DNA of 64,000 nt from Mariniflexile litorale (lineage in GTDB: Bacteria > Bacteroidota > Bacteroidia > Flavobacteriales > Flavobacteriaceae). The position numbers and the translations under genes are program-made. The notes beneath the pieces are model-generated. The model did not search any database, was not told the origin of the DNA, and saw only the letters and a program-made list of their open reading frames with translations. The stretch spans positions 381,501-445,500 of the forward strand of contig NZ_CP155618.1 in NCBI RefSeq assembly GCF_031128465.2. The letters run 5' to 3'. This document shows positions 1 to 64,000 of this stretch, one piece after another. How positions within the stretch are numbered: position 1 is the first letter of the stretch; each line of letters begins with the position of its first letter.

Positions 1-2749
1 TATATGTTTTACGTTTTAAGTCTTCTATTTCAATAATTTGTGATGGATTAAATTTATCACTTACCATATATCCAAGCAAACTATGACGAAGCTGTTTTGC
101 AACGGGTCTATCAATTATATTTGAAATTAAATCAATAGACGAAAAAATTAATTTCCCATTACCTATTTTAGCTTCAAATACATTTGATAAATGATGATTG
201 GTTACAAAATTATCAATAACACGAACGATTGGTGTTACCGCTAAAGAATCGGTAATAATTGATTTAGAATTAATACATAAGTCCCACCACTGCCAATCCG
301 TATGAGAACTTGTTGGAAAATCATTAAACGCAGCATGGTTATTATCTAATAAAACACCCATAGTCGCTGGTTGGTTTGGAAAATGTACAGGACTCCAAAA
401 AACAGGCACAAAACGCCCTTCTATCCCTTTTAAGGTTTTAGGATCAGGACTTAATAATACTTTTTTTCCTTTTTCTAAAGCCTCAGAAGCTTCATGTATT
501 GATGAAGTAATTAAAACCTCATCTGAATCTATTGAAACATTTTTAGGATATACCCAAATATGCCAGTTATTTCTATACTTTGTACCTTTTAAACTAACAG
601 ACACTGTTAATCTTTTCGCTTTTTTAGCAATAATAGGATACTCAATACTTCCTAAATTGATATTATTTCCAATACTTAAATTTACATTGTTAAAAGTTCC
701 ATTTTTAATGAGAGTACCTTCGTCATCAATAATATCCCATTCAATAGTTTGGTTTTCTATATCTTTAAAAAAGTTTGCTATTTCTATAGAAGCATTAAAT
801 GATTCCCCTTCTATATAAACAGCTTTTTCAAATCGAATTAGCGGTACCAGTTCTGAATTAAATTGACTAAATTCTTCAGCCGAAATAATCCCTTTCGATT
901 CCCAAAATGCATTAAGCAATCCAACCAATGCTGTACCTTGCCCAGGGAAATCTTGTAATTGCAATAATTGAAACCCGTCAAAACTTGGAGTTTTTAAAGC
1001 ACGCTCAATTTCTTCCTTGTATAATAAAGCTGCTAATTTTCCTGAATTATATGTGAAATCTGGAGCTAAATGCATCAATCCTTTTTTTTCTAAATCTTGC
1101 TTAACCGCTTTAAAATTAAGTGGGTCTAAAACACCTGTATACTTTTCTATTTCGCTCAGATCTGGATACACCGAATATTGACCAATTTCGTGAGATATCA
1201 AAGGAATTTCTACGTGCGCGCTTCCTAAAGTATAATCAGCATTAAAATGTGGCGGGGTATCATTAAAAATACCTTGTCCCCTAACCCAACCTTTATCTGT
1301 TTTTTGAGTTACAAAAAAATCATCTTCCATTTCTGGTCTCGTTCCCATTGGTCTCTGGAAAGAAAAAGCTGTAGTGGCATACATGTGCCTATTATCTTTG
1401 TTCTTCAAATCGGCTACCATCGTATTTAAAAGACTAGCATCACCTTGTAATTCATTACCCAAAGCCATAAAAAGGAATGATGGATGGTTACCATAATCAT
1501 TGATTATTTTTAATGCTTCCGATTTTAAAAATTGTGTTGTTTTATCGTCCTCACCTACTTTCAAGCTCCAATGAGGTAATTCTACCTGATAATAAAATCC
1601 TGCTTCATCAGCAGCTTCAAAAGCAGCTTTAGGCGGACACCAAGAATGGAATCGCAAATGATTTAATCCATAGCTTTTTGCTTGAGCAATAAGCTTAAGC
1701 CATGCTTCTTTTTCCATTGGAGGATGACCTGTTAATGGAAATATGACGCATTCTAAATTTCCTCTAAGAAAAATTCTATTTCCATTTAGAGTTAAGTCAC
1801 CAGCTTTATTTTCTAGAGATTTAAATCCAAATCTAGTTTTAATGGTTTGATCTCCTGAATGTATTGTAACATCATATAAAACTGGATTAAATTCATCCCA
1901 CAATTCTAAATTATCAGGCTTATCTAAACTAAAACTAACAACATTATTTTTATAAGACGGCTGAATAGCTTTATTAAAAACAATCGTTCCATCTATCGAA
2001 GTTATTTTACAAGTAACGTTATCCGTTGGAGAAAAATTTTGTTCAAAAGAAACACCTATTTTACTGTCTTTGAAATCTGGATAAACTTGAAGATTCTTTA
2101 GCTCACTCTTATCAGCTACTTTAAGCAATATATCTCCTAAAATACCATTCCATTTTATTTGAGTATGGTTGGTGTAAGCATGTGCCATATCTTGATTAAC
2201 TGGATCTGGATATCTATTTCCTGCTATATTTATAAAAGGAAACTTATTGGTATTATCAATAGAAATAGTTAAAAGGTGTTTTCCCGGTGTTAGGCTATTA
2301 GAAAGATCATACTCATGCGAACCCACAAGACTGTTAGCAGAACCTACAAATTTGCCATCAACATATACTTTTGATTCCCAAATAATACGCTCTAAATTGA
2401 GCATTATATTTTTATCTTTCCAATTATTTGAAATTTCAATTTCCCTTTGATACCAAGCTACTCCTATGTATTGATGTTTCCTTGTTAGATTGGACATCAC
2501 AAAGTTATTAATTGCAGGCTCTAATGTGCTTTTATTTCCTATTTCAGCATCATCTAACGTTGATGGTAAATGAATTGTAGTACCTACGAATTTAGATTGC
2601 GACCATTTTTCAGAATCTCCAACATTTAAAGAATCTAACTTCACCTGCCAGGCTCCTGCTAAAGAAATATTGATTTTATCTTGTGGTTTACATTGACAAA
2701 AAATAATCAACGATATCACAATAAAACATTTTAAAAAAAGTATTTTCAT
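1..2749 (-). CDS. Exported glycoside hydrolase family 2 enzyme (3' end beyond window)
   Basis: I translated this by hand from the minus strand; the frame stays open from the ATG at 2747-2749 to the window edge, about 916 codons, so the C-terminus is missing. It opens with a hydrophobic signal peptide. A GH2 sugar-binding domain (AWYQREI motif), an immunoglobulin-like domain and the TIM barrel follow. The barrel carries NHLRFHSWCPP, the acid/base motif LGNE (Glu at about residue 433) and a candidate nucleophile in SHEIGQ. It is clearly paralogous to the GH2 at 6079-8910, sharing HEIGQ, LPxHWS-like and DFPGQGTAL segments. It is the last visible gene of the minus-strand operon headed by the transporter at 10325. 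Retaining exo-glycosidase chemistry is known for the family. The substrate (beta-galactoside, beta-glucuronide or other) cannot be read from the sequence. Confidence 0.85.
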   Translation of the reverse strand, partial: MKILFLKCFIVISLIIFCQCKPQDKINISLAGAWQVKLDSLNVGDSEKWSQSKFVGTTIHLPSTLDDAEIGNKSTLEPAINNFVMSNLTRKHQYIGVAWYQREIEISNNWKDKNIMLNLERIIWESKVYVDGKFVGSANSLVGSHEYDLSNSLTPGKHLLTISIDNTNKFPFINIAGNRYPDPVNQDMAHAYTNHTQIKWNGILGDILLKVADKSELKNLQVYPDFKDSKIGVSFEQNFSPTDNVTCKITSIDGTIVFNKAIQPSYKNNVVSFSLDKPDNLELWDEFNPVLYDVTIHSGDQTIKTRFGFKSLENKAGDLTLNGNRIFLRGNLECVIFPLTGHPPMEKEAWLKLIAQAKSYGLNHLRFHSWCPPKAAFEAADEAGFYYQVELPHWSLKVGEDDKTTQFLKSEALKIINDYGNHPSFLFMALGNELQGDASLLNTMVADLKNKDNRHMYATTAFSFQRPMGTRPEMEDDFFVTQKTDKGWVRGQGIFNDTPPHFNADYTLGSAHVEIPLISHEIGQYSVYPDLSEIEKYTGVLDPLNFKAVKQDLEKKGLMHLAPDFTYNSGKLAALLYKEEIERALKTPSFDGFQLLQLQDFPGQGTALVGLLNAFWESKGIISAEEFSQFNSELVPLIRFEKAVYIEGESFNASIEIANFFKDIENQTIEWDIIDDEGTLIKNGTFNNVNLSIGNNINLGSIEYPIIAKKAKRLTVSVSLKGTKYRNNWHIWVYPKNVSIDSDEVLITSSIHEASEALEKGKKVLLSPDPKTLKGIEGRFVPVFWSPVHFPNQPATMGVLLDNNHAAFNDFPTSSHTDWQWWDLCINSKSIITDSLAVTPIVRVIDNFVTNHHLSNVFEAKIGNGKLIFSSIDLISNIIDRPVAKQLRHSLLGYMVSDKFNPSQIIEIEDLKRKTY

Positions 2750-2770
2750 AACTAAATATTTACATATTTA

Positions 2771-5700
2771 TTACACCAATTCATTTAATAGGTTTTGATG
2801 AATTCTTGCAGCTAAATGATATAAATTTTGTTCTAAGACTTTATTAAAAGCTTCTTCTGCGCCTTCTAAATCTTTTAAACCTAATTTACCTAATCCAATT
2901 AAATAATTACAATGCACCTTATTAAGGTCATTTAAATCTTCTTCCCAAATTAAGAGGTCTGGCAATGAGATTGCAAAATAATCTAATTTTATATCGTCGT
3001 TCATATGGGTTTCTCCATAATGTATCAAATTATTAAATCGATAATTGGCAGCTTCCGTTTCACCTAATTTCAACAAAGCCAATCCTTGATAAAATATTTT
3101 ATCGGGTTGTTGATCGTTATAGAAAATGGCTGGACTCGGATCGCTTAGCCCTTCGGAAGCTAATCCCCAACTTGCTTTTGCTTTATCTAATTTTCCTAAT
3201 TTTTCGTAAGCACAACCTAACCAATAATGAATATCATTTTCTTGTGAACCGTGTAATTTACCTTCACCTAAATTATGAGGATATACTTGAGCAGCTTCTA
3301 AATGTGTAATTGCTTTTTCATAATCACCTGCTTTTATAGCTTGCCTCGCGACTTCAACTTGAGCTGTTATATGCTGAAAAGGCACTTTTCCTTCCCCGCC
3401 TTCCCAAGGATGAAATTGTCTTTTTTGAACCAAATCTAAAGCCTTATCAAAATCACCTTTAAAATTACACAAAGCAACACGCTCTAAATACAAATCGTCT
3501 CTAGATATTGTTAAATTGATATGATCTTCTAATAAACCTAAACGCGCATCAGCAGAAACATTCATTTTTTTATTAAGCTGATCTAACTCCATTAACAAAC
3601 GGGCATCTGTAGGATCTAATTTAAAAGCCGTTTCTAAATGTTGTTTTGCTAAGGTTCTTTTGTTCTCCCTATTAAAATACAACAAAGCTAAATTTCTATG
3701 GGTAATAGGATTCTTAGCATCTAAACCAACAGCCATTTCCCAAACTTGTTTCGCTTCTACATATTGCTTATTAGCATACCAAAAGTTTCCTAAATAATAA
3801 GGCGCAATTGCATCGTTTGAATTAAGATTAATAGCAGATTGCAACACAATAACTTCTTCTAATCGATTAGGAAAACAATAATTGCTAGACATGTTTTGTG
3901 CAAGCTCATAAGCTATTTTAGCATTTATAACATTTAAGTTTTGCTCATGATACCATCCTAAGAAATAATAAACCATAGGATACACGTCTTCTTTTGCATC
4001 AATTAACAGACTAATAAAATCTATGGCTTGATTGAATTGACCACATTGTGCATAATCTAAAGAGAATTCAATATAGTTATGATCATAATTCCTTAACAGA
4101 CTTTTTAATTCGTTAAGATTTGCTTCTTCATTACTTAACAAATACTTCTCATATAATACACCAAAGTTAAAATTATCGATAGCCAAAGAGTCATATACTA
4201 ATTGATTTGCTTCTTCGATTCTTTCTAGTTTTTTTAAAATGATAATTTTTAAATGACGTGCTTTATGATTATGCCAGTTTTTAATTAAGGATTTACCTAC
4301 GTGTTCCAAAGCACTTGCATAATCACCTTTTGCACAATCTATTTGAGCCACATTAAAATAACCTGCATCTTGCCACGCGGCATTCCAACATGACTTATAA
4401 AAGGCTGCATAAGCTTCGTCTGTCCTCCCTAAATACCGAAGCACTAACCCGCGATTAAAATACGGTTCGCCATCATATGGATTCGGATTACGTTCTGTTA
4501 AAGTTTCAATTGCTTTATCAAAATACGTTAAAGCGGTTTCGAATTTCGCTTTTTTAAGATACCATAAGCCCATAGCATTATTACAACGTACATTATGCGG
4601 ATCTCGAGATAATCCTTCTAAATAATAATCTGTAGCATTATAAGTCGCATGTCTATATTGCTCTAAGTGTAAACCTCTCAAGAATAATTGTTCGACACTT
4701 TCAATATCTTTTGGTTGTTTTGCTGCCACAGCAGAATTAGGTATATCGCCTTCTTTTAACGATTTTGGCGACCATGACACTAATATATTTCCGTTAGCGT
4801 CTTTTACCGTAGCTGTTAAATCTTCGTAAGAAGCACCATCTAAAGCGATGGTTTTTTCAAAACCATTTTCAGGGTCTAAATCTTGCTCTAATGCAAATAA
4901 TATATTTTCAGAAGAAGATAAATTTAAAATACTATTAGGATATTTAGCTGTAACATGAACTTTTACAGTTACTTCTTTATCTGTAGCTTTAATATTTAAA
5001 AGCGCTTCTTTAGTCGCATTTTTTACCACACCTACATTATAGTAAGGTATAAAATACTGCTTAAACGTTTTTTCTTCATAAGGGTGCATCCAAGAAAAAT
5101 CGGGCTGATTATCGGTATACACTCCACACATCAATTCTATGTATGGACCATCACTATCAGTTAAATTCCTGTCCCATGCTTTCCCAAAATCACCATTACC
5201 CCAAGTCCATTGTTTTTTACCAGGTGACACATGATGATCTGCCACATGAAGCAATCCGCCTTTGGAATCATTTTCGTAACCCCCAACAAAATCATAATCC
5301 GACTGAATTGCCATATAAGATGTTGGCACAGGAATGTTTTTATATCTTGAAATATCAGTTCCTGGCGCATAATCAACCTTATAATATTCACCTTTTGCAA
5401 TAGGAAATTCAGAAACATCTCGCTTTCCATGATCGAAAACAGCATTCACATCTGGCGGAAAAACCGATTGATAGTGATCGTTTACAGCAACCGCAGGATT
5501 CGCCCACCATAAAAAGGTTTGAGGATGCGGTGTGCGGTTATATAACTGTGCTTTAATTTCTAAATACGCTTTATCTGGATGCAAGGTGAAACCTGCCATT
5601 CCTTTAGTACGGAACATACGCTCTACTTCGCTAACCCAAACCGTAACGCTACCATCTTTATTTTCTTCAATTTTAAAATCGGTAGGATCATATGTACTTG

Positions 5701-6073
5701 GTCTGTGATGTTGCGGCCAATTAAACTCGATACCTCCAGAAATCCAAGGCCCTGTTAAACCAACTAAAGCTGGTTTAATAACATGATTATAATACACAAA
5801 ATGACGTTCTCTAATTTTATCATAAGCCATTTGAATTCTTCCTCCTAGCGCAGGAATGACCATGATTTTTATATAGTCATTTTCAATAAAAACAACTTCC
5901 CATTCTTTATCTACTTTCTCATCACTTATCTTTTCTATAACAGGATGCGGATATACAGCACCACTACTCGCTTGATACACCCTTTTATCTAAAAATACAG
6001 GATATTTTTCTGGTGTTCCCACCTCGTAAGTTGGAATTACAACAATCTCTTTCCAAGCTTTTACTGCACTCAT
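2771..6073 (-). CDS. DUF5107 domain protein with TPR repeats
   Basis: This is an 1100-residue protein. The N-terminal third (about residues 30-360) matches the DUF5107 type: a beta-rich, galactose-mutarotase-like domain with GGRIQMAYDK, GGIEFNWPQHHRPS and FLWWANPAV segments. From about residue 470 to the end it is alpha-helical with many TPR-like 34-residue units (for example NAMGLWYLKKAKFETALTYF). No signal peptide or membrane segment is visible, so it should be cytoplasmic, although both flanking GH2 enzymes are exported. It begins 5 bp after the upstream GH2 stop, within the same operon. The family is known to sit in sugar-use loci; a catalytic role on imported oligosaccharides or a mutarotase/sensor role are both possible. 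I do not assign a reaction. Confidence 0.8.
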   Translation of the reverse strand: MSAVKAWKEIVVIPTYEVGTPEKYPVFLDKRVYQASSGAVYPHPVIEKISDEKVDKEWEVVFIENDYIKIMVIPALGGRIQMAYDKIRERHFVYYNHVIKPALVGLTGPWISGGIEFNWPQHHRPSTYDPTDFKIEENKDGSVTVWVSEVERMFRTKGMAGFTLHPDKAYLEIKAQLYNRTPHPQTFLWWANPAVAVNDHYQSVFPPDVNAVFDHGKRDVSEFPIAKGEYYKVDYAPGTDISRYKNIPVPTSYMAIQSDYDFVGGYENDSKGGLLHVADHHVSPGKKQWTWGNGDFGKAWDRNLTDSDGPYIELMCGVYTDNQPDFSWMHPYEEKTFKQYFIPYYNVGVVKNATKEALLNIKATDKEVTVKVHVTAKYPNSILNLSSSENILFALEQDLDPENGFEKTIALDGASYEDLTATVKDANGNILVSWSPKSLKEGDIPNSAVAAKQPKDIESVEQLFLRGLHLEQYRHATYNATDYYLEGLSRDPHNVRCNNAMGLWYLKKAKFETALTYFDKAIETLTERNPNPYDGEPYFNRGLVLRYLGRTDEAYAAFYKSCWNAAWQDAGYFNVAQIDCAKGDYASALEHVGKSLIKNWHNHKARHLKIIILKKLERIEEANQLVYDSLAIDNFNFGVLYEKYLLSNEEANLNELKSLLRNYDHNYIEFSLDYAQCGQFNQAIDFISLLIDAKEDVYPMVYYFLGWYHEQNLNVINAKIAYELAQNMSSNYCFPNRLEEVIVLQSAINLNSNDAIAPYYLGNFWYANKQYVEAKQVWEMAVGLDAKNPITHRNLALLYFNRENKRTLAKQHLETAFKLDPTDARLLMELDQLNKKMNVSADARLGLLEDHINLTISRDDLYLERVALCNFKGDFDKALDLVQKRQFHPWEGGEGKVPFQHITAQVEVARQAIKAGDYEKAITHLEAAQVYPHNLGEGKLHGSQENDIHYWLGCAYEKLGKLDKAKASWGLASEGLSDPSPAIFYNDQQPDKIFYQGLALLKLGETEAANYRFNNLIHYGETHMNDDIKLDYFAISLPDLLIWEEDLNDLNKVHCNYLIGLGKLGLKDLEGAEEAFNKVLEQNLYHLAARIHQNLLNELV

Positions 6074-6078
6074 CTATT

Positions 6079-8910
6079 TTATTTTTTATATAAGTTTATA
6101 ATAGATTTTACATCTAATTCTACCGAAGGATTAAAAGCATCAGAAACCATATATTTTTTCAAACTATAAAGCAATTGCTGTGCTTCTGGTCTATTTTCGA
6201 TACCTGAGATTAAGTCGACTCCTGACACTAAAAGTTTCCCTTTTCCTATTTTCACTTCAAAAACCAAAGCCAATCTGCGGTTAGTAAACCAATCGTCAAT
6301 GACTCGTACCACTGGCTTTAAATCAGGTGAAAATTCATCTAGAATAATTGCATTGGAATGACTCATAGCATCCCACCACTGCCAATTAGAATGATATTCT
6401 GTTGGAAATTCAGTTAAAGCCGGGTGACTAGGATCGCATAAAACTCCCAAAGTATGAGGCTTTTCTCCCTGAGTCCATGCCGTATTCCAGAAAATACTTG
6501 AAAAACCAATACCTACTTCACCTCCTTTTTCAGGTTTTACACTACCTTTTTTTGAAGTCAATAAAACCTTTCCTCCATTTTCTAAATAAGAAATAGTCGC
6601 TTTATCTAAAGTACTAACTACTTTAAACTGGGTTTTATCTATTTGTTTTTTTTCGAAAGGATATACCCAAACATCCCAACTATTAGAAAAATTACCAACA
6701 TTTACAGTCAGTGTTAATTTTTGAGGTGTTTCGATTTCATTTAGATTCACATCTATTTTCCCTAAAGGAATACCATTATCTTGGGGGATATCTCTTTTTT
6801 CAAAATCGCCTTGTTTAATTACATGTCCAGAAACGTTTGTAAGTTTCCATGAGGTTGAAGCATTTTTTAATGCATGCTCTCCAAAATGGGCGACTTCAAT
6901 AGCAGCTTCTAAATTTTCAGTATTAAAAAACACGCGTTTCTTCAAACGTGCTAAAGGGACTGTTTCATTACAGAATCGACTATATTCTTCTGGTGAAATA
7001 TATCCTTTTTCATCCCAAAAGGCATCTAAAACACCTATTAAAGCTGTTCCTTGCCCTGGGAAATCATGTAAATCTAATAATTGAAATCCTCCAAAACCTT
7101 TAGTTCTTAAAGCCGCTTCAATATCTGATTTATAACATAGCGCTTGTAATTTACCAGAAGCTAACATTAAACTATCTGAAAGTTGCCCCATGTGATTGTC
7201 TTCTAAAGTTTCTTTAAAAACCTCAAAATTCTTTGGCTTTAAAACACCTGTGTATTTTGGAATTTCCTTAAAATTTGGATACACACACCATTGCCCAATT
7301 TCATGACTTACATAAGGCATTGGTATGGTGTCTATAATATAATTATAATCAAAATCTGTTTGAGGCCTCTTGTTAATAATACTTCTTAAACCCTCTCCCC
7401 ATCTTTGAATACGCGCATACGAATTATTATAATAATCTAAATTATCTAAATAAGGCCTATCAGCCGCACCTGTATAAAGTCTGCGGTTATCAATCTTTCT
7501 AAAATGATCTACATATTTTCTTAAATAGGGTTTGTGATTTCTACGAAGTGGCTCATTACCAGTGGTCATCATTACAAAAGAAGGATGATTACCGTAAGCA
7601 TCTAAAATAGCTTGCGTTTCCTTATACAACCATTCATCAACTGGGTATCCATCACCTATAGAAGAATTACCATTAGGCCAAGTAGAAGCTTCTACCTGCA
7701 AATAAACGCCTAATTCATCAGCAGCTTCTAAAGCAGCTTCAGGAGGACACCATGAATGAAAACGCATATGATTTAAACCATGTGCCTTCACAATCTTTAA
7801 AATTCTTCTCCAAGAGGCAACATCTGTTGCTGGATAGCCTGTTTTTGGAAATATGGCACATTCTAGAGTTCCACGAAGAAATACCGGTTTATCATTTATA
7901 ACAAAACGAGTCCCTTTGGTTTTAAACTCTCGCATACCAAAAGTAACTTCTTCAGAATCTTCACCTAAAGGTGATTTTAAACTCAAAGACATCGTATACA
8001 AATTAGGGTGAAATTCATCCCAAAGCAAAGGATTATCTCCCATTGGATAACCTAATTCAAAAGTGCCTTCAGTATTAATTTCAACATCCTTTAAAACCTC
8101 TTCTAATAATTGAGGATTCTCTCCAACACCTTTTACTTTTACTCGCAATTGGATTTTTTGATTTTCACCTATACTATTCTTAATCGCTCCAATTATAGTT
8201 ACTTTCTTTTTAGCTACGTCTGGATAAATTTTCACATCTTTAAATGCCATTGAAGATTTAGCTTCCAATTTAATAGCTCCCACGATGCCATTCCAGTTCG
8301 TTTGCGTATGATCGGTCATACTATGCGCATTTATACCAGGATTAATATCATGAATGGCATTATCTATTCTTATTGAAATAATATGCTTTCCTACTGGCAA
8401 ATTCCCTAAATCATAGTTATGAGGCGTACCTAAACTATTTTGCATGCCTATATACTTATTATCAATCCAAACTTGTGTTTCCCAATGCGGGCGCTCAAGT
8501 TTTAATTCTATATTCTTAGTTGTCCACGAAGCAGGAACATCAATCTCTTTTTGATACCACGCGGCACCTACATAATGTTTGTCAGGCTGAAGCCAAAAGG
8601 GAATCTTTACATTTCCATCGGCTCTATATTTAGCATACTTTTCAATCGTATACCATGCGCTATCTACAATTTGTCCAGTCCATTTTGTTTTAACAGAGAT
8701 ATCATTTCCCTTTCCATTCTCTGTCATAGAACCCGGTAACTTGACATGTTCAGGTAATTTTTGAGTATACCATTTTTCAGTAATACCCATATTTAATGAA
8801 TCGATTTTAAATTGCCAATCACCAGATAAATCGAGTTCTCTAGGTTCTTGCTTCCCACAAGACACTATGGCTAAAAAGAGAAGTACTATAGTTATGTTTA
8901 TAAATTTCAT
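6079..8910 (-). CDS. Lipoprotein glycoside hydrolase family 2 enzyme
   Basis: The protein has 943 residues. The N-terminus is a lipoprotein signal with the cysteine in AIVSCGK (residue 19), so the enzyme is probably anchored at a membrane. GH2 order is visible: sugar-binding jelly roll (PHWETQVWIDNKYIG, about 140-155), Ig-like domain, TIM barrel with NHMRFHSWCPP, acid/base TTGNEP and nucleophile candidate SHEIGQW. A C-terminal extension follows (GKGKLLVSGVDLISG) of the type often found in large Bacteroidota GH2 proteins. It lies 11 bp after the MFS transporter and 5 bp before the DUF5107 gene, so it is in one operon with both. The exact glycosidic specificity is unknown; retaining beta-glycosidase activity is expected from the family. 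Confidence 0.88.
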   Translation of the reverse strand: MKFINITIVLLFLAIVSCGKQEPRELDLSGDWQFKIDSLNMGITEKWYTQKLPEHVKLPGSMTENGKGNDISVKTKWTGQIVDSAWYTIEKYAKYRADGNVKIPFWLQPDKHYVGAAWYQKEIDVPASWTTKNIELKLERPHWETQVWIDNKYIGMQNSLGTPHNYDLGNLPVGKHIISIRIDNAIHDINPGINAHSMTDHTQTNWNGIVGAIKLEAKSSMAFKDVKIYPDVAKKKVTIIGAIKNSIGENQKIQLRVKVKGVGENPQLLEEVLKDVEINTEGTFELGYPMGDNPLLWDEFHPNLYTMSLSLKSPLGEDSEEVTFGMREFKTKGTRFVINDKPVFLRGTLECAIFPKTGYPATDVASWRRILKIVKAHGLNHMRFHSWCPPEAALEAADELGVYLQVEASTWPNGNSSIGDGYPVDEWLYKETQAILDAYGNHPSFVMMTTGNEPLRRNHKPYLRKYVDHFRKIDNRRLYTGAADRPYLDNLDYYNNSYARIQRWGEGLRSIINKRPQTDFDYNYIIDTIPMPYVSHEIGQWCVYPNFKEIPKYTGVLKPKNFEVFKETLEDNHMGQLSDSLMLASGKLQALCYKSDIEAALRTKGFGGFQLLDLHDFPGQGTALIGVLDAFWDEKGYISPEEYSRFCNETVPLARLKKRVFFNTENLEAAIEVAHFGEHALKNASTSWKLTNVSGHVIKQGDFEKRDIPQDNGIPLGKIDVNLNEIETPQKLTLTVNVGNFSNSWDVWVYPFEKKQIDKTQFKVVSTLDKATISYLENGGKVLLTSKKGSVKPEKGGEVGIGFSSIFWNTAWTQGEKPHTLGVLCDPSHPALTEFPTEYHSNWQWWDAMSHSNAIILDEFSPDLKPVVRVIDDWFTNRRLALVFEVKIGKGKLLVSGVDLISGIENRPEAQQLLYSLKKYMVSDAFNPSVELDVKSIINLYKK

Positions 8911-8921
8911 ATTATGATTAT

Positions 8922-10325
8922 TTATTTTTCTTCTTTTGATAACTCCTTTTCAATTTCTTCTAAACTTTTTCCTTTGGTTTCAGGAAGTTTTTGTTTGATA
9001 AAAACAAACCCTAAAACACATATAAAACTATATACCCAAAATGTTCCATAAGAACCTAATGCTTCATTTAAAATGGGAAATGTAAACGTTAATATAAAGG
9101 AGGCTACCCAAAGTGAAAAAGTAGCAATTGCCATAGCAACACCTCTTAATCTATTAGGAAATATTTCTGAAAGCACCACCCAAGTAATAGGAGCAAGCGA
9201 CATCGAATAAATAGCAATAGCTGTAATTACCAACACTAAAACAGGCCAGCCTTTAAACTCAAAATAATAAGCAGCTCCTAAAATAGCATATACAACTGCA
9301 AGACCGATAGAACCAAAAAGCATTAATTTTCTACGCCCCCAACTATCAACTGTTCGCATCGCAACAAACGTGAAGATTAGATTAACACTACCCGTAATAA
9401 CAATATTGAATAACATATCGCCAACACTATACCCTGCTGATGTAAAAATTTCTTGCGCATAATTAAAAATGATATTAATACCACACCACTGCTGAAATAT
9501 AGCTAATACAATCCCAATTATTAAAACAGGAAATACTTTAGGGCTACGCAGATCTGAAACAGAAAACTTCTCTTTAACAGTTTCATTAAATGATGCTTTT
9601 ATATTAGCTAATTCTTGTAATGCATAGTCTGTTCCTCCTATTTTATTTAAAACACGACTCGCTTTTTCATCTTTATTAACCTTAACTAAAAATCGTGGGC
9701 TTTCAGGCACCAAAAACATGAATATAAAAAACAATCCAGCTGGAATTAATTCTGCCCAAAACATGATACGCCAACCTGTTTGTCCGTTCCAAGAATTCAA
9801 AATATCAGTTGGGGTTGCACTATCAAGAATGGGTTCTGCTATTAACCAATTTGCAATTTGAGCCGCCAAAATACCAACTACAATAGTAAGTTGATTAATA
9901 GCTACAAACCGACCTCTAAATTTAGCCGGAGCAATTTCTGCAATATACATAGGTGATAATGTAGACGCTAAACCGATCCCTAATCCGCCAATTAATCGGT
10001 ACCAAATAAACGGTGTAAAGTTATCTACCCAACCTGTCCCCAATGCAGATACAGTAAATAAAATAGACGCAATAATTAAAGATTTCTTTCTACCTAATCT
10101 ATCAGCAATAACGCCAGAAATAACAGCCCCCAAAACACAACCTATAAGCGCACTACTCATAGCCCAACCTTGTAGTGCAGGTGAATTTGTAATGCCAAAA
10201 TTTAGTTCGTAAAAGGGTTTTGCGCCTCCAATAACTACCCAGTCGTAACCAAATAACAAACCACCCATGGCAGACACAAACGCTAATGACAATAAATATG
10301 GAATATTAAATTTAGTTGGTTTCAT
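8922..10325 (-). CDS. MFS sugar porter (XylE/AraE-like proton symporter)
   Basis: This is a 467-residue, 12-helix inner-membrane transporter of the MFS sugar-porter family. Diagnostic motifs are GGLLFGYDWVVIGGA in helix 1, DRLGRKKSL between helices 2 and 3, PESPRFLV before the central loop, GRRKLM between helices 8 and 9, and PETKGKSLEE at the C-terminus. Members carry xylose, arabinose, galactose or glucose with protons. It is the first gene of a minus-strand operon with two GH2 enzymes and the DUF5107 protein, and is divergent from the AraC regulator at 10527. This suggests it imports the monosaccharide that the exported GH2 enzymes release. The substrate is not certain; xylose is only one option. 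Confidence 0.88.
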   Translation of the reverse strand: MKPTKFNIPYLLSLAFVSAMGGLLFGYDWVVIGGAKPFYELNFGITNSPALQGWAMSSALIGCVLGAVISGVIADRLGRKKSLIIASILFTVSALGTGWVDNFTPFIWYRLIGGLGIGLASTLSPMYIAEIAPAKFRGRFVAINQLTIVVGILAAQIANWLIAEPILDSATPTDILNSWNGQTGWRIMFWAELIPAGLFFIFMFLVPESPRFLVKVNKDEKASRVLNKIGGTDYALQELANIKASFNETVKEKFSVSDLRSPKVFPVLIIGIVLAIFQQWCGINIIFNYAQEIFTSAGYSVGDMLFNIVITGSVNLIFTFVAMRTVDSWGRRKLMLFGSIGLAVVYAILGAAYYFEFKGWPVLVLVITAIAIYSMSLAPITWVVLSEIFPNRLRGVAMAIATFSLWVASFILTFTFPILNEALGSYGTFWVYSFICVLGFVFIKQKLPETKGKSLEEIEKELSKEEK

Positions 10326-10526
10326 TTATAATTTAGTTTTATATAGATTATTTTGATTGATTTTATAAAAAAATTAAATTAATAAGACTTACTATTTTTA
10401 CTTTACATTTACACTTCATTTTACTTAATAAATGATTTATAAAACATAAATTATTTGTTTTTATTAAATATGACGCTAATTAATTACAAATAACACAATA
10501 AAAAAATAGATTATTTATCAATAAAT
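10326..10526. promoter_or_regulatory. Divergent intergenic region, transporter operon versus AraC gene
   Basis: This is 201 bp of AT-rich DNA between divergent starts, so it must hold the promoters of both the GH2/DUF5107 operon and the regulator. I find no exact TAnnTTTG element for either direction and no copy of the GCAATCGGTTGC palindrome found upstream of other operons here. Control by the adjacent AraC protein is the natural inference. Confidence 0.4.
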
Positions 10527-11408
10527 ATGGACAATTCAACTTTTAAGGATGGTTTTATAGGTCAAAAAATGATAGTACTACCTAGCGAAGCAAAAACAAG
10601 AGTTAAAAACAATCTAATTACTAGTCATTTTTTTATATCCGATTTAGGTTATTTCCCAAAAGCTAGTTATCATTTTATAAAACGAAAAAAAAATCATGAC
10701 GATTATATATTCATTTATTGTGTAGAAGGACGTGGAAAAGTAAAAATTAATGATCTAAATACTACTATATCTCCAAATGAATATATCATTATCCCTAAGC
10801 ACACAGCTCACAGCTATAAATCTCACAAAGAAGATCCTTGGAGTATTTATTGGATGCATTTTGATGGAATAATTGCGAACGCTTTATATGAAAGACACAA
10901 ATTAAGTTATAACAAAATTATCCCTTTTAATAATGATCGTATTAAATTATTTAATCAAATTTTTGAGATTTTTAATAGTAACTATATAGATACTCAACTT
11001 GAATATGCTAATATTTTAAGTTTAACTTTTTTAAGTTCATTTATTTATAATGCTATTGAAACATCCATAAATATTCATAAAAATGACAACTTAGTTGGAA
11101 GTATTATTGATTTTTTAAATTACAATATTGACAAATCATATAAATCTGAAGATATTGCTGAAGAATTTAATCTATCCACATCTTACATTCATACAATTTT
11201 CAAAAAACGAACTGGTTACTCATTAATTCATTTCTTTAATCTAAAAAAAATTCAAAAAGCTTGTGAATACTTAAACTACACCGATTTAAATATAAAAGAA
11301 ATCAGCATAAAATTAGGCATTAACGACGCTTTATATTTTTCTAGATTATTTAAAAAATATATGGGTGTTTCTCCTAAAACTTATAAAGAAAGTCATAATC
11401 AATTATGA
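10527..11408 (+). CDS. AraC family transcriptional regulator
   Basis: The protein has 293 residues. The N-terminal half is an AraC-type cupin sugar-binding domain, with GRGKVKIND and the turn IIPKHTAHSYKSHKEDPWSIYWMHFDG characteristic of AraC ligand domains. The C-terminal 95 residues hold two helix-turn-helix motifs (SEDIAEEFNLSTSYIHTIFKK and IKEISIKLGINDALYFSRLFKKYMG) ending in SPKTYKE. It is divergent from the MFS-GH2-DUF5107 operon across 201 bp, so it probably activates that operon in response to its monosaccharide product. It converges on uxaC with 144 bp between stops. The inducer is unknown. Confidence 0.9.
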   Translation: MDNSTFKDGFIGQKMIVLPSEAKTRVKNNLITSHFFISDLGYFPKASYHFIKRKKNHDDYIFIYCVEGRGKVKINDLNTTISPNEYIIIPKHTAHSYKSHKEDPWSIYWMHFDGIIANALYERHKLSYNKIIPFNNDRIKLFNQIFEIFNSNYIDTQLEYANILSLTFLSSFIYNAIETSINIHKNDNLVGSIIDFLNYNIDKSYKSEDIAEEFNLSTSYIHTIFKKRTGYSLIHFFNLKKIQKACEYLNYTDLNIKEISIKLGINDALYFSRLFKKYMGVSPKTYKESHNQL

Positions 11409-11552
11409 CTTTTCAAAAAAAGGGAGGCATTAGTTCCAAGATTTAAGGTGCTACCTTTCAGTTTCAAATGCTTCAATAATTTTACACTCTAGAAGTTAAA
11501 GTTAATTTACGGACACACAAAACCTTATTTTAGAATTCATCATATAATCTTT

Positions 11553-12974
11553 CTAATATTTAAACCCATTAAAATAGTTTTTAGCATTATAATAACTGAT
11601 ATCGCTGATAATCTTACCTAACCACTTTTCATCGGCAGGTAATTCCCCATTTGTCACATCATTCCCTATTAGATTACACAATATGCGCCTAAAATATTCG
11701 TGTCTTGGAAAAGACATAAAGCTTCTAGAATCTGTTAACATACCCACAAAACAACTTAATAATCCCATATTCGATAGTGCATTCATTTGTTTTTCCATAC
11801 CATCTTTCTGGTCTAAAAACCACCAACCAGCTCCAAACTGTATTTTACCTCTAATGCTTCCGTCGTTAAAATTACCAATCATAGTTGCTATTAACTCGTT
11901 ATCAGCAGGATTTAAATTGTAAAGAATTGTTTTGGTTAATTGATCGGTGCTATCTAAATAATTTAGAAACTGTCCTAAAGATCGTGCTTGAGGAAAATCT
12001 CCAATAGAATCCCAACCAGAATCACGCCCTCTTAGTTGTAACATTCTAGAATTCACACTTCGTAATGCGCCCAAATGAAATTGTTGTACCCAGCCCCTTT
12101 TATGATATTCTTTACAAAGATGTTTTAAAGTTTCACATTTAAAATAATTAATTTCATCTTGAGAAAGCACCTTATGATTTTTAATCTTATTGAAGATTAC
12201 AATGATGTCAAACGCTCCTGTTTTAAAATAAGGTAACAACTCCAAGCCATGATCAGAAAGACGACAACCATTTTCATGAAAATAATCGATTCTTTTATCT
12301 AGTGCTTCCAATAAATCATCAAAATTTGAAATAGAAACCGCCGATACTTGTTCTAATTGTTCTAAATACTGAAGAAATGATGGCGCATCTTCAACAGCAA
12401 AAGCCTTATCTGGACGAAAGGCTGTAGACATAACCAAGGACACATCTTGACTACGTAAATTTTTATGATGTCTTAAATCATCTAAAGGGTCTTCTGTAGT
12501 ACAAACCACTTCAACATTTTGCATTTCCAACAAACCTCTCGTACTATGAGATTTTTGTTGTAATTGACGCATCGTTTCATCATATATAGTATTGGCATTC
12601 TCCCCCGTGAGTAATTCATCAATGCCATAATAGCGTTTTAACTCTAAATGACTCCAATGATATAGTGGGTTACGCAAGGTGTATGGTACAGCTTCTCCCC
12701 ATTTCTGGAATTTTTCTCTATCGGATGCATTCCCTGTTATATATTTTTCATCAATACCCAAAGTTCGCATCGCACGCCATTTATAATGATCTCCAGCCAA
12801 CCAAACTTGAGAACAATTTTCAAATTGATGGTTTTTAGCTATATTTTCAGGAGGTAAATGATTGTGATAATCTATTATAGGAAGATCTTTCGCATAATTA
12901 TGATATAAAGCTTTTGCAATTTCCGAACGAAGTAAAAAGTCCTCATGAAAAATAGTTGAATGTTTGGTATCCAT
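11553..12974 (-). CDS. uxaC: Glucuronate (uronate) isomerase
   Basis: The protein has 473 residues, the normal size for UxaC, an amidohydrolase-fold enzyme that converts D-glucuronate to D-fructuronate (and galacturonate to tagaturonate). Recognisable segments are PIIDYHNHLPP near residue 35 (metal-binding HxH), HWSHLELKRYYGI, the CTTEDPLDDLRHH segment, RGWVQQFHLGALRS, and the C-terminal FVGMLTDSRSFMSFPRHEYFRR. It is expected in the cytoplasm. It is transcribed alone, divergently from the XylR-type regulator at 13149. It supplies the first step for glucuronate released by the GH67 and GH115 enzymes; UxuA lies 46 kb away at 59301. A TAAATTTG promoter element lies 52 bp upstream. Confidence 0.95.
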   Translation of the reverse strand: MDTKHSTIFHEDFLLRSEIAKALYHNYAKDLPIIDYHNHLPPENIAKNHQFENCSQVWLAGDHYKWRAMRTLGIDEKYITGNASDREKFQKWGEAVPYTLRNPLYHWSHLELKRYYGIDELLTGENANTIYDETMRQLQQKSHSTRGLLEMQNVEVVCTTEDPLDDLRHHKNLRSQDVSLVMSTAFRPDKAFAVEDAPSFLQYLEQLEQVSAVSISNFDDLLEALDKRIDYFHENGCRLSDHGLELLPYFKTGAFDIIVIFNKIKNHKVLSQDEINYFKCETLKHLCKEYHKRGWVQQFHLGALRSVNSRMLQLRGRDSGWDSIGDFPQARSLGQFLNYLDSTDQLTKTILYNLNPADNELIATMIGNFNDGSIRGKIQFGAGWWFLDQKDGMEKQMNALSNMGLLSCFVGMLTDSRSFMSFPRHEYFRRILCNLIGNDVTNGELPADEKWLGKIISDISYYNAKNYFNGFKY

Positions 12975-13025
12975 GCGCTGTGTATAATATGTTTAATGAT
13001 TTTAAACGAAAATAAGTTAATAACA

Positions 13026-13033
13026 CAAATTTA
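13026..13033 (-). promoter_or_regulatory. Predicted -7 element of uxaC
   Basis: On the minus strand the sequence reads TAAATTTG, an exact match to the Bacteroidota -7 consensus TAnnTTTG, 52 bp before the uxaC start. No TTTG-type -33 element is present at the usual 17-23 bp spacing, which would suit a promoter that needs an activator. Confidence 0.45.
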
Positions 13034-13060
13034 ACGAGCCTATTTTCGTAGTTTTATAGC

Positions 13061-13080
13061 CATTTCATGCAAATATAAAT
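13061..13080. promoter_or_regulatory. Candidate XylR-type activator site upstream of uxaC
   Basis: This 20-bp segment fits CATTnnnTGCAAATnnAnnT and has a close counterpart at 18690-18709 in front of the RraA/SDR/UxaA operon. It lies 27 bp upstream of the predicted -7 element of uxaC and 69 bp before the regulator's own start. The two copies share 13-14 of 20 bases in a fixed register. Binding by the neighbouring regulator is inference only. Confidence 0.3.
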
Positions 13081-13148
13081 GATGTTATGCTTTTTGATTT
13101 CACCTTATAAAATTTTGAAATGATAGACACCTTTAATAAAAAATCTAG

Positions 13149-14294
13149 ATGAAAAAGGTTTTTGTTCAACTTGAATCAGGTCGTGGTTACGGTCGTGACT
13201 TACTAAAAGGAATTCATGAGTATAATAACCAATTCTCTAATTGGGAAATTGTTTTTGAACCAGCATATTACCTTAAAACTTCACAGAAAAATGATATAAG
13301 TAAGTTAATAAAACTTATGAAACCAGACGGCTGTATTCTTGAAAACATAGATAACATGTCTATGATTACCAAACTTGGAGTTCCATTTATACGAGCTAAT
13401 AGCTTGGATCATATTGAAGAGTCTCCTTATCTAAAAGGGAATTATGAATCAGATGGGAAAGTAGCTGTCGATTATTTTTTATCTCTTGGTTTTAAAAGAC
13501 TTGCTTTTTTTGGGGTAAAAGATTTAGCATGGTCTGATGGTAGATATGCAAGTTTTAAAAATCATGCTCAATTAAATGGTATTGAAGTTTCTCATTATTT
13601 AGCTGAAAACACATCCAAAAAAGGATTAAGACATGATTTTGAAGGTATAATAGCTTGGTTAAAATCTTTACCTAAACCGATAGGTATTTTATGTTGTAAT
13701 GATGATTTTGGACAAATGCTAATTAACGCCTGCTCCCTTAGTCATTTAAAAATACCCTATGAAATTGCTATTTTAGGGATTGACAATGATGAATTACTAT
13801 GTAATATGACGCATCCTAAACTTTCTAGCATTGCTCGAAATCATAGAAAAGCTGCATTTAATGCCTGTAAAATTTTAGATAGGATGATGAATGATGAATT
13901 TATTGAAGATTATATTATTCCGACTGAACCTCTTGATGTGGTTGAACGCACCTCCACAGATATTATAGCTTGTAATGATACAGAAGTTATAAAAGCACTC
14001 CATTATATCAGAAATAATACGCATTTAAATTTAACCGTAACAAATGTGGTTGAAGTAACTAATATAAGCCGAAGAAGTTTATACACTAGATTTAAAACCG
14101 TAACCAAAAACACCATCTACGATGAAATACAATTACAAAAACTTAAAAAATTTAAAACCCTACTAAGAAATCAAAATTTATCAGTTAAAGAAATTGCTTT
14201 TAGTCTTGGTTTTGATGATGCAAGCCATATAAGTAGGTGGTTTTCGTCAATTGAAGGCATCCCTCCTATTAAATGGCGGAACGAAAATATATAA
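13149..14294 (+). CDS. XylR-type regulator: sugar-binding sensor fused to AraC HTH
   Basis: The protein has 381 residues. Residues 1 to about 275 resemble LacI/GalR periplasmic-binding-protein-like sensors (ESGRGYGRDLLKGIHEYNN; SDGKVAVDYFLSLGFKRLAFFG; ILCCNDDFGQMLINAC; IAILGIDNDELLCNMTHPKLSSI). There is no N-terminal LacI HTH. Instead residues 285-381 form an AraC-type double HTH (TNISRRSLYTRFKTVT and VKEIAFSLGFDDASHISRWFSS). This is the architecture of E. coli XylR, the xylose-responsive activator. It is divergent from uxaC and converges on the UxaA-type gene with only 16 bp between stops. Likely effectors are xylose or a glucuronate derivative. It probably controls uxaC and the 14311-18572 operon. 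Confidence 0.88.
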   Translation: MKKVFVQLESGRGYGRDLLKGIHEYNNQFSNWEIVFEPAYYLKTSQKNDISKLIKLMKPDGCILENIDNMSMITKLGVPFIRANSLDHIEESPYLKGNYESDGKVAVDYFLSLGFKRLAFFGVKDLAWSDGRYASFKNHAQLNGIEVSHYLAENTSKKGLRHDFEGIIAWLKSLPKPIGILCCNDDFGQMLINACSLSHLKIPYEIAILGIDNDELLCNMTHPKLSSIARNHRKAAFNACKILDRMMNDEFIEDYIIPTEPLDVVERTSTDIIACNDTEVIKALHYIRNNTHLNLTVTNVVEVTNISRRSLYTRFKTVTKNTIYDEIQLQKLKKFKTLLRNQNLSVKEIAFSLGFDDASHISRWFSSIEGIPPIKWRNENI

Positions 14295-14310
14295 TTAAGG
14301 AAATAAAGAA

Positions 14311-15495
14311 TTACATATCGCAATTTTTCTTGCCATACTCAAAATATTTATAGCCTAGACTAAACTCTTGATGACCTAACATTTCAGATTTTGTTTTTTT
14401 ACCTGCAATTACTTCTTTAATAAGTATGTAAATTTCATCTCCAAGTTCTTCTAATGAAGCACCTTCTGTAATTATCTTTCCTGAATTAATATCCATATCA
14501 CCCGAAAGGTTTTCAAAAGTTTTAGGATTTCCACAAACTTTAATGACTGGAGATATGGCTGAACCTACAACAGAACCACGCCCTGTTGAAAAGAGAATAA
14601 TATGGCAGCCACTGGCAATCATTTCTACAATTTCAGTATTGTCGTTAATATTTGGAAAACCCCATAGAGCATCACCATCGGGAACTACATCCATAAAATA
14701 CAAACCAGATTCTGTAGGTATTTCTCCTGGACGAATTAAAGCCTTTATAGGCAAACTACCACTTTTTGAATAGGAGCCTAACGATTTTTCTTCAATAGTT
14801 GTTAATCCGCCAACAGCATTACCAGCCGAAAAACTATCGTGCCCCATCTTTTTATAATAATTATCAGCTTTTTTGATACAAGCTACTAACTCTTTACCCA
14901 CTTCTTCATTCGCTGCTCTTTCTGCCATTAAATGCTCGCACCCCATGAGCTCACCAGGCTCTTCAAACATACAAATAGCACCTTCAGCAACCAATTTATC
15001 AAAAGCTTTCCCAATGGAAGGGTTTGCTGTAAATCCACTAGTGGCATCAGAACCTCCACAAATGGTTCCAACCATGAGATCGGTAAGTTTAAAATCTACT
15101 TTTTCTACTTCATTCAGTTCTGAAAAAAAGTTACTTATAATCTCTTTTCCTTTTTGTACTGATGTAAGCGTGCCTCCACACTCTTGTATCACTAATTTTT
15201 CAACGGGTCTACCACTTTCTGAAATATGCTTGGACAATCCATGTCTATTAAAATTTTCACAACCTAAAGACACCAACAAAACCGCTCCAACATTCGGGTG
15301 TGTACAAAGATTTTGCATCATTTTATGAGCGTAATCATTGGGTGCGCAACCACTAAAACCTATTAAGTGAACTTCTTGACCTGAAAATTCTGAAACAATT
15401 TGGCGAGCCACATGATGGGCACATTCAACCAAATAAGCTACAATAATAATATTGCGAATCCCTTTTCTTCCGTCTTTTCTTAAATACCCCTTCAT
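14311..15495 (-). CDS. UxaA/SuyB family sugar-acid dehydratase, large subunit
   Basis: The protein has 394 residues and matches the catalytic domain of the altronate/galactarate dehydratase family (UxaA, GarD), which also includes sulfolactate sulfo-lyase SuyB. Visible features are the start KGYLRKDGRKGIRN, cysteines in GFSGCAPNDYA and SLGCENFNRHG, the IQECGGT and CGGSDATSGFTANPSIG segments, and ILFSTGRGSVVGSAISPVIKVCGN. E. coli UxaA carries an extra N-terminal SAF domain; here that domain is a separate gene 16 bp upstream (15512-15781), so the enzyme is split. The uronate context favours an aldonate such as altronate, giving a 2-keto-3-deoxy acid, over sulfolactate. Last gene of its operon. 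Confidence 0.85.
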   Translation of the reverse strand: MKGYLRKDGRKGIRNIIIVAYLVECAHHVARQIVSEFSGQEVHLIGFSGCAPNDYAHKMMQNLCTHPNVGAVLLVSLGCENFNRHGLSKHISESGRPVEKLVIQECGGTLTSVQKGKEIISNFFSELNEVEKVDFKLTDLMVGTICGGSDATSGFTANPSIGKAFDKLVAEGAICMFEEPGELMGCEHLMAERAANEEVGKELVACIKKADNYYKKMGHDSFSAGNAVGGLTTIEEKSLGSYSKSGSLPIKALIRPGEIPTESGLYFMDVVPDGDALWGFPNINDNTEIVEMIASGCHIILFSTGRGSVVGSAISPVIKVCGNPKTFENLSGDMDINSGKIITEGASLEELGDEIYILIKEVIAGKKTKSEMLGHQEFSLGYKYFEYGKKNCDM

Positions 15496-15511
15496 TTTAT
15501 GGATTTAAACT

Positions 15512-15781
15512 TTATTGATTAATTAAATAATCGGTTTCCAAATTATGGCTATGCACATGTTCGCCTGGAACTATATCTTGTGTGGCGCTTCCTATTGAAA
15601 GACCATATTTTAATATTTTGTCCTTTGTTGCAATGGACTTTATCGCTATTTTATGACCAAAATCTATAGTCTCTATTAATTTAACCTCTTCTCCATTTAC
15701 GTTAATAATTGTATCTGCCTCAAAACTCTTTAAAGCAATTACAATATTATCATTGACATGCAATTGAACAAATTTTTCCAT
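15512..15781 (-). CDS. SAF-domain small subunit of UxaA-type dehydratase
   Basis: This 89-residue protein corresponds to the N-terminal SAF domain of UxaA, or to SuyA. It begins with VQLHVNDNIVIALK and has the typical IDFGHKIAIKSIATKDKILKYG and IGSATQDIVPGEHVHSHNLE, where the GEHVHSHN histidines are the conserved part of this domain. It starts 2 bp after the transporter stop and ends 16 bp before the large-subunit gene. The two should form one heteromeric dehydratase. The pairing is well supported; the substrate is inferred. Confidence 0.85.
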   Translation of the reverse strand: MEKFVQLHVNDNIVIALKSFEADTIINVNGEEVKLIETIDFGHKIAIKSIATKDKILKYGLSIGSATQDIVPGEHVHSHNLETDYLINQ

Positions 15782-15783
15782 TT

Positions 15784-17088
15784 TTATTGATCAATAGGTT
15801 TTATTTGAGGAATCATTATTTTTAATATTAACCAAGCTAATAAATACATAGTGCTTGCAATAATAAAAATAAGGGTATAACTACCGCTGATATCTAAAAC
15901 TAGTCCTACAAACGATGCCGCCAAAGCCCCACCTATAGCTCCCGCAAACCCAGAAAGCCCTACCATAGTGGCTACTGCTTTTTTAGGATAAATATCAGAC
16001 ACAATAGTGAAAATATTAGATGCCCACCCTTGATGTGCCGCCGTCGCAAAACCAATAATAATAACAACAATCCAAAGGTTATCAAACTGTGTTGCAAAAG
16101 TTAAAGGTAATACGAGCATCGCACAAACTAAGATGGCTGTTTTTCTAGCAAAATCAATGGTTTTACCAATTTTTATAAGTCTAGAAGATAATGCACCTCC
16201 AAAAACGCCACCAATGCTTGCCATTGAATAAATGATAATGAGCGGTACAATAGAGTGTTTAAGATCTATATTCTGAGTTTTGTTTAAAAAATCGGGTGCC
16301 CAAAAAAGAAAAAACCACCAAACCCAATCTGTAAAAAAACGTGAGAAACAAATAGCATAGGTTTGTCTGTACTTAAATAAAGCCCCCCAAGTGATTCCTT
16401 TGGAATCTGTTGTTTCTACTACAGTATCATTATCTGATAAAATATATTCCAACTCTTTAGCTGATACTCGTTTATGTTTTTCAGGAACTCTGTAAATTAA
16501 AACCCAAAAAACAATCCAAATAAAACCTAACAGCCCTGTGATTATAAAAGCCCATTTCCAATTTAATACAAGAGTTATACCTCCAACAATTATTGGAGCA
16601 AGAATGGCACCAACGGTCGCCCCCGAATTAAATATACCTGTAGCCAATGCTCTGTCTTTTTTAGGAAACCATTCTGCCACCGTTTTTACCGCTGCAGGAA
16701 AATTAGCTGCTTCACCAATCCCTAAAATAGACCTTACAATCCCGAACCCCATAACAGAATGCACAAAAGCATGCAAAACGGCTCCTATACTCCATATGAT
16801 AATTGCCACGGTGTATCCTAATCGAGATCCTAACTTATCCAACATCCTTCCGCTAATTAAAAGTCCAATAGCATAGGCAATTTGAAAGGCTGTAACGATG
16901 TAACCATAATCGGCTTCAGTCCAATGTAAATCTTTCTCTATAAAGGGTTTTAATAGACCTATTACTTGCCTGTCTATATAATTAATAGTCGTTGCAAAAA
17001 AAAGCAAAGCCACTATAGTCCATCTTATTTTGGAATCTTTAGCGTTTGGATTAGTAAATGTGGTGGTGGTGGTGGTGTTAGTTGGCAT
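15784..17088 (-). CDS. MFS hexuronate/sugar-acid transporter (ExuT-like, ACS family)
   Basis: This 434-residue, 12-helix MFS protein has the anion:cation symporter signatures of ExuT/DgoT: INYIDRQVIGLLKPFIEKDL in helix 1, DKLGSRLGY after helix 2, GIGEAANFPAAVKTVAEWFPKKDRALATGIFNSGATVGAILAP in helices 4-5, and PKKAVATMVGLSGFAGAIGG in helix 10. The family imports hexuronates and aldonates. It sits between an SDR and the split UxaA dehydratase, so it probably brings in their substrate. The N-terminus has a run of six threonines encoded by an ACC repeat (plus-strand 17060-17077). Glucuronate and galacturonate-derived acids are the main candidates. Confidence 0.88.
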   Translation of the reverse strand: MPTNTTTTTTFTNPNAKDSKIRWTIVALLFFATTINYIDRQVIGLLKPFIEKDLHWTEADYGYIVTAFQIAYAIGLLISGRMLDKLGSRLGYTVAIIIWSIGAVLHAFVHSVMGFGIVRSILGIGEAANFPAAVKTVAEWFPKKDRALATGIFNSGATVGAILAPIIVGGITLVLNWKWAFIITGLLGFIWIVFWVLIYRVPEKHKRVSAKELEYILSDNDTVVETTDSKGITWGALFKYRQTYAICFSRFFTDWVWWFFLFWAPDFLNKTQNIDLKHSIVPLIIIYSMASIGGVFGGALSSRLIKIGKTIDFARKTAILVCAMLVLPLTFATQFDNLWIVVIIIGFATAAHQGWASNIFTIVSDIYPKKAVATMVGLSGFAGAIGGALAASFVGLVLDISGSYTLIFIIASTMYLLAWLILKIMIPQIKPIDQ

Positions 17089-17111
17089 TTTTTTTATTGT
17101 TTGGCTAATTA

Positions 17112-17867
17112 TTAAAAACCTCCTGCAGCTCCTCCGTCAACAGGAAGAAAAACTCCATTAATATATTTACCAGCATCAGATGCTAAATAAAGTGCAGCGT
17201 AACCAATATCTTCTGGTTCTCCAAAGTTACCTGATGGTATTCTGCCTAAAATTTTAGTTTTCCTTGGCAAATCATGATCAATAGCCTTATGAAGCATGGG
17301 TGATTCTATCCATCCTGGAGCTATCGTGTTAATTCTAACATTATCAACTGCAAGTTCAGAAACCATACTTCTCATTAAACCTACAATAGCCGTTTTAGCT
17401 GTAGAATAGGCAACAACTTGTTTCATTCCCATAACCGCAGTCATTGAACTAATAAGAATAATAGAACCTTGCTTCCTTTTAATCATGCTTTTTGCAAACT
17501 CTCTAGTAAGTGCAAAAACACTCATTAAGTGCACATTTAAGACTCCTAAAAATTCACTATCCGTAGTATCAATGGCATTTTTTTTCAAATGCGTTCCTGC
17601 ACAATTTATTAATATGTCTATATGCCCCCAATTAGTTTCTGTTTCTAGAACTAAACTTGGAATTTTATCTAAATCGGTAACATCAAATGATTTATAACTA
17701 CAATTATCCCCTAATGATTTTTTAGCTTCCATCAATTTATTTTCACTTCTACCAATTAACAAAACTTGAGCCCCTGCTTCTATAAATGTTTTGGCAATAC
17801 CAAGTCCGATACCACTTCCACCGCCTGTAATGACCGCTTTTTTTCCTTCTAAACTAAATGCTTTCAT
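17112..17867 (-). CDS. Short-chain dehydrogenase/reductase
   Basis: The protein has 251 residues, a classical SDR. The cofactor loop is TGGGSGIG (residues 14-21). The NCAG-type motif is at 88-91, and the catalytic triad is Ser141, Tyr154 and Lys158 (SSM...VAYSTAK). The C-terminal end is VDGGAAGGF. It resembles sugar-acid oxidoreductases such as KduD or gluconate 5-dehydrogenase. It lies 12 bp after the RraA-like gene and 23 bp before the ExuT-like transporter. It could reduce a ketouronate (a UxaB/UxuB substitute) or oxidise the keto-deoxy acid made by the UxaA-type enzyme. The sequence alone does not decide. Confidence 0.88.
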   Translation of the reverse strand: MKAFSLEGKKAVITGGGSGIGLGIAKTFIEAGAQVLLIGRSENKLMEAKKSLGDNCSYKSFDVTDLDKIPSLVLETETNWGHIDILINCAGTHLKKNAIDTTDSEFLGVLNVHLMSVFALTREFAKSMIKRKQGSIILISSMTAVMGMKQVVAYSTAKTAIVGLMRSMVSELAVDNVRINTIAPGWIESPMLHKAIDHDLPRKTKILGRIPSGNFGEPEDIGYAALYLASDAGKYINGVFLPVDGGAAGGF

Positions 17868-17879
17868 TTTATTTTATTT

Positions 17880-18572
17880 TTACATGATACCAAATTTCTC
17901 AAACGCTTCTACTGTACTCATACCTTCTTGAAGTGCTTTTAAAACTAATTTTTCTCCTCTAGCTTTTTCTAAAGCCTTTTCAAAAACTTCATCTTGAATG
18001 TCTTGCGGAACAATAACAACCCCGTCTAAATCACCATAAATAATATCTCCTGGATTGATTCTAACATTACCAATCTCTATAGGCACTCTATAATCAATCA
18101 CCTTTCCCCGAGGGCCTTGATCTTGCGCATAAGTCCCCATACTGAATACAGGAAAACCTAATTTTAAAACTTCATTGGTATCTCTTGAATAACCATCTAC
18201 AACTGCTCCAGAAGCCTTTAATTTCATGGCTCGTGTACTCATTAAACCACCCCAAAGTGCATAGCGTAAAGAAGATCCTGTACAAATGTATACTTCATCT
18301 TCCTCTAAGCTATCTAGCGCTTCGAACATGATACCAAAAGGCTTATTGATATAACTATTATGCGATTTTTCTAACTGTTCGCCAAAGACATCTGCTTCAA
18401 CTACCGGCATTGCTTTACCAAAAACTATGGATTTTGAATCTACTGGTTTTATGCCAGCGGGTAAAAACTGATGCAAATACCCCATTTTATCCATAACATC
18501 CCCTACCAACGCTGTAAAAAGCTCTGTATGAACAATTTCCTTAAGTTCCTTAAAGCTATTATAATACTTCAT
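17880..18572 (-). CDS. RraA/HMG-aldolase family protein
   Basis: The protein has 230 residues. The family includes 4-hydroxy-4-methyl-2-oxoglutarate / 4-carboxy-4-hydroxy-2-oxoadipate aldolases, which split such acids with a divalent metal, and RraA, which only inhibits RNase E. The active-site stretch GGLMSTRAMKLKASGAVVDG followed by YSRD keeps the arginine and acidic residue (RD) used by the aldolases, and GDLDGVVIVP near the C-terminus is also typical. First gene of a five-gene operon with an SDR, a sugar-acid transporter and a split dehydratase. An aldolase or retro-aldol role on a diketo-deoxy acid is therefore more likely than RNase control. No example of this exact operon is known to me. 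Confidence 0.8.
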   Translation of the reverse strand: MKYYNSFKELKEIVHTELFTALVGDVMDKMGYLHQFLPAGIKPVDSKSIVFGKAMPVVEADVFGEQLEKSHNSYINKPFGIMFEALDSLEEDEVYICTGSSLRYALWGGLMSTRAMKLKASGAVVDGYSRDTNEVLKLGFPVFSMGTYAQDQGPRGKVIDYRVPIEIGNVRINPGDIIYGDLDGVVIVPQDIQDEVFEKALEKARGEKLVLKALQEGMSTVEAFEKFGIM

Positions 18573-18634
18573 TTTTTATTTATTTTAAAACATTTAAAAG
18601 CCATTAACTAATTATATCAATAACCATGTGATTT

Positions 18635-18642
18635 CAAAAATA
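18635..18642 (-). promoter_or_regulatory. Predicted -7 element of the RraA-SDR-ExuT-UxaA operon
   Basis: The minus strand reads TATTTTTG, an exact match to TAnnTTTG, 62 bp before the RraA-like start. A GTTGA sequence about 22 bp upstream could serve as -33. The CATTnnnTGCAAAT site at 18690-18709 lies about 47 bp upstream of it. Confidence 0.4.
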
Positions 18643-18689
18643 GCTAGAGGAACCATCATTACCTCAACCCTATTTTGTTATTTTACATC

Positions 18690-18709
18690 CATTATGTGCA
18701 AATCCATTT
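18690..18709. promoter_or_regulatory. Candidate XylR-type activator site upstream of the RraA operon
   Basis: The segment fits CATTnnnTGCAAATnnAnnT and matches the site upstream of uxaC (13061-13080). Direct ATCCAT repeats 15 bp apart (18687-18692 and 18702-18707) overlap it. It lies 20 bp farther from its -7 element than the uxaC copy does, close to two helical turns. Confidence 0.3.
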
Positions 18710-18768
18710 AAAAACAGCTCCCTTTATATAACTTGAAAGGTTATAATTGAGTCCTTCTTTTTAAAAGT

Positions 18769-18821
18769 AAAAAAACAAAACCCATATACTTGTATATCTA
18801 AATACAATTACACAGGTTTTG
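18769..18821 (-). terminator. Rho-independent terminator after susCD
   Basis: Read on the minus strand, CAAAACC (from 18821) and GGGTTTTG (to 18776) form the base of a long, partly paired AT-rich hairpin, followed directly by a run of seven T. It lies about 90 bp after the susD stop and would end the sigma-FecR-susCD transcript. Confidence 0.55.
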
Positions 18822-18912
18822 TAAATAAAAAAACTAAATAATAAACTAACTATTTTTAATATCTTAGGAAGTGTTAGCTCAAATACTAGTGCTTTTGAAT
18901 ATATTTCTTATC

Positions 18913-20493
18913 TTAATTGGAAACATTATTAGGATTCTGTACTAATTCTGGATTTGAATCATAATCGTATTGTGGTATTTTAAATAAGAAGTTTTTTGAT
19001 GGAACAAATTCCAAAGGTGCATCTACATACATGTAAATCCCTTGTTGATTTCCCCATTCCACATGGTTTTTCACATTTTCACCAATTCGGTCTGTTCTTA
19101 AACCATCATAGTATAAAAGACCTTCTCCAACAAATTCCCAACCTCTTTCTCTATATATAGCATCTGAAAATTCTTCTGGACTTAAGCCCGATGGCAAATC
19201 CAGAAGATCTGCTCTATTACGAACCTTATTTACATAAAAATATGCTGCTGCTGGTCCATTTAACTCATTTTCAGCTTCTGCATAATCAAGTAAAACATCT
19301 GCATAACGAATAACATAAGAGTTTGCTTGCGGTTTTTTTAATGCTGCAGACTCTGGTGTACGGTCATAAAATTTAAGATTACCAGGAGATGCTGTTTTCC
19401 AACCTTTAGAACCTGGATAAAAACCTTTGTCTTCTGGTACAAATTCTGAAGTTTCTAGAATATTACTAGGATTACCTTTTTCTGTTACATTATAGCTTGT
19501 TAAAAAGCTGCCTTCTTTACGAGTATCAGTATCACTATAAGATAGATAATGTTGAATTGAAGGTCCAAAACGACGATACATGTAACAGCCTAAGGTATAT
19601 TCTGTGATATTAACACCAAACATAACATGATTGTTATTGTACTCATCATCAACAGCACCATATTGAAGTTCAAAAACAGACTCCATCCCATTTTTGTTAT
19701 TAGTGTTCCACCAAAACCATAAATCTTTAAAATCAGGTTCTAAATCATACTCAACAGATTTTATTACTTCAAAGCAATAATCTTTTGCTTTTTGAAAATA
19801 AGCCCTATCACCTGTCATACTACCTCTAGTTAAATATACATCTCCGAGTAAAGCTTGAGCTGCTCCTTTAGATGCTCTCCAAATATCATTTTGACCATAT
19901 TCAGATTTCTTAGGCAGATTTGCTTCTGCATATTCTAAATCTTCAATAAGATAAGCATAGGTTTCATCAACGGTTTTTCTAGGAAGATTAAGACCTTCAA
20001 GACCTTCTGTAAACGATTCAGGAATTGGTACACCACCAAACATTCGTACTAAGTTATAGTATGTGGCTGCTCTAAGAAATCTAGCTTCAGCAAAATATCT
20101 GGTTTTAAGTGTTTCGGCCATACTTACTTTCTCACCTCTTCCAATTACTAAATTAGCTCTGTTTATAATATTATAAGCATCGTCCCAATTAGTAATAACC
20201 ATTTTATCAGCATTATTAACATCAGACCATATATTCCATAAGTGTACATCATCTTTTGCATATGCTGGAGAACCAAATTCTGTTCTAACTTCTAAATACA
20301 TGATGTATTTATAATATCCGTTAAAACCTCTTTGATAACCATCATAAACACCCGTTAAAGCAGTTGAAAGTTCATCTCCTGTATTATAATAGTTATTTGG
20401 AGATAAAAACGTATATGGCTCTTCTGATAAATCACTGCATTGAACAAACAGTAGTACAGTGCAGCTTAAAATTATATATTTTATTAGTTTCAT
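18913..20493 (-). CDS. SusD/RagB family nutrient-binding lipoprotein
   Basis: The protein has 526 residues. A lipoprotein signal ends at the cysteine in LFVQCSDL. SusD family features are present: TALTGVYDGYQRGFNGYYKY near the N-terminus, ARFLRAATYYNLVRMFGGVPI (about residue 130), and the C-terminal RYADVLLDYAEAENEL and IYRERGWEFVGEGLLYYDGLR. It is an outer-membrane surface lid that captures glycan and passes it to its SusC partner, encoded 17 bp upstream (20511-23840). The pair is controlled by the sigma/anti-sigma genes just upstream. Xylan-derived oligosaccharides are the likely ligand from context. Confidence 0.93.
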   Translation of the reverse strand: MKLIKYIILSCTVLLFVQCSDLSEEPYTFLSPNNYYNTGDELSTALTGVYDGYQRGFNGYYKYIMYLEVRTEFGSPAYAKDDVHLWNIWSDVNNADKMVITNWDDAYNIINRANLVIGRGEKVSMAETLKTRYFAEARFLRAATYYNLVRMFGGVPIPESFTEGLEGLNLPRKTVDETYAYLIEDLEYAEANLPKKSEYGQNDIWRASKGAAQALLGDVYLTRGSMTGDRAYFQKAKDYCFEVIKSVEYDLEPDFKDLWFWWNTNNKNGMESVFELQYGAVDDEYNNNHVMFGVNITEYTLGCYMYRRFGPSIQHYLSYSDTDTRKEGSFLTSYNVTEKGNPSNILETSEFVPEDKGFYPGSKGWKTASPGNLKFYDRTPESAALKKPQANSYVIRYADVLLDYAEAENELNGPAAAYFYVNKVRNRADLLDLPSGLSPEEFSDAIYRERGWEFVGEGLLYYDGLRTDRIGENVKNHVEWGNQQGIYMYVDAPLEFVPSKNFLFKIPQYDYDSNPELVQNPNNVSN

Positions 20494-20510
20494 TTTCTTT
20501 TCTTTTAGGG

Positions 20511-23500
20511 TTAAAATTTAGCACTAAAGCCTAGAATTATTGCTTTAGAATAAGGGAAATTCGAATTTCCGTTTTCAGGGTTGTAACCTCTGTGATTGGC
20601 AGTATTTATATAATTTTGAGCATTAACATAAATATTTAGTTCTTTAATCCAGTCTACATGGGTTATAATTGATGAAAAATCATATCCTAATTTAATGTTT
20701 TTTACAATAAAATAGTTCCAATCTCCATTGGTTCGATCAGACAAATAAACTTCTTGAGCACCAGCACGTGGAAAAGTTCCTGACGTATTGGTTGGGCTCC
20801 ACATGCGATCATATGCATATTGCGTTGGCATATAATTTCTATTTTGAATTTGACTTTCACCAAAAATCAAATAACTTTCCGCATTATCAGGTAATCCATT
20901 AGCAGAAGCTATTCCATTAGCACCTTGTCCGTAAATATCGAGTGATAATTTTTTATAAGATACGCTTGTTGAAATACCATAAAAAAGGTCTGGAGTCGTA
21001 GCACCAATATTAATATAATCATCACTATTTATTGTTTTATCTGGTGTATGATCAACATACATTTCTTCTCCCAATTTAGCAGAAGATCGTATTTCTTGAT
21101 AAGCCGTTAATTGGTCTTGAGTTCTAATAATTCCAGCCGATTCTCTAGCCCACACACTATTAACAGGCTCTCCAACAACCAAATAACTAGCAAGACCTGC
21201 TGATGATGATCCTAAGTTAATCCTATCAACATCACCATATAATTCAACAATTTCATTTTTGTTTTTTGAAATATTTGCTGTTACATCCCATTTAAAATCT
21301 GAATCTAGGATTCTTACATGAGCCGTTAATTCAAGACCAACATTTTTTACTTCTCCTATATTTTGTAACATGCTTGAATACCCCGAGGAAGTTGGAATGG
21401 GCACATTATATAGTAAATCTGATGTTCTACGCGTATAATAATCTAAATTCAAATCTAATCGGTTCCATAGACTAACATCTAATCCAACATTGTACTGAAT
21501 ATTACGCTCCCATTTTAAATCTGGGTTTCCAATGGTTTCTACAAATCCTAAAATAGGCACGCCATCATACACATAATACGCTGTGCTTAAAGAAGATAAA
21601 GATTTATAATTACCTATCTCTTGATTACCTGTAACACCATAACTGGTTCTTAATTTTAGAGCACTAATTATATCGTTATTCTGCATAAAAGGCTCTTTGT
21701 CAATGGTCCACCCAAAACCTATAGAAGGAAAAAATCCCCATTTATTATTTTCTCCAAAACGAGAAGACCCATCATATCTACCTGTGGCAGTAAGTAAATA
21801 TTTATCTGCATACGAGTACGAAGCTCTTGCTGTCCAAGAAATTAATTTATTTGAATATTTATCTGATTCTGCACTTAGGCTTTCTCTTGAAGCGTATGAA
21901 ATATCATTTGCTCCAGTGGCATCATTCTGAAAACCAGACCCACTTACTTTTAAATCTTCATATATATAATCTTGCCATGAATAAACACCTGTTGCTGTTA
22001 AACGATGTTTATCATTCCAAGTATTACTGTAAGTTAAAATGTTGTCTGTTAATTGACTCGTCTTTCTCATATAAGTTTGCCCACCATTTCCTGTACTACC
22101 AGAGTTTATTCCAGAAACAGATTCTGATGTATTATACACATATTGTTTTTCGTTAGATATATCAACTCCAAAATTTGTTTTAAAAGTTACATTTTTCACA
22201 GGGGTAAAAATCGCATATATATCACCCAATACCCTATCGGACTTTAACTCATCTGTTACTTCTAAAGCATTTGAAACAGGATTCCATGGGCCTTCGAAAT
22301 AAGAGCTTATATTAGGATCTTCGGTTGCGTAATGCCAACTACCATCATCATTTTTAACTGGAATTGTTGGCCATCCATAGCGAAAAATATCTCCAGTTGG
22401 ATCATTACGAACATCTCGTTGAGACCTGCCTGTTTGTAAATGTGTCCCTACTGTTAACCATGGTTTATACTCATGATTTAAATTAGCACGCACCGTTAAT
22501 TTTTTAAAACCAGATGCTTCTACCATTCCTCCTTGAGAAAAAATATTACCAGACAACATGTAAGTTGTTTTGTCGTTTCCCCCACTAAAAGCTACTGAAT
22601 AATTCTGTGTTTGTTCAACATTTTGAATAATCTCATCTTGCCAATTAACATTATAATTAGGTGCTGGATTTGATGCAGAATATACGGGATTGCCATTTGA
22701 ATACGTGTAAGCATCGTTAATGAAATTTATAAAATCTGTTCTTCCAAGCATTTTTGGTAAACGCGCAGGGGTAGCAAATCCTGTGGAGCCTAATACTTCT
22801 AAATTATTTTGCCCAGATTTTCCTTTTTTAGTTGTAATTAATATAACCCCATTTGCACCTCTAGAACCATAAATTGCAGCCGAAGAAGCATCTTTTAATA
22901 TTTCCATAGATTCGATATCGTTTGAATTAATATCGTTTAAGTTATTATTTATCAATGGAAAGCCATCAACAACAATTAATGGTTCATTACCTGCACTTAT
23001 AGAGCCACTACCTCGGATCCTTATAGTAGGTGTAGCACCAGGAGAAGCATCGTTATTTATAACCGATACTCCGGAGGCTTTCCCTTGTAATGCCTCAATT
23101 GGATTTGAACTGGATACCGTATTAAAAACGTCTCCTTTAATTTGAGTTATGGCACCTGTTAAATCACTTTTTCTCATGGTTCCATAACCAACAACAATAA
23201 CTTCATCTAATGAAGCCGCATCTTCTAATAAATTTACCGTTATTGTGGTTCTGCTATTTATTGCTGTTTCTTGAGTAACAAAGCCTAAATATGAAAAAAC
23301 AAGTGTGGCATTTGCATTTGAAACTTTTAAGGCGAAATCTCCATTAAAATCAGTTTGCGTTCCATTATTAGTACCTTTCTCGATAATATTAGCTCCTGGA
23401 AGCGGTTGGTTATTCGCATCGAAAACGGTTCCATTTATTTGAAAACCTTGTTTTTTGGTATCATCTATTTGTGAAGGCTTTTCTTTAATTACAATCGTAT

Positions 23501-23840
23501 TATTTTCAGTAAGTTCAAAGTTAAGATCCTTAGATGATAGTACTTGTTCTAATAGTTTAGACGCTAGTATTTCTCCCTTTTTCACATAAACCTCTGGACT
23601 ATCTTTAAATAAATCTTTAGGATAAATAAAGCGATAATTAGTTTGATGTTTAATAATTTTAAAAACCTGATTTACAGACATTGATTTATTACTTTCTATC
23701 ACTACTTTTTCTTGAGAAAAAGAATTCCCTGCACTTAAACTAAAAACAGTTGTGCATAATAAAAAAATGAGTGTTTTCATAATTGCTAATAATAGCTGTC
23801 TTCTAAAAAGAGAGAGGACAATAGTTGATTTATTTTTCAT
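20511..23840 (-). CDS. SusC/RagA TonB-dependent receptor with STN signalling domain
   Basis: The protein has 1109 residues. After a signal peptide (FSLSAGNSFSQ) comes an STN (secretin/TonB N-terminal) domain at about 50-120, a carboxypeptidase-like beta-sandwich (GTVFDANNQPLPGANIIEKGT), the TonB-box region DEVIVVGYG, a plug with GSGSISAGNEPLIVVDGFP and SAAIYGSRGANGVILITTKKG, and a beta-barrel ending in aromatic AKF. The STN domain is what binds FecR-type anti-sigma proteins, and a FecR gene and an ECF sigma gene lie immediately upstream. This receptor should therefore both import oligosaccharide and signal its presence. The two other SusC proteins in the window lack STN. Confidence 0.94.
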   Translation of the reverse strand: MKNKSTIVLSLFRRQLLLAIMKTLIFLLCTTVFSLSAGNSFSQEKVVIESNKSMSVNQVFKIIKHQTNYRFIYPKDLFKDSPEVYVKKGEILASKLLEQVLSSKDLNFELTENNTIVIKEKPSQIDDTKKQGFQINGTVFDANNQPLPGANIIEKGTNNGTQTDFNGDFALKVSNANATLVFSYLGFVTQETAINSRTTITVNLLEDAASLDEVIVVGYGTMRKSDLTGAITQIKGDVFNTVSSSNPIEALQGKASGVSVINNDASPGATPTIRIRGSGSISAGNEPLIVVDGFPLINNNLNDINSNDIESMEILKDASSAAIYGSRGANGVILITTKKGKSGQNNLEVLGSTGFATPARLPKMLGRTDFINFINDAYTYSNGNPVYSASNPAPNYNVNWQDEIIQNVEQTQNYSVAFSGGNDKTTYMLSGNIFSQGGMVEASGFKKLTVRANLNHEYKPWLTVGTHLQTGRSQRDVRNDPTGDIFRYGWPTIPVKNDDGSWHYATEDPNISSYFEGPWNPVSNALEVTDELKSDRVLGDIYAIFTPVKNVTFKTNFGVDISNEKQYVYNTSESVSGINSGSTGNGGQTYMRKTSQLTDNILTYSNTWNDKHRLTATGVYSWQDYIYEDLKVSGSGFQNDATGANDISYASRESLSAESDKYSNKLISWTARASYSYADKYLLTATGRYDGSSRFGENNKWGFFPSIGFGWTIDKEPFMQNNDIISALKLRTSYGVTGNQEIGNYKSLSSLSTAYYVYDGVPILGFVETIGNPDLKWERNIQYNVGLDVSLWNRLDLNLDYYTRRTSDLLYNVPIPTSSGYSSMLQNIGEVKNVGLELTAHVRILDSDFKWDVTANISKNKNEIVELYGDVDRINLGSSSAGLASYLVVGEPVNSVWARESAGIIRTQDQLTAYQEIRSSAKLGEEMYVDHTPDKTINSDDYINIGATTPDLFYGISTSVSYKKLSLDIYGQGANGIASANGLPDNAESYLIFGESQIQNRNYMPTQYAYDRMWSPTNTSGTFPRAGAQEVYLSDRTNGDWNYFIVKNIKLGYDFSSIITHVDWIKELNIYVNAQNYINTANHRGYNPENGNSNFPYSKAIILGFSAKF

Positions 23841-23887
23841 AAATTTGTTTGGTGTTAGTTAGACATTTAATTAATACTATCTTAGAA

Positions 23888-23929
23888 GGGAAGAAGTTAG
23901 ATACACCGCCAAATGTTTTTACTTCTCCC
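23888..23929. other. Inverted repeat between fecR and susC
   Basis: In the 94-bp gap, GGGAAGAAGT (23888-23897) and ACTTCTCCC (23921-23929) pair with one bulge. On the coding (minus) strand no T-run follows, so it is not a clear terminator; on the plus strand a T-run does follow. It may act in the susC leader RNA, for example in stability or attenuation. Confidence 0.3.
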
Positions 23930-23934
23930 TTTTT

Positions 23935-25098
23935 TTATTTTAATATTACAGTTTTCTTCTCTATCACATATTTATTAATTGCTTTAAAATTTTTAATAAT
24001 TGACAATATTTCTTTTATATCTTGATTTTTATCTAAAATGCCATTAAATTCTATATTCTCAATAGCTTTATTTTCAAAAACAACCTCCATATCATACCAT
24101 CTTGACAAAACTTTCATTATTTCCTTTAGTGATTTGTTTTCAAAACTAAAAACACCATCCTTCCAAGAAACGACGTTATAAACATCTACCATTTCTAATG
24201 CTAAGTCATTCGTGTTTGTATTTAAATTAGATTGTTGACTAGGTAATAAATTTTGTTTCTTACCGTCATAATTCAAGGCTACTTTACCTTCTACAAGAGT
24301 TGTATAGGTATTTGTTTCATCTTTATACGCTTTTATATTAAATTCGGTACCTATAACCTCCACTTCTTGATTCTTATTTAATACTTTGAATTTAGCCCCC
24401 TTGTGCTTAGAGCTAGGAGACACATTAAAATAGGCTTCACCATAAACTAGTTCCACTTCTCTATTGCCCCCATCAATAAATGCTACAGGATACTTTAGTT
24501 GTGATTCAGAATTTAACCATACTTGAGTACCATCTGATAATTTTAAATAAAACTGACCACCTCTTGGGATTGTCAGATAATTATATTTTATTTCTGAAGA
24601 TGTTTTTTTGGACGAATTATAAACCAATTTTGTACCGTTACTATTTATAGTATTCGTTTGAAATGTGTTACCTTTTTCTAAAGTAATATTGGATCCATCA
24701 TCCAATGTTAAAATAGCTTTATCGGTTCCTTTTTCTATAAGATTATTAAGTTTAACCACTTTTTCTTTTTCTGAATTAGTAGGCAAATCATCTTTAAAAA
24801 AATAGCTTGTTGCCAATATCCCCACAACAGCAGCCGCAGCCGCATACCTCCAATACGTCTTTTTTACCGGTATTATAATCTTACTCTTAATTTTATCTAA
24901 ATCAGCTTGCTCATTAATTTGACTTTTTAAATTTAGTCGTTCATTAATTAAAGATTCATCTGTAAGATTCTTTAAAATATATTCTTTATCTGATTCATTA
25001 AAAATTTCTGAATGCTCTATAATTTTAGATTTTTCGTTTTTCAATAAAGACGCTGCTATTTCTTTTGATAGCTCTATTATTTTATTAAATCTGGGCAT
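23935..25098 (-). CDS. FecR family anti-sigma factor
   Basis: The protein has 387 residues. The first about 80 residues form the cytoplasmic sigma-binding part. A single transmembrane segment follows (RYAAAAAVVGILATSYFF, about 84-101), then the periplasmic FecR domain with TIPRGGQFYLKLSDGTQVWLN, GEAYFNV and EVIGTEFNIKAY, and a C-terminal domain (FENKSLKEIMKVLSRWYDMEVVFEN) that contacts the receptor STN domain. It lies between the sigma gene and the STN-containing SusC, completing a surface-to-cytoplasm relay. Gap to the sigma gene is 107 bp. Confidence 0.92.
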   Translation of the reverse strand: MPRFNKIIELSKEIAASLLKNEKSKIIEHSEIFNESDKEYILKNLTDESLINERLNLKSQINEQADLDKIKSKIIIPVKKTYWRYAAAAAVVGILATSYFFKDDLPTNSEKEKVVKLNNLIEKGTDKAILTLDDGSNITLEKGNTFQTNTINSNGTKLVYNSSKKTSSEIKYNYLTIPRGGQFYLKLSDGTQVWLNSESQLKYPVAFIDGGNREVELVYGEAYFNVSPSSKHKGAKFKVLNKNQEVEVIGTEFNIKAYKDETNTYTTLVEGKVALNYDGKKQNLLPSQQSNLNTNTNDLALEMVDVYNVVSWKDGVFSFENKSLKEIMKVLSRWYDMEVVFENKAIENIEFNGILDKNQDIKEILSIIKNFKAINKYVIEKKTVILK

Positions 25099-25205
25099 AA
25101 AATATATGTTGATTTATCCTAAATGTATGCTTATTTAACTATAAGACGACAAAAAAGCTTAGTAGGGTTAAAAATTTGATAAAAAAATATAGTTTTTTTT
25201 TTAAT

Positions 25206-25760
25206 TTACTGAATATCAAAGACAAAAGCTATTAAAATAAAGTAGTCTTTTAGTAGTGGTCTAAGTTTTTTATAAGCTATTTTCTTTTGAGTCTTTATAG
25301 TATTGATAGACAAATTTAGCTCTTCTGCTATTTCAGGATTTGTAAATTCTCTAATACTTAGCCTTATAATTTGAGCACATTTATTGGGTAGGGAATTAAT
25401 GGCATTTTCAATAATACCGGAAGCTTCTGTAATAACCACTTCACGTAAAAAAAATGATTCTGTTTCAATTTCTGCCATTTCTTTCATAGAGAAACGCTCG
25501 GTTGACTTGTAATTCTTACTCTTAAGATAATCAAGTGATTTATTTTTTACGGATGTATAAAGATATGATTTAATGTTGCTTTCGTTTTTAAACTCAATCT
25601 TATCTTCCCATATTTTTATAAATACATCCTGAACAATATCTTTAGATACTTCTAAATCCTCAATATATTTATTTGAAAACACACATAATAAAGAATATAA
25701 CTTATTGAAAAGAACTTTATATTCTTTTAATGTTAATTTATATGTATCATTATTTTTCAT
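25206..25760 (-). CDS. ECF-type RNA polymerase sigma factor (Bacteroidota FecI-like)
   Basis: The protein has about 184 residues. Region 2 contains DLEVSKDIVQDVFIKIWED and IKSYLYTSVKNKSLDYLK. Region 4 contains LPNKCAQIIRLSIREFTNPEIAEELNLSINTIKTQKKIAYKKLR. I start at the ATG at 25758-25760; an in-frame TTG four codons earlier (25772) is possible but less likely. It is first in the sigma-FecR-SusC-SusD gene order and should drive the susCD promoter when the receptor is loaded. Confidence 0.92.
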   Translation of the reverse strand: MKNNDTYKLTLKEYKVLFNKLYSLLCVFSNKYIEDLEVSKDIVQDVFIKIWEDKIEFKNESNIKSYLYTSVKNKSLDYLKSKNYKSTERFSMKEMAEIETESFFLREVVITEASGIIENAINSLPNKCAQIIRLSIREFTNPEIAEELNLSINTIKTQKKIAYKKLRPLLKDYFILIAFVFDIQ

Positions 25761-26168
25761 CTCTCTGGTCAAAACTAATTAAAAGAAACTAACTTTTATT
25801 ATTAAATTGTTTTTGTTTATTTTAGGTTTATTGATTCTTAAACTTAGTAAAATAGTTTTGAACAATCTTCTGGATCTTGAATATATCTCAAGTACAAACC
25901 AAATCTGTTGAAATGTGTTAAATCGAGACCAATTAGGTGGCATTATGTAAACTAGTGGGTTTTATTTTTGGACATTGTTTTCTACTCCAATTGCGAAAAC
26001 ACCTATAAGACACTTAAAAACGGTATGTGTTTTTATTGTCTAAAATGATTGTCTGTTTACAAGATTTTTAAAACTCTAAATGTTTCAAATAACGTTATTT
26101 TGGGTATTGAGAATATTGGAGAAGCTTATAAAATTATTATCTTTCGAAAAATTTAAATTTATAATCGA
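25761..26168. other. Divergent intergenic region, sigma gene versus GH10
   Basis: About 400 bp with no gene. It should hold the promoters of the minus-strand sigma gene and of the plus-strand GH10 at 26169. A plus-strand TATTTTTG at 25963-25970 fits TAnnTTTG exactly but would give a leader of about 190 bases. No copy of the GCAATCGGTTGC palindrome is present, unlike most xylan operons here. Confidence 0.4.
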
Positions 26169-27323
26169 ATGAAATTCAAAACGTTACTTTTATTATCTTT
26201 TATTGTTTTTTTTAATTGCAAAAAACAAAATTCAGAACCTGAGCTACAATCGATATCAACTTTAAAAGAATATTTTAAAGATGCATTCTTAATTGGAAAC
26301 GCACTTAATGAAGATATAGTTTCTGGAAAAGATACTTCATCGCAAAACATTATACTAAAACAATTTAATGCCATTACTCCCGAAAATGTAATGAAAGCGG
26401 AACGAATAAACCCTGAACCTGGCGTCTACAATTTTAAGCCTGCAGATGATTTTGTGGAATTCGGACAAAAAAATAATATGTTTATTGTTGGTCATACTTT
26501 AGTTTGGCATAACCAAACACCCGCTTGGTTTTTTCAAGATAAAGACCATAACCCAAATACTAAAGAAGCACAAATCGAACGCCTGCGAAGCCATATAGAA
26601 ACAGTAGCTGGTAGATATGCTGGTAAAGTAAATGCTTGGGATGTTGTAAATGAAGTGATAGATAATGATGGTTCTTACCGACCTACAACTTGGGTAAATG
26701 GAGTTGGTAATGGGGATACTTTGGTGAAAAATGCTTTTAAGTTTACTAATATGTATGCTCCAAACACCGAGTTATATTACAATGATTTTAATGCTTGGAG
26801 ACCTACAAAAAGAGATGGTATTATGCGAATGGTAAGAATGCTTCAAAAAGAAGGTGTTCGAATTGATGGGATTGGTATTCAAGGGCATTGGGGCCTTAAT
26901 TATCCTAAAACAGAATACATTGAAGCAGCCATAGATTCTTTTGCATCACTTGGAGTAAAAGTAATGATTACTGAATTAGATATTGACGTATTACCTCTAA
27001 CTAAAGAAGGACAAATTATTGGAACAGGTTTGTTACATCCTCAATATGATTTAGAAGAATTTAAAACATTTTTAGATCCTTATCAAGATGGTTTACCTGA
27101 AGAGATGCAACAACAATTAGCAAATAGATATGCTGAATTATTTGAAATTTTTTATAGAAAGCGTGATAAAATAGACCGAGTAACTTTTTGGGGATTACAC
27201 GATGGTATGTCTTGGAAAAATGATTATCCTATAGCTAACAGAACCAACTATCCCTTATTATACGATAGAAATAAAAATGCCAAACCTGCTTTAAATGCTA
27301 TATTAAATATTAAAAAGGATTAG
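26169..27323 (+). CDS. GH10 endo-beta-1,4-xylanase lipoprotein
   Basis: The protein has 384 residues. A lipoprotein signal ends at the cysteine in FFNCKK (17). The rest is one GH10 TIM barrel: TPENVMKAERINP, VGHTLVWHNQTPAWF, acid/base Glu162 in WDVVNEV and nucleophile Glu269 in ITELDI, ending with VTFWGLHDGMSW. It cuts the xylan backbone with retention. It is transcribed in the same direction as the Weimberg operon but a separate predicted promoter lies between them (27376-27383). Likely cell-surface or periplasmic. Confidence 0.95.
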   Translation: MKFKTLLLLSFIVFFNCKKQNSEPELQSISTLKEYFKDAFLIGNALNEDIVSGKDTSSQNIILKQFNAITPENVMKAERINPEPGVYNFKPADDFVEFGQKNNMFIVGHTLVWHNQTPAWFFQDKDHNPNTKEAQIERLRSHIETVAGRYAGKVNAWDVVNEVIDNDGSYRPTTWVNGVGNGDTLVKNAFKFTNMYAPNTELYYNDFNAWRPTKRDGIMRMVRMLQKEGVRIDGIGIQGHWGLNYPKTEYIEAAIDSFASLGVKVMITELDIDVLPLTKEGQIIGTGLLHPQYDLEEFKTFLDPYQDGLPEEMQQQLANRYAELFEIFYRKRDKIDRVTFWGLHDGMSWKNDYPIANRTNYPLLYDRNKNAKPALNAILNIKKD

Positions 27324-27375
27324 TTATCTTAATTCTTAAATCAACTCACTCTTTTGTTCATGTAAAAAAATATAA

Positions 27376-27405
27376 TAACTTTGTTTACATAACACAATCG
27401 GTTGC
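27376..27405 (+). promoter_or_regulatory. Promoter and palindromic operator of the Weimberg operon
   Basis: TAACTTTG at 27376-27383 matches the -7 consensus TAnnTTTG. Ten bases downstream, 27394-27405 reads ACAATCGGTTGC, one of five copies of a palindrome in this window. The operator lies just past the expected start site, where a bound LacI-type protein would block initiation or elongation. The operon start is 27444. Confidence 0.6.
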
Positions 27406-27443
27406 ATAACTAACAACCGCTAGTTAATTAACAACTAAACTAA

Positions 27444-29165
27444 ATGAGTAAAGAGAAAAAACTTCGCAGCCAAGAATGGTTTGGAGGAGATGATAAAATG
27501 GGATTCGTACATCGCTCATGGTTACGTAATCAAGGCTATCCAGATGATTATTTTGAAGGCAAACCCGTCATTGGTATTTGTAATACTTGGTCTGAATTAA
27601 CACCTTGTAACGGACACCTGGGTGATGTAGCTGAAATTGTTAAACGCGGCATTCTTGAAGCTGGCGGTTTCCCTTTAGAATTCCCCGTGATGTCTTTGGG
27701 AGAAACGATTATGCGCCCAACAACCATGCTATTTCGCAATTTAGCAAGTATGGATGTTGAAGAATCCATACGCGCCAATCCATTAGATGGTATTGTACTA
27801 TTAACAGGTTGCGACAAAACCACGCCATCTACCATTATGGGTGCGTGTAGTGTAAATTTACCAACCATCGTGGTTCCTGGCGGCCCCATGTTAAATGGTC
27901 GTTTTAGAGGCGGTACCATTGGTTCTGGTTCATTCAATTGGATGATTAAGGAAAAACAAAAAACAGAGGAATTTGATGCTGAAGACATGCGTGAAGCCGA
28001 AATTTGTGCGGCACGAAGCATAGGGCATTGCAATACCATGGGCACAGCATCTACAATGGCTACCATGAGTGAAGCTCTAGGCTTAACACTTCCTGGTTTT
28101 TCATCCATTCCAGCAGCCGATTCTCGAAAAAAAGTGATGCAGCAGCTCTCTGGTCGTCGTATTGTAGAGATGGTGAACGAAGATTTAACCCTATCTAAAA
28201 TTCTAACCAGAAAAGCTTTTGAAAATGCTATTGTAACGAATGCTGCGGTTGGTGGTTCTACCAATTTAATTATTCATTTAATAGCTATAGCTCGCCGAAT
28301 TGGGGTCGATATAAAATTAGAAGATTTTGATACTATTGGTAGCCATATCCCCTTATTAGTTAATTTAATGCCTTCTGGAAAATATCTTATGGAAGACTTC
28401 TTCTATGCAGGTGGTTTACCAGTAGTTATGAAAGAATTGGGAGATTTACTACATCAAGATATTATTACTGCAAACGGTAAAACTTTTAAAGAAAACTACG
28501 TAAAAGCAAAGTGCTATGATAATGAGGTTATAGCTAAGATAGATAAGCCATTACAAGAAAATGCGGGTATAGCCGTGTTAAAAGGCAATTTATGTGAAAA
28601 TGGCTCAGTAATTAAACCTTCTGCTGCAACTTTAAAACTTATGAATCATACTGGAAGGGCTGTTGTTTTTGAAAGCATGGAAGATTATCATGAACGCATT
28701 GATCATCCGGATTTAGATATTGATGAGAATTGTGTTATTGTCCTCAAAGGTGTTGGTCCAAAAGGATATCCTGGAATGCCTGAAGTTGGTAATGTAGATC
28801 TTCCAGAAAAACTCATCCTGAAAGGCGTTAAGGATATGATTCGTATTTCTGATGGCAGAATGAGTGGTACTGCTTACGGCACTGTTGTTCTCCATATCTC
28901 ACCGGAATCAACAATAGGAGGTACTTTGGCGATTGTTCAAAATGGCGATATGATTACTTTAGATGTTGAAAATAGATTATTGCAACTTAATATTTCTGAT
29001 GAAGAAATTACCAAAAGAAAATCAGAATGGCAAGCCCCAGAGCCTATGGCAACAAGAGGTTATGTACGTATTTATTTAGATCATGTTGAAGGAGCTGATG
29101 TTGGTGCCGATTTAGATGTTCTGGTTGGTGGCTCAGGTTCAAAGGTAGATAGAGATTTACACTAA
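27444..29165 (+). CDS. IlvD/Edd family aldonate dehydratase (pentonate type)
   Basis: The protein has 573 residues. It belongs to the IlvD/Edd family, in the branch of D-xylonate and L-arabinonate dehydratases rather than branched-chain IlvD. Cys55 (LTPCNGH), Cys123 (TGCDKTTPS) and Cys196 (IGHCNTMG) have the spacing of the [2Fe-2S] ligands of this branch, and the magnesium-site region MGFVHRSW and RMSGTAYGTVVLH are present. It would convert a pentonate to 2-keto-3-deoxy-pentonate. The next genes encode a GntP permease, an FAH-family dehydratase and a semialdehyde dehydrogenase, which is the Weimberg series. D-xylonate is favoured by the xylan context; L-arabinonate is possible. Confidence 0.88.
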   Translation: MSKEKKLRSQEWFGGDDKMGFVHRSWLRNQGYPDDYFEGKPVIGICNTWSELTPCNGHLGDVAEIVKRGILEAGGFPLEFPVMSLGETIMRPTTMLFRNLASMDVEESIRANPLDGIVLLTGCDKTTPSTIMGACSVNLPTIVVPGGPMLNGRFRGGTIGSGSFNWMIKEKQKTEEFDAEDMREAEICAARSIGHCNTMGTASTMATMSEALGLTLPGFSSIPAADSRKKVMQQLSGRRIVEMVNEDLTLSKILTRKAFENAIVTNAAVGGSTNLIIHLIAIARRIGVDIKLEDFDTIGSHIPLLVNLMPSGKYLMEDFFYAGGLPVVMKELGDLLHQDIITANGKTFKENYVKAKCYDNEVIAKIDKPLQENAGIAVLKGNLCENGSVIKPSAATLKLMNHTGRAVVFESMEDYHERIDHPDLDIDENCVIVLKGVGPKGYPGMPEVGNVDLPEKLILKGVKDMIRISDGRMSGTAYGTVVLHISPESTIGGTLAIVQNGDMITLDVENRLLQLNISDEEITKRKSEWQAPEPMATRGYVRIYLDHVEGADVGADLDVLVGGSGSKVDRDLH

Positions 29166-29171
29166 AAAAAC

Positions 29172-30521
29172 ATGGTAGTTCTTTATCTATTAATATCAGT
29201 TTTACTTATTATTCTGCTAACGGCAAAGTTGAAAGTACATCCTTTTGTAGCTTTACTTTTAGTCGCTATTTGTTACGGAATAGCTGTCGGCATGCCTTTA
29301 AATCAAATTATCGATTCTGTCAATATAGGTTTTGGAAATACCTTAGGCGGTATTGGAATGATTATCATTTTAGGTGTTATTATTGGTGCTTTTCTCGAAA
29401 ACTCTGGAGGCGCTTATGCATTAGCTGAAAAAGTTTTAAAATTCACTGGAAAGAAAAAAATCCCTTTTGCTATGGGACTTATTGGATGGTTTGTATCCAT
29501 TCCTGTTTTTGCAGATAGCGGTTTCATGTTACTCGCTCCCTTAAATAAAAGTCTATCCAAAAAAGCAGGTATTTCACTATCTGGAACAGCCATAGCATTG
29601 GCACTAGGTTTAACGGCAGCACATACATTAGTGCCACCCACACCAGGACCCATTGCAGCAGCACATTACTTAAATGCAGATTTAGGTTTAGTGATGTTAT
29701 TAGGTATTCCAATAAGTTTCTTTGCTTTAATGATGGGTTTAATATTTGTTAAAAAAGTGGTTTCAAAAACCTATATTGATCCTGATCCAAAAATTACAGA
29801 TGCCGAAATTACGGAACGACTTAAAAATGCACCAAGTGCATTTAAGTCAACTATACCTATTATTGTTCCCATAATCCTTATTGTTATAAAATCCTTGGTG
29901 ACTTCGGTTTTTGGTTATAAAACTGACGATTACGAATCATTTCCAACATTTATAAAAATAATATTATTTTTAGGTGAACCTTTTATAGCTTTACTAATTG
30001 GTTGTTTTTTATCACTAACCCTTCCGAAGAAATTAAACAGAGACATGTTTTCTACTTCTGGTTGGATTGGGAAAGCTTTATTAGGAGCTTCTTCTATTTT
30101 ATTAATTACAGGAGCTGGTGGTATATTTGGTCAAGTGCTTAGAGATTCAGGGATTGCAACTACTTTAGGCGAAACATTATCGAACATAAACATTAGTATT
30201 TGGTTGCCATTTTTATTAGCAGCGTCCATAAAAACAGCACAAGGTTCGTCAACTGTTGCATTAGTAACAACCGCATCCATTTTAGCACCCATGATGTCAA
30301 GTTTAGGTTTTGAAACCGAATTACAAAAAGCCATGGTTGTTATAGCCATTGGAGCAGGTTCGTCTGTGGTTTCACATGCAAATGATAGTTTCTTTTGGGT
30401 GGTAACGAGGCTTTCTGGAATGGATGTAAAAATGGGATATCGTTTTCATAGTATAGGAACATTTATTTTGGGCACATCGGCAGCCCTATTATTATTCATT
30501 TTATATTTAATTTTAGCATAA
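29172..30521 (+). CDS. GntP family gluconate/aldonate permease
   Basis: The protein has 449 residues and many membrane helices. GntP family marks are [65 protein letters not shown] and [16 protein letters not shown]. The family imports gluconate and related aldonates by proton symport. It starts 6 bp after the dehydratase, and its stop overlaps the next start (TAATG). Its place between the two dehydratases implies import of the same pentonate, so the cell may take up xylonate directly. Confidence 0.92.
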
Positions 30522-31354
30522 TGAAGATTTACAACACATCAAAAGGGGTTTTAATTGAATTAGAAAAAATGTTTCATCTCATTAATAAAAATTGGGATGA
30601 ATTAATTAATGATGATAATTTATACAACAATTTAAAAAGCATTGTAAACACAAGTGCTCCGATTGATAATCATCATGATTTGATTGATAATTATCTAAAA
30701 GCACCATTAGAAAGTCAAGAAATTTGGGCGAGCGGCGTTACGTATTTTAATAGCAAAATGGCTAGACAAGAAGAAAGTAAAGATGCGGGGGGCGCAGATT
30801 TTTACGAACGTGTTTATTATGCTGATAGACCCGAGTTATTCTTTAAAGCGACAGCGCATCGTTCCGTGCCTTCTGGAGGAAAAGTAACTATTAGAAAAGA
30901 TTCTACTTGGGATGTTCCTGAACCGGAATTAACTTTGGTAATTACTTCAAACGGAAAAATTATTGGTTATACCATTGGTAACGATATGAGTTCGCGAAGT
31001 ATTGAAGGTGAAAACCCCCTGTATCTACCACAAGCCAAAACATTTGATGCTTGTGCTGGTGTAGGTCCCTGTGTTTTGGTTACCGATAAACCTTTACCTT
31101 TAGATACTAAAATCCATTTAAAAGTAATTAGAAATACAGACGTTATTTTTGATGAAACCACCAGTATTAGTAAAATGAAACGTAACCCTCAAGAATTAGT
31201 TGAATATCTATTTAGAGAATGTACCTTCCCTAAAGGATGCTTGCTAATGACCGGGACAGGCATTGTACCTACAACTGATTTTACTCTAAAAAGCAAAGAC
31301 GAAATTCAAATTTCAATAGATCATATAGGTACTTTAATTAATTATGTAAGATGA
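30521..31354 (+). CDS. FAH family 2-keto-3-deoxy-pentonate dehydratase (XylX-like)
   Basis: The protein has 277 residues and belongs to the fumarylacetoacetate hydrolase fold. The segment [44 protein letters not shown] carries the metal-binding acidic residues and the [10 protein letters not shown] stretch typical of 2-keto-3-deoxy-D-xylonate/arabinonate dehydratases. The product would be 2-oxoglutarate semialdehyde. It overlaps the GntP stop by one base and the esterase start by four bases (ATGA), so translation is probably coupled. Function is strongly supported by the aldehyde dehydrogenase two genes on. Confidence 0.87.
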
Positions 31355-32229
31355 AACTAATTAAAACCGTATTTCTTTTTTGCCTACTTACTGCCATACA
31401 TATCTCTAATGCTCAAGACAGTAAGTATACTTGGGGAGAAGACTCGAATCGACATGAAAATATTCCTAAAGGAACTGTAGCTAAATATGTCTGGAAGAGT
31501 ACCATTTTTGAAGGAACCATTAGAGAATATTTTATATATGTTCCTGCTCAATATAAATCTAATGAAGCTACAGCTTTAATGGTTTTTCAAGATGGACATG
31601 CGTATATAAATGAAGAAGGTAGTTTTAGAGCGCCAATCGTATTTGATAATCTTATTTATCAAAAAGAAATGCCAGTGACTATAGGATTATTTATCAATCC
31701 GGGTGATATAAGTTCCGTATTACCTGAAGACCCTTTTAGAGCTAGTAACCGAAGTATTGAATACGATAGTTTAAATGATGATTATATTCGCTTTCTTATG
31801 GAAGAACTTATACCCGAAATAAGTAAAACGTATAACATAACGACCAATCCTAAAATGAGAGCCATTTGCGGATTGTCTTCAGGTGCTATTTGTGCTTTTA
31901 CAGCAGCATGGGAACGACCAGATTATTTTAATAAGGTGATGAGTCATATTGGAAGTTTTACAAATATTCGTGGAGGACATAACTATGAAGCTATGATTAG
32001 AGAAACACCTAAAAAAAATATTAAAGTATATCTTCAAGATGGATCTAACGATTTGAATAATGAATACGGAAATTGGTGGCTTGCTAATCTGCAAATGGCA
32101 TCATCACTAGAATATATGTCCTACGATTATATGTTTGTAAAAGGTGATGGAGCACATAATGGAAAACATGGAGGCAGCGTGTTTCCAGAAGCACTAAAAT
32201 GGCTATGGTCTGATTTTAAAAAGAAATAA
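31351..32229 (+). CDS. Exported CE1/Fes-like esterase
   Basis: The protein has 292 residues. A signal peptide ([11 protein letters not shown]) precedes an alpha/beta-hydrolase of the enterochelin esterase/feruloyl esterase type. The nucleophile elbow is G-L-S-S-G with Ser176, a candidate acid lies in LQDGSNDL, and a histidine lies in GAHNGKHGG. Family members remove acetyl or feruloyl groups from xylan. Its location inside a sugar-acid operon, coupled to the FAH gene by an ATGA overlap, also leaves an aldonolactone as possible substrate. I cannot tell these apart from sequence. Confidence 0.75.
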
Positions 32230-32249
32230 TAATTAAACAAATTATAAAA

Positions 32250-33827
32250 ATGAGATTGACAGGAGGAAATTATATCGCTGGTTTAGTATCATCAGAAGGA
32301 AAAAGTACGTTTACAAGCATTAATCCTTTAAACGCATCAAAATTACCAACAGATTTTCATGAAGCTACCATAGAAGAAGTTCATAAAGCAGCTATAAAAG
32401 CGCATGAAGCATTTGCTATTTATAGCAAAAAAAGCGGCAACAAAAAAGCAGATTTTTTAGATGCAATAGCCGATGAAATTTTAAATTTAGGAGATGCTTT
32501 AATTGAACGTTGTTGTGCCGAAACTGGCTTACCTGCAGGAAGAATTACGGGTGAAAGAGGACGAACTATGGGGCAATTAAAAATGTTTGCTACAGTTTTA
32601 CGCGAAGGTTCTTGGGTTGATGCACGAATTGACCATGCAATACCTGATCGTGAACCATTACCAAAAGTTGATATGCGATCTATGCAAAAACCATTAGGGG
32701 CTGTAGGTGTTTTTGGAGCAAGTAACTTTCCTTTAGCCTTTTCAGTTGCTGGTGGAGATACTGCTTCTGCTTTAGCAAGTGGTTGTACCATAGTTGTAAA
32801 AGGACACCCTTCGCATCCAGGAACTTGCGAAATGATTGCTATTGCAATAAATAAAGCTATTGAAACATGTAACATGCCCAAAGGTGTTTTTTCTTTAGTA
32901 CAAGGGCAATCGGTTGAAGTTGGTATGGCCATAGTAAACCATCCACTCATAAAAGCAATTGGTTTTACAGGTTCATTCAAAGGCGGAAAAGCAATTTTTG
33001 ATGCTGCAAATAAAAGACCCGAACCAATTCCTGTATATGCTGAAATGGGAAGTACCAACCCTGTTTTTATTTTACCAAACGCATTGAAACAAAATGGAAA
33101 TGATATTGCTCAAGGATTAACAAATTCTGTGACCCTTGGAGTCGGTCAATTTTGTACAAGCCCAGGACTTGTCTTTTTACAGAATTCTGAAATTTTATCT
33201 GGTTTCAAATATACAGTTTCACAACATTTTGAGCAGGTTGAGGCAAATACCATGTTAAATAGCGGAATTAAAAAAGCATTTGATAAAGGCATAGATTTTT
33301 TGAATAGTAAAAGGGAAGTCAATTTATTAGCAAAGGGAAAAGTTAATAACGAAGGCTATAAGGGAACATCATACATTTTTGAAACATCGGCTAAAAATTT
33401 TATTAAAGAAAATTATTTAGAGGAAGAGATTTTTGGACCATCAACCATATCCATTACAGCAGATTCTAAAGAAGAATTATTAGCGTCCGCCCATAAATTA
33501 AAAGGACATTTAACAGCTACTCTTTTTGCTACCGAAGAAGATTTAGAAAATTATACAGATTTAATTCAAATCTTAGAACAAAAAGTAGGCAGATTAATTA
33601 TCAATAATTATCCAACAGGTGTTGAAGTATGTCATTCTATGGTGCATGGTGGCCCATTTCCATCCACTTCCAACAGTCGTTCAACATCAGTAGGAACAGG
33701 AGCTATTACGCGATTCACAAGACCCTTCTGTTACCAAAATTTCCCTAATCACTTATTGCCAAATGAATTAAAAAACGAAAATCCATTACATATTTTCAGA
33801 ATTATTGATGGCGAAATAACAAAGTAA
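32250..33827 (+). CDS. 2-oxoglutarate semialdehyde (2,5-dioxovalerate) dehydrogenase
   Basis: The protein has 525 residues, the long form of aldehyde dehydrogenase seen in sugar-acid pathways. Catalytic Cys302 is in GQFCTSPG, the general-base glutamate in YAEMGSTNP, and the cofactor region in GVFGASNFPLAFSVAGGD. It ends with HGGPFPSTSNSRSTSVGTGAI, typical of 2,5-dioxovalerate dehydrogenases. It would oxidise 2-oxoglutarate semialdehyde to 2-oxoglutarate, the last Weimberg step. It starts 20 bp after the esterase and ends the operon. Confidence 0.93.
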   Translation: MRLTGGNYIAGLVSSEGKSTFTSINPLNASKLPTDFHEATIEEVHKAAIKAHEAFAIYSKKSGNKKADFLDAIADEILNLGDALIERCCAETGLPAGRITGERGRTMGQLKMFATVLREGSWVDARIDHAIPDREPLPKVDMRSMQKPLGAVGVFGASNFPLAFSVAGGDTASALASGCTIVVKGHPSHPGTCEMIAIAINKAIETCNMPKGVFSLVQGQSVEVGMAIVNHPLIKAIGFTGSFKGGKAIFDAANKRPEPIPVYAEMGSTNPVFILPNALKQNGNDIAQGLTNSVTLGVGQFCTSPGLVFLQNSEILSGFKYTVSQHFEQVEANTMLNSGIKKAFDKGIDFLNSKREVNLLAKGKVNNEGYKGTSYIFETSAKNFIKENYLEEEIFGPSTISITADSKEELLASAHKLKGHLTATLFATEEDLENYTDLIQILEQKVGRLIINNYPTGVEVCHSMVHGGPFPSTSNSRSTSVGTGAITRFTRPFCYQNFPNHLLPNELKNENPLHIFRIIDGEITK

Positions 33828-33926
33828 TTTAACTTTAAAAGGTGTGCTAATTGCTATTAGTAAACATTTATCACAGTTTTTATAAAGTTCGTAAAATCAA
33901 TTAACAACACATAAAATTACCTCATT

Positions 33927-35726
33927 TTGAAAAAGAAGACTGTTTTTAAAATCATTAGTATTTCGCTTCCTTTTTTAATAATATTAATAATTGAGGTTGG
34001 GTTGAGAAGTTTTGGATATGGTGATAACTATCAGCTATTTAATAAAGTGAAAGTTGAAAATAGACCAGAATATCTTATAATGAATTCTGACATCTCTAAA
34101 AAATATTTCAAAAATGAAGGCTTTCATTCTGATAATCAATCCGATTTGTTCCTTAGAACAAAAACAGACAGTACCTTTCGAATTTTTGTACAAGGGGCTT
34201 CTACAGTAGTGGGCTTTCCATTTTATCATGGTGGCTCTTTCCCTCGTATGTTAAAACAAAGACTGTCTGAAACATTTCCAGGAAAAAATATTGAAGTTGT
34301 AAACACAGGAATTACAGCTGTAAACTCCTATACATTATGGGATTTGACTGATAAAATAATAGAACAAAAACCAGACCTTGTAATTATTTACGCAGGACAT
34401 AATGAATACTACGGAGCTTTAGGTGTTGGTTCATCAAGCTCTTTTGGAAGTCATCCCGTTATAGTTAGATCGTATCTTTTTCTTAAAAATTTCCGTTTCT
34501 TTCAATTATTAGATAATACATATACTAAGTTTCTTAGTCAAAAAAAGGACACACCTAAAGTTGGTGAAACAACCTTGATGGAAGTTATGGCAAAGGAACA
34601 ACGTATAGCTTTAAATTCGGAGGTTTTTCAAGCAGGAATAAACCAATTTGAAGATAACTTAGAAAAAATTTTAAATACCTACAAGAAGAAAAATATTCCA
34701 GTTATTATTTCTACCATAGTGTCCAATGAGAAAGATATTAAACCTTTTATTAGCGATTCTATAGAAGATACTAAAAAGTTTACTAAAGCTTTAAATGAGG
34801 GGAATTTGGAAGCTAATAAATTAGCCCAAAATAATGGCATGGCAGCATATACACTTGGTCGTTTTTACCTTAACAAGAACCAAGATACAGCTAAAAAATA
34901 TTTGCATCTGGCTAAAGAATTAGATTTTTTAAGATTTCGAGCACCTGAAAAAATAAATGATGTCATTGTGAATTTAGCTAAAAAACACCATTGTTCTTTG
35001 GTGGATATGAAAGCTATTTTTTTATCGCATTCTGAAAAAGGTATAATTGGAGATGAACTACTTACAGAACATTTACACCCAAATATAAAGGGTTCTTTTA
35101 TTATGGCAGATGCCTTTTATAACAAAATTAAAGAATTAAAATATTTAAGTAATTGGGATAATTATATATCCTATACTGAGGCTTTTGAAGATATACCCAT
35201 CACACAAATTGATTCTCTAAGAGGTAAATTCCTTATAGATGATTTAAAAAACTCATGGCCATACGACTTAAGTATGTCTAGAAATAAACCATTATCGTCA
35301 TATCACTACATACAAAACCCAACTTACGAAGAAAGAAGAGCTATAGAAATTCATACAAATCAAGTAGTAGATTGGAGAGATATCATGTATCAATCCTATC
35401 ATAGATATAATAAAGAAAAAGCTTACCAAAAAGGACTTCAAGTAGCCCAATCTCTAATTTTTGAATACCCCGAGGAAGCAGAAGTGTATTCTTTAGCAGG
35501 AAATATGTGTTTAAATCTAAACAAAATAAACAAAGCAGCCTATTACTTTTTTAAATGCAATGAATTAGATAAAACCAGTACATCAGCACAACAATTAGCC
35601 TCTATATATATTAAATTAAATAAGATGGATTTAGCAAAAAAAACGCTTTTGGAAGCAAAGAAGAGAGGTGAAAATGATGAAGAACTTAAAATGATGCTTA
35701 AAGACATAACTAACAAGATAAATTAA
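33927..35726 (+). CDS. SGNH/GDSL hydrolase-like protein with C-terminal TPRs
   Basis: The protein has 599 residues. The start is a TTG (33927-33929); it is needed to include the N-terminal membrane anchor (KKKTVFKIISISLPFLIILI), and no upstream in-frame ATG exists. The SGNH blocks are present: serine in VQGASTVVG (about residue 92), Asn159 in YAGHNEYYG, and the DxxH-type histidine in TEHLHPNIKG. Residues about 480-599 form TPR-like helices. It probably acts on acyl groups of a surface glycan at the outer face of the inner membrane. It converges on the SxtJ gene with only 5 bp between stops and belongs with the carbamoyltransferase cassette. Confidence 0.8.
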   Translation: MKKKTVFKIISISLPFLIILIIEVGLRSFGYGDNYQLFNKVKVENRPEYLIMNSDISKKYFKNEGFHSDNQSDLFLRTKTDSTFRIFVQGASTVVGFPFYHGGSFPRMLKQRLSETFPGKNIEVVNTGITAVNSYTLWDLTDKIIEQKPDLVIIYAGHNEYYGALGVGSSSSFGSHPVIVRSYLFLKNFRFFQLLDNTYTKFLSQKKDTPKVGETTLMEVMAKEQRIALNSEVFQAGINQFEDNLEKILNTYKKKNIPVIISTIVSNEKDIKPFISDSIEDTKKFTKALNEGNLEANKLAQNNGMAAYTLGRFYLNKNQDTAKKYLHLAKELDFLRFRAPEKINDVIVNLAKKHHCSLVDMKAIFLSHSEKGIIGDELLTEHLHPNIKGSFIMADAFYNKIKELKYLSNWDNYISYTEAFEDIPITQIDSLRGKFLIDDLKNSWPYDLSMSRNKPLSSYHYIQNPTYEERRAIEIHTNQVVDWRDIMYQSYHRYNKEKAYQKGLQVAQSLIFEYPEEAEVYSLAGNMCLNLNKINKAAYYFFKCNELDKTSTSAQQLASIYIKLNKMDLAKKTLLEAKKRGENDEELKMMLKDITNKIN

Positions 35727-35731
35727 AACAC

Positions 35732-36091
35732 TTACCAAGGGTTTTTAATATCTTTATTGGTATATAAATGATTCCGCTTAATAAAATGAGAATCATTTTC
35801 TTCTTTTTTAAGTATTTGATTTGCGCCAAACATACGCTGAAAAAAGGATATTGGGCATAGGAACAAATAAAATATGAGGGACATGGTTATATAATTCATC
35901 ACAATTCCTAAATATTCAGAAAAAGCAAACCATACTTTGCCTATAAAAATTGTTAGTTTTTTAGAAATAAAGGACATAGCTAACAAGCCAATCGATACAT
36001 AAACAAGCCAATTAACATCAAACCACAAGGAAGCTACAAGCGATACTAAAGCTAAAACAATAATGGTTTCAAGAGATTTTTCCCAATTCAT
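35732..36091 (-). CDS. SxtJ-like small membrane protein
   Basis: The protein has 119 residues if it starts at the ATG at 36089-36091, which overlaps the stop of the upstream DUF5989 gene by one base (TAATG). A longer open frame to 36193 exists but would overlap most of that gene. Two or three membrane helices are visible (TIIVLALVSLVASLWF, WLVYVSIGLLAMSFI, YITMSLIFYLFLCPISFF). It matches the SxtJ type, a protein of unknown function named from saxitoxin clusters where it neighbours a carbamoyltransferase, as here. Confidence 0.8.
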   Translation of the reverse strand: MNWEKSLETIIVLALVSLVASLWFDVNWLVYVSIGLLAMSFISKKLTIFIGKVWFAFSEYLGIVMNYITMSLIFYLFLCPISFFQRMFGANQILKKEENDSHFIKRNHLYTNKDIKNPW

Positions 36092-36240
36092 TAGAATAAC
36101 GAGTAAATAAATGGCGCCAATGCCGAACCACTTGTTATAAATATTAATGCGCCAAAAATCATGAATATTATAATTAATGGTACAAGCCACCACTTTTTTC
36201 TTTCTCTTAAAAAAACAAAAAAATCTTTAATAAACTCCAT
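36091..36240 (-). CDS. DUF5989 small membrane protein
   Basis: I translated this 49-residue protein by hand. It starts MEFIKDFFVFLRERKKWW and has one hydrophobic helix (LVPLIIIFMIFGALIFI), ending SALAPFIYSLF. This is the DUF5989 pattern. The ATG at 36238-36240 directly abuts the carbamoyltransferase stop at 36241, and its own stop overlaps the SxtJ start. Such tight order (carbamoyltransferase, DUF5989, SxtJ) suggests the three make one membrane complex. Function is unknown. Confidence 0.85.
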   Translation of the reverse strand: MEFIKDFFVFLRERKKWWLVPLIIIFMIFGALIFITSGSALAPFIYSLF

Positions 36241-38040
36241 CTATTTTTCAATTATATAATTTTCTAAAACCAAAATATCCATACCAGATTTAATAAAACA
36301 AAGATATGCGTCTTCTGGAGTATTAACTATCGGTTCGTCTTTCACATTAAAACTAGTATTTATAAGAACTCCAGTACCACTAAGTTGTTTATAAGATTGT
36401 ATTAAATTCCACAGTGTTGGGTTTACATCTTTATTAACCACCTGAACCCTCGCTGAAAAATCAATATGCGTAACAGCAGGCAAATCAGACTTTATAAACT
36501 TACGTTTTTCTTCTAAACTAAATCCTTCAAAATCTACTGGCAAGCTTCTTCTTAGAGATTTCTTAACTTTACTTGTAAACAACATATAATATGACAGTTT
36601 ACCTTGTTCAAAATAATCGTCATAATCTTCCTCACAAACCACAGGTGCAAATGGCCTAAAACCTTCTCTGAATTTAATTTTCATATTTAAGGTATATTGC
36701 ATTTCCGGATCTGTAGGATCTGCTAATATACTTCTGTTTCCCAATGCTCTTGGACCAAATTCTGTTCGACCTCTATACCAACCCACCACTTTCTTTTTCG
36801 CTATCATTTGAGCTGTGGCTTTTGTTAGCTCATCGGTATTTTCATAATATTGGTATTTACATTTATATTTTCGCAATAGTCTTTCAATATCTTCATTTGA
36901 ACTTTTATACCCTAAATAAACATCGAAAGGCTTGTTTAAACCTTGAAATTTTAAATCCTGCTTAATATGAGCGACAGCTAATGCTGCTCCTAAAGCACCT
37001 CCTGAATCTCCAGCAGCTGGTTGCACATATATATCTTTAAAGATGTTTTGTTTAAATAACACTGAATTTGCAACACAGTTAAGAGCTACACCTCCAGACA
37101 AACATAAATTGTCTTCACCTGTTTCTTCCTTTATAAATTTAATTAGCTTAATAAGGACTTCTTCTGTAACTTTTTGCGCAGCAAGTGCTAAATCGGCATG
37201 TATTTGTTCCAATTTATCTTCTGGTAACCTTTTCTTAATTCCAAATATATTTTCCCATTTTTTAGAATCAACCATTCTCAATCCCACAGGATATTCAAAG
37301 TAATCCATATTCAATTTTATCGAACCATCAGATTTAATATCAATTAGCTTTTCTTTTATAAGAGCCACAAATTGGGATACTCGTTTTGAGTTTGGATTTC
37401 CATAAGGAGCGAGTCCCATCATTTTATATTCACCTGAATTAACTTTAAACCCTAAAAAATAAGTGAATGAAGAATAATACAAACCTAATGAATTTGGGAA
37501 ATGTAGTTCACCTAATACTTGAAGGCCTTTTTCTCCAGAAGCAATACCATAAGATGTTGTTGCCCATTCACCTACTCCATCAATGGTTAAATAAGCACAT
37601 TTACTATAAGGAGACGTGTAAAAGGCACTGGCCGCATGAGAGAGATGATGCTCAGGAAAATTTATAGGTATTTTAATAGTTTTTGATGTACTTAGTGCTT
37701 TAATTCTTTTGTTTATAAACTGCTTAATGAATAATTTTTCTTTTAACCAAACAGGCATCGCTTTTGCAAATGATGTGAAACCTTTTGGGGCAAATGCATA
37801 ATAAGTTTCTAGTAACCTTTCAAATTTTAAAAAAGGTTTGTCATAAAAAGATATAAAATCAATATCTTCCATACTTATCCCTGCTTCGTTCAAACAATAC
37901 TCTATTGCTTTTTCAGGGAATGAGGCATCATTTTTAATTCTTGAAAACCGTTCTTCTTGAGCTGCATATAATACTTTTCCATCTTCTATTAATGAAGCCG
38001 CGGAGTCATGATAATAAGCAGAAATACCAAGAATTTTCAT
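36241..38040 (-). CDS. NodU/CmcH-type O-carbamoyltransferase
   Basis: The protein has 599 residues, the usual size. The N-terminal Kae1-like half has GISAYYHDSAASL, QEERFSRIKND, HHLSHAASAFYTSPY (iron-binding histidines) and TIDGVGEW, and a GGVALNCVANS loop. The C-terminal YrdC-like half has RTEFGPRALGNRSILADP and FREGFRPFAPVV. These enzymes use carbamoyl phosphate and ATP to put a carbamoyl group on a hydroxyl of a sugar or small molecule. It heads the cassette with DUF5989 and SxtJ. A GCAACCGATTGT operator lies 34 bp upstream, shared with the xylan operons. Confidence 0.93.
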   Translation of the reverse strand: MKILGISAYYHDSAASLIEDGKVLYAAQEERFSRIKNDASFPEKAIEYCLNEAGISMEDIDFISFYDKPFLKFERLLETYYAFAPKGFTSFAKAMPVWLKEKLFIKQFINKRIKALSTSKTIKIPINFPEHHLSHAASAFYTSPYSKCAYLTIDGVGEWATTSYGIASGEKGLQVLGELHFPNSLGLYYSSFTYFLGFKVNSGEYKMMGLAPYGNPNSKRVSQFVALIKEKLIDIKSDGSIKLNMDYFEYPVGLRMVDSKKWENIFGIKKRLPEDKLEQIHADLALAAQKVTEEVLIKLIKFIKEETGEDNLCLSGGVALNCVANSVLFKQNIFKDIYVQPAAGDSGGALGAALAVAHIKQDLKFQGLNKPFDVYLGYKSSNEDIERLLRKYKCKYQYYENTDELTKATAQMIAKKKVVGWYRGRTEFGPRALGNRSILADPTDPEMQYTLNMKIKFREGFRPFAPVVCEEDYDDYFEQGKLSYYMLFTSKVKKSLRRSLPVDFEGFSLEEKRKFIKSDLPAVTHIDFSARVQVVNKDVNPTLWNLIQSYKQLSGTGVLINTSFNVKDEPIVNTPEDAYLCFIKSGMDILVLENYIIEK

Positions 38041-38073
38041 TTATTATATAAGATTTTATAATTTACAACACAA

Positions 38074-38101
38074 ACAATCGGTTGCTAAAATAACAAATTA
38101 A
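38074..38101 (-). promoter_or_regulatory. Operator and probable promoter of the carbamoyltransferase cassette
   Basis: On the minus strand, TTAATTTG (38101-38094, one mismatch to TAnnTTTG) is followed after 8 bp by GCAACCGATTGT (38085-38074), the palindrome shared by five regions. The layout copies that at 27376-27405, with the operator just past the expected start site. Confidence 0.5.
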
Positions 38102-38327
38102 TAATTAAAGTTAATATTAGAAATGACCATTATAATTTACATAAAAAAAACCTAAATAGTCATTTTTTACAAGTAAACATAAATAATTAATAATCAGATA
38201 ATTAAAAATAATTTTAACAAAAAAAATTAATGATTTAATGTAAAAGCATCCTATTCTTAATAAACAAGAACCTGTCTTACTTCCTAAATTTTAATTTAAA
38301 TAACCTAACACTTTTTAAATATTTTAC

Positions 38328-38366
38328 GCAATCGGTTGTGTTTTGTGAAATTATTTTATACTTTTG
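38328..38366 (+). promoter_or_regulatory. Operator and promoter of susCD operon 1
   Basis: GCAATCGGTTGT at 38328-38339 overlaps the -33 position, and TACTTTTG at 38359-38366 matches TAnnTTTG exactly with a 19-bp spacer. The leader to the susC start is 108 bases and is closely similar to that of the second plus-strand susC. Confidence 0.6.
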
Positions 38367-38474
38367 GTTAATATGAAACATATTAAAGATAAAATGGAAT
38401 AGAATTTTAGGTCCATTAATACAACTATTTAACATTTATTACTAACTAATCACATTTTTCTAAACTCAATTTTT

Positions 38475-41400
38475 ATGACAAACTTTTTATTTTTTAAGAG
38501 ACAACACATTAAACCTCTGGGATTTTTTATTCTCATGTTTATGGTTTGTACAGGAATGAATGCACAAAGTACCATTACGGGATCAGTCTCAGCTTCTGAC
38601 GGGCCAATACCTGGTGCTAATGTAATTTTGAAAGGCACAAACACTGGAGCGGCTACTAATTTTGATGGTGAATTTGTACTAAATAATGTACCAGCTAACG
38701 GCGTTTTGGTTTTTAGCTTTTTAGGTTACAAGACCAAAGAGGTATTAATAAACGATCAAAAACGAATTAATGTAATACTTGAACTTGACACCGCTGCTTT
38801 AGACGAAGTTGTTGTGATAGGGTATGGTACACAACGAAAAGAATCTGTAACGGGTTCTGTTGCTTCAATTAAAGGAGAAGAAATGCGCGATGTCCCTTCT
38901 GCCAATATTACTCAATCTTTACAAGGTAGAGTCTCAGGGGTTGAATTTGCGCAAAGTTCTACAAAACCGGGAGCTTCTATGCAAATTCGTGTGCGTGGTA
39001 CACGTTCATTAAATGCTAGTAACGATCCTTTAATTGTATTAGATGGTATTCCTTTCGCAGGTTCTATTACCGATCTAAACCCCACCGATATAAAAAGCGT
39101 TGACATTCTTAAGGATGCTTCTTCAACAGCTATTTATGGGTCTCGGGGGGCTAACGGTGTCATATTAGTTACTACGAATAAAGGAAGTAAAGGACAAGAA
39201 GCTAAAATAAGCTATACTAGCTATTTTGGTGTTAAAAATATTTTTGCTAAATATCCTATGATGAATGGTGAACAATTTGTTAAACTTCGTACAGAAGCAA
39301 ATATTTATCAAAATCCTGGTTTAGATGAATCAAATGATGTGAATACCGATTGGCAAGACTTACTCTTTGGTACAGCCACAGTAACAAGTCACGATATAGG
39401 TATTTCTGGCGGCGGTGAAAAAAGTAACTATAATTTTGGTTTAGGTTATTATAAAGATGAATCTGTACTTCCTGGTCAAGATTACGAACGTATTTCACTA
39501 CGAGCATCTATCGATCAAGAAATAGGCGAATATATTAAAGTTGGTTTTACAACAAACAATAACTATTCAGTTAGTAATGGTAACAGCTTAGGCATCTACG
39601 GTACTTTAAATTCGTCACCTATATCAGATCCTTATAATGATGACGGGTCGTTAAAAAGAGTGATACAAATGCCTGCAGACCCACAGTGGGTATATACACG
39701 AAATAGTATAGAAGCTTTAGGTGATCGTTATATTGATCAGACCCGAAGTTTAGGATCTTATAATTCAGTATACGGTGTGGTTCAAATTCCAGGTATCGAA
39801 GGTTTGAGCTATCGTATAAATCTTGGGTTGAATTATCGTCAATCCAATAGTGGTTATTATCAAGGTGAAGGTGTTTTTAGTGATAATCCTACAACTGTAT
39901 CATCGGCTGCTATTAGCAATTCTCATACTACCAGTTGGACCATTGAAAACATCCTTTCTTATGATCGCACCTTTGCAGATAAACATAACTTTAATGTATT
40001 AGCATTATATTCTTCTGAAGAAAATTCATATAATAAATCGCGAATTACAGCCAAAGATATTCCTACAGATTCTTTTCAATTCTACAATCTGGGGCGTGCT
40101 AATGAACAACCTGTAGTTGATCCTAAAGAACAATTGTACTCTGTTAGTGGATTACAATCTGTAATGGGGCGTTTAATGTATTCTTATGACAACCGCTATA
40201 TGCTTTCAGCAAGTTACAGAACTGATGGATCCTCAAGATTAGCTCCAGGGCACAAGTGGGTTTCATATCCAGCTGTTTCTGTTGGGTGGAACATTCACAA
40301 TGAATCTTTTATGGAAGATGTTAGTTTAATAAATTCATTAAAACTACGTGCTGGTTATGGCACCACTTCTAACCAATCTATCGATCCTTATTCTACCCTT
40401 GGTCAATTAGGGACTACCCCATACAATTATGGAGACACTTATACAACTGGATTTAGTATATCAGAATTACCTAACCCTGATTTAGGTTGGGAAAAATCTA
40501 CAACAATGAACTATGGGTTAGATTTTAGTATATTAAATAACCGCTTATCTGGTACAGTAGATTATTACAATACAAAAACCACAGATCTTTTATTTAGAGT
40601 TGCTTTACCACAAACATCTGGAGTTGGTAGTTACATGGCAAATATAGGCGAATCGGAAAATAAAGGGCTTGAGTTTGCTCTTAATGCAGTTATATTAGAC
40701 AATCCAGATGGTTTAACATGGGATGTGGGTATTAATGTTTACACAAATAAAAATGAGCTTACAAAACTAGCATCTGGTCTTGATAGAGATGAGAGTAACT
40801 GGTGGTTTGTAGGCCATCCAATAGATGTGATTTATGATTATAAAGCTGTAGGTCTTTGGAATCAAGACGATCCTCAATATCAATATTTAAAAACATTTGA
40901 ACCAGGTGGTGCTGCAGGTATGATTAAAGCTGAATATACTGGTGATTATAATCCTGATGGTTCCCCTGTTCGAGCTATCGGTCCCGATGACAGACAAATT
41001 ATGAGTATGCAGGCTGATTTTCAAGGTGGGTTTAACACCCGTTTAACTTACAAAAGTATCGATTTAAGTATTGTAGGTACTTTTAAAAGTGGCGGACTAC
41101 TTATTGCCACACCTTATGGATCCAATGGATACCTAAATATCTTAACTGGTCGTAGAGGTAATATAGACGTGGATTACTGGACACCAGATAACACAGATGC
41201 TAAATTTCCGAAACCAGGTGGTATAGGAGGTGATCAACCTAGGTATCTTAACTCATTGTCATATATTGATGCTTCATATATGAAAATTAGAACGATTACA
41301 TTAGGTTATAATTTTGAACAAAGCGAATGGTTTAAAAATACTGGTATTGATAAATTGAGACTTTATGTAACAGCACAAAACCCATTTGTATTTTTCTCAC

Positions 41401-41564
41401 CTTACAAAAAACTCTCTGGTATGGATCCAGAAACCAATTCATTTGCTAATGAAAATTCTGCTGTGACTATTGGTGCAGATGACCAAAGAAAGCGTTTGTT
41501 AACTATTGGTACAAATACACCAACCACAACGAACTATGTAGTCGGTCTTAATATCTCATTCTAA
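38475..41564 (+). CDS. SusC/RagA TonB-dependent outer-membrane transporter
   Basis: The protein has 1029 residues. A signal peptide (LMFMVCTGMNAQ) is followed at once by the carboxypeptidase-like domain (GSVSASDGPIPGANVILKGT), TonB-box region DEVVVIGYGTQ, plug (RVRGTRSLNASNDPLIVLDGIP; SSTAIYGSRGANGVILVTT) and a barrel ending in NISF. No STN domain, so no sigma signalling. The SusD partner starts 10 bp after its stop. The first about 115 residues and the promoter are nearly duplicated in the next SusC (44240). It imports xylan oligosaccharides by context. Confidence 0.94.
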   Translation: MTNFLFFKRQHIKPLGFFILMFMVCTGMNAQSTITGSVSASDGPIPGANVILKGTNTGAATNFDGEFVLNNVPANGVLVFSFLGYKTKEVLINDQKRINVILELDTAALDEVVVIGYGTQRKESVTGSVASIKGEEMRDVPSANITQSLQGRVSGVEFAQSSTKPGASMQIRVRGTRSLNASNDPLIVLDGIPFAGSITDLNPTDIKSVDILKDASSTAIYGSRGANGVILVTTNKGSKGQEAKISYTSYFGVKNIFAKYPMMNGEQFVKLRTEANIYQNPGLDESNDVNTDWQDLLFGTATVTSHDIGISGGGEKSNYNFGLGYYKDESVLPGQDYERISLRASIDQEIGEYIKVGFTTNNNYSVSNGNSLGIYGTLNSSPISDPYNDDGSLKRVIQMPADPQWVYTRNSIEALGDRYIDQTRSLGSYNSVYGVVQIPGIEGLSYRINLGLNYRQSNSGYYQGEGVFSDNPTTVSSAAISNSHTTSWTIENILSYDRTFADKHNFNVLALYSSEENSYNKSRITAKDIPTDSFQFYNLGRANEQPVVDPKEQLYSVSGLQSVMGRLMYSYDNRYMLSASYRTDGSSRLAPGHKWVSYPAVSVGWNIHNESFMEDVSLINSLKLRAGYGTTSNQSIDPYSTLGQLGTTPYNYGDTYTTGFSISELPNPDLGWEKSTTMNYGLDFSILNNRLSGTVDYYNTKTTDLLFRVALPQTSGVGSYMANIGESENKGLEFALNAVILDNPDGLTWDVGINVYTNKNELTKLASGLDRDESNWWFVGHPIDVIYDYKAVGLWNQDDPQYQYLKTFEPGGAAGMIKAEYTGDYNPDGSPVRAIGPDDRQIMSMQADFQGGFNTRLTYKSIDLSIVGTFKSGGLLIATPYGSNGYLNILTGRRGNIDVDYWTPDNTDAKFPKPGGIGGDQPRYLNSLSYIDASYMKIRTITLGYNFEQSEWFKNTGIDKLRLYVTAQNPFVFFSPYKKLSGMDPETNSFANENSAVTIGADDQRKRLLTIGTNTPTTTNYVVGLNISF

Positions 41565-41574
41565 AAAAATAATT

Positions 41575-43554
41575 ATGAAAAGAATACAAATTAAAACATT
41601 TATAGCATCAACAACCTTAATGGTGTTGGTTTTGCTTGGTTGCTCAGATATTTTAGAGGAACAACCACGTAGTATTTATACCCCCGAATATTTGAAAACT
41701 GAAAAAGGTATATTTGGAGGATTAACCGCTTTATATGCACACACCCGTAACTTTTACGGTAGCGGTTATTATTTGTCTGGGGTGCAGTCTGGTACCGATG
41801 AAAGTACTTGGGGACAGAACGTTAACAATGATGCAAAAAATGCCGATTTTTCTGGAGTAGGAAACCTTTCTTCTCAAAACAATCCTTATGGTGGAATTTG
41901 GGGAGTGTTTCCAAATATTAACACTGCTAGTGGAATTATCGAAAATGGAAAGGCCATTGGCTCAATTTCTGATGCATTAATAGCAGAAGCTAGATTTTTT
42001 AGAGCATTCGATTACTTTTTGTTAGTACAAAATTTTGGAGGAGTTCCTTTAGATCTTGGTGCCGGAGAATTAAAATTTAATACATCAATAGTTCGTACAT
42101 CTGTACGTAACACCGTTCCTGAAGTTTATACAAAAGCTATTTTTCCAGATTTACTACAAGCTATAACAGATTTACCTGATGAAAATTCTAGAGCCACAGG
42201 AACTGTAAATAAAACTGTTGCACGTTTATACCTGTCTCAAGCTTATTTAACGTATGCCTGGTGGTTACAAAATCCAAATAACATACCTACTTATCCAGCG
42301 GCTCCTAGAACCGATCCCGATGGTCATGACGCGAATTGGTATTTTCAGCAAGCCTATGATATAGCTGCGGATGGGATTAACATGCGTCCTGGTTCTATAG
42401 GTTTACTTGATTATTATTACGATGTAAATGAAGGATCAAACGACCGTAATAAAGAAATGCTATTGTATGCAGATCATACAGAAGGTAGTGATTTGTATAA
42501 TGGTGCTGTTGTTTCTGGATGGGGGTCTGGTGGTTCTCCTGGAAATTTTGCAGGATGGTTGGCAACATGGGATTATACGGCAATAAGAAGTGCTACCACA
42601 CCTGGTGCCACAACTAGTGGTTATAGTATTGGTTCTGTGGGACGTGAAGCTGTGCAGCCTCATGGGCGCCCATGGACCGGCTTTGCTCCTACACATCAAA
42701 CCATTAAAAATACGTTTGCTGATAAAACAAACGATTCTCGTTATGATGGTTCTTTCACAACCGTTTACCGTGGCAACTGGCAAAGAAATGGAAATACAGC
42801 AACTACATTATACAATGCTAATGGCTTGCCAGTTCAAATGGAAGACCCCATATTAACTTTTATAGATATAGACAATCCTGCAATTGTTTACCCAAGTGAT
42901 GCTGGTAAAAGTGGTGTGGGTGCTGGTGAATTACCAGGAAGATCAGATTGGATAGTAACCCCTACTGGAATAAGCAGACTCATGTTTCCGGGTCTATGGA
43001 AACTTGGTCCTTATCGTACTGATAATGGAAATACTTTAGGACAAGCAAACGTTACTTATACACGTCCTTTCCCAATTGCAAAATTTTCTGAGCTTTATTT
43101 TATAGCCGCAGAAGCAGCTGTAAAAGGAGCTTCTACATCAGCAATAGACGGTACAAATGGAAGTGCCTTAGCGTTAATAAATGTAATTCGTGCTCGTGCA
43201 GGCAAATGGCGTTATGACAACAACGCTAAAACTATCAAAATTCAGGATAATAGCGCTGCAATGGTGAATGCTACCATTAGCCCTATTACTATTGATTACA
43301 TTTTAGATGAACGTACCCGTGAATATTATGGTGAAGGAAAGCGTTGGTATGATTTAGCTCGTACACAAACATGGCACACAAGAGCTGCATCTTACACTAT
43401 TTGCGGAACGAATAAAGGAGATCATACTCCTGTAATTGTTCCTCGTACAATTCCATTAACAGCATATTTACGCCCCATTCCACAAAGTCAATTTGATAGA
43501 ATGGAAGGTACTGATGCTAATATTGCGGCTTATCAAAACCCCGGTTATGAATAA
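41575..43554 (+). CDS. SusD/RagB family lipoprotein
   Basis: The protein has 659 residues, longer than the usual 500-550. The lipoprotein cysteine is in VLLGCSDIL. SusD marks are LIAEARFFRAFDYFLLVQNFGGVPLDL (about 140-165), KFSELYFIAAEAAVKGA, INVIRARAGKW and the C-terminal YILDERTREYYGEGKRWYDLART. Extra length lies in the middle, with inserts such as the AWWLQNPNNIPTYPAAPRTDPDG segment. It captures glycan for the SusC encoded 10 bp upstream. A strong hairpin terminator follows 53 bp after its stop. Confidence 0.93.
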   Translation: MKRIQIKTFIASTTLMVLVLLGCSDILEEQPRSIYTPEYLKTEKGIFGGLTALYAHTRNFYGSGYYLSGVQSGTDESTWGQNVNNDAKNADFSGVGNLSSQNNPYGGIWGVFPNINTASGIIENGKAIGSISDALIAEARFFRAFDYFLLVQNFGGVPLDLGAGELKFNTSIVRTSVRNTVPEVYTKAIFPDLLQAITDLPDENSRATGTVNKTVARLYLSQAYLTYAWWLQNPNNIPTYPAAPRTDPDGHDANWYFQQAYDIAADGINMRPGSIGLLDYYYDVNEGSNDRNKEMLLYADHTEGSDLYNGAVVSGWGSGGSPGNFAGWLATWDYTAIRSATTPGATTSGYSIGSVGREAVQPHGRPWTGFAPTHQTIKNTFADKTNDSRYDGSFTTVYRGNWQRNGNTATTLYNANGLPVQMEDPILTFIDIDNPAIVYPSDAGKSGVGAGELPGRSDWIVTPTGISRLMFPGLWKLGPYRTDNGNTLGQANVTYTRPFPIAKFSELYFIAAEAAVKGASTSAIDGTNGSALALINVIRARAGKWRYDNNAKTIKIQDNSAAMVNATISPITIDYILDERTREYYGEGKRWYDLARTQTWHTRAASYTICGTNKGDHTPVIVPRTIPLTAYLRPIPQSQFDRMEGTDANIAAYQNPGYE

Positions 43555-43606
43555 ATTTATTCATAGTTCTACTCATAAGAGTTAGTTTATTTTTAGTTTT
43601 TTTCAG

Positions 43607-43646
43607 CTACCTAAAGTCTTTAAAAATAGTCTTTAGGTAGTTTTTT
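43607..43646 (+). terminator. Rho-independent terminator of susCD operon 1
   Basis: CTACCTAAAG (43607-43616) pairs perfectly with CTTTAGGTAG (43631-43640) around a 14-base loop, followed by six T. It lies 53 bp after the SusD stop. Confidence 0.85.
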
Positions 43647-43665
43647 ATTAGAAAACCATTGATAA

Positions 43666-43804
43666 AAAAGAGGCTGTATGAAAAGTGTTATTCTGAGTCA
43701 TATTGAGCCTGTCGAAATATTCAAACTTATTGATAATCCATATCAGTTTCGACAAGCTCAACCTGAAAAAGTAAATAAAATACACTTTTAAGACAGCCTC
43801 TTTT
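43666..43804. repeat. Nested palindrome, REP/MITE-like element
   Basis: A 139-bp imperfect palindrome without coding capacity. The outer arms AAAAGAGGCTGT (43666-43677) and ACAGCCTCTTTT (43793-43804) pair over 12 bp. Inside, AAAAGTGT (43681-43688) pairs with ACACTTTT (43782-43789), and GAGCCTGTCGAAA (43705-43717) pairs with TTTCGACAAGCTC (43747-43759) with one mismatch. The GAGC(C/T)TGTCGAAA core resembles short repeats scattered in flavobacterial genomes, as far as I recall. Only one copy is in this window. Confidence 0.65.
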
Positions 43805-44092
43805 ATTTATAAAAAACAAATATTTATATTCTATATGAATATAGTATCAAGCCATTATATCATAGTTAATAGAAACTATCACAGAATGTTTATGAGTTCC
43901 TTCTTTTGACAAACATGAACATAGTAATACAAATACGACTTCTCTTCTTTTTTACAAATAGACTATTGCGACACTTAATATTATAAAGGGTTTTTATTGA
44001 TTTCTGATAAAGATATCTATATATTTCCTGGTCACCATTATAACCTTTGAAAGTTCATATATCCAGTTAAATAGGCATCATAAAACTTTAAC

Positions 44093-44132
44093 GCAACCGA
44101 TTGTTTTTTTTCAATTTAATTCTTTATATTTG
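44093..44132 (+). promoter_or_regulatory. Operator and promoter of susCD operon 2
   Basis: GCAACCGATTGT at 44093-44104 is the palindrome in reverse orientation. TATATTTG at 44125-44132 matches TAnnTTTG exactly with a 20-bp spacer, so the operator again covers the -33 position. The leader is 107 bases. Confidence 0.6.
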
Positions 44133-44161
44133 GTTAATATGAAGCATATTTAAGATAAAAT
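44129..44161 (+). repeat. Leader segment duplicated from the upstream susC promoter
   Basis: This 33-bp segment is identical at 31 of 33 positions to 38363-38395. It begins at the TTTG of each -7 element. The likeness continues more weakly to the start codon and then strongly through the first about 115 codons of both SusC proteins. Confidence 0.75.
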
Positions 44162-44239
44162 AGCATAGATTTTAAATGTTACAGGGTTTTACTACACAAC
44201 TATTACTAATTATTAACATTTTTTTAAAACTTAATTTTT

Positions 44240-47200
44240 ATGACACACTTTTTACTTATTAAAAGCAGACATACTAAACAGTTAGGATTTTTAATTCTAA
44301 TGTATATGTTTTGTACTGGGATGAATGCCCAAATATCGGTATCTGGAAACGTTTCTGATGTGGATGGTCCTATTCCTGGAGTAAATGTAATTTTAAAAGG
44401 CTCTAATAATGGAGCCGCAACAGATTTTGATGGAAAATTTACGATTAGCAATGTTCCATCTAACGGAGTTTTAGTATTTAGCTTTTTAGGCTATAAAACC
44501 ACTGAAGTATCTATTAATAACCAACAAGAAATCAATGTAACACTTGAAGCAGATACAGCAACGTTAGATGAAGTTGTAGTGATAGGCTATGGCGCTGTGA
44601 AACGAGGTGATTTAACAGGTGCTGTATCATCTGTTTCTAGCGAGGCTATAAGCCAATCAGTTTCTACTACTATTGATCAGGTTTTACAAGGGCGTGCAGC
44701 TGGTGTCCAACTTCAGCAAAATAATGGAGCGCCTGGAACGTCATCATCTATACGTATTAGAGGTATAAGTTCATTGAATTTATCAAACGAGCCGATTTTT
44801 GTTATTGATGGCGTTATTATAGATGGTTATTCAGGATCTAATGATAATCCGTTATCAGCTATCAACCCATCAGATATTGTTTCTATGGATGTGTTAAAAG
44901 ATGCTTCTGCAACTGCTATTTATGGGTCTAGAGCCTCAGGTGGTGTTATTATTATTACGACTAAACGAGGTAAAAAAGGACAACTATCAATGACATATGA
45001 TACTTATATAGGTTGGCAAGAATTACCTAAAAAATTAGCTGTACTTAATTTACAAGAGTATGCTATACATAAAAATACACGTGCCGATTTAGGAATTGTG
45101 CAGCGTGATAATAATTTTATACGTCCTGATTTATTAGGAGAAGGAACCGATTGGCAAGAAGAATTATTCAACAATGCCATGATGCAAAGTCATAACTTGT
45201 CTGTTGCAGGAGGTACAGAAAAAAGCACCTATGCCTTAGGAATTGGTTATTTAGATCAAGAAGGAACGGCTATTGGTTCAGATTTTAATCGTTTTAATTT
45301 AAGAGGTGTTATTGATACTCAGGTAAAAGACTTTTTGAAAGTGGGCGTTAATTTAGCATTTTCCAATTCTAAACAAACAACAACTATTAATGATTGGGCT
45401 TTAATTCCAACTGCACTAAAGCAAACCCCAAATGTGGCTGTTCGTAATGCCGATGGTTCATTTGATGGGCCTGATACAGATCAATTTGTACAAAACAATC
45501 CAATTGGTTTGGCTTCAATTAATGATAATCATAATGAAAAAGCAGGATTACGAGCCAATACTTATGCCGAAATAACATTTATGAAGGGTCTTACACTTAA
45601 AACCACCTATGCTTTAGATTATGGTTTTGGAAACACCTATCAATTTAGACCATCATACACTTTTGGAGCTATAAATAATACCATTAGAGAAAGTACCCGT
45701 TCAAAATCTTATAATAAATTTTGGAGTTGGAATAATATTTTAACGTATGACAAGCAATTTGATAAACATAATATTACAATGATGCTTGGTCAAGAAATGC
45801 AGGAAAATCATTGGGAATATTTAAGTGGTTATAGATCAGGGTTTCTTACCAACGGAGCTACCGATTTAGATGCAGGTGATGCTACAACAGCCAAAAACGA
45901 AAATAGAAGCGGCACGAGTGCAATTAAATCCTATTTTGGAAGATTTTTATATGCTTTTGATGACAAATATTTATTAACCACAACCTTGCGTAGAGATGGC
46001 TCTTCAAAATTTATAGAAGACAATCGTTGGGGATGGTTTCCATCTGCAGCTTTAGCTTGGAAAATTTCTAATGAAAATTTTTTAAAAAACAGTAGTACAA
46101 TTAATAACGTTAAGCTTCGTTTAGGTTGGGGAGTTGTGGGAAATCAGAATGTGCCTAATAATGCTTATACATCAACTTATAGAGCTGTTGCTACAAACTG
46201 GGGAACAGGTTTGTTAGCTGGAAATACAGCGAATACTGATTTAAAATGGGAAACAACATATTCTAGCAATGTAGGTTTAGATCTTAGTCTTTTTAATAAT
46301 CGGATAGAATTGATTGCTGATGTTTATTATAAAAAAACAAAAGACCTTTTATTAGAAGTCCCGCTTCCTGCCTTTGTAGGAACCTCTGGAAACGGATCTA
46401 CATCTGCACCGTGGGTAAATATTGGGTCTCTTGAAAATAAAGGATTAGAACTTACTTTAAATACTGTGAATTATGATATAAAAGATTTTTCATGGAATTC
46501 TAACTTTATTTTTTCTCTTAATAGAAATAAAGTGCTATCGCTTAATAATGAAGCAGGCGTTTTAAACAAAACGCTTCAACAAGGTTCAGATGTTACAAAT
46601 GTTACACGTACCGCTGTTGGGCAACCAGTTGGTCAGTTTTATGGATATAAAGTGATTGGGCGTTTCGAAAATGCTACTGATTTTTATTATAAAAATGATA
46701 ATGGAGATATTATACCAACAGCATTACCAGCAAATATGGGAATTGGTGAAAACGGTGTTTGGATAGGCGATTACATATTTGAGGATAAAGACAATAGTGG
46801 TGTTATAGACGAAAGCGATCTTCAATATATTGGTAATCCAGCACCAGATTTTACATTTGGTATAGGAAACACCTTTACTTATAAAGGCTTTGATTTAAAC
46901 GTTTTAGTAACGGGGTCTTATGGTAATGACATTGTGAATTATCAGCGTCGCTTTTTAGAAAATCCTAGAGGAAATACGAATTTGTTAAAAACAGCTTTAG
47001 GTTATGCGCAATTAAGCTTAATTGACCCTAACGGACCAAATGATTATCGGAACGTACAAATTACAGGTGGTGACTCCTACATGCCTCGTATAGCGGCATC
47101 TTCGGGAGCATCAGAATCTAACTTCCGTTTTAGTGATCGATTTGTTGAAGATGGTTCTTACGTAAGAATTAAAAACATTTCTTTCGGGTATAATTTTCCT

Positions 47201-47398
47201 CAAGAATGGATTTCAAAGTTCAACCTTCAAAATGTAAAAATTTATGCAAACATGCAAAATGTATTCACATTTACTAAATACACAGGTTATGATCCTGAAG
47301 TTGGTTCTATAAACCAAGATGCGCTTTTAACAGGTATTGATAACGGACGTTATCCTTCACCAAGTATACTTACTGTTGGATTAAATGTTAAATTTTAA
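44240..47398 (+). CDS. SusC/RagA TonB-dependent outer-membrane transporter
   Basis: The protein has 1052 residues. Signal peptide (LMYMFCTGMNAQ), carboxypeptidase-like domain (GNVSDVDGPIPGVNVILKGS), TonB-box region DEVVVIGYGAV, plug (RIRGISSLNLSNEPIFVIDGVI; ATAIYGSRASGGVIIITTKRGKKG) and barrel ending in NVKF. No STN domain. Gene order SusC-SusD-glycan-binding protein-GH10/CBM matches the well-studied xylan locus core of Bacteroides ovatus type, so this is most likely the main xylo-oligosaccharide importer. The N-terminal region was probably copied from, or to, the SusC at 38475. Confidence 0.95.
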   Translation: MTHFLLIKSRHTKQLGFLILMYMFCTGMNAQISVSGNVSDVDGPIPGVNVILKGSNNGAATDFDGKFTISNVPSNGVLVFSFLGYKTTEVSINNQQEINVTLEADTATLDEVVVIGYGAVKRGDLTGAVSSVSSEAISQSVSTTIDQVLQGRAAGVQLQQNNGAPGTSSSIRIRGISSLNLSNEPIFVIDGVIIDGYSGSNDNPLSAINPSDIVSMDVLKDASATAIYGSRASGGVIIITTKRGKKGQLSMTYDTYIGWQELPKKLAVLNLQEYAIHKNTRADLGIVQRDNNFIRPDLLGEGTDWQEELFNNAMMQSHNLSVAGGTEKSTYALGIGYLDQEGTAIGSDFNRFNLRGVIDTQVKDFLKVGVNLAFSNSKQTTTINDWALIPTALKQTPNVAVRNADGSFDGPDTDQFVQNNPIGLASINDNHNEKAGLRANTYAEITFMKGLTLKTTYALDYGFGNTYQFRPSYTFGAINNTIRESTRSKSYNKFWSWNNILTYDKQFDKHNITMMLGQEMQENHWEYLSGYRSGFLTNGATDLDAGDATTAKNENRSGTSAIKSYFGRFLYAFDDKYLLTTTLRRDGSSKFIEDNRWGWFPSAALAWKISNENFLKNSSTINNVKLRLGWGVVGNQNVPNNAYTSTYRAVATNWGTGLLAGNTANTDLKWETTYSSNVGLDLSLFNNRIELIADVYYKKTKDLLLEVPLPAFVGTSGNGSTSAPWVNIGSLENKGLELTLNTVNYDIKDFSWNSNFIFSLNRNKVLSLNNEAGVLNKTLQQGSDVTNVTRTAVGQPVGQFYGYKVIGRFENATDFYYKNDNGDIIPTALPANMGIGENGVWIGDYIFEDKDNSGVIDESDLQYIGNPAPDFTFGIGNTFTYKGFDLNVLVTGSYGNDIVNYQRRFLENPRGNTNLLKTALGYAQLSLIDPNGPNDYRNVQITGGDSYMPRIAASSGASESNFRFSDRFVEDGSYVRIKNISFGYNFPQEWISKFNLQNVKIYANMQNVFTFTKYTGYDPEVGSINQDALLTGIDNGRYPSPSILTVGLNVKF

Positions 47399-47404
47399 AA
47401 AAAA

Positions 47405-49042
47405 ATGATTATGAAAACAAAAAATATCATATACATCGTTCTTATAATGATTTTCCCTATTCTTTGGACGAGCTGTAGCGATCTTCTAGATGTAGAACCA
47501 GAAGATTTAGTTACTGAAGAAAATTTCTACCAATCAGAAGATGATTTTAAAGCAGCAACCGCCCCTTTATATAGCATCGTTTGGTCAGATTTTAACAGTA
47601 AATTTTATTTTGGATTGGGAGACGGTCGTTCTTACAACCTATATGCGCCTTTTTCAGATTATGTTTATCCATTTAGTGATTTAACGGAAACAAGCTTAAC
47701 GGGGCCATTAGTAAGTGCCTGGGGGTCATTTTATAATGTTATTCAGCAATCCAATAACGTCATAATAGGAATTCAAGGAAGTCGTGTTGATGAAGATACT
47801 AAAAAACCATATATAGCTGAAGCGCGTTTTATGCGTGGAACAGCCTATTGGTATTTAGCATCTTTATGGGGTGATGTTATTATTTCAACAGATCCTAAAG
47901 AATTAGTAAAAAACCCTATTGTAAATAAAAATTCGATCCAAGATGTTTATGAATTTGCCATGCGCGATTTGGAATATGCTGCCAAATTTCTTCCTGAACA
48001 AGCATCTCAAGCTGGGCGCTTAACAAAATACAGTGCTTTTGGAATGTTATCTCGTGTTTATCTCTCTTATTCAGGTTTAAGCGATAACCCTAATAGTGGC
48101 ACAAGAAATCAAGAGTATCTAGATTTAGCAAAAAAAGCAGCAGAAAAAGTACTTACAGAAGGACCTTATATGTTAATGGATGACTATGAAGATTTATTTA
48201 TGATAGACAATAATAACAATTCAGAATCTATGTTTGCCTTACAATGGGTACCAAATGGAGACTGGGGTCTTAAAAATGAACATCAGGCCTTTTTTGCCTT
48301 AAGTTCTGAAATTACAGGTGATGATGCTGCTTGGGGCTATTGGACGAGAGCTTCTTATGATGTTTTAAAAGAGTATGAATCAAACGATGTGCGTCGCAGA
48401 GCAACTTTTATGGGTGACGGTGATTTTTATCCAGAAATTAATATCTCCAATGGCGGATACACCGTTGATCATACTGATGATTTTCTTACGGTTAAAAAAG
48501 GCGTTGTAGGTTCTGCAAAAGATAATCCTAAAATTTCAAAACAAAACTCAGCATTAAACACATATATGTTACGTTTAGGAGAAGTCTATTTAAATTATGT
48601 CGAAGCTACTTTAGGAAATAATACTAGTACTTCTGATGCTTCTGCTTTAGCTTATATAAATGAACTACGTGACAGAGCAGGTCTAGAAGATAAAACGAGT
48701 CTTACTTATGCCGATATTATACATGAACGAAGAGTAGAATTATGCATGGAAGGTCAGTATTGGTACGACTTAGTAAGACGTTCATATTACCAGCAACAAG
48801 AAGTCGTTAATTATATAACGCAACAAAAACGAGGTACCATTACACCTTTTAATTATGATACTGCAACAAATACTGTTACTGTTGATGCTACCCAAGATGC
48901 TAGCTCGCGTGCTATAGGCACTATAGATCCATCCGTATTACTACTACCTTATCCAGAACCAGAAGTCGTACAAAACCCTTTATTAAAAGTAGCTCCAGTA
49001 CCTTATGAATTTACGGAAACTAGAATAACAGATTTATTCTAA
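47405..49042 (+). CDS. SusD/RagB family lipoprotein
   Basis: The protein has 545 residues. The lipoprotein cysteine is in ILWTSCSDLL. SusD marks are YIAEARFMRGTAYWYLASLWGDVII, RLGEVYLNYVEATLG, INELRDRAGLED and IIHERRVELCMEGQYWYDLVRR. Two methionines near the start (47405 and 47411) are both usable. It lies 6 bp after its SusC partner and 43 bp before the glycan-binding protein. Surface xylan capture is inferred from the xylan-locus gene order. Confidence 0.94.
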   Translation: MIMKTKNIIYIVLIMIFPILWTSCSDLLDVEPEDLVTEENFYQSEDDFKAATAPLYSIVWSDFNSKFYFGLGDGRSYNLYAPFSDYVYPFSDLTETSLTGPLVSAWGSFYNVIQQSNNVIIGIQGSRVDEDTKKPYIAEARFMRGTAYWYLASLWGDVIISTDPKELVKNPIVNKNSIQDVYEFAMRDLEYAAKFLPEQASQAGRLTKYSAFGMLSRVYLSYSGLSDNPNSGTRNQEYLDLAKKAAEKVLTEGPYMLMDDYEDLFMIDNNNNSESMFALQWVPNGDWGLKNEHQAFFALSSEITGDDAAWGYWTRASYDVLKEYESNDVRRRATFMGDGDFYPEINISNGGYTVDHTDDFLTVKKGVVGSAKDNPKISKQNSALNTYMLRLGEVYLNYVEATLGNNTSTSDASALAYINELRDRAGLEDKTSLTYADIIHERRVELCMEGQYWYDLVRRSYYQQQEVVNYITQQKRGTITPFNYDTATNTVTVDATQDASSRAIGTIDPSVLLLPYPEPEVVQNPLLKVAPVPYEFTETRITDLF

Positions 49043-49085
49043 ATCAATGACTATTAAACAACTGAATTTAAAAAAACAGATTAAT

Positions 49086-50450
49086 ATGAAAATAAATATA
49101 TTAAATAAAAATTATTGGAAAACCATTCCATTTCTAGGGCTGATGGTTGTTTCAATGTTGTTTACCGCTTGTGAGAATAATGAATCTGTAGGTGGCGGCG
49201 AAATAATTATAAGCAAAGTTTACTTGGAAGATGTCAATTCATCCGTACAAGACAGAGAAGTTACATTTGCCCGCTTAGGACAATTGTTACGTATTGAAGG
49301 ATCCGGTTTTACTGGGCTAAAAAAAGTATATATAAATGGCCTTTCAACTTATTTCAATCCTGTTTACATATCAAAAAATTCAATGTTAATTAGCGTATCT
49401 GGAGAAACACCTATTGTAGAAGCTACAGAAGATGTTCGCAATACCATACGTTTTGTAAACGACAATCACGAAGCGTTAATTTCATTTGAAATTCGTTCAT
49501 CGGCACCAACAATAACTAATATTTCTAATACTTTACCCTTACCTGGAGAAACAGTTACCGTGTATGGCACGGGTTTAACAGAGGTTCGTAAAGTTACTTT
49601 TCCTGGTAATATTGAAGTAACCACTGGTATCACCGATGGTGATGAAGGTAAATCTTTTACTGTTGTAGTTCCCAACGGTGTTTCTCCAGATGGAGGCTCC
49701 TTATTTATTGAATGTTCTAATGGTGGTGCTTATTCGCCCGCTTATTTCAACTTTAAAAAAGGTCTTTTATTAAATTTTGATGGAACTGGATCTCATGGTT
49801 TTTGGGGGGCTTCAACTAGTATGATTCAGGATGTAGATTTAGAATCTGCTTCAATTGGTGCTGAAAATGTTTCTCAAGGAAAATATGTAGCACATAGACC
49901 AGCTCGTATCACTTCATTTGCTGCTGCAACCAATCGCGATTCTGAGGTATGGACCGGTGGTGGTGATTGGAGAGCATTATTAACGTCTTACATCCCAGCA
50001 ACAACTCCTCTAGGAGAGGTCGCTTTACAATTCGATATTTATGTACCAACCGCTTGGAAAAACTCAGGTTTCTTAAAAGTTTGTTTAATAAATAATTTTA
50101 ATGGTGGCGAATGGGCTGGAGGTGTTTATAATTATGTGCCTTGGTTAGTTGATGGTAAAGTTGTGCCATTTCAAACTGCAGGTTGGACAACGGTAACCAT
50201 TCCTTTAAATAAATTTTACAGATTTGCAGATGCAGACTATACTTTTGAAGATGTATTGGCTTTTAGAGAAGCCGCTACTTATAGTAACTTTGGTTTGTTC
50301 TTTGAAAACTCAGACATTAAATTAAAAGATGTAACAGGAGTAGATTCTGATATAGAATTTCCTTCGGCTACAACTTCGGTAAATGTATATACTGATAACT
50401 GGAGAATTGTTTCTTTAAAAACTCCAACTTTTAGTGATTTTCCTGAATAA
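49086..50450 (+). CDS. Surface glycan-binding lipoprotein with IPT/TIG domains
   Basis: I start at the ATG at 49086, which puts the lipoprotein signal (MVVSMLFTACEN) at the terminus; an in-frame ATG at 49047 would add 13 polar residues. About 454 residues. Two IPT/TIG-like beta-sandwich units are visible (LRIEGSGFTGLKKVYINGL and TVYGTGLTEVRKVTFPG), then a C-terminal beta-rich ligand domain with many aromatics (GSHGFWGAS, WTGGGDWRALL, WAGGVYNYVPWLVDG). This is the SusE/F-position SGBP-B-type layout found in xylan and xyloglucan loci. It probably presents xylan to SusCD and the GH10 that follow in the same operon. Confidence 0.85.
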   Translation: MKINILNKNYWKTIPFLGLMVVSMLFTACENNESVGGGEIIISKVYLEDVNSSVQDREVTFARLGQLLRIEGSGFTGLKKVYINGLSTYFNPVYISKNSMLISVSGETPIVEATEDVRNTIRFVNDNHEALISFEIRSSAPTITNISNTLPLPGETVTVYGTGLTEVRKVTFPGNIEVTTGITDGDEGKSFTVVVPNGVSPDGGSLFIECSNGGAYSPAYFNFKKGLLLNFDGTGSHGFWGASTSMIQDVDLESASIGAENVSQGKYVAHRPARITSFAAATNRDSEVWTGGGDWRALLTSYIPATTPLGEVALQFDIYVPTAWKNSGFLKVCLINNFNGGEWAGGVYNYVPWLVDGKVVPFQTAGWTTVTIPLNKFYRFADADYTFEDVLAFREAATYSNFGLFFENSDIKLKDVTGVDSDIEFPSATTSVNVYTDNWRIVSLKTPTFSDFPE

Positions 50451-50476
50451 AACGTTTTATCTTAAAAAAACAGAAA

Positions 50477-52666
50477 ATGAAACACAAAAAAATATTACCT
50501 ATAATAATTCTTTCTTCATTAATCTTTTCGTCGTGTGATGATCAGGTTATGGAATGGCAAAAAGACCCTGAACACGGCGATGTAACTACAGCTGAATTAC
50601 CCTTACCTCTAGCTGAAAAAATTTCTAGATATGAAAGTTTAAATACTTATACAGATTTTATTCTAGGAAATGGAGTAGGGCTTAATTTATATATGGAAAA
50701 TGAAGCTTATCGCAATCTTGTAAATACTAACTTTGATGAAGTTACTGCGGGTTATGATATGAAACACGGACCAATGGTGAATTCACAAGGTGCTTTACAA
50801 TTCGCAAAAGTTGACGCTTTTATAGCTAAAACAAAAGAGGCAGGGTTAAGTGTATTTGGCCATACGCTAATATGGCATACAAACCAGAATGCAAGCTACT
50901 TAAATAGCCTTATTGCACCTACAGTAATACCAGCTTCTAGTGGAAGCAATTCGTTAGACCTAACTGGTTTAAAAGACGGTTCTTTTAGTGGTTGGACAAG
51001 AGACAATCTCGGTGCCGGTATTACTATAGTTGATGGTGCGGGATTATCAAGCAGTGCTAAAGCTTTAAAAATGATTTCTAGCGCTTCTTCTTCTGTGGCT
51101 TATAGCTTACAGTTAACATCACCAGATATACCTGTTGTAATTGGTCATAATTATGAAATATCATTTTTCATCAAGTCCGATCAAACTGGAAAGGGCCGTT
51201 TATCCTTTAGTGGCTTATCAAATAACTATCCTTATAAAGATTGGTATAGTACAGGAGGTGCTTGGACGGAAGCATTCGCAACAAATTCACAATGGCAACA
51301 AGTTAAAATAACCGTTAACGATTTTACAGGTACAACATTTAAGTTGAACTTTGACTTAGGTTATTTACCTAATGTAACGTATTATATTGATGTAGATAAT
51401 ATAAAAGTTATTGACAAAGATGCAGCACCAGTTGTTGTAAACATGATTGCTAATAGCAAATTTGATAGTGATATAAATGGATGGTCAAAACAGAATGGAG
51501 CGTCTAATGCATTAAGTCTTGCAACATCCGCTGAAGCCTATGAAGGTAATGGCGCTATGAAAGTAATTACCGACGCAGCTAATAGTGGTGCTACTAGTCA
51601 ATGGAAAACACAAATTCATTCTGATTTTACAGCTAATTTAACTGCAGGTAAAGAATATACAATCTCATACTTTATAAAATCTGAAGTTACTGGGTCTGTT
51701 CGTTGCTCAACAACAGGTACAGCCCGCTATCAAGGAGATCAAGCTACTTCACCAACTTGGAAACTTATAGAGTGGAAATTTACAGCAGATGGTGGGGAAA
51801 CTGGCTTAAACTTTGATTTAGGAGGTATGGTTGGAACCTATTATGTAGACAATGTAGTCGTAACGACAGGAGCTATTGCTGGAGGTTCGGGTCCAACAAT
51901 TATAGAAAAAACTGCTACTGAGAAAAAGGCAATTATTGAAGCTTCCATGACTGATTGGATTTCTAAAATGGTTGGTCATTATAAAACCGATGTGCATGCT
52001 TGGGATGTAGTGAACGAACCAATGAAAGAGGGTGGCTCTTTACGAGATGGGAACGTGACCGACTTAGCAACTGACGAATTTTATTGGGTTAAATATCTGG
52101 GCCAAGATTATGCCGTTAAAGCCTTTAAATTAGCTAGACAATACGGAAATCCCACAGACAAGTTATTTATAAATGATTATAATTTAGAATACAACCTAGC
52201 CAAATGTGATGGTTTAATTACTTATGTGCAATATATAGAAAGTCAAGGAGCTACTGTTGATGGTATAGGCACACAAATGCACCTTTCATTAAATAGTGAC
52301 AGAGACAAAATTGTGCAAATGTTTCAAAAACTAGCTGCTACTGGCAAGTTGATTAAAATTTCTGAGCTTGATATAAGATTAGGAACTAAATCGCCAACTC
52401 CTGCCCAGTTGGCTTCACAAGCAGAAATGTATCAATATGTTATAGACATGTATAAAAAATATACTCCTGAAAATCAACAATATGGAATAACTATATGGGG
52501 TGTATCAGACAATGCAAATGAACATGAATATTGGTTGCCAGATGAGTCTCCAAATGTTTGGGATGCAAATTATAATCGTAAACACGCTTATAAAGGTGTT
52601 GCTGATGGACTTGCTGGTCGCGACATAAGTGCAGAATTCACTGGAGAACTTATATTAAATAAATAA
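50477..52666 (+). CDS. GH10 endo-xylanase lipoprotein with inserted carbohydrate-binding modules
   Basis: The protein has 729 residues. The lipoprotein cysteine is in IFSSCDDQ. The GH10 barrel starts at about residue 50 and is interrupted after FGHTLIWHTNQNA (about 135). Two CBM4/22-like jelly rolls of about 150 residues each follow (LTGLKDGSFSGWTRDN... and MIANSKFDSDINGWSKQN...). The barrel resumes near 480 with acid/base Glu514 in WDVVNEP and nucleophile Glu630 in ISELDI, ending in ITIWGVSDN. CBMs inserted in this loop are known in Bacteroides and Prevotella xylan-locus GH10 enzymes. Cell-surface xylanase; last gene of the operon. Confidence 0.95.
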   Translation: MKHKKILPIIILSSLIFSSCDDQVMEWQKDPEHGDVTTAELPLPLAEKISRYESLNTYTDFILGNGVGLNLYMENEAYRNLVNTNFDEVTAGYDMKHGPMVNSQGALQFAKVDAFIAKTKEAGLSVFGHTLIWHTNQNASYLNSLIAPTVIPASSGSNSLDLTGLKDGSFSGWTRDNLGAGITIVDGAGLSSSAKALKMISSASSSVAYSLQLTSPDIPVVIGHNYEISFFIKSDQTGKGRLSFSGLSNNYPYKDWYSTGGAWTEAFATNSQWQQVKITVNDFTGTTFKLNFDLGYLPNVTYYIDVDNIKVIDKDAAPVVVNMIANSKFDSDINGWSKQNGASNALSLATSAEAYEGNGAMKVITDAANSGATSQWKTQIHSDFTANLTAGKEYTISYFIKSEVTGSVRCSTTGTARYQGDQATSPTWKLIEWKFTADGGETGLNFDLGGMVGTYYVDNVVVTTGAIAGGSGPTIIEKTATEKKAIIEASMTDWISKMVGHYKTDVHAWDVVNEPMKEGGSLRDGNVTDLATDEFYWVKYLGQDYAVKAFKLARQYGNPTDKLFINDYNLEYNLAKCDGLITYVQYIESQGATVDGIGTQMHLSLNSDRDKIVQMFQKLAATGKLIKISELDIRLGTKSPTPAQLASQAEMYQYVIDMYKKYTPENQQYGITIWGVSDNANEHEYWLPDESPNVWDANYNRKHAYKGVADGLAGRDISAEFTGELILNK

Positions 52667-52686
52667 CTTCAAATACTCAAAAAAAT

Positions 52687-52724
52687 AAACCCCTTATAGT
52701 TAGAAAAATAACTGTAAGGGGTTT
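52687..52724. terminator. Bidirectional terminator between convergent operons
   Basis: A 16-bp stem (AAACCCCTTATAGTTA at 52687-52702 with TAACTGTAAGGGGTTT at 52709-52724, one G-T pair) and a GAAAAA loop. T-runs follow on the plus strand and A-runs precede on it, so it can serve both the GH10/CBM operon and the GH67-GH43 operon. Confidence 0.9.
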
Positions 52725-52745
52725 TTAATTTTAAATGTAAAAAAA

Positions 52746-53765
52746 CTATTCCTTATAAGGATTTAAAGTATTTATTGTTCCATCTTCATTATAAGTAATT
52801 TCCGCTACCTTAACAGATCGTAAATGCGTCACACCTTTAGATAAGCTAGAGTCATGATAAAACAAATACCACTTACCCTCTACTTCACAAATAGAATGAT
52901 GAGACGTCCACCCTACTACGGGGTTTAAAATTCTTCCTGTGTATGTAAATGGTCCATATGGACTATCTCCAATAGCATAACAGATGAAGTGTGTATCACC
53001 AGTTGAATATGAGAAATAATACTTCCCATGGTATTTATGTATCCAAGAAGCTTCAAAAAAACGTCGTTTATTATCGCCTTCTAAAAGCAAGTTTCCATAT
53101 TCATCAAGTATTTTAATTTCCTTAGGCTCTTCAATAAATTGCAACATATCATCAGTCATTTTTGCAACAATGGGACCCAATGCGGGTTCATTAGCTTTTG
53201 GTAATTCATTTGACTCATTATAAACATTGTTTCGATACTTTTGAAGCTGACCACCCCAAATACCGCCAAAATAGCAATAAAAACTTCCGTCTTCATCTTC
53301 ATAAACCGCAGGATCTATACTATAACTTCCTTTAATTGGTAGTGATTCGGCTTTAAACGGTCCAATTGGAGAATCGCTGACAGCTACCCCTATTTGAAAA
53401 ACACCTTCCTTGTTCTTAGCTGGAAATACTAAATAATATTTTCCATTTTTAAAAGCTGCATCGGGTGCCCACATTTGCTTTTCTGCCCAAGGCACATCAT
53501 TTACATGCAATGCAATACCATTATCTATGGTTTTTGCATTAATATTCTCCATAGATAATACATGATAGTCTTCCATTCCAAAATGGTCGCCATTATCATT
53601 AAATGGAATACCGGCATCAATATCGTGCGATGGATAAATATAAATTTTATTATTAAACACATGAGCCGATGGATCAGCCGTATATATATGAGATACTAAA
53701 GGTTGAGAAATGGCTTTTTCGTTTAAACTATCGAAATCGATATTTTTTGAACTGCTTTCTGGCAT
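52746..53765 (-). CDS. GH43 family glycoside hydrolase (beta-xylosidase type), cytoplasmic
   Basis: The protein has 339 residues, one five-bladed propeller with no accessory domain. Candidate catalytic residues are base Asp31 (TADPSAH), pKa modulator Asp151 (YSIDPAVYED) and acid Glu238 (RFFEASW). No signal peptide is visible, so it should act on imported xylo-oligosaccharides; the GPH symporter gene lies 22 bp upstream in the same operon. The short single-domain form is like subfamily 1 xylosidases. Arabinofuranosidase activity is an alternative. Confidence 0.9.
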   Translation of the reverse strand: MPESSSKNIDFDSLNEKAISQPLVSHIYTADPSAHVFNNKIYIYPSHDIDAGIPFNDNGDHFGMEDYHVLSMENINAKTIDNGIALHVNDVPWAEKQMWAPDAAFKNGKYYLVFPAKNKEGVFQIGVAVSDSPIGPFKAESLPIKGSYSIDPAVYEDEDGSFYCYFGGIWGGQLQKYRNNVYNESNELPKANEPALGPIVAKMTDDMLQFIEEPKEIKILDEYGNLLLEGDNKRRFFEASWIHKYHGKYYFSYSTGDTHFICYAIGDSPYGPFTYTGRILNPVVGWTSHHSICEVEGKWYLFYHDSSLSKGVTHLRSVKVAEITYNEDGTINTLNPYKE

Positions 53766-53787
53766 TATTCGAGTTTTATAATTGAAT

Positions 53788-55239
53788 TTATAATTTAGGT
53801 GGTAGATTTAATCTTCTTTCTTTTAAATCAGATTCTAATTTAACCTCCATTTTTTTGTTAATTTCATAGAAGAACAACAAACCAACTCCAATTAAAAAAG
53901 GGATAGAAGGAAAGACACTTACTAATAATTTAATGCCTTTTACGGCGGTTTCAGGTTGTATTAATGAATTAGGGATATAATCAAAAACTCCTAAAAACCA
54001 TGATGTTAAGGCGCCTCCTATACTCAATCCCGCTTTTAAACCAATCATCATTGCAGAAAATATAATAGCTGTAGCTCTCCGATTGTTTTTCCATTCGGAA
54101 TAATCGGCAACATCGGCAATCATCGCCCATAAAATGGGGATGGTTATTCCATAGAAAAACCCATGTAAAATTTGAGATATGAAAATTAGTTTTATAGATG
54201 TTGGTGGAAAAAAGTAAAATGCCATGATAAACAGGGTTGAAATAAATAAGAAGACAGCAAAAACATCTCTTTTACCATACTTATCTGCTAATTTTTTAGA
54301 AAAAGTAATTCCAATTATCATAAAAATGATACCTCCTGCATTGAATAATCCAAAGCCAGCAGAAATAGGATCGTCACCAAAGTGATTAAGTCCTATTGAA
54401 GACATAAAATCTAATATGGGCTGAATAAAAGTTGCTAAATTGTCTTTATCAACATAGTTTTCAAAATAATAAACATAAGATCCGCCTTTCATGGCAAGAG
54501 TAACAAATACTAACAAAGTAAGTGATAGCATTATAAGCCAAGGTTTATTTTTCATCAAATCTCCTAAATCTTCTTTAACGCTCGATTTTTGTTCTGGTTT
54601 AGGAACAACACGCTCTTTTGTAGTAAAGAAGGTAATTAAAAGCATAATAGTACCTACAATAGCCAATACAGTCATTACTTTTTCTATACCAATGGCTTTA
54701 TCCCCATCGCCTGCACTTTTAATAATACCCAACATGAATACTTGAACAAAAAATTGAGCAAACATAACGGCGACAAATCGATAAGAAGACAAACTATTTC
54801 TTTCTCCCATATCGCCTGTAATAACACCACTCAATGCTGAATAAGGCAAATTATTGGCAGCATATAATAAAAGAAGAAATGTATAAGTCACTACCGCATA
54901 TATAACCTTTCCTTTATATGCAAAATCTGGGGTACTAAAAGCTAATAATGAGACTATACCTAACGGAACTGCCGTCCATAATATCCAGGGTCTGAATTTC
55001 CCCCATTTGCTATTTGTTCTATCTGCTATAGCTCCAATAATTGGATTAAAAATAAAAGCTGCAATTAACCCAACAACCAGCATGATTATGGACGAATCTT
55101 TAGGTGAAAGACCATAAATATCTGTATAGAAATAAGCTAGATAAGTAACTAACGTTTGAAAAACCAAATTAGCAGCAAGGTCTCCTAAGCTATATCCTAT
55201 CTTTTCTTTGATGGATAATTTTTGTGAAGTTGAATTCAT
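53788..55239 (-). CDS. GPH-family (glycoside-pentoside-hexuronide) sodium/proton symporter
   Basis: The protein has 483 residues and 12 membrane helices. GPH marks are SLGDLAANLVFQTLVTYLAYFYTDIYG in helix 1, IIGAIADRTNSKWGKFRPWILW between helices 2-3, YAANNLPYSALSGVITGDMGERNSLSSYRF, and IPILWAMIADVADYSEWKNNRRATA. XynP/XynT-type members take up xylo-oligosaccharides or xylosides. It sits between a GH10 and a cytoplasmic GH43, which fits oligosaccharide import followed by hydrolysis. Confidence 0.92.
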   Translation of the reverse strand: MNSTSQKLSIKEKIGYSLGDLAANLVFQTLVTYLAYFYTDIYGLSPKDSSIIMLVVGLIAAFIFNPIIGAIADRTNSKWGKFRPWILWTAVPLGIVSLLAFSTPDFAYKGKVIYAVVTYTFLLLLYAANNLPYSALSGVITGDMGERNSLSSYRFVAVMFAQFFVQVFMLGIIKSAGDGDKAIGIEKVMTVLAIVGTIMLLITFFTTKERVVPKPEQKSSVKEDLGDLMKNKPWLIMLSLTLLVFVTLAMKGGSYVYYFENYVDKDNLATFIQPILDFMSSIGLNHFGDDPISAGFGLFNAGGIIFMIIGITFSKKLADKYGKRDVFAVFLFISTLFIMAFYFFPPTSIKLIFISQILHGFFYGITIPILWAMIADVADYSEWKNNRRATAIIFSAMMIGLKAGLSIGGALTSWFLGVFDYIPNSLIQPETAVKGIKLLVSVFPSIPFLIGVGLLFFYEINKKMEVKLESDLKERRLNLPPKL

Positions 55240-55265
55240 GTATTCCTATTTAGTTGGTTAGTTGG

Positions 55266-56384
55266 TTATTTTTTCAAGCTTATAATACTATCATAAGCTT
55301 GTTTAGGCTTAAATTCTCTGTCGAAGAGCAATGGATAATTGGTTCGTCCTTCAATAGGCCAATCGTTAAGCCAAGATTGACCATCGTTTACACCCCAAAA
55401 GGTTACTCTACTAATTTTATCTTGGTGCTTTAAGAATAGTTTAAATATATCTTGATAACGATTTGCTAATTTTGTTTGAATAGAATCTGGTAAACTTTTA
55501 GGGTATGGATTCATTTTCTCACTACCTTCAAAATTTTGATTTACATCAGCTCCAACTAAATCCCATGGACTTGGTAAAAGGTTTATATCTAACTCTGTAA
55601 TAGCTACTTTTACTCCCAAAGAAGCATAGTCTAAAATACTTTCTTCTATTTCTTCAATTGAAGGAGAATCTATATGCCAATGTCCTTGCATACCAACACC
55701 ATCAATTTTAATTCCTTTTTCTTGAAGCTTTTTTACTAATCTTATAGCTCCTTTTCTTTTGGCTACATCAGTCATATTATAATCGTTATAATACAAATCT
55801 GTATTCGAGTCCGCTTCAGATGCCCATTTAAAAACCAACGCTAAATAACCTTCACCTAAAGCATCTAAAAAAGCTGTTTTTCGTAAAGTGCCATCTTCAT
55901 TTAATGCTTCATTCACCACATCCCAAGAATTTATTTTTCCTTTATACCTACTAACAATAGTTTTTATATGATTTTCCGTAGCTAAAGCCATTTCTGTGCT
56001 ATCCTTTATTTCTGAAAACCAGGGAGCTAATTGACTGTGCCATATCAAGGTATGTCCGTGAATGAACATATCATGTTTTTTTCCGAAAGCTATATATTTA
56101 TCAGTTAATTTAAAATCAAAGGCATCTTTAGTAGGATGGATAAACATTGATTTCATAATATTTTCTGAAGTAATGCTATTGAACTCTTTTGATATCAATG
56201 CTGTAACCAACGAATCTTTTTCTAATATTTGATTTTCGCTAAGTGCCGTTCCTATATAGAAATTTTCATTGTAAGCTTCCTTTAGTGCAATAACTGTAGA
56301 TGGTTTTTCATCATTGTTTTCTTTACAACTGTTAGCTAGAATTAGTATGGATACAATGAATATAAATTGTTTTAATGTTTTCAT
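55266..56384 (-). CDS. GH10 endo-xylanase lipoprotein
   Basis: The protein has 372 residues. The lipoprotein cysteine is in LILANSCKEN (20). The GH10 barrel has TSENIMKSMFIHP, HGHTLIWHSQLAPWF, acid/base Glu159 in WDVVNEA, nucleophile Glu264 in ITELDIN, and TFWGVNDGQSW. It is similar in size to the GH10 at 26169, with no CBM. It begins 4 bp after GH115, so both are co-translated in the glucuronoxylan operon. It may cut decorated oligosaccharides in the periplasm. Confidence 0.94.
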   Translation of the reverse strand: MKTLKQFIFIVSILILANSCKENNDEKPSTVIALKEAYNENFYIGTALSENQILEKDSLVTALISKEFNSITSENIMKSMFIHPTKDAFDFKLTDKYIAFGKKHDMFIHGHTLIWHSQLAPWFSEIKDSTEMALATENHIKTIVSRYKGKINSWDVVNEALNEDGTLRKTAFLDALGEGYLALVFKWASEADSNTDLYYNDYNMTDVAKRKGAIRLVKKLQEKGIKIDGVGMQGHWHIDSPSIEEIEESILDYASLGVKVAITELDINLLPSPWDLVGADVNQNFEGSEKMNPYPKSLPDSIQTKLANRYQDIFKLFLKHQDKISRVTFWGVNDGQSWLNDWPIEGRTNYPLLFDREFKPKQAYDSIISLKK

Positions 56385-56387
56385 AAT

Positions 56388-59282
56388 TTAGTTGGTTTTA
56401 AAGCTTTGTGGTGGACCCAAATAAGTACTTTTCAAATCACTTGTTTCTGTTTCTATAATTATTTTTTGAAGGACCAAACCTTCATCAATTCTATAATAAT
56501 TCAACGTGTGATTTCCTGCCTTATCAATTTCAAATTCTGTTGTAATAATTTTAATATTGTCTGCTACATTTGAATGCCAATTACTAGGAACTTTCCCGTT
56601 ATAATTAAAAATATTTGGATCTGAATCGTAATTTATTTGAGTTGGGGTTTCTTTATTAAAAGACAAACCAAAATACATACCTTCTCTCGGCGCATAATTG
56701 ATGGTTGGAGAAAAATACATATGCACTTTTACTTTTCCTTTGTTTTGAAAATTAACATTATAAGATAACTTAGGTGATTTTTTTGATAGCCCTACCCTAC
56801 CCTTTTTTATTGGCAGAGAAATTACAGCATCATCTGTTTTACCTAAATTTTCAACCACTTTCCATTGGAATTGTTTTGGTTCATATTTATTAGAGAAATT
56901 TTTAGCATTTATAGAAATGAATCCATTGTTTTCTACAAACCCATCCACATGAGATGGATTAAGGTTGTTTATTTTAATATGAATGGGTACTTGCTTTCCT
57001 GCTCCAATAACAGTTACAACAGAATTTTGAACCCCTTTAGGGGCATGATCCCAATCAATACTTACTGTAATGCTCTTTTCATTTTTGATAATACCGTTTG
57101 GTTCTGATATTTTCACCCAAGTAGCATTACTTTTAATTTCATATGAGAAATCTTCTTTTCCTCTGTTAAAAATTTCAATAGGATACTTTTGGTTATTGAA
57201 GGAATCGAAAATTGGTAAGATCGCACCTTCGTTAGTTCCAGACCACCATTCATTAGAACCTTCCATGGAGACACCCATTTCTGCATCATCGGCTTCATCA
57301 ATTTTATAGGTTTCGGGTATCTTGTTAAATTTAGGTTCTTGCCAAATTTCGTAACCAATATGGGTTTGAGACATCATATGGTTCCACTTTCCATGAGCCA
57401 TTTCTTTATGGTAATAGCTCGTTAATTCTTTGTCTTTATTAAATAATTCTTTTACTTTTTCGGCATAAAAATTTGTAGATGTTCTACCCTGTTTTGCGTA
57501 CAGATTATTTTTTGCAGCACTTACATAGAGTTCATTAAGATTTGCACTTGCTAATACAGGAAATAACACCAATTGATAATAGGCATCTTTATACATTTCA
57601 GGGAGTTCGTTATTAATGGCTTGTGCTTTTTTTGCTAGTTCATTAAACTGTTCAATAACTGCATTGGCTTCGTTATAATTGTGTAAACTGTAAGTTGAGG
57701 CATCTATTAATTCGTGTTTTCTTCTTGCATTATACTTGATGTATTTTTTCATGATATCTGCAATGGCTTCTGTTTGAATACCTCCAAAAACAGCATTTGC
57801 CCATAGTTTGTAATAATCTTGTAAATTATCGGCATGCCATTTTTCAGGATCCCAGGCATAGTCAAAGAAAAATTGCAAAGGGAATTCCATTGGTTTGATA
57901 TCCCCTACATTTACAATCCATACTTTATCTACCCCATGTTCATAAGCCAAATGCATTTGCTCCCACGTACGTTCAATCTGATTTGTATTTAACCATTTAT
58001 AGTTCCGAGGACCGCCAACATAATCAAAATGATAATAAATACCATAACCACCTTTACGAGGTTTTGCATCGAGACTAGGTAGTTTTCTAATATTCCCCCA
58101 ATTGTCGTCACAAAGCAATAATGTTACATCGTCAGGAACCTGCATGCCTTTATCATAATAATCTTGAACTTCCTTATATAGTGCCCAAATTTGAGGTGTT
58201 TTTTCAGCAGGTTTGCCTGTTACATCTGCAATAATTTTACGCTGTTCTTTTACAATTGTTTCAAGTAAATCTGTTGCAGTTTCTTCACTCATCGCTTCAT
58301 CACCATCACCACGCATACCAACGGTTATTAAAGTTTCTTTAGTTCCCATTCGCTTCAAACCTTCTTTCCAAAAGGCTTTCAAGCCATCTGCGTTGGTATT
58401 AAAATCCCAGTCTCCGTTTACAGATTTATTCCATTCGGCATGAGCACGTGATAATGGTTCGTGATGTGAGGTTCCCATAACGATACCATATTCATCTGCT
58501 AATATGGCATTTTGAGAATCATCAACATTAAACTTTCTTGGTGGCCACATAGCTGGCCATAAATAATTCCCTTTCATTCTAAGAATAAGCTCAAAAACTT
58601 TATCATAGAACTCAGCATTAAAATCACCATATTTTTCATAAACCCAACCCGTTAAAGCTGGCGCTTCATCATTTATAAAAAAGCCTCTGTATTTAACTTT
58701 TGGTTCTCCTAAAGTGTGAATACCAGGAAGCACATGTAATTCTGATTGTTTTTTTACAGGTACATCTGCCCAAAAATACCACGGCGAAACACCTATTTGA
58801 CTTGACAAATCATAAATACCATAAATAGTCCCCCGTTTGTCTGAACCAGCAATAACCAATGCTTTTTTTACACCTGCCATTGGATTTTCAACAATTTGGG
58901 TCGTGAATTTCTCCCATTTCCCTTGAAGTGGAATGGCATCAATTTTACCTTCTTTAACTAATTGATCAATTATAGAACTTTTACCTAAAGTCCCAATAAT
59001 CACCATGTAATCTTCAATTTGCGATTTATCATTGAAAATATTTGGTAGAATTCCTGCAACATTCAGAAGATCATTTTGAAGATGACTCACCACACGTAAT
59101 ACTCCCGAAAAATCAGTTTCGCTTACTAATATAGAAGCTACTTTACCGTTAGCTGCTAAAGGAAAATTTGCATTTGATGCCTTTGCTACTACATATTTAT
59201 TTATATCAATAGCAAATGCGCTATTGATATAAATAAATAAAAATGTTAAACCGAAGAATCGTTTGGTATTTAAAAATGTCAT
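56388..59282 (-). CDS. GH115 xylan alpha-1,2-glucuronidase
   Basis: The protein has 964 residues, the normal size. A signal peptide (FIYINSAFA) precedes an N-terminal domain. The catalytic TIM barrel begins near VKYRGFFINDEAPALTGWVYEKYG, with LWPAMWPPRKFNVDD, GIVMGTSHHEPLSR, DGDEAMSEE and LLLCDDNWGNIRKLP. The C-terminal part has Ig-like and beta-sandwich domains. GH115 removes (4-O-methyl) glucuronic acid from internal xylose units, unlike GH67, which needs a terminal one; both are in this operon. Confidence 0.94.
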   Translation of the reverse strand: MTFLNTKRFFGLTFLFIYINSAFAIDINKYVVAKASNANFPLAANGKVASILVSETDFSGVLRVVSHLQNDLLNVAGILPNIFNDKSQIEDYMVIIGTLGKSSIIDQLVKEGKIDAIPLQGKWEKFTTQIVENPMAGVKKALVIAGSDKRGTIYGIYDLSSQIGVSPWYFWADVPVKKQSELHVLPGIHTLGEPKVKYRGFFINDEAPALTGWVYEKYGDFNAEFYDKVFELILRMKGNYLWPAMWPPRKFNVDDSQNAILADEYGIVMGTSHHEPLSRAHAEWNKSVNGDWDFNTNADGLKAFWKEGLKRMGTKETLITVGMRGDGDEAMSEETATDLLETIVKEQRKIIADVTGKPAEKTPQIWALYKEVQDYYDKGMQVPDDVTLLLCDDNWGNIRKLPSLDAKPRKGGYGIYYHFDYVGGPRNYKWLNTNQIERTWEQMHLAYEHGVDKVWIVNVGDIKPMEFPLQFFFDYAWDPEKWHADNLQDYYKLWANAVFGGIQTEAIADIMKKYIKYNARRKHELIDASTYSLHNYNEANAVIEQFNELAKKAQAINNELPEMYKDAYYQLVLFPVLASANLNELYVSAAKNNLYAKQGRTSTNFYAEKVKELFNKDKELTSYYHKEMAHGKWNHMMSQTHIGYEIWQEPKFNKIPETYKIDEADDAEMGVSMEGSNEWWSGTNEGAILPIFDSFNNQKYPIEIFNRGKEDFSYEIKSNATWVKISEPNGIIKNEKSITVSIDWDHAPKGVQNSVVTVIGAGKQVPIHIKINNLNPSHVDGFVENNGFISINAKNFSNKYEPKQFQWKVVENLGKTDDAVISLPIKKGRVGLSKKSPKLSYNVNFQNKGKVKVHMYFSPTINYAPREGMYFGLSFNKETPTQINYDSDPNIFNYNGKVPSNWHSNVADNIKIITTEFEIDKAGNHTLNYYRIDEGLVLQKIIIETETSDLKSTYLGPPQSFKTN

Positions 59283-59300
59283 GCTTTATACTATGGTATT

Positions 59301-60491
59301 TTAAATTTTGTTATCTAATTCATGTTTTAATTTATAACGGATGCCCATCTCCAAACCTCTCAATTCTGCTAGTCCTTTAAGTCTCCCTACTAATGAATAG
59401 CCCGGATACTGTTCTTTTCCTTCTTCAATAGAATGTAAAAATCCATGATCGGGACGAAGTGGTAAATCGATATTTCTTTTCTGCATCAATAAAACCAATT
59501 TTTCCATAATCCTCTCAATAGGGTTATCACCGTTGAGGTGTTCCGATTCTCTAAAAACGTCTTTAGAATCTCTTTTCACATTCCTAATGTGTAAAAAATG
59601 TATTCGATCTCCGTGCACGTCGATTATTTGTTCAAGATTATTTTTCGGATCCGCACCTAAAGAACCCGTACAATAACAAAGGCCGTTTGCACTAGTAGGT
59701 ACTGAATTAAAAATAGCATTTAAATCGTTTTCTGTACTAACTACCCTTGGTAATCCTAATACTGAAAATGGAGGATCATCTGGATGAATCGCTAATTTCA
59801 CCCCTGATGCTTCAGCAACTGGAGCAACTTCAGATAAGAAATGAATTAAATTACCTCTTAATTTATCATTATCGATGTCTTTATAATTTTCAAGTAGTGA
59901 CAAAATTTGTTCTCTTGTAAAACTCACTTTACTTCCTGGTAATCCAAGAAGCACATTTTTAAAGAGTAAATCTTTATCACTTTGTGAAAGGGAGTTTCCA
60001 TAGTTTAAAGCAATCTGCTTTTCTTCTTCTGTATAATCATTTTCAACATGTGGTCTTTTCAATAAAAAAAGATCAAAATAGTTGAAAGCAACTTGGTTAT
60101 ATAGTAATGCTTTACTTCCATCTGGATTTTCAAATGCATGATTGGTGCGTACCCAATCTAGAATAGGCATAAAGTTATAAGTCACTACTTTAATACCACA
60201 GGTTGCTATGTTTTTTATGCTATTTTTATAATTCTCTATATACTTTAAATGTGCTCCATTTGCCTTTTTTATATCTTCATGAACTGGTAAGCTTTCAATG
60301 ACTGTCCATTCCATTCCTGCATTTCTTATGGTTTCTTGACGTTCTTTAATAGCCTCTACCGTCCAAATATCTCCAACAGGAATTTCGTGTAAAGCGGTTA
60401 CAATTCCTGTAACACCACATTGTCTTATATCTTTTAATGAAATGGTATCGTTAGGACCAAACCAGCGCATTGTTTGTTGAATTTGTTTCAT
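59301..60491 (-). CDS. uxuA: D-mannonate dehydratase
   Basis: The protein has 396 residues. It opens QTMRWFGPNDTISLKDIRQC and has the TGIVTALHEIPVGDIWT segment, IHPDDPPFSVLGLPRVV (metal ligands), NGLCYCTGSLGADP, HFLHIRNVKR and LPLRPDHGF. UxuA dehydrates D-mannonate to 2-keto-3-deoxygluconate. The SDR gene lies 11 bp upstream and GH115 starts 18 bp downstream, linking glucuronate release to its breakdown within one transcript. Confidence 0.96.
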   Translation of the reverse strand: MKQIQQTMRWFGPNDTISLKDIRQCGVTGIVTALHEIPVGDIWTVEAIKERQETIRNAGMEWTVIESLPVHEDIKKANGAHLKYIENYKNSIKNIATCGIKVVTYNFMPILDWVRTNHAFENPDGSKALLYNQVAFNYFDLFLLKRPHVENDYTEEEKQIALNYGNSLSQSDKDLLFKNVLLGLPGSKVSFTREQILSLLENYKDIDNDKLRGNLIHFLSEVAPVAEASGVKLAIHPDDPPFSVLGLPRVVSTENDLNAIFNSVPTSANGLCYCTGSLGADPKNNLEQIIDVHGDRIHFLHIRNVKRDSKDVFRESEHLNGDNPIERIMEKLVLLMQKRNIDLPLRPDHGFLHSIEEGKEQYPGYSLVGRLKGLAELRGLEMGIRYKLKHELDNKI

Positions 60492-60502
60492 ATCTTCAAA
60501 AA

Positions 60503-61237
60503 TTAAAATCCTATACTATTTCCACCATCAACCGGAAGCACTGTGCCCGTTACAAATTTAGATTCACTCGATGCGAAATAATAAACAGCATCACCAATGT
60601 CAGATGGTTCTCCTAAAATACCCATTGGGGTTCTAGATAGCACTTTGTTTTTTCTTTCTGGATCACTATCTAATGCTTTAGCCGACATTTTGGTTTTTAT
60701 AAAACCTGGTGCTACACAATTTACTCGTACATTATATTGAGCCAATTCTACTGCCATGGCGCGAGTCATAGCTTCAATAGCTCCTTTACTTGCTGTGTAA
60801 GCAATAACTTTTGGAATACCATACTGAGAAGCCATTGAACTTATATTTACAATGTTACCACCACCATGATTTTTCATTATTTTAACCACCTCTCTACTTA
60901 TAGAAAACACACTTTGTATGTTTGTATGAATAATAGAATCAAAATCTTCATCTGTTACATCAATAAATTCCTTTTTAAAATTGATACCTGCATTGTTTAC
61001 TAAAATATCGATATTACCATTTTTAGCAATATCTGTAATCATAGTTGGAATTCCTGCTAGATTATTCAAATCAAAAATAACCGGTATTGCGTTTGCACCT
61101 ATTTCCGAACAGGCATCTTCTGTTTTTTCTTTGGTTCTTCCAATAATAAAAGTTTTTATACCGTTATCACATAATTTCTTTGCTGTTGCAAATCCTAATC
61201 CTGAATTACCTCCAGTAACTATCGCTATTTTACTCAT
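60503..61237 (-). CDS. SDR oxidoreductase, probable D-mannonate oxidoreductase
   Basis: The protein has 244 residues, a classical SDR. The cofactor loop is TGGNSGLG (8-15), NNAG is at 81-84, and the triad is Ser134, Tyr147 and Lys151 (SSMASQ...VIAYTASK). It sits directly upstream of uxuA, and no long-chain UxuB is present in the window. Reduction of D-fructuronate to D-mannonate is therefore the best inference, as a non-homologous UxuB substitute. It differs from the SDR at 17112, which is in the UxaA-type operon. Confidence 0.85.
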   Translation of the reverse strand: MSKIAIVTGGNSGLGFATAKKLCDNGIKTFIIGRTKEKTEDACSEIGANAIPVIFDLNNLAGIPTMITDIAKNGNIDILVNNAGINFKKEFIDVTDEDFDSIIHTNIQSVFSISREVVKIMKNHGGGNIVNISSMASQYGIPKVIAYTASKGAIEAMTRAMAVELAQYNVRVNCVAPGFIKTKMSAKALDSDPERKNKVLSRTPMGILGEPSDIGDAVYYFASSESKFVTGTVLPVDGGNSIGF

Positions 61238-61265
61238 CTTGTTTTTTTAAATTATTTTATTACTC

Positions 61266-63422
61266 TTAATTTCCTGGTGCAAAAGTAAATTTTAAAGATT
61301 TAAAATAGTCTAATGTTTGAGTTGATTTTTCAACACCAACAGGTAATGATTTTTGTGAAAACTCCTGAAAATATAATAAGCATGCATCTCGCCACCATTT
61401 AGCTTCTTTATGTTGAATATTTAATAACATGTAAACATCACTAAACCTTTCCTCATCAACATATGGTTTCGCTTCTTCCCAAATGCTTATCATGGATGCT
61501 ACTTGATCAACACCTTCTTGGTATTTTAGAGCCATCCCATCCCAAAGTGTTTTTCCATTTTTTAATTTAAAATCCCATGATACGTGATGAAACCATAATA
61601 AATCCTCTTCTGGACAAGTTTCAAGATTATTAAACTTTGAAGCAACTTGAGGTGCATATTGAGCAGTAGCATTGCTTCCTGATGGTGTTCGATCAAACCC
61701 TACTCCTAACGAATCTGCTTTATGATAATAAACTGGATTCCATTCAGGTCTTGATAAATCAGACACCCATGGACCAGGACCATAATGATGTCCTGTATCC
61801 ATAATATGATGTAAACCTAAAGGTGTCATATAATTTACAACGGCTTCTCTTGAACTTAATAACATATCTTTTACTGGTTTTACGAATTTTTCATCATTAG
61901 AAAAAGTAGAACGTAACCACTCATCAGCTATTTCTTCAGAACTTAAATATGGGTTCCAAGCCAATCGTCCAAAACCATACCAGTTTGCTTGTAACATGGG
62001 GTTCCCTGTCCAATTAATATCATTTCCAATATTACTAACACCTGCAATACCTGTTAATACTTTATTATCTAAAGAGCCATCAATAATTTTTGCAACCGTT
62101 GAACCTTTCCCCTTTTTATACGTGTCTGATTGTAAAACTTCTTCATATAATTTTGGAAGAAAAACGGTATGTGTACTTTGGCCTAAATATTCTTGAGTAA
62201 TTTGAAATTCCATCATCAAAGGTGTTTTTGGCATCGTTCCAAACATAGGATGAAAGGGTTCTCGAGGCTGAAAATCAATCGCACCATTTTTCACTTGAAT
62301 AATCACGTTATCTTTAAATTGCCCATCGTAAGGCACAAACTCGGAATATGCTTGTTTAGCTCTATCGGTAATATCGTGTTCTGAATACACAAAAGCTCGC
62401 CACATGACAACCCCTCCAAAAGGTGTAAGAGCATCTGCCAGCATATTGGCGCCATCTACATGGTTCCTACCATAATTTTGTGGTCCTGGCTGCCCTTCTG
62501 AATTTGCCTTAACCAAAAAGCCTCCAAAATCAGGGATTTTAGAGTAAATTTCTTTAACTTTATTTTTCCACCATGCAATAACTTCTGCATCATAGGGGTC
62601 GGCTGTTTCTAATCCACCAATTTCTATAGGAGCAGAAAAACGTGTTGTTAAATACACTTTTATACCATAAGGTCTAAAAACATTCGCCAGTGCTTCCACT
62701 TTTTCTAAATACTGGGGTGTTAAAATGAGAGCATTCGCATTAACATTGTTTAAAACGGTTCCATTGATACCAATAGAAGCATTAGCACGGGCATAATCTC
62801 TATATCTTGAATCTATGTAATCTGGCAAACGATGCCAATCCCAAATGGAAAAACCAGCATAACCTCTTTCTACCGTTCTATCTAAATTATCCCAGTGATT
62901 TAATACACGAACTTTTATTTTGGGAGCATCTATAATATTTAAATTTTCTATAGATTGATGTGTTTGTAATAATCTCAAAAATTTAAAAACACCGTATAAA
63001 ACGCCTACGTCATTTTTACCTGTTATAATAATTTGATTTTTACCTTTAATTGAAATAGTTTTAATAACGAATCCTTCATCATTTATTTCATTAAACGCAT
63101 TCCCTAATTGGTTTTTAACAATCTCATTTAAAGAAGACTCAGAACCAAACATCAAAGAATTAGATTCAATATTATTTTTTGTACCAGATAAAACCTTTGA
63201 ACCAAGCATACCATTCAGTCCTAATTCAAGCTCTTTTAAAGCAACTTTTATTGTTTCAGAATTACCAAAAGGAATTATTCTTTTAATATTCGATTGATAG
63301 CTGGTTCGTATTTGCTTATCTTGAATATGATTGTATTGCAACCATAACTTATACCCATCGTTAGCAAAACTTTTTATACAAACCATAGAAAGTAGCAATA
63401 ACGTTAAATAATACTTTTTCAC
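61266..63422 (-). CDS. GH67 alpha-glucuronidase
   Basis: About 718 residues from the GTG at 63420-63422, which gives a standard signal peptide (KKYYLTLLLLSMVCIKSFA); a GTG nine codons earlier (63449) is the alternative. GH67 hallmarks are RVLNHWDNLDRTVERGYAGFSIWDW, the acid glutamate in KANSEGQPGP, the base pair Asp/Glu in AIDFQPREPF and FQITQEYLGQSTH, and a C-terminal domain with RPEWNPVYYHKAD and WFHHVSWD. It releases (methyl)glucuronate from the terminal xylose of aldouronic acids. First gene of the seven-gene minus-strand operon. A periplasmic site is implied. Confidence 0.95.
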   Translation of the reverse strand: MKKYYLTLLLLSMVCIKSFANDGYKLWLQYNHIQDKQIRTSYQSNIKRIIPFGNSETIKVALKELELGLNGMLGSKVLSGTKNNIESNSLMFGSESSLNEIVKNQLGNAFNEINDEGFVIKTISIKGKNQIIITGKNDVGVLYGVFKFLRLLQTHQSIENLNIIDAPKIKVRVLNHWDNLDRTVERGYAGFSIWDWHRLPDYIDSRYRDYARANASIGINGTVLNNVNANALILTPQYLEKVEALANVFRPYGIKVYLTTRFSAPIEIGGLETADPYDAEVIAWWKNKVKEIYSKIPDFGGFLVKANSEGQPGPQNYGRNHVDGANMLADALTPFGGVVMWRAFVYSEHDITDRAKQAYSEFVPYDGQFKDNVIIQVKNGAIDFQPREPFHPMFGTMPKTPLMMEFQITQEYLGQSTHTVFLPKLYEEVLQSDTYKKGKGSTVAKIIDGSLDNKVLTGIAGVSNIGNDINWTGNPMLQANWYGFGRLAWNPYLSSEEIADEWLRSTFSNDEKFVKPVKDMLLSSREAVVNYMTPLGLHHIMDTGHHYGPGPWVSDLSRPEWNPVYYHKADSLGVGFDRTPSGSNATAQYAPQVASKFNNLETCPEEDLLWFHHVSWDFKLKNGKTLWDGMALKYQEGVDQVASMISIWEEAKPYVDEERFSDVYMLLNIQHKEAKWWRDACLLYFQEFSQKSLPVGVEKSTQTLDYFKSLKFTFAPGN

Positions 63423-63555
63423 TCTCAGTTTGTTTGTAAGATAAATCACTTTTATTTTAGTTTATTGATAATTTGAAACATTTTCACTTATATAAGTATA
63501 TATTTCATAATATCTTCATTAATTAATTGTGAAGATAAAAAAAATATTTTAATTT

Positions 63556-63567
63556 GCAATCGGTTGC
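63556..63567. promoter_or_regulatory. Palindromic operator between GH67 operon and GH3
   Basis: The sequence is GCAATCGGTTGC, the most symmetric of the five copies. On the minus strand a TATCTTCA, 18 bp downstream of the operator, could be the -7 of the GH67 operon, matching the layout at the susC promoters. On the plus strand TTAATTTG (63549-63556) directly abuts it. It may control both directions. Confidence 0.55.
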
Positions 63568-63662
63568 GTAAAACTAAAACAATGAAGTTGAAAATAAAAA
63601 TTTTTTATTATTTTACTTTAATATTTATAATTACGACCTCTTAATCAACAAAACTAAACAAC

Positions 63663-64000
63663 ATGAAACAGTTAAAAATTAGCATTCTATTTTTCATCTT
63701 AATTCTTCTAACACTAAGTTCATGTAAAGATAAAAACCTGAATAACCCTGAAAGTTCTTCTGCAGACGATTCAAAAATTAAATATGAATTTCCTTTTTAC
63801 AACCCTTCACTTTCTATAGATGAACGCGTACAAGATTTAATCTCAAGATTAACACTTGAAGAAAAGGTTGCCCAAATGATGAATGGCACTCCAGAAATTA
63901 AACAATTAAATATCCCCGCTTATGATTATTGGAATGAAGCGCTGCATGGTGTTGGTCGTTCTTGTTCTGCCACTGTTTTTCCGCAGGCTATAGGTTTAGG
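63663..64000 (+). CDS. GH3 beta-xylosidase lipoprotein (5' part only)
   Basis: I translated the open frame from the ATG at 63663 to the window end, about 112 codons. A lipoprotein signal ends with the cysteine in TLSSCKD. The mature start has FPFYNPSLSIDERVQDLISR, LTLEEKVAQMMN and YDYWNEALHGVGR, the usual N-terminus of Bacteroidota xylan 1,4-beta-xylosidases of GH3. The catalytic residues lie beyond the window. It is divergent from the GH67 operon with a shared operator. Confidence 0.88.
   Translation, partial: MKQLKISILFFILILLTLSSCKDKNLNNPESSSADDSKIKYEFPFYNPSLSIDERVQDLISRLTLEEKVAQMMNGTPEIKQLNIPAYDYWNEALHGVGRSCSATVFPQAIGL

Follow-up and report, generated by a model that had tools for sequence, protein, structure and literature searches.

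The window, by which we mean the whole stretch of 64,000 nucleotides analysed here, contains a glucuronoxylan locus with two SusC-SusD modules, glycosidase genes, and an operon headed by an IlvD/EDD dehydratase gene, which we infer to encode a sugar-acid pathway of the Weimberg type (Table 1). A small cluster with GDSL and carbamoyltransferase genes lies between this operon and SusC1; in G061 and G040, homologs of these two genes are likewise found near SusC1 and operators. The left part of the window carries an ECF sigma/FecR pair, an AraC gene, and a PBP-AraC gene and is devoid of the motif described below, in line with the original prediction that at least two regulatory circuits share the window.

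Table 1. Operator copies and genes of the xylan locus and of related sites elsewhere in the genome (window positions; C1, contig positions)
Feature	Position	Strand	Context
Operator 1	27394..27405	+	39 bp upstream of the IlvD/EDD operon; 10 bp downstream of a TAnnTTTG -7 box (27376-27383)
IlvD/EDD dehydratase, GntP permease, FAH-family enzyme, esterase, aldehyde dehydrogenase	27444..33827	+	Putative sugar-acid pathway
GDSL/TPR protein (+), weakly SxtJ-like protein (-), carbamoyltransferase (-)	33927..38040		SxtJ-like match below Pfam cut-off
Operator 2	38074..38085	+	34 bp upstream of carbamoyltransferase (-), 390 bp upstream of SusC1
Operator 3	38328..38339	+	136 bp upstream of SusC1; TTG 20 bases ahead of TACTTTTG box (38359-38366)
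SusC1-SusD1	38475..43554	+	
Operator 4	44093..44104	-	136 bp upstream of SusC2; TTG 21 bases ahead of TATATTTG box (44125-44132)
SusC2-SusD2-SGBP-GH10/CBM4_9	44240..52666	+	
GH67-SDR-UxuA-GH115-GH10-MFS-GH43	52746..63449	-	Reads away from operator 5
Operator 5	63556..63567	+	Divergent region; GH67 (-) at 107 bp, GH3 (+) at 96 bp
lacI	C1:450873-451901	-	Right of window
Operator 6	C1:452070-452081		Right of window; 169 bp upstream of lacI, embedded in divergent GH43 gene
Second-locus copies	C1:2163163, C1:2163428		Before SusC, GH115-containing locus
L019 (LacI paralog)	C1:2185959-2186972		Related RCAATCGATTGY site 300 bp upstream of its start

The five motif copies that had been predicted for the window are all exact matches to RCAATCGGTTGY at the expected positions and strands, against a mean of 0.01 in 100 dinucleotide shuffles, none of which reached five. 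As anticipated, all five are intergenic and close to an operon start (34-136 bp from the nearest start codon). The whole 4.52 Mb genome contains eight exact matches, compared with one for the reversed pattern, and six of them fall within a stretch of 43,188 bp. Seven of the eight genomic copies are intergenic, as are 178 of the 183 copies in related loci (see below), so that the 12-mer is not equally common inside genes; equal frequency there was the outcome by which the original prediction would have been refuted. The genomic exception is operator 6, which lies 6.6 kb to the right of the window within the 5' end of a GH43 gene. We rejected the idea that the GH43 protein sequence produces this site by accident, since the aligned codons differ in G061 and the operator persists. 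The two copies in the second locus probably belong to the same regulon.

Twenty-one variant sites, picked by hand (20 of the 76 one-mismatch places in the genome and one other), were also inspected. All 15 variants that have either a wrong end base (7) or the form RCAATTGGTTGY (8) are located inside mechanically called reading frames, and the remaining six, four intergenic and two inside frames, resemble other LacI operator types. In a scan of the window, GCAAnCGnTTGC with up to two mismatches gave 20 matches versus 15.5 expected, showing no enrichment over chance, and was discarded as a marker of further window sites. Positions 32906-32917 were likewise rejected as a sixth window site, having one mismatch and lying inside the aldehyde dehydrogenase gene, as was the xylose isomerase gene as an operator carrier: the whole-genome scan with the exact pattern found no site near xylA, and the closest copy with one mismatch, at 1192143, falls within a reading frame adjoining it.

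The motif had been described as a 12-bp palindrome. It is indeed shared by the five sites, but it is not a true palindrome, with T at position 5 opposite G at position 8; rather, it makes up the core of a longer, imperfectly palindromic site of 20-22 bp, TTTACRCAAYCGRTTGYGTAAA, which has a central CG, departs from symmetry at the two bases flanking this CG, and is only moderately conserved at its outer bases. The operator centre is mostly asymmetric (TCGG/CCGA), whereas other LacI groups adjoin symmetric ACGT or TCGA versions. In 10 of 14 non-redundant SusC promoters, a TAnnTTTG box follows the TTG of the operator at a distance of 18-21 bases, a spacing at which we take the TTG to be the -33 consensus. 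A box at this spacing is rare at other targets (MFS 1/30, GH67 0/18, GH3 0/20, lacI 0/23). At SusC promoters the operator TTG thus stands where the -33 element would be, an arrangement that speaks for repression by occlusion. Where operators are paired in front of SusC, they are separated by 254 bp in the window and by 278-318 bp in loci L116, L126, L138, and L160; judged by hand, these pairs have no visible common helical phase, and we do not claim looping.

A full-length lacI-family gene encoding 342 residues is located 5.4 kb past the right edge of the window, inside the same glucuronoxylan locus. The original prediction correctly stated that no LacI-family HTH protein is encoded within the window, where a genome-wide profile search placed no gene above the LacI HTH threshold. 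Its description of the regulon as lacking a local regulator, however, was an artefact of the window edge, because this gene lies just beyond it and has a motif copy of its own upstream (operator 6); the proposed genome scan for a LacI-type gene beside a hit leads directly to it. Against a cut-off of 27, the N-terminal LacI HTH (PF00356) scores 46.2 bits in the genome-wide search and 42.4 bits in the scan of the protein itself, and the C-terminal part comprises a periplasmic-binding-like sugar-binding effector domain. The candidate is thus a LacI-family protein and not an NrtR-family one like Bacteroides XylR. A C-terminal tetramerisation helix is the defining feature of the tetrameric, looping LacI of the E. 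coli type. Here, matches to LacI chains extend no further than query residue 313-327, and a structure model with a mean pLDDT of 72.5, but values under 50 at the hinge and C terminus, predicts no helix after residue 316, residues 331-342 being of low confidence. The modelled ligand domain has close structural matches, which do not identify the effector.

A pattern search reaching close relatives only yielded 77 loci with orthologs of the xylan lacI, on stretches of 3.8 to 21 kb. These contain 183 operator copies, compared with none for the reversed-pattern control, and 72 of the 77 have at least one exact copy; the other five lack an exact site in the available flanks. The loci are not independent of each other; they were thinned by their flanks for such counts as the promoter spacings above, and the P values calculated treat sites as independent. 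Naming genes by their best BLAST match to window proteins, we found that the commonest ones behind these operators are MFS, GH67, lacI, GH3, and SusC, in a tally where a single site may be counted for two genes. In one set of genome stretches, four sites out of 29 fall within frames, with the GH43 site accounting for two of the four, and 26 site-centred loci contain five such sites, one of them the GH43 site; since reading frames were called mechanically, some distances and 'inside' assignments may be off. Among 13 other ortholog genomes, 16 of 43 sites lie over 50 kb away from lacI or on a different contig (50 kb tally by hand). G108 has no exact site, but two RCAATCGATTGY sites lie within 18 kb of its lacI.

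We therefore interpret the five window sites as putative operators of one LacI-family repressor, the product of the lacI gene in this locus, with a probability of about 0.88. At the level of sequence, this lacI shares the locus with the operators, and its orthologs in other Flavobacteriaceae are accompanied by the same operator before GH67, GH3, SusC, MFS, GH43, and lacI; together with the central CG, these features support the original proposal of a LacI-type operator common to the xylan operons. When no xylan breakdown products are available, a repressor dimer would occupy the operators and block RNA polymerase. A cytoplasmic inducer, most likely D-xylose or a short xylo-oligosaccharide such as xylobiose, would free the repressor, and uptake, depolymerisation, and sugar-acid catabolism would be switched on together. 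The lacI gene itself would be induced as well, via operator 6.

Polysaccharide loci of Bacteroides thetaiotaomicron have mostly been assigned to hybrid two-component systems (HTCS) or SusR (excerpt of PMC3878776), and most non-SusC operators here are away from any recognisable -7 box, so one might imagine that the regulator activates, or that an HTCS encoded elsewhere dominates with LacI as a modulator only. We consider this unlikely, since the -33 place taken at 10 of the 14 SusC promoters and the site just downstream of the IlvD -7 box are repressor-like positions. Moreover, the sensor gene expected of HTCS- or SusR-controlled loci is missing from the proteins scanned, with no HTCS, SusR-type, ECF, or AraC gene among 22 window proteins (26169-63449) and 6 right-flank proteins (L009:663-11977).

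It is very unlikely that the operators are read mainly by another LacI paralog, for instance L019, with the xylan-locus LacI acting elsewhere. Such a role could be suggested by the RCAATCGATTGY site upstream of L019, by the occurrence of the same symmetric variant in the second locus, where it is flanked by the two TCGG copies, and by the RCAA/TTGY outer arms common to related LacI groups; yet six of the eight genomic copies cluster around the xylan lacI, its orthologs and TCGG sites occur together in 72 of the 77 loci, and L019's own site has a TCGA centre, with no TCGG site found within 350 bp of this gene. As for a chance or structural repeat, for instance a conserved promoter piece with no dedicated reader, family genomes without an ortholog hold copies too (150 versus 90 for the reversed pattern in 135 genomes), but the intergenic bias, the conserved targets, the promoter geometry, and the survival of a reverse-complement operator inside a coding region render this explanation extremely improbable.

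The predicted LacI repressor system resembles the local sugar regulons of the LacI/GalR family, with CcpA, PurR, RbsR, and LacI as structural relatives: it has the same HTH and periplasmic-binding-like domains, an even palindrome with a central CG, sites close to starts, and likely autoregulation. A comparison of 1303 LacI factors found even palindromes of 16-22 nt in 1251 and a central CG in 1173; coding regions contained less than 1% of the sites, and over three quarters of the local regulators were autoregulated. In that paper, the word Flavobacter is absent and a single group stands for the phylum (excerpt of PMC4052901). By contrast, the xylan operator usually has an asymmetric centre and takes the -33 place at SusC genes, and in three genomes the copy beside lacI falls within a coding region. 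In Bacteroides, the LacI-family regulators KdgR, UxaR, UxmR, and UxuR are linked to uronate use, xylose is under the NrtR-family XylR, and polysaccharides are under HTCS or SusR (excerpt of PMC3878776). Compared by description, the LacI site here differs from those of the uronate pathways in standing before SusCD and glycosidase genes. A lacI gene likewise appears in the map of the Gramella flava xylan PULs, whose genes are upregulated 2.3- to 89.6-fold on xylan; the available part of that report gives no operator or regulon for them, and the likeness is by description (excerpt of PMC5306329). TonB-dependent uptake and a shared palindrome also characterise the regulon of Caulobacter and Xanthomonas, which is proteobacterial and again compared by description. 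The reader of this xylose-xylan operator is a LacI-type XylR, and the operator sequence differs from the one found here. The shared palindrome measures 20 bp and stands upstream of xylose-regulon genes with TonB-dependent uptake (excerpt of PMC1790865), and control of xylan systems by LacI-family or HTCS regulators is described for B. ovatus, P. bryantii, and Xanthomonas campestris (excerpt of PMC12125979). XylR/XylRA of E. coli and Vibrio share xylan or xylose gene targets and a LacI-type ligand domain with the present system, but combine the latter with an AraC-type DNA-binding domain and direct-repeat sites (excerpt of PMC12125979). The window protein at 13149-14294 resembles this design, and the motif is absent near it.

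We found no earlier description of the operator of Flavobacteriaceae xylan loci in the open-licence literature, where none of the matches listed for its 10-mer core is on this subject by title. The LacI-operator xylan regulon represents a well-supported further case of a known kind of regulator, and the same operator recurs beside the same LacI-type repressor in many related bacteria. The xylan loci of these polysaccharide degraders thereby gain a candidate regulator, operator, and promoter layout; the regulon maps found for the phylum come from gut Bacteroides, with other regulator types for polysaccharides (excerpt of PMC3878776). The operator is specific enough for regulon members to be listed from sequence, and it ties the GDSL/carbamoyltransferase cluster and the sugar-acid pathway into the predicted xylan response.

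In other genomes, a LacI group with the hinge NKFA[AVS]NL adjoins the same TCGG operators (6 of 8 rows), and the operator is thus not private to the xylan-lacI ortholog; this hinge is in none of the 12 LacI genes of the present genome. A homodimer would be expected to favour a symmetric site, unlike the asymmetric xylan operators. One tentative and rather doubtful explanation is that Flavobacteriaceae LacI paralogs share the RCAA...TTGY arms and are insulated by a four-base centre (ACGT, TCGA, or the non-palindromic TCGG), such that selection might keep xylan operators asymmetric, barring symmetric-centre paralogs and letting the operator double as the -33 element of SusC. If such a code of central bases exists, cross-talk between repressors could be tested with few base changes.

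The 12-mer RCAATCGGTTGY occurs at the five window positions given by the original prediction, where 0.01 copies are expected from shuffled sequence; all five are intergenic, with the nearest start codon 34 to 136 bp away. Across the single-contig genome (4,521,428 bases, with the window at C1:381501-445500) it has eight exact copies, as compared with about 1.2 expected from base composition alone, and the reversed pattern has one. Twenty-one variant sites were inspected, comprising 20 of the 76 one-mismatch places and one other. Variants with a changed end base or central C all lie inside reading frames (15/15), and four of the six that match other LacI operator types are intergenic. Since the inspected variants fall mostly within frames and the exact copies between genes, the latter probably act as regulatory sites and these near copies are likely due to chance. 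The interpretation of the motif as LacI-type is well supported at the sequence level by its conservation near lacI orthologs, its operator shape, and the promoter layout. The supposed lack of a local regulator proved wrong, as the same xylan locus carries a LacI-family gene (xylan lacI; see table).

Positions of the sites, genes, and loci discussed (C1, the genome contig; L-numbers, DNA stretches examined)
Feature	Sequence	Position	Remark
Exact 12-mer copies	Window	27394, 38074, 38328, 44093, 63556	
Further exact copy	C1	452070-452081	Outside window
Further exact copies, pair	C1	2163163 and 2163428	Outside window
Xylan lacI	C1	450873-451901	Minus strand
LacI paralog L019	C1	2185959-2186972	
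IlvD/EDD-GntP-FAH-esterase-ALDH operon	Window	27444-33827	With xylan operator
IlvD, GntP, and ALDH homologs adjoining lacI, genome G049	L144	12693-18199	
Operators of second GH115 locus	L010	9664-9940	C1:2163163-2163439
GDSL/TPR protein and carbamoyltransferase	Window	33927-38040	
GDSL/TPR protein and carbamoyltransferase	L251	8319-12434	
GDSL/TPR protein and carbamoyltransferase	L252	1430-7972	
Left-half regulatory genes	Window	10527-25772	Xylan motif absent

Orthologs of the xylan LacI, accepted at 54% identity or more, were found in 14 of the 149 family genomes searched (15 proteins, source genome included), the next best match having 45% identity. Genomes with an ortholog contain on average 3.64 exact sites versus 1.0 for the reversed pattern, and the other 135 genomes 1.11 versus 0.67. 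The 13 other ortholog genomes contain 43 exact sites; by hand tally, 27 of these share a contig with the ortholog at a distance of no more than 50 kb, and the remaining 16 are farther away or on other contigs. One ortholog genome, G108, has no exact 12-mer site. The 77 ortholog loci taken from named records (1.33 Mb in total; mostly Flavobacterium, with some Confluentibacter, Tamlana, Aestuariibaculum, and MAGs) hold 183 exact sites and none of the reversed pattern, and 72 of the loci have one or more. Only 5 of the 183 are inside reading frames, while merely 12.4% of this DNA is intergenic. Genes starting within 450 bp of a site, where one site may count for two genes, encode MFS (64), GH67 (59), LacI (24), GH3 (23), SusC1 (11), GH43a (9), and a few others, the same kinds of targets as in the window; 10 of the 11 sites lacking such a start codon are within 1.5 kb of a stretch end. 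Some Flavobacterium genomes, such as F. anhuiense CGMCC 1.6859 and F. johnsoniae CI04, carry the xylan lacI ortholog twice, on separate contigs (L078 and L112; L088 and L116).

In this genome and two relatives (G061 and G040), lacI is divergent from a GH43 gene, and the operator is embedded in the coding part of GH43, at a distance of 80 to 95 bases from the start as called. When aligned, the codons are CAA CCG ATT GCG (QPIA) in two of the genomes, and the third has CAA TCG GTT GCG (QSVA), with two bases and the protein changed. The operator survives as its reverse complement despite the differing peptide, which is direct sequence evidence that it is the DNA motif, not the peptide, that is kept.

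Conservation reaches beyond the core on both sides, approximately as TTTACRCAAYCGRTTGYGTAAA (118 non-redundant sites of 220), with moderately conserved outer bases; for example, 71% of the sites have A at -1 and 72% have T at 14. Scanning the 77 loci with the open-centre pattern RCAANNNNTTGY yielded TCGG/CCGA 183 times, TCGA 14 times, and intergenic CCGG twice. If only centres that flank the CG with T/C and A/G are counted, of which independent half-sites would allow at most one half to be asymmetric, 110 of 123 are asymmetric after flank thinning, and 54 of 67 when the thinning is most stringent. In most sites, then, a single base pair breaks the palindrome. Judging from these counts, asymmetry is a conserved and unusual feature of the putative operator.

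The -33 promoter element is TTG. The flavobacterial sigma-A -7 box is given as TAnnTTTG in passages of PMC9723704. In 10 of 14 non-redundant sites at SusC genes, this box begins 29 to 32 bases past the start of the operator (mean for shuffled downstream flanks, 0.07), which places the operator TTG 18 to 21 bases ahead of it; this layout is shared by the two SusC genes in the xylan locus. At the SusC spacing, the box was found elsewhere at 1 of 30 MFS, 0 of 18 GH67, 0 of 20 GH3, and 0 of 23 lacI sites. At the IlvD operon, the operator follows such a box 10 bp downstream. Both the SusC and the IlvD layout are compatible with repression.

Neighbours of the sites include two SusCD pairs, an SGBP, GH10 genes, GH115, GH67, two GH43, GH3, and an MFS_2 transporter, a set that suggests a glucuronoxylan system. 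The IlvD/EDD operon looks like a non-phosphorylating sugar-acid route, for which we infer the name Weimberg. In G049, of another genus, a 94% identical IlvD adjoins lacI, and an operator lies 133 bp from lacI, with a GH10 gene starting 16 bp beyond it; this IlvD beside lacI hints that the sugar-acid operon may have been transferred between genera. A xylose isomerase gene is present in the genome, but has no exact operator nearby. At the second locus, two TCGG operators and one TCGA operator (ACAATCGATTGT), spaced 130 and 135 bp apart, precede a SusC gene, accompanied by a second GH115 gene and a GntR-type regulator.

Three genera have genes for a GDSL/TPR protein and for a carbamoyltransferase in the vicinity of SusC1 and xylan operators; a 153-codon frame, weakly SxtJ-like in the window, separates them in the window and in G061. 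The left half of the window encodes an AraC protein, a PBP-AraC protein of XylR design, and an ECF sigma/FecR pair adjoining a TonB receptor.

LacI-run local regulons are already known as a kind, as passages of PMC4052901 describe, and the putative xylan regulon belongs to this kind. In Bacteroides thetaiotaomicron, according to PMC3878776, HTCS and SusR are the regulators assigned to polysaccharide loci, LacI proteins are assigned to uronate use, and xylose to an NrtR protein; PMC12125979 mentions other xylan systems under LacI or HTCS control. A lacI gene is drawn in a xylan PUL map of Gramella flava, with no operator in the passages concerned (PMC5306329). The open-licence literature searched yielded no description of the xylan operator, and the putative repressor regulon is apparently undescribed so far.

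The family's LacI genes were compared in 82 rows, with the source lacI entered twice; in 40 of them a RCAANCGNTTGY site lies no farther than 350 bp from the gene on either side, and the other 42 have none in that range. The hinge NSIA[SA]SFR is accompanied by an ACGT centre in 8/8 rows, [RK]N..AS[NK]LR by TCGA in 10/12 (one row has ACGA downstream and one none), and NKFA[AVS]NL by TCGG in 6/8 (none in two). The 16 xylan-type rows have TCGG in nine, TCGA in one (L026), and no site within range in six; the paralog L019 of this genome has a TCGA centre. Operator type therefore tracks protein group, yet TCGG is shared by LacI proteins other than the xylan repressor. These pairings suggest a simple specificity code. 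The centres ACGT, TCGA, and TCGG are paired with LacI groups on common RCAA/TTGY arms (LacI genes in L012-L053 and L184-L223).

Follow-up and report, generated by a model that had tools for sequence, protein, structure and literature searches.

A CG-centred palindrome as the probable operator of a LacI-type glucuronoxylan regulon in Mariniflexile litorale

Repressors of the LacI/PurR/CcpA type combine an HTH with a periplasmic-binding-like sensor and recognise CG-centred palindromic operators. LacI-type control of xylan genes, including those for TonB-dependent receptors, is typified by XylR and the xyl-box of Xanthomonas, which belongs to a different phylum from the protein considered here. 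Within the same bacterial family as the latter, Gramella flava carries a lacI gene inside its xylan polysaccharide utilization locus (PUL), together with aguA (GH67). The accessible part of the paper on this PUL names the lacI gene, without an operator or regulon (PMC5306329). In Bacteroides, UxuR, UxaR and KdgR are predicted uronate regulators of the LacI family (PMC3878776 Table 2; PMC4052901), described as controlling monosaccharide pathways of the cytoplasm and only a few extracellular genes (PMC3878776 section 10). The system that we describe shares with them, going by these partial descriptions, membership of the LacI family, a host among the Bacteroidota and uronate catabolic genes in the predicted regulon; unlike them as so described, it would also take in SusC/SusD and secreted xylan enzymes. 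From the LacI/PurR/CcpA type it differs in having an operator of its own, CAAYCGRTTG, and in its predicted control of SusC/SusD polysaccharide loci. The literature searched, with RegPrecise outside the search, yielded no operator for a Flavobacteriaceae xylan lacI, and no title on a LacI operator appeared among the matches listed for the core 10-mer in paper texts. For this family, our analysis adds a probable operator, a specific candidate for the regulator and a list of putative targets in xylan use.

A pattern scan of the window, i.e., the whole 64-kb stretch of the genome under analysis, which ends at position 445500, recovers RCAATCGGTTGY at exactly the five places listed in an earlier note (Table 1), whereas 100 dinucleotide-preserving shuffles average 0.01 matches and never reach five. 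These sites are inverted repeats, and all five are intergenic, as that note had held, against an intergenic share of 6.0% for positions 2771-64000 by our gene list; the distance from site start to facing start codon ranges from 34 to 147 bp, which agrees with the claim that they lie within about 160 bp of operon starts. The palindrome is imperfect, with half-sites CAATC and CAACC, and its natural class is thus CAAYCGRTTG (hereafter the core). One extra core match, GCAATCGGTTGA at 32906, falls within the aldehyde dehydrogenase gene and is devoid of the outer pyrimidine; left of 27 kb the scan finds no core match, as the earlier note had stated.

Table 1. Putative operators, gene groups and the candidate regulator gene (window positions, except where prefixed C1)
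Feature	Position	Strand	Context or basis
Operator ACAATCGGTTGC	27394..27405	+	50 bp (start to ATG) upstream of ilvD-like operon
ilvD-like operon, five genes	27444..33827	+	Pfam, NCBIfam
IlvD/EDD-type dehydratase	27444-29165	+	Pfam; NCBIfam PRK06131 dihydroxy-acid dehydratase above cut-off
GntP permease	29172-30521	+	Pfam
FAH-family protein	30521-31354	+	Pfam
Esterase-like	31351-32229	+	Pfam
Aldehyde dehydrogenase	32250-33827	+	Pfam
NodU-type carbamoyltransferase	36241..38040	-	PF02543 + PF16861
Operator ACAATCGGTTGC	38074..38085	+	34 bp upstream of carbamoyltransferase start (38040, - strand)
Operator GCAATCGGTTGT	38328..38339	+	147 bp upstream of susC1
susC1/susD1 pair	38475..43554	+	Pfam
Operator (GCAACCGATTGT on + strand)	44093..44104	-	147 bp upstream of susC2
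susC2, susD2, surface glycan-binding protein, GH10 with CBM	44240..52666	+	Pfam
GH67, SDR (UxuB-like), UxuA, GH115, GH10, MFS permease, GH43	52746..63449	-	Pfam
Operator GCAATCGGTTGC	63556..63567	+	between divergent GH67 (-, 107 bp) and GH3 (+, 107 bp)
GH3 gene start	63663..64000	+	cluster runs on past window edge
lacI gene	C1:450873-451901 (stop codon included)	-	342 aa; PF00356 HTH

The gene groups marked by these sites probably serve glucuronoxylan use. The group headed by GH67, whose start codon is GTG, points away from operator 63556 and comprises genes for glucuronate and for the side chains of glucuronoxylan, and the GH3 cluster on its other side continues beyond the window with an esterase, a Sde182-like protein, a LacI gene and GH43b. 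A SusC/SusD pair together with glycoside hydrolases (Pfam) marks the locus as a PUL. In the ilvD-like operon the NCBIfam models for L-arabinonate dehydratase and KGSA dehydrogenase match below their own cut-offs, and we infer that these genes may encode a pentonate-oxidation (Weimberg-like) route.

The earlier note had presented the regulon as one without a local regulator. It was right that the window itself encodes no LacI protein with an N-terminal HTH (no PF00356 match inside) and that the PBP-like sensor at 13149-14294 couples a periplasmic-binding domain to an AraC HTH; however, a lacI gene stands just past the window edge, 5.4 kb to the right, in the GH3-esterase-Sde182-LacI-GH43 section of that same xylan cluster. 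Looking for a LacI-type gene beside a genomic match, as had been proposed, leads to this very gene: a sixth exact site (452070) lies 169 bp upstream of its start and adjoins the segment of the HTH match (C1:451743-451880). The encoded protein has the N-terminal HTH (PF00356, 42.4 bits against a cut-off of 27, residues 8-53) and a C-terminal periplasmic-binding-like sensor (PF13377 and PF00532, above cut-off); its best solved relatives are CcpA and PurR, and none of the NCBIfam exact equivalog models reaches its cut-off for it. The recognition helix LATSTISR recurs in 81 of 85 orthologues (the 14 commonest strings, which account for 85 of 96 proteins), and matches at E <= 1e-90 come only from its own family in a 395-genome phylum sample with at most five candidates scored per genome.

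We propose that the sites are very probably the operators of the LacI protein encoded at C1:450873-451901. Briefly, a LacI dimer would bind RCAAYCGRTTGY next to or over the promoters and thereby repress transcription, until a small breakdown product of the glucuronoxylan side chain, most likely of the uronate type, releases it. Across the genome there are eight exact sites, and ten of the wider class RCAAYCGRTTGY. Six of the eight lie at C1:408894-452081, around the xylan cluster, and seven are intergenic, so that the outcome which the earlier note had named as adverse to its proposal, a 12-mer equally common inside genes, does not occur. Class sites also precede SusC genes in two further polysaccharide loci. 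What stands of the posited LacI-type xylan regulon is its centre in glucuronoxylan and a motif that tracks one LacI group; its confinement to xylan enzymes does not stand. A scan allowing one mismatch gives 86 matches against 55 for a control pattern, which is too noisy to be of use in extending the regulon.

The tracking can be seen in 77 loci that carry an orthologue of this LacI (70-78% identity), which are mostly from Flavobacterium and hence not independent. Flavobacterium johnsoniae strain CI04 has two such orthologous loci. The core has 203 matches in 72 of them, as against 16 for the best of 29 other same-letter palindromes; 198 lie outside kept ORFs, and four of the five within ORFs are without the outer R/Y. 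Site-target pairs within 500 bp involve the MFS permease (66), GH67 (60), LacI (24), GH3 (22), SusC1 (18) and GH43a (12), and the conserved site upstream of lacI suggests autoregulation. When 72 regions upstream of GH67, 67 of them with the core, are aligned without an anchor, the top two 10-column windows are AACCGATTGC (0.954) and CAACCGATTG (0.953) against a median of 0.694; the site is conserved above the surrounding intergenic sequence. Among 120 family genomes GH67 is present in 14, ten with the LacI orthologue and four without (co-occurrence 10/1/4/105, Fisher p 9e-11): the core lies <=400 bp upstream of GH67 in eight of the former versus none of the latter, and a ninth LacI-bearing genome has it there with one mismatch. 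The mean genome-wide site count is 5.64 in the 11 genomes with LacI versus 2.12 in the 109 without (p 6e-5), a difference against which it counts that a reversed control pattern is also commoner with LacI (2.73 versus 1.61, p 0.017). A CG-centred palindrome at sugar-gene promoters tracks its candidate regulator in the manner of an operator, with Confluentibacter as the exception: the core is absent from five of the 77 loci, four of them from this genus with an intact LacI (74-75%) and GH67, and no core was found in the Confluentibacter GH67 upstream regions. Ten related genomes contain 52 class sites, and the surroundings of 44 were read (eight were omitted: three in G108, three in G030 and two in G094); with one further core site lacking the outer pyrimidine these make 45. 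Seven of the 45 fall within ORFs, and several point towards genes unmatched to the regulon.

Promoters of the Bacteroidota follow a -7/-33 consensus, and the placement of the operators relative to it bears on how the LacI protein might act. We compared boxes and operators in 124 rows with a single unambiguous facing gene within 260 bp, identical rows having been merged. In 33 of 34 distinct GH67, 43 of 64 MFS and five of six GH43a rows, the end of a -7-like box precedes the operator by 1-2 bp; such a box abuts it in none of the nine SusC1 and none of the nine lacI rows. At the ilvD-like operon, operator 27394 lies directly downstream of the TAACTTTG box, which begins 18 bp before it. The susC1 and susC2 sites overlap the expected -33 region: the TACTTTTG and TATATTTG boxes begin 31 and 32 bp past the starts of sites 38328 and 44093, respectively, placing the operator near -40. 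This would also suit an activator, and a TAnnTTTG box stands at +30 in seven of 18 SusC1 site-target pairs of relatives; in the M. litorale genome the carbamoyltransferase, GH67, GH3 and other-locus SusC sites have no exact box of this form nearby. Nevertheless, we consider it unlikely that LacI is an activator, or both activator and repressor, binding across the -33 part of the susC promoters. Against this reading, the operators in front of ilvD, GH67 and the MFS permease coincide with the -7-like box or directly follow it, a position suited to blocking, and the majority of characterised LacI proteins are repressors. Repression is the most likely mode. We considered whether operators that occur in pairs, with a spacing of 78 bp at the MFS permease and about 320 bp at SusC1, might serve as looping sites. 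E. coli LacI has a C-terminal tetramer helix, which the present protein seemingly lacks, as it ends like CcpA and PurR (alignment to 339 of 342 residues); hence, we make no looping claim.

A different question is whether CAATCGGTTG is read by another of the 12 LacI paralogues, e.g., that of the pectin locus (C1:2185935-2186981), or by several with overlapping specificity. A class site (2187270) does precede the SusC gene adjoining the pectin-locus LacI, and three more stand before another SusC gene, at 2.163 Mb. Further, among ten loci whose LacI proteins are more distant (44-51% to the pectin-locus LacI), four contain the core, which there mostly takes the form TCAATCGATTGA, with other flanks, next to the LacI gene of the locus; the core is thus not confined to one LacI group. 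However, six of the eight exact sites surround the xylan LacI, and in 20 loci of pectin-locus LacI orthologues (about 3-4 kb each, 80 kb in total) the core occurs in two, one being from M. litorale itself, while the commonest CG-centred palindrome is TAAYCGRTTA (six loci). We accordingly reject the pectin-locus LacI as the main cognate and regard reading by a different paralogue, or by several, as quite improbable. The XylR-like protein at 13149, or another local regulator, is a very poor candidate, although its gene is in the window next to ones for glucuronate: no site lies near it, the motif tracks lacI instead, and the XylRA motif of Vibrio, in the part of its description available, consists of two AT-rich direct repeats and not a CG-centred palindrome (PMC12125979), for which reasons it too was rejected. 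Chance, or a repeat element without a regulatory role, has next to no likelihood and was discarded: the one-mismatch class is modestly above its control, but 0.01 sites were expected in the window against five found, with position and sequence conserved across genera.

Taking the xylan LacI as the regulator, the core regulon would consist of GH67-uxuB-uxuA, lacI and SusC/SusD, and in M. litorale it would also take in the pentonate-oxidation operon and the carbamoyltransferase. Such membership would tie the ilvD-gntP-FAH-ALDH operon and the NodU-type carbamoyltransferase to xylan use. More tentatively, we raise the possibility that in part of the Flavobacteriaceae a uronate-sensing LacI repressor, rather than a hybrid two-component system or an ECF sigma factor, is the top-level switch of a glucuronoxylan regulon spread over several loci, in which the side chain would be the signal that starts digestion of the backbone; it might act in part via an operator in the coding start of the neighbouring GH43, and also command the oxidative pentonate operon, the carbamoyltransferase and a second, GH115-bearing polysaccharide locus.

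As for the signal, repression is probably lifted by a uronate, the effector most likely being a uronate or uronate-pathway intermediate such as D-glucuronate, 4-O-methylglucuronate or fructuronate. Consistent with this, in one related genome (G094) that has no GH67 and a LacI 53-54% identical to the present one, the site by lacI faces uxuB-uxuA.

Five copies of the 12-bp operator RCAATCGGTTGY lie in the window (27394-27405, 38074-38085, 38328-38339, 44093-44104 and 63556-63567; expected 0.01); as the earlier note had described, all are intergenic and near operon starts. Their distances to the start codons that they face are 34-147 bp. Intergenic DNA makes up 6.0% of the window by our own gene list. 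The palindrome of these sites is imperfect; the core CAAYCGRTTG has one extra match in the window, at 32907, inside the ALDH gene and devoid of the outer pyrimidine. That note had further read the sites as a LacI-type regulon with no local regulator. The regulon itself holds up, since the motif tracks the LacI orthologues and the operator upstream of GH67 is conserved, but the probable regulator is not absent: one of the 12 LacI HTH genes of the genome lies past the right edge of the window, beside a sixth exact site (452070) that precedes its start codon by 169 bp, in a cluster of GH3, esterase, Sde182-like protein, LacI, GH43b and GH2. The window stopped short of it. Overall, the sites are read as a genuine LacI regulon whose probable regulator is encoded nearby, a kind of system that is already known.

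Coordinates of the candidate regulator gene and of the distal site cluster
Feature	Location	Strand	Span	Position or source
LacI gene	C1:450873-451901	-		5.4 kb right of window
Three class sites before SusC gene	2.163 Mb (L010 8164-8440)		277 bp	genome scan

Across the genome (4.52 Mb, one contig; the window is C1:381501-445500), the exact operator is found eight times (the five window sites, 452070, 2163163 and 2163428) and a reversed control pattern once; widening to the class RCAAYCGRTTGY gains 2163293 and 2187270, giving 10 places against four for the control. Such a scan had been proposed earlier, and it places nine of the 10 class sites between genes, the exception being 452070, within the 5' end of a GH43 gene. 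The 2.163-Mb locus encodes GH115, GH35, GH2, GH28, GDSL and sulfatase proteins.

Scanning genome contigs with the xylan-cluster LacI yielded 77 loci (70-78% identity), mostly from Flavobacterium and also from Tamlana, Confluentibacter and Aestuariibaculum. The core has 203 matches in 72 of these, as against at most 16 for each of 29 other same-letter palindromes; 198 fall outside kept ORFs, and four of the five inside lack the outer R/Y. The genes faced are GH67, MFS permease, LacI itself, GH3, SusC1 and GH43a. When 72 regions upstream of GH67 were aligned with no anchor at the site, conservation peaked at the operator (0.954; median 0.694), and 67 of the regions contain the core. Among 120 genomes of the family, LacI (E <= 1e-100) is present in 11, GH67 in 14 and both in 10 (Fisher p 9e-11). 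The core precedes GH67 by no more than 400 bp in eight of these 10 and in none of the four GH67 genomes without LacI; the ninth (G040) has a site with one mismatch, and the tenth (G110) has no core upstream of either of its two GH67 genes. Sites per genome average 5.64 with LacI versus 2.12 without (p 6e-5), the control pattern also being somewhat commoner with LacI (2.73 versus 1.61, p 0.017).

The LacI-adjacent site lies within the GH43b coding start in M. litorale (452070; L009 6671-6682), G061 and G040, where the overlying peptides are KQPIA, KQSVA and KQPIA, respectively. As the palindrome is flipped in G061, changing two residues yet retaining the operator class, these three cases suggest selection at the DNA level.

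Box searches used the -7/-33 promoter consensus. A -7-like TAnnTTWR box abuts the operator in 33/34 distinct rows for GH67, 43/64 for MFS and 5/6 for GH43a, and in 0/9 rows each for SusC1 and LacI; at ilvD, TAACTTTG begins 18 bp upstream of the site. Most of these spacings are consistent with LacI being a repressor that would block initiation. For susC1 and susC2, the start of a TAnnTTTG box follows that of the site by 31-32 bp, which puts the operator over the -33 region; activation by LacI is possible at these two genes.

The recognition helix LATSTISR is found in 81 of 85 xylan-LacI orthologues (commonest strings; 85 of 96 proteins). Orthologues of the pectin-locus paralogue carry TASTVSR or TAATVSR-like helices, and the core is present in 2/20 of their loci (short, 80 kb in total); TAAYCGRTTA is favoured there (seven matches in 6/20 loci; L156-L172, L181-L183) and may be the operator that they use. 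Loci of more distant LacI proteins hold the core in 4/10 cases, mainly as TCAATCGATTGA beside the LacI gene; hence, the core by itself does not single out the xylan-LacI group. Cross-talk between LacI groups is possible, which matters for the 2.163- and 2.187-Mb sites. In L173, L176 and L185, from a more distant group, TCAATCGATTGA often occurs twice, adjoining their own LacI gene.

PMC3878776 and PMC4052901 present Bacteroides UxuR, UxaR and KdgR as predicted LacI-family uronate regulators, and PMC5306329 draws the Gramella flava xylan PUL with a lacI gene; no report of the operator RCAATCGGTTGY was found in the literature searched. In other genera, in addition to the sites facing GH67, a core site lies 29 bp from IlvD (G113), at a GH10-IlvD-GntP-FAH-ALDH operon divergent from LacI (G049) and, as two sites 23 bp apart, in the carbamoyltransferase/SusC1 gap (G061); GDSL genes are faced in G061 and G115, and SusC1 in G115 and G030. 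Of the 45 core sites surveyed there, seven fall within ORFs, and several point towards genes unmatched to the xylan regulon. Because a site faces uxuB-uxuA in G094, which has LacI (53-54%) and no GH67, and UxaC adjoins the LacI/GH67 cluster in G049, G113, G108 and G111, we propose a uronate-type effector for LacI.

Elsewhere in the window, 18913-25772 (SusC/SusD, FecR and an ECF sigma factor; motif absent) is a second circuit. The stretch 27444-33827, which shares its operator with the xylan genes and includes a GntP permease gene, is likely an operon for pentonate oxidation; its IlvD and GntP share 89-94% identity with those of G049 and G113, against about 67-73% for the LacI proteins. Also under operators, 33927-38040 groups genes for a GDSL protein, a NodU-type carbamoyltransferase and a protein of 153 aa whose SxtJ match (23.1 bits) falls short of the cut-off of 24.4. 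GDSL and the carbamoyltransferase are likewise grouped in G061 (L124), there with a 153-aa ORF, and in G115 (L130).
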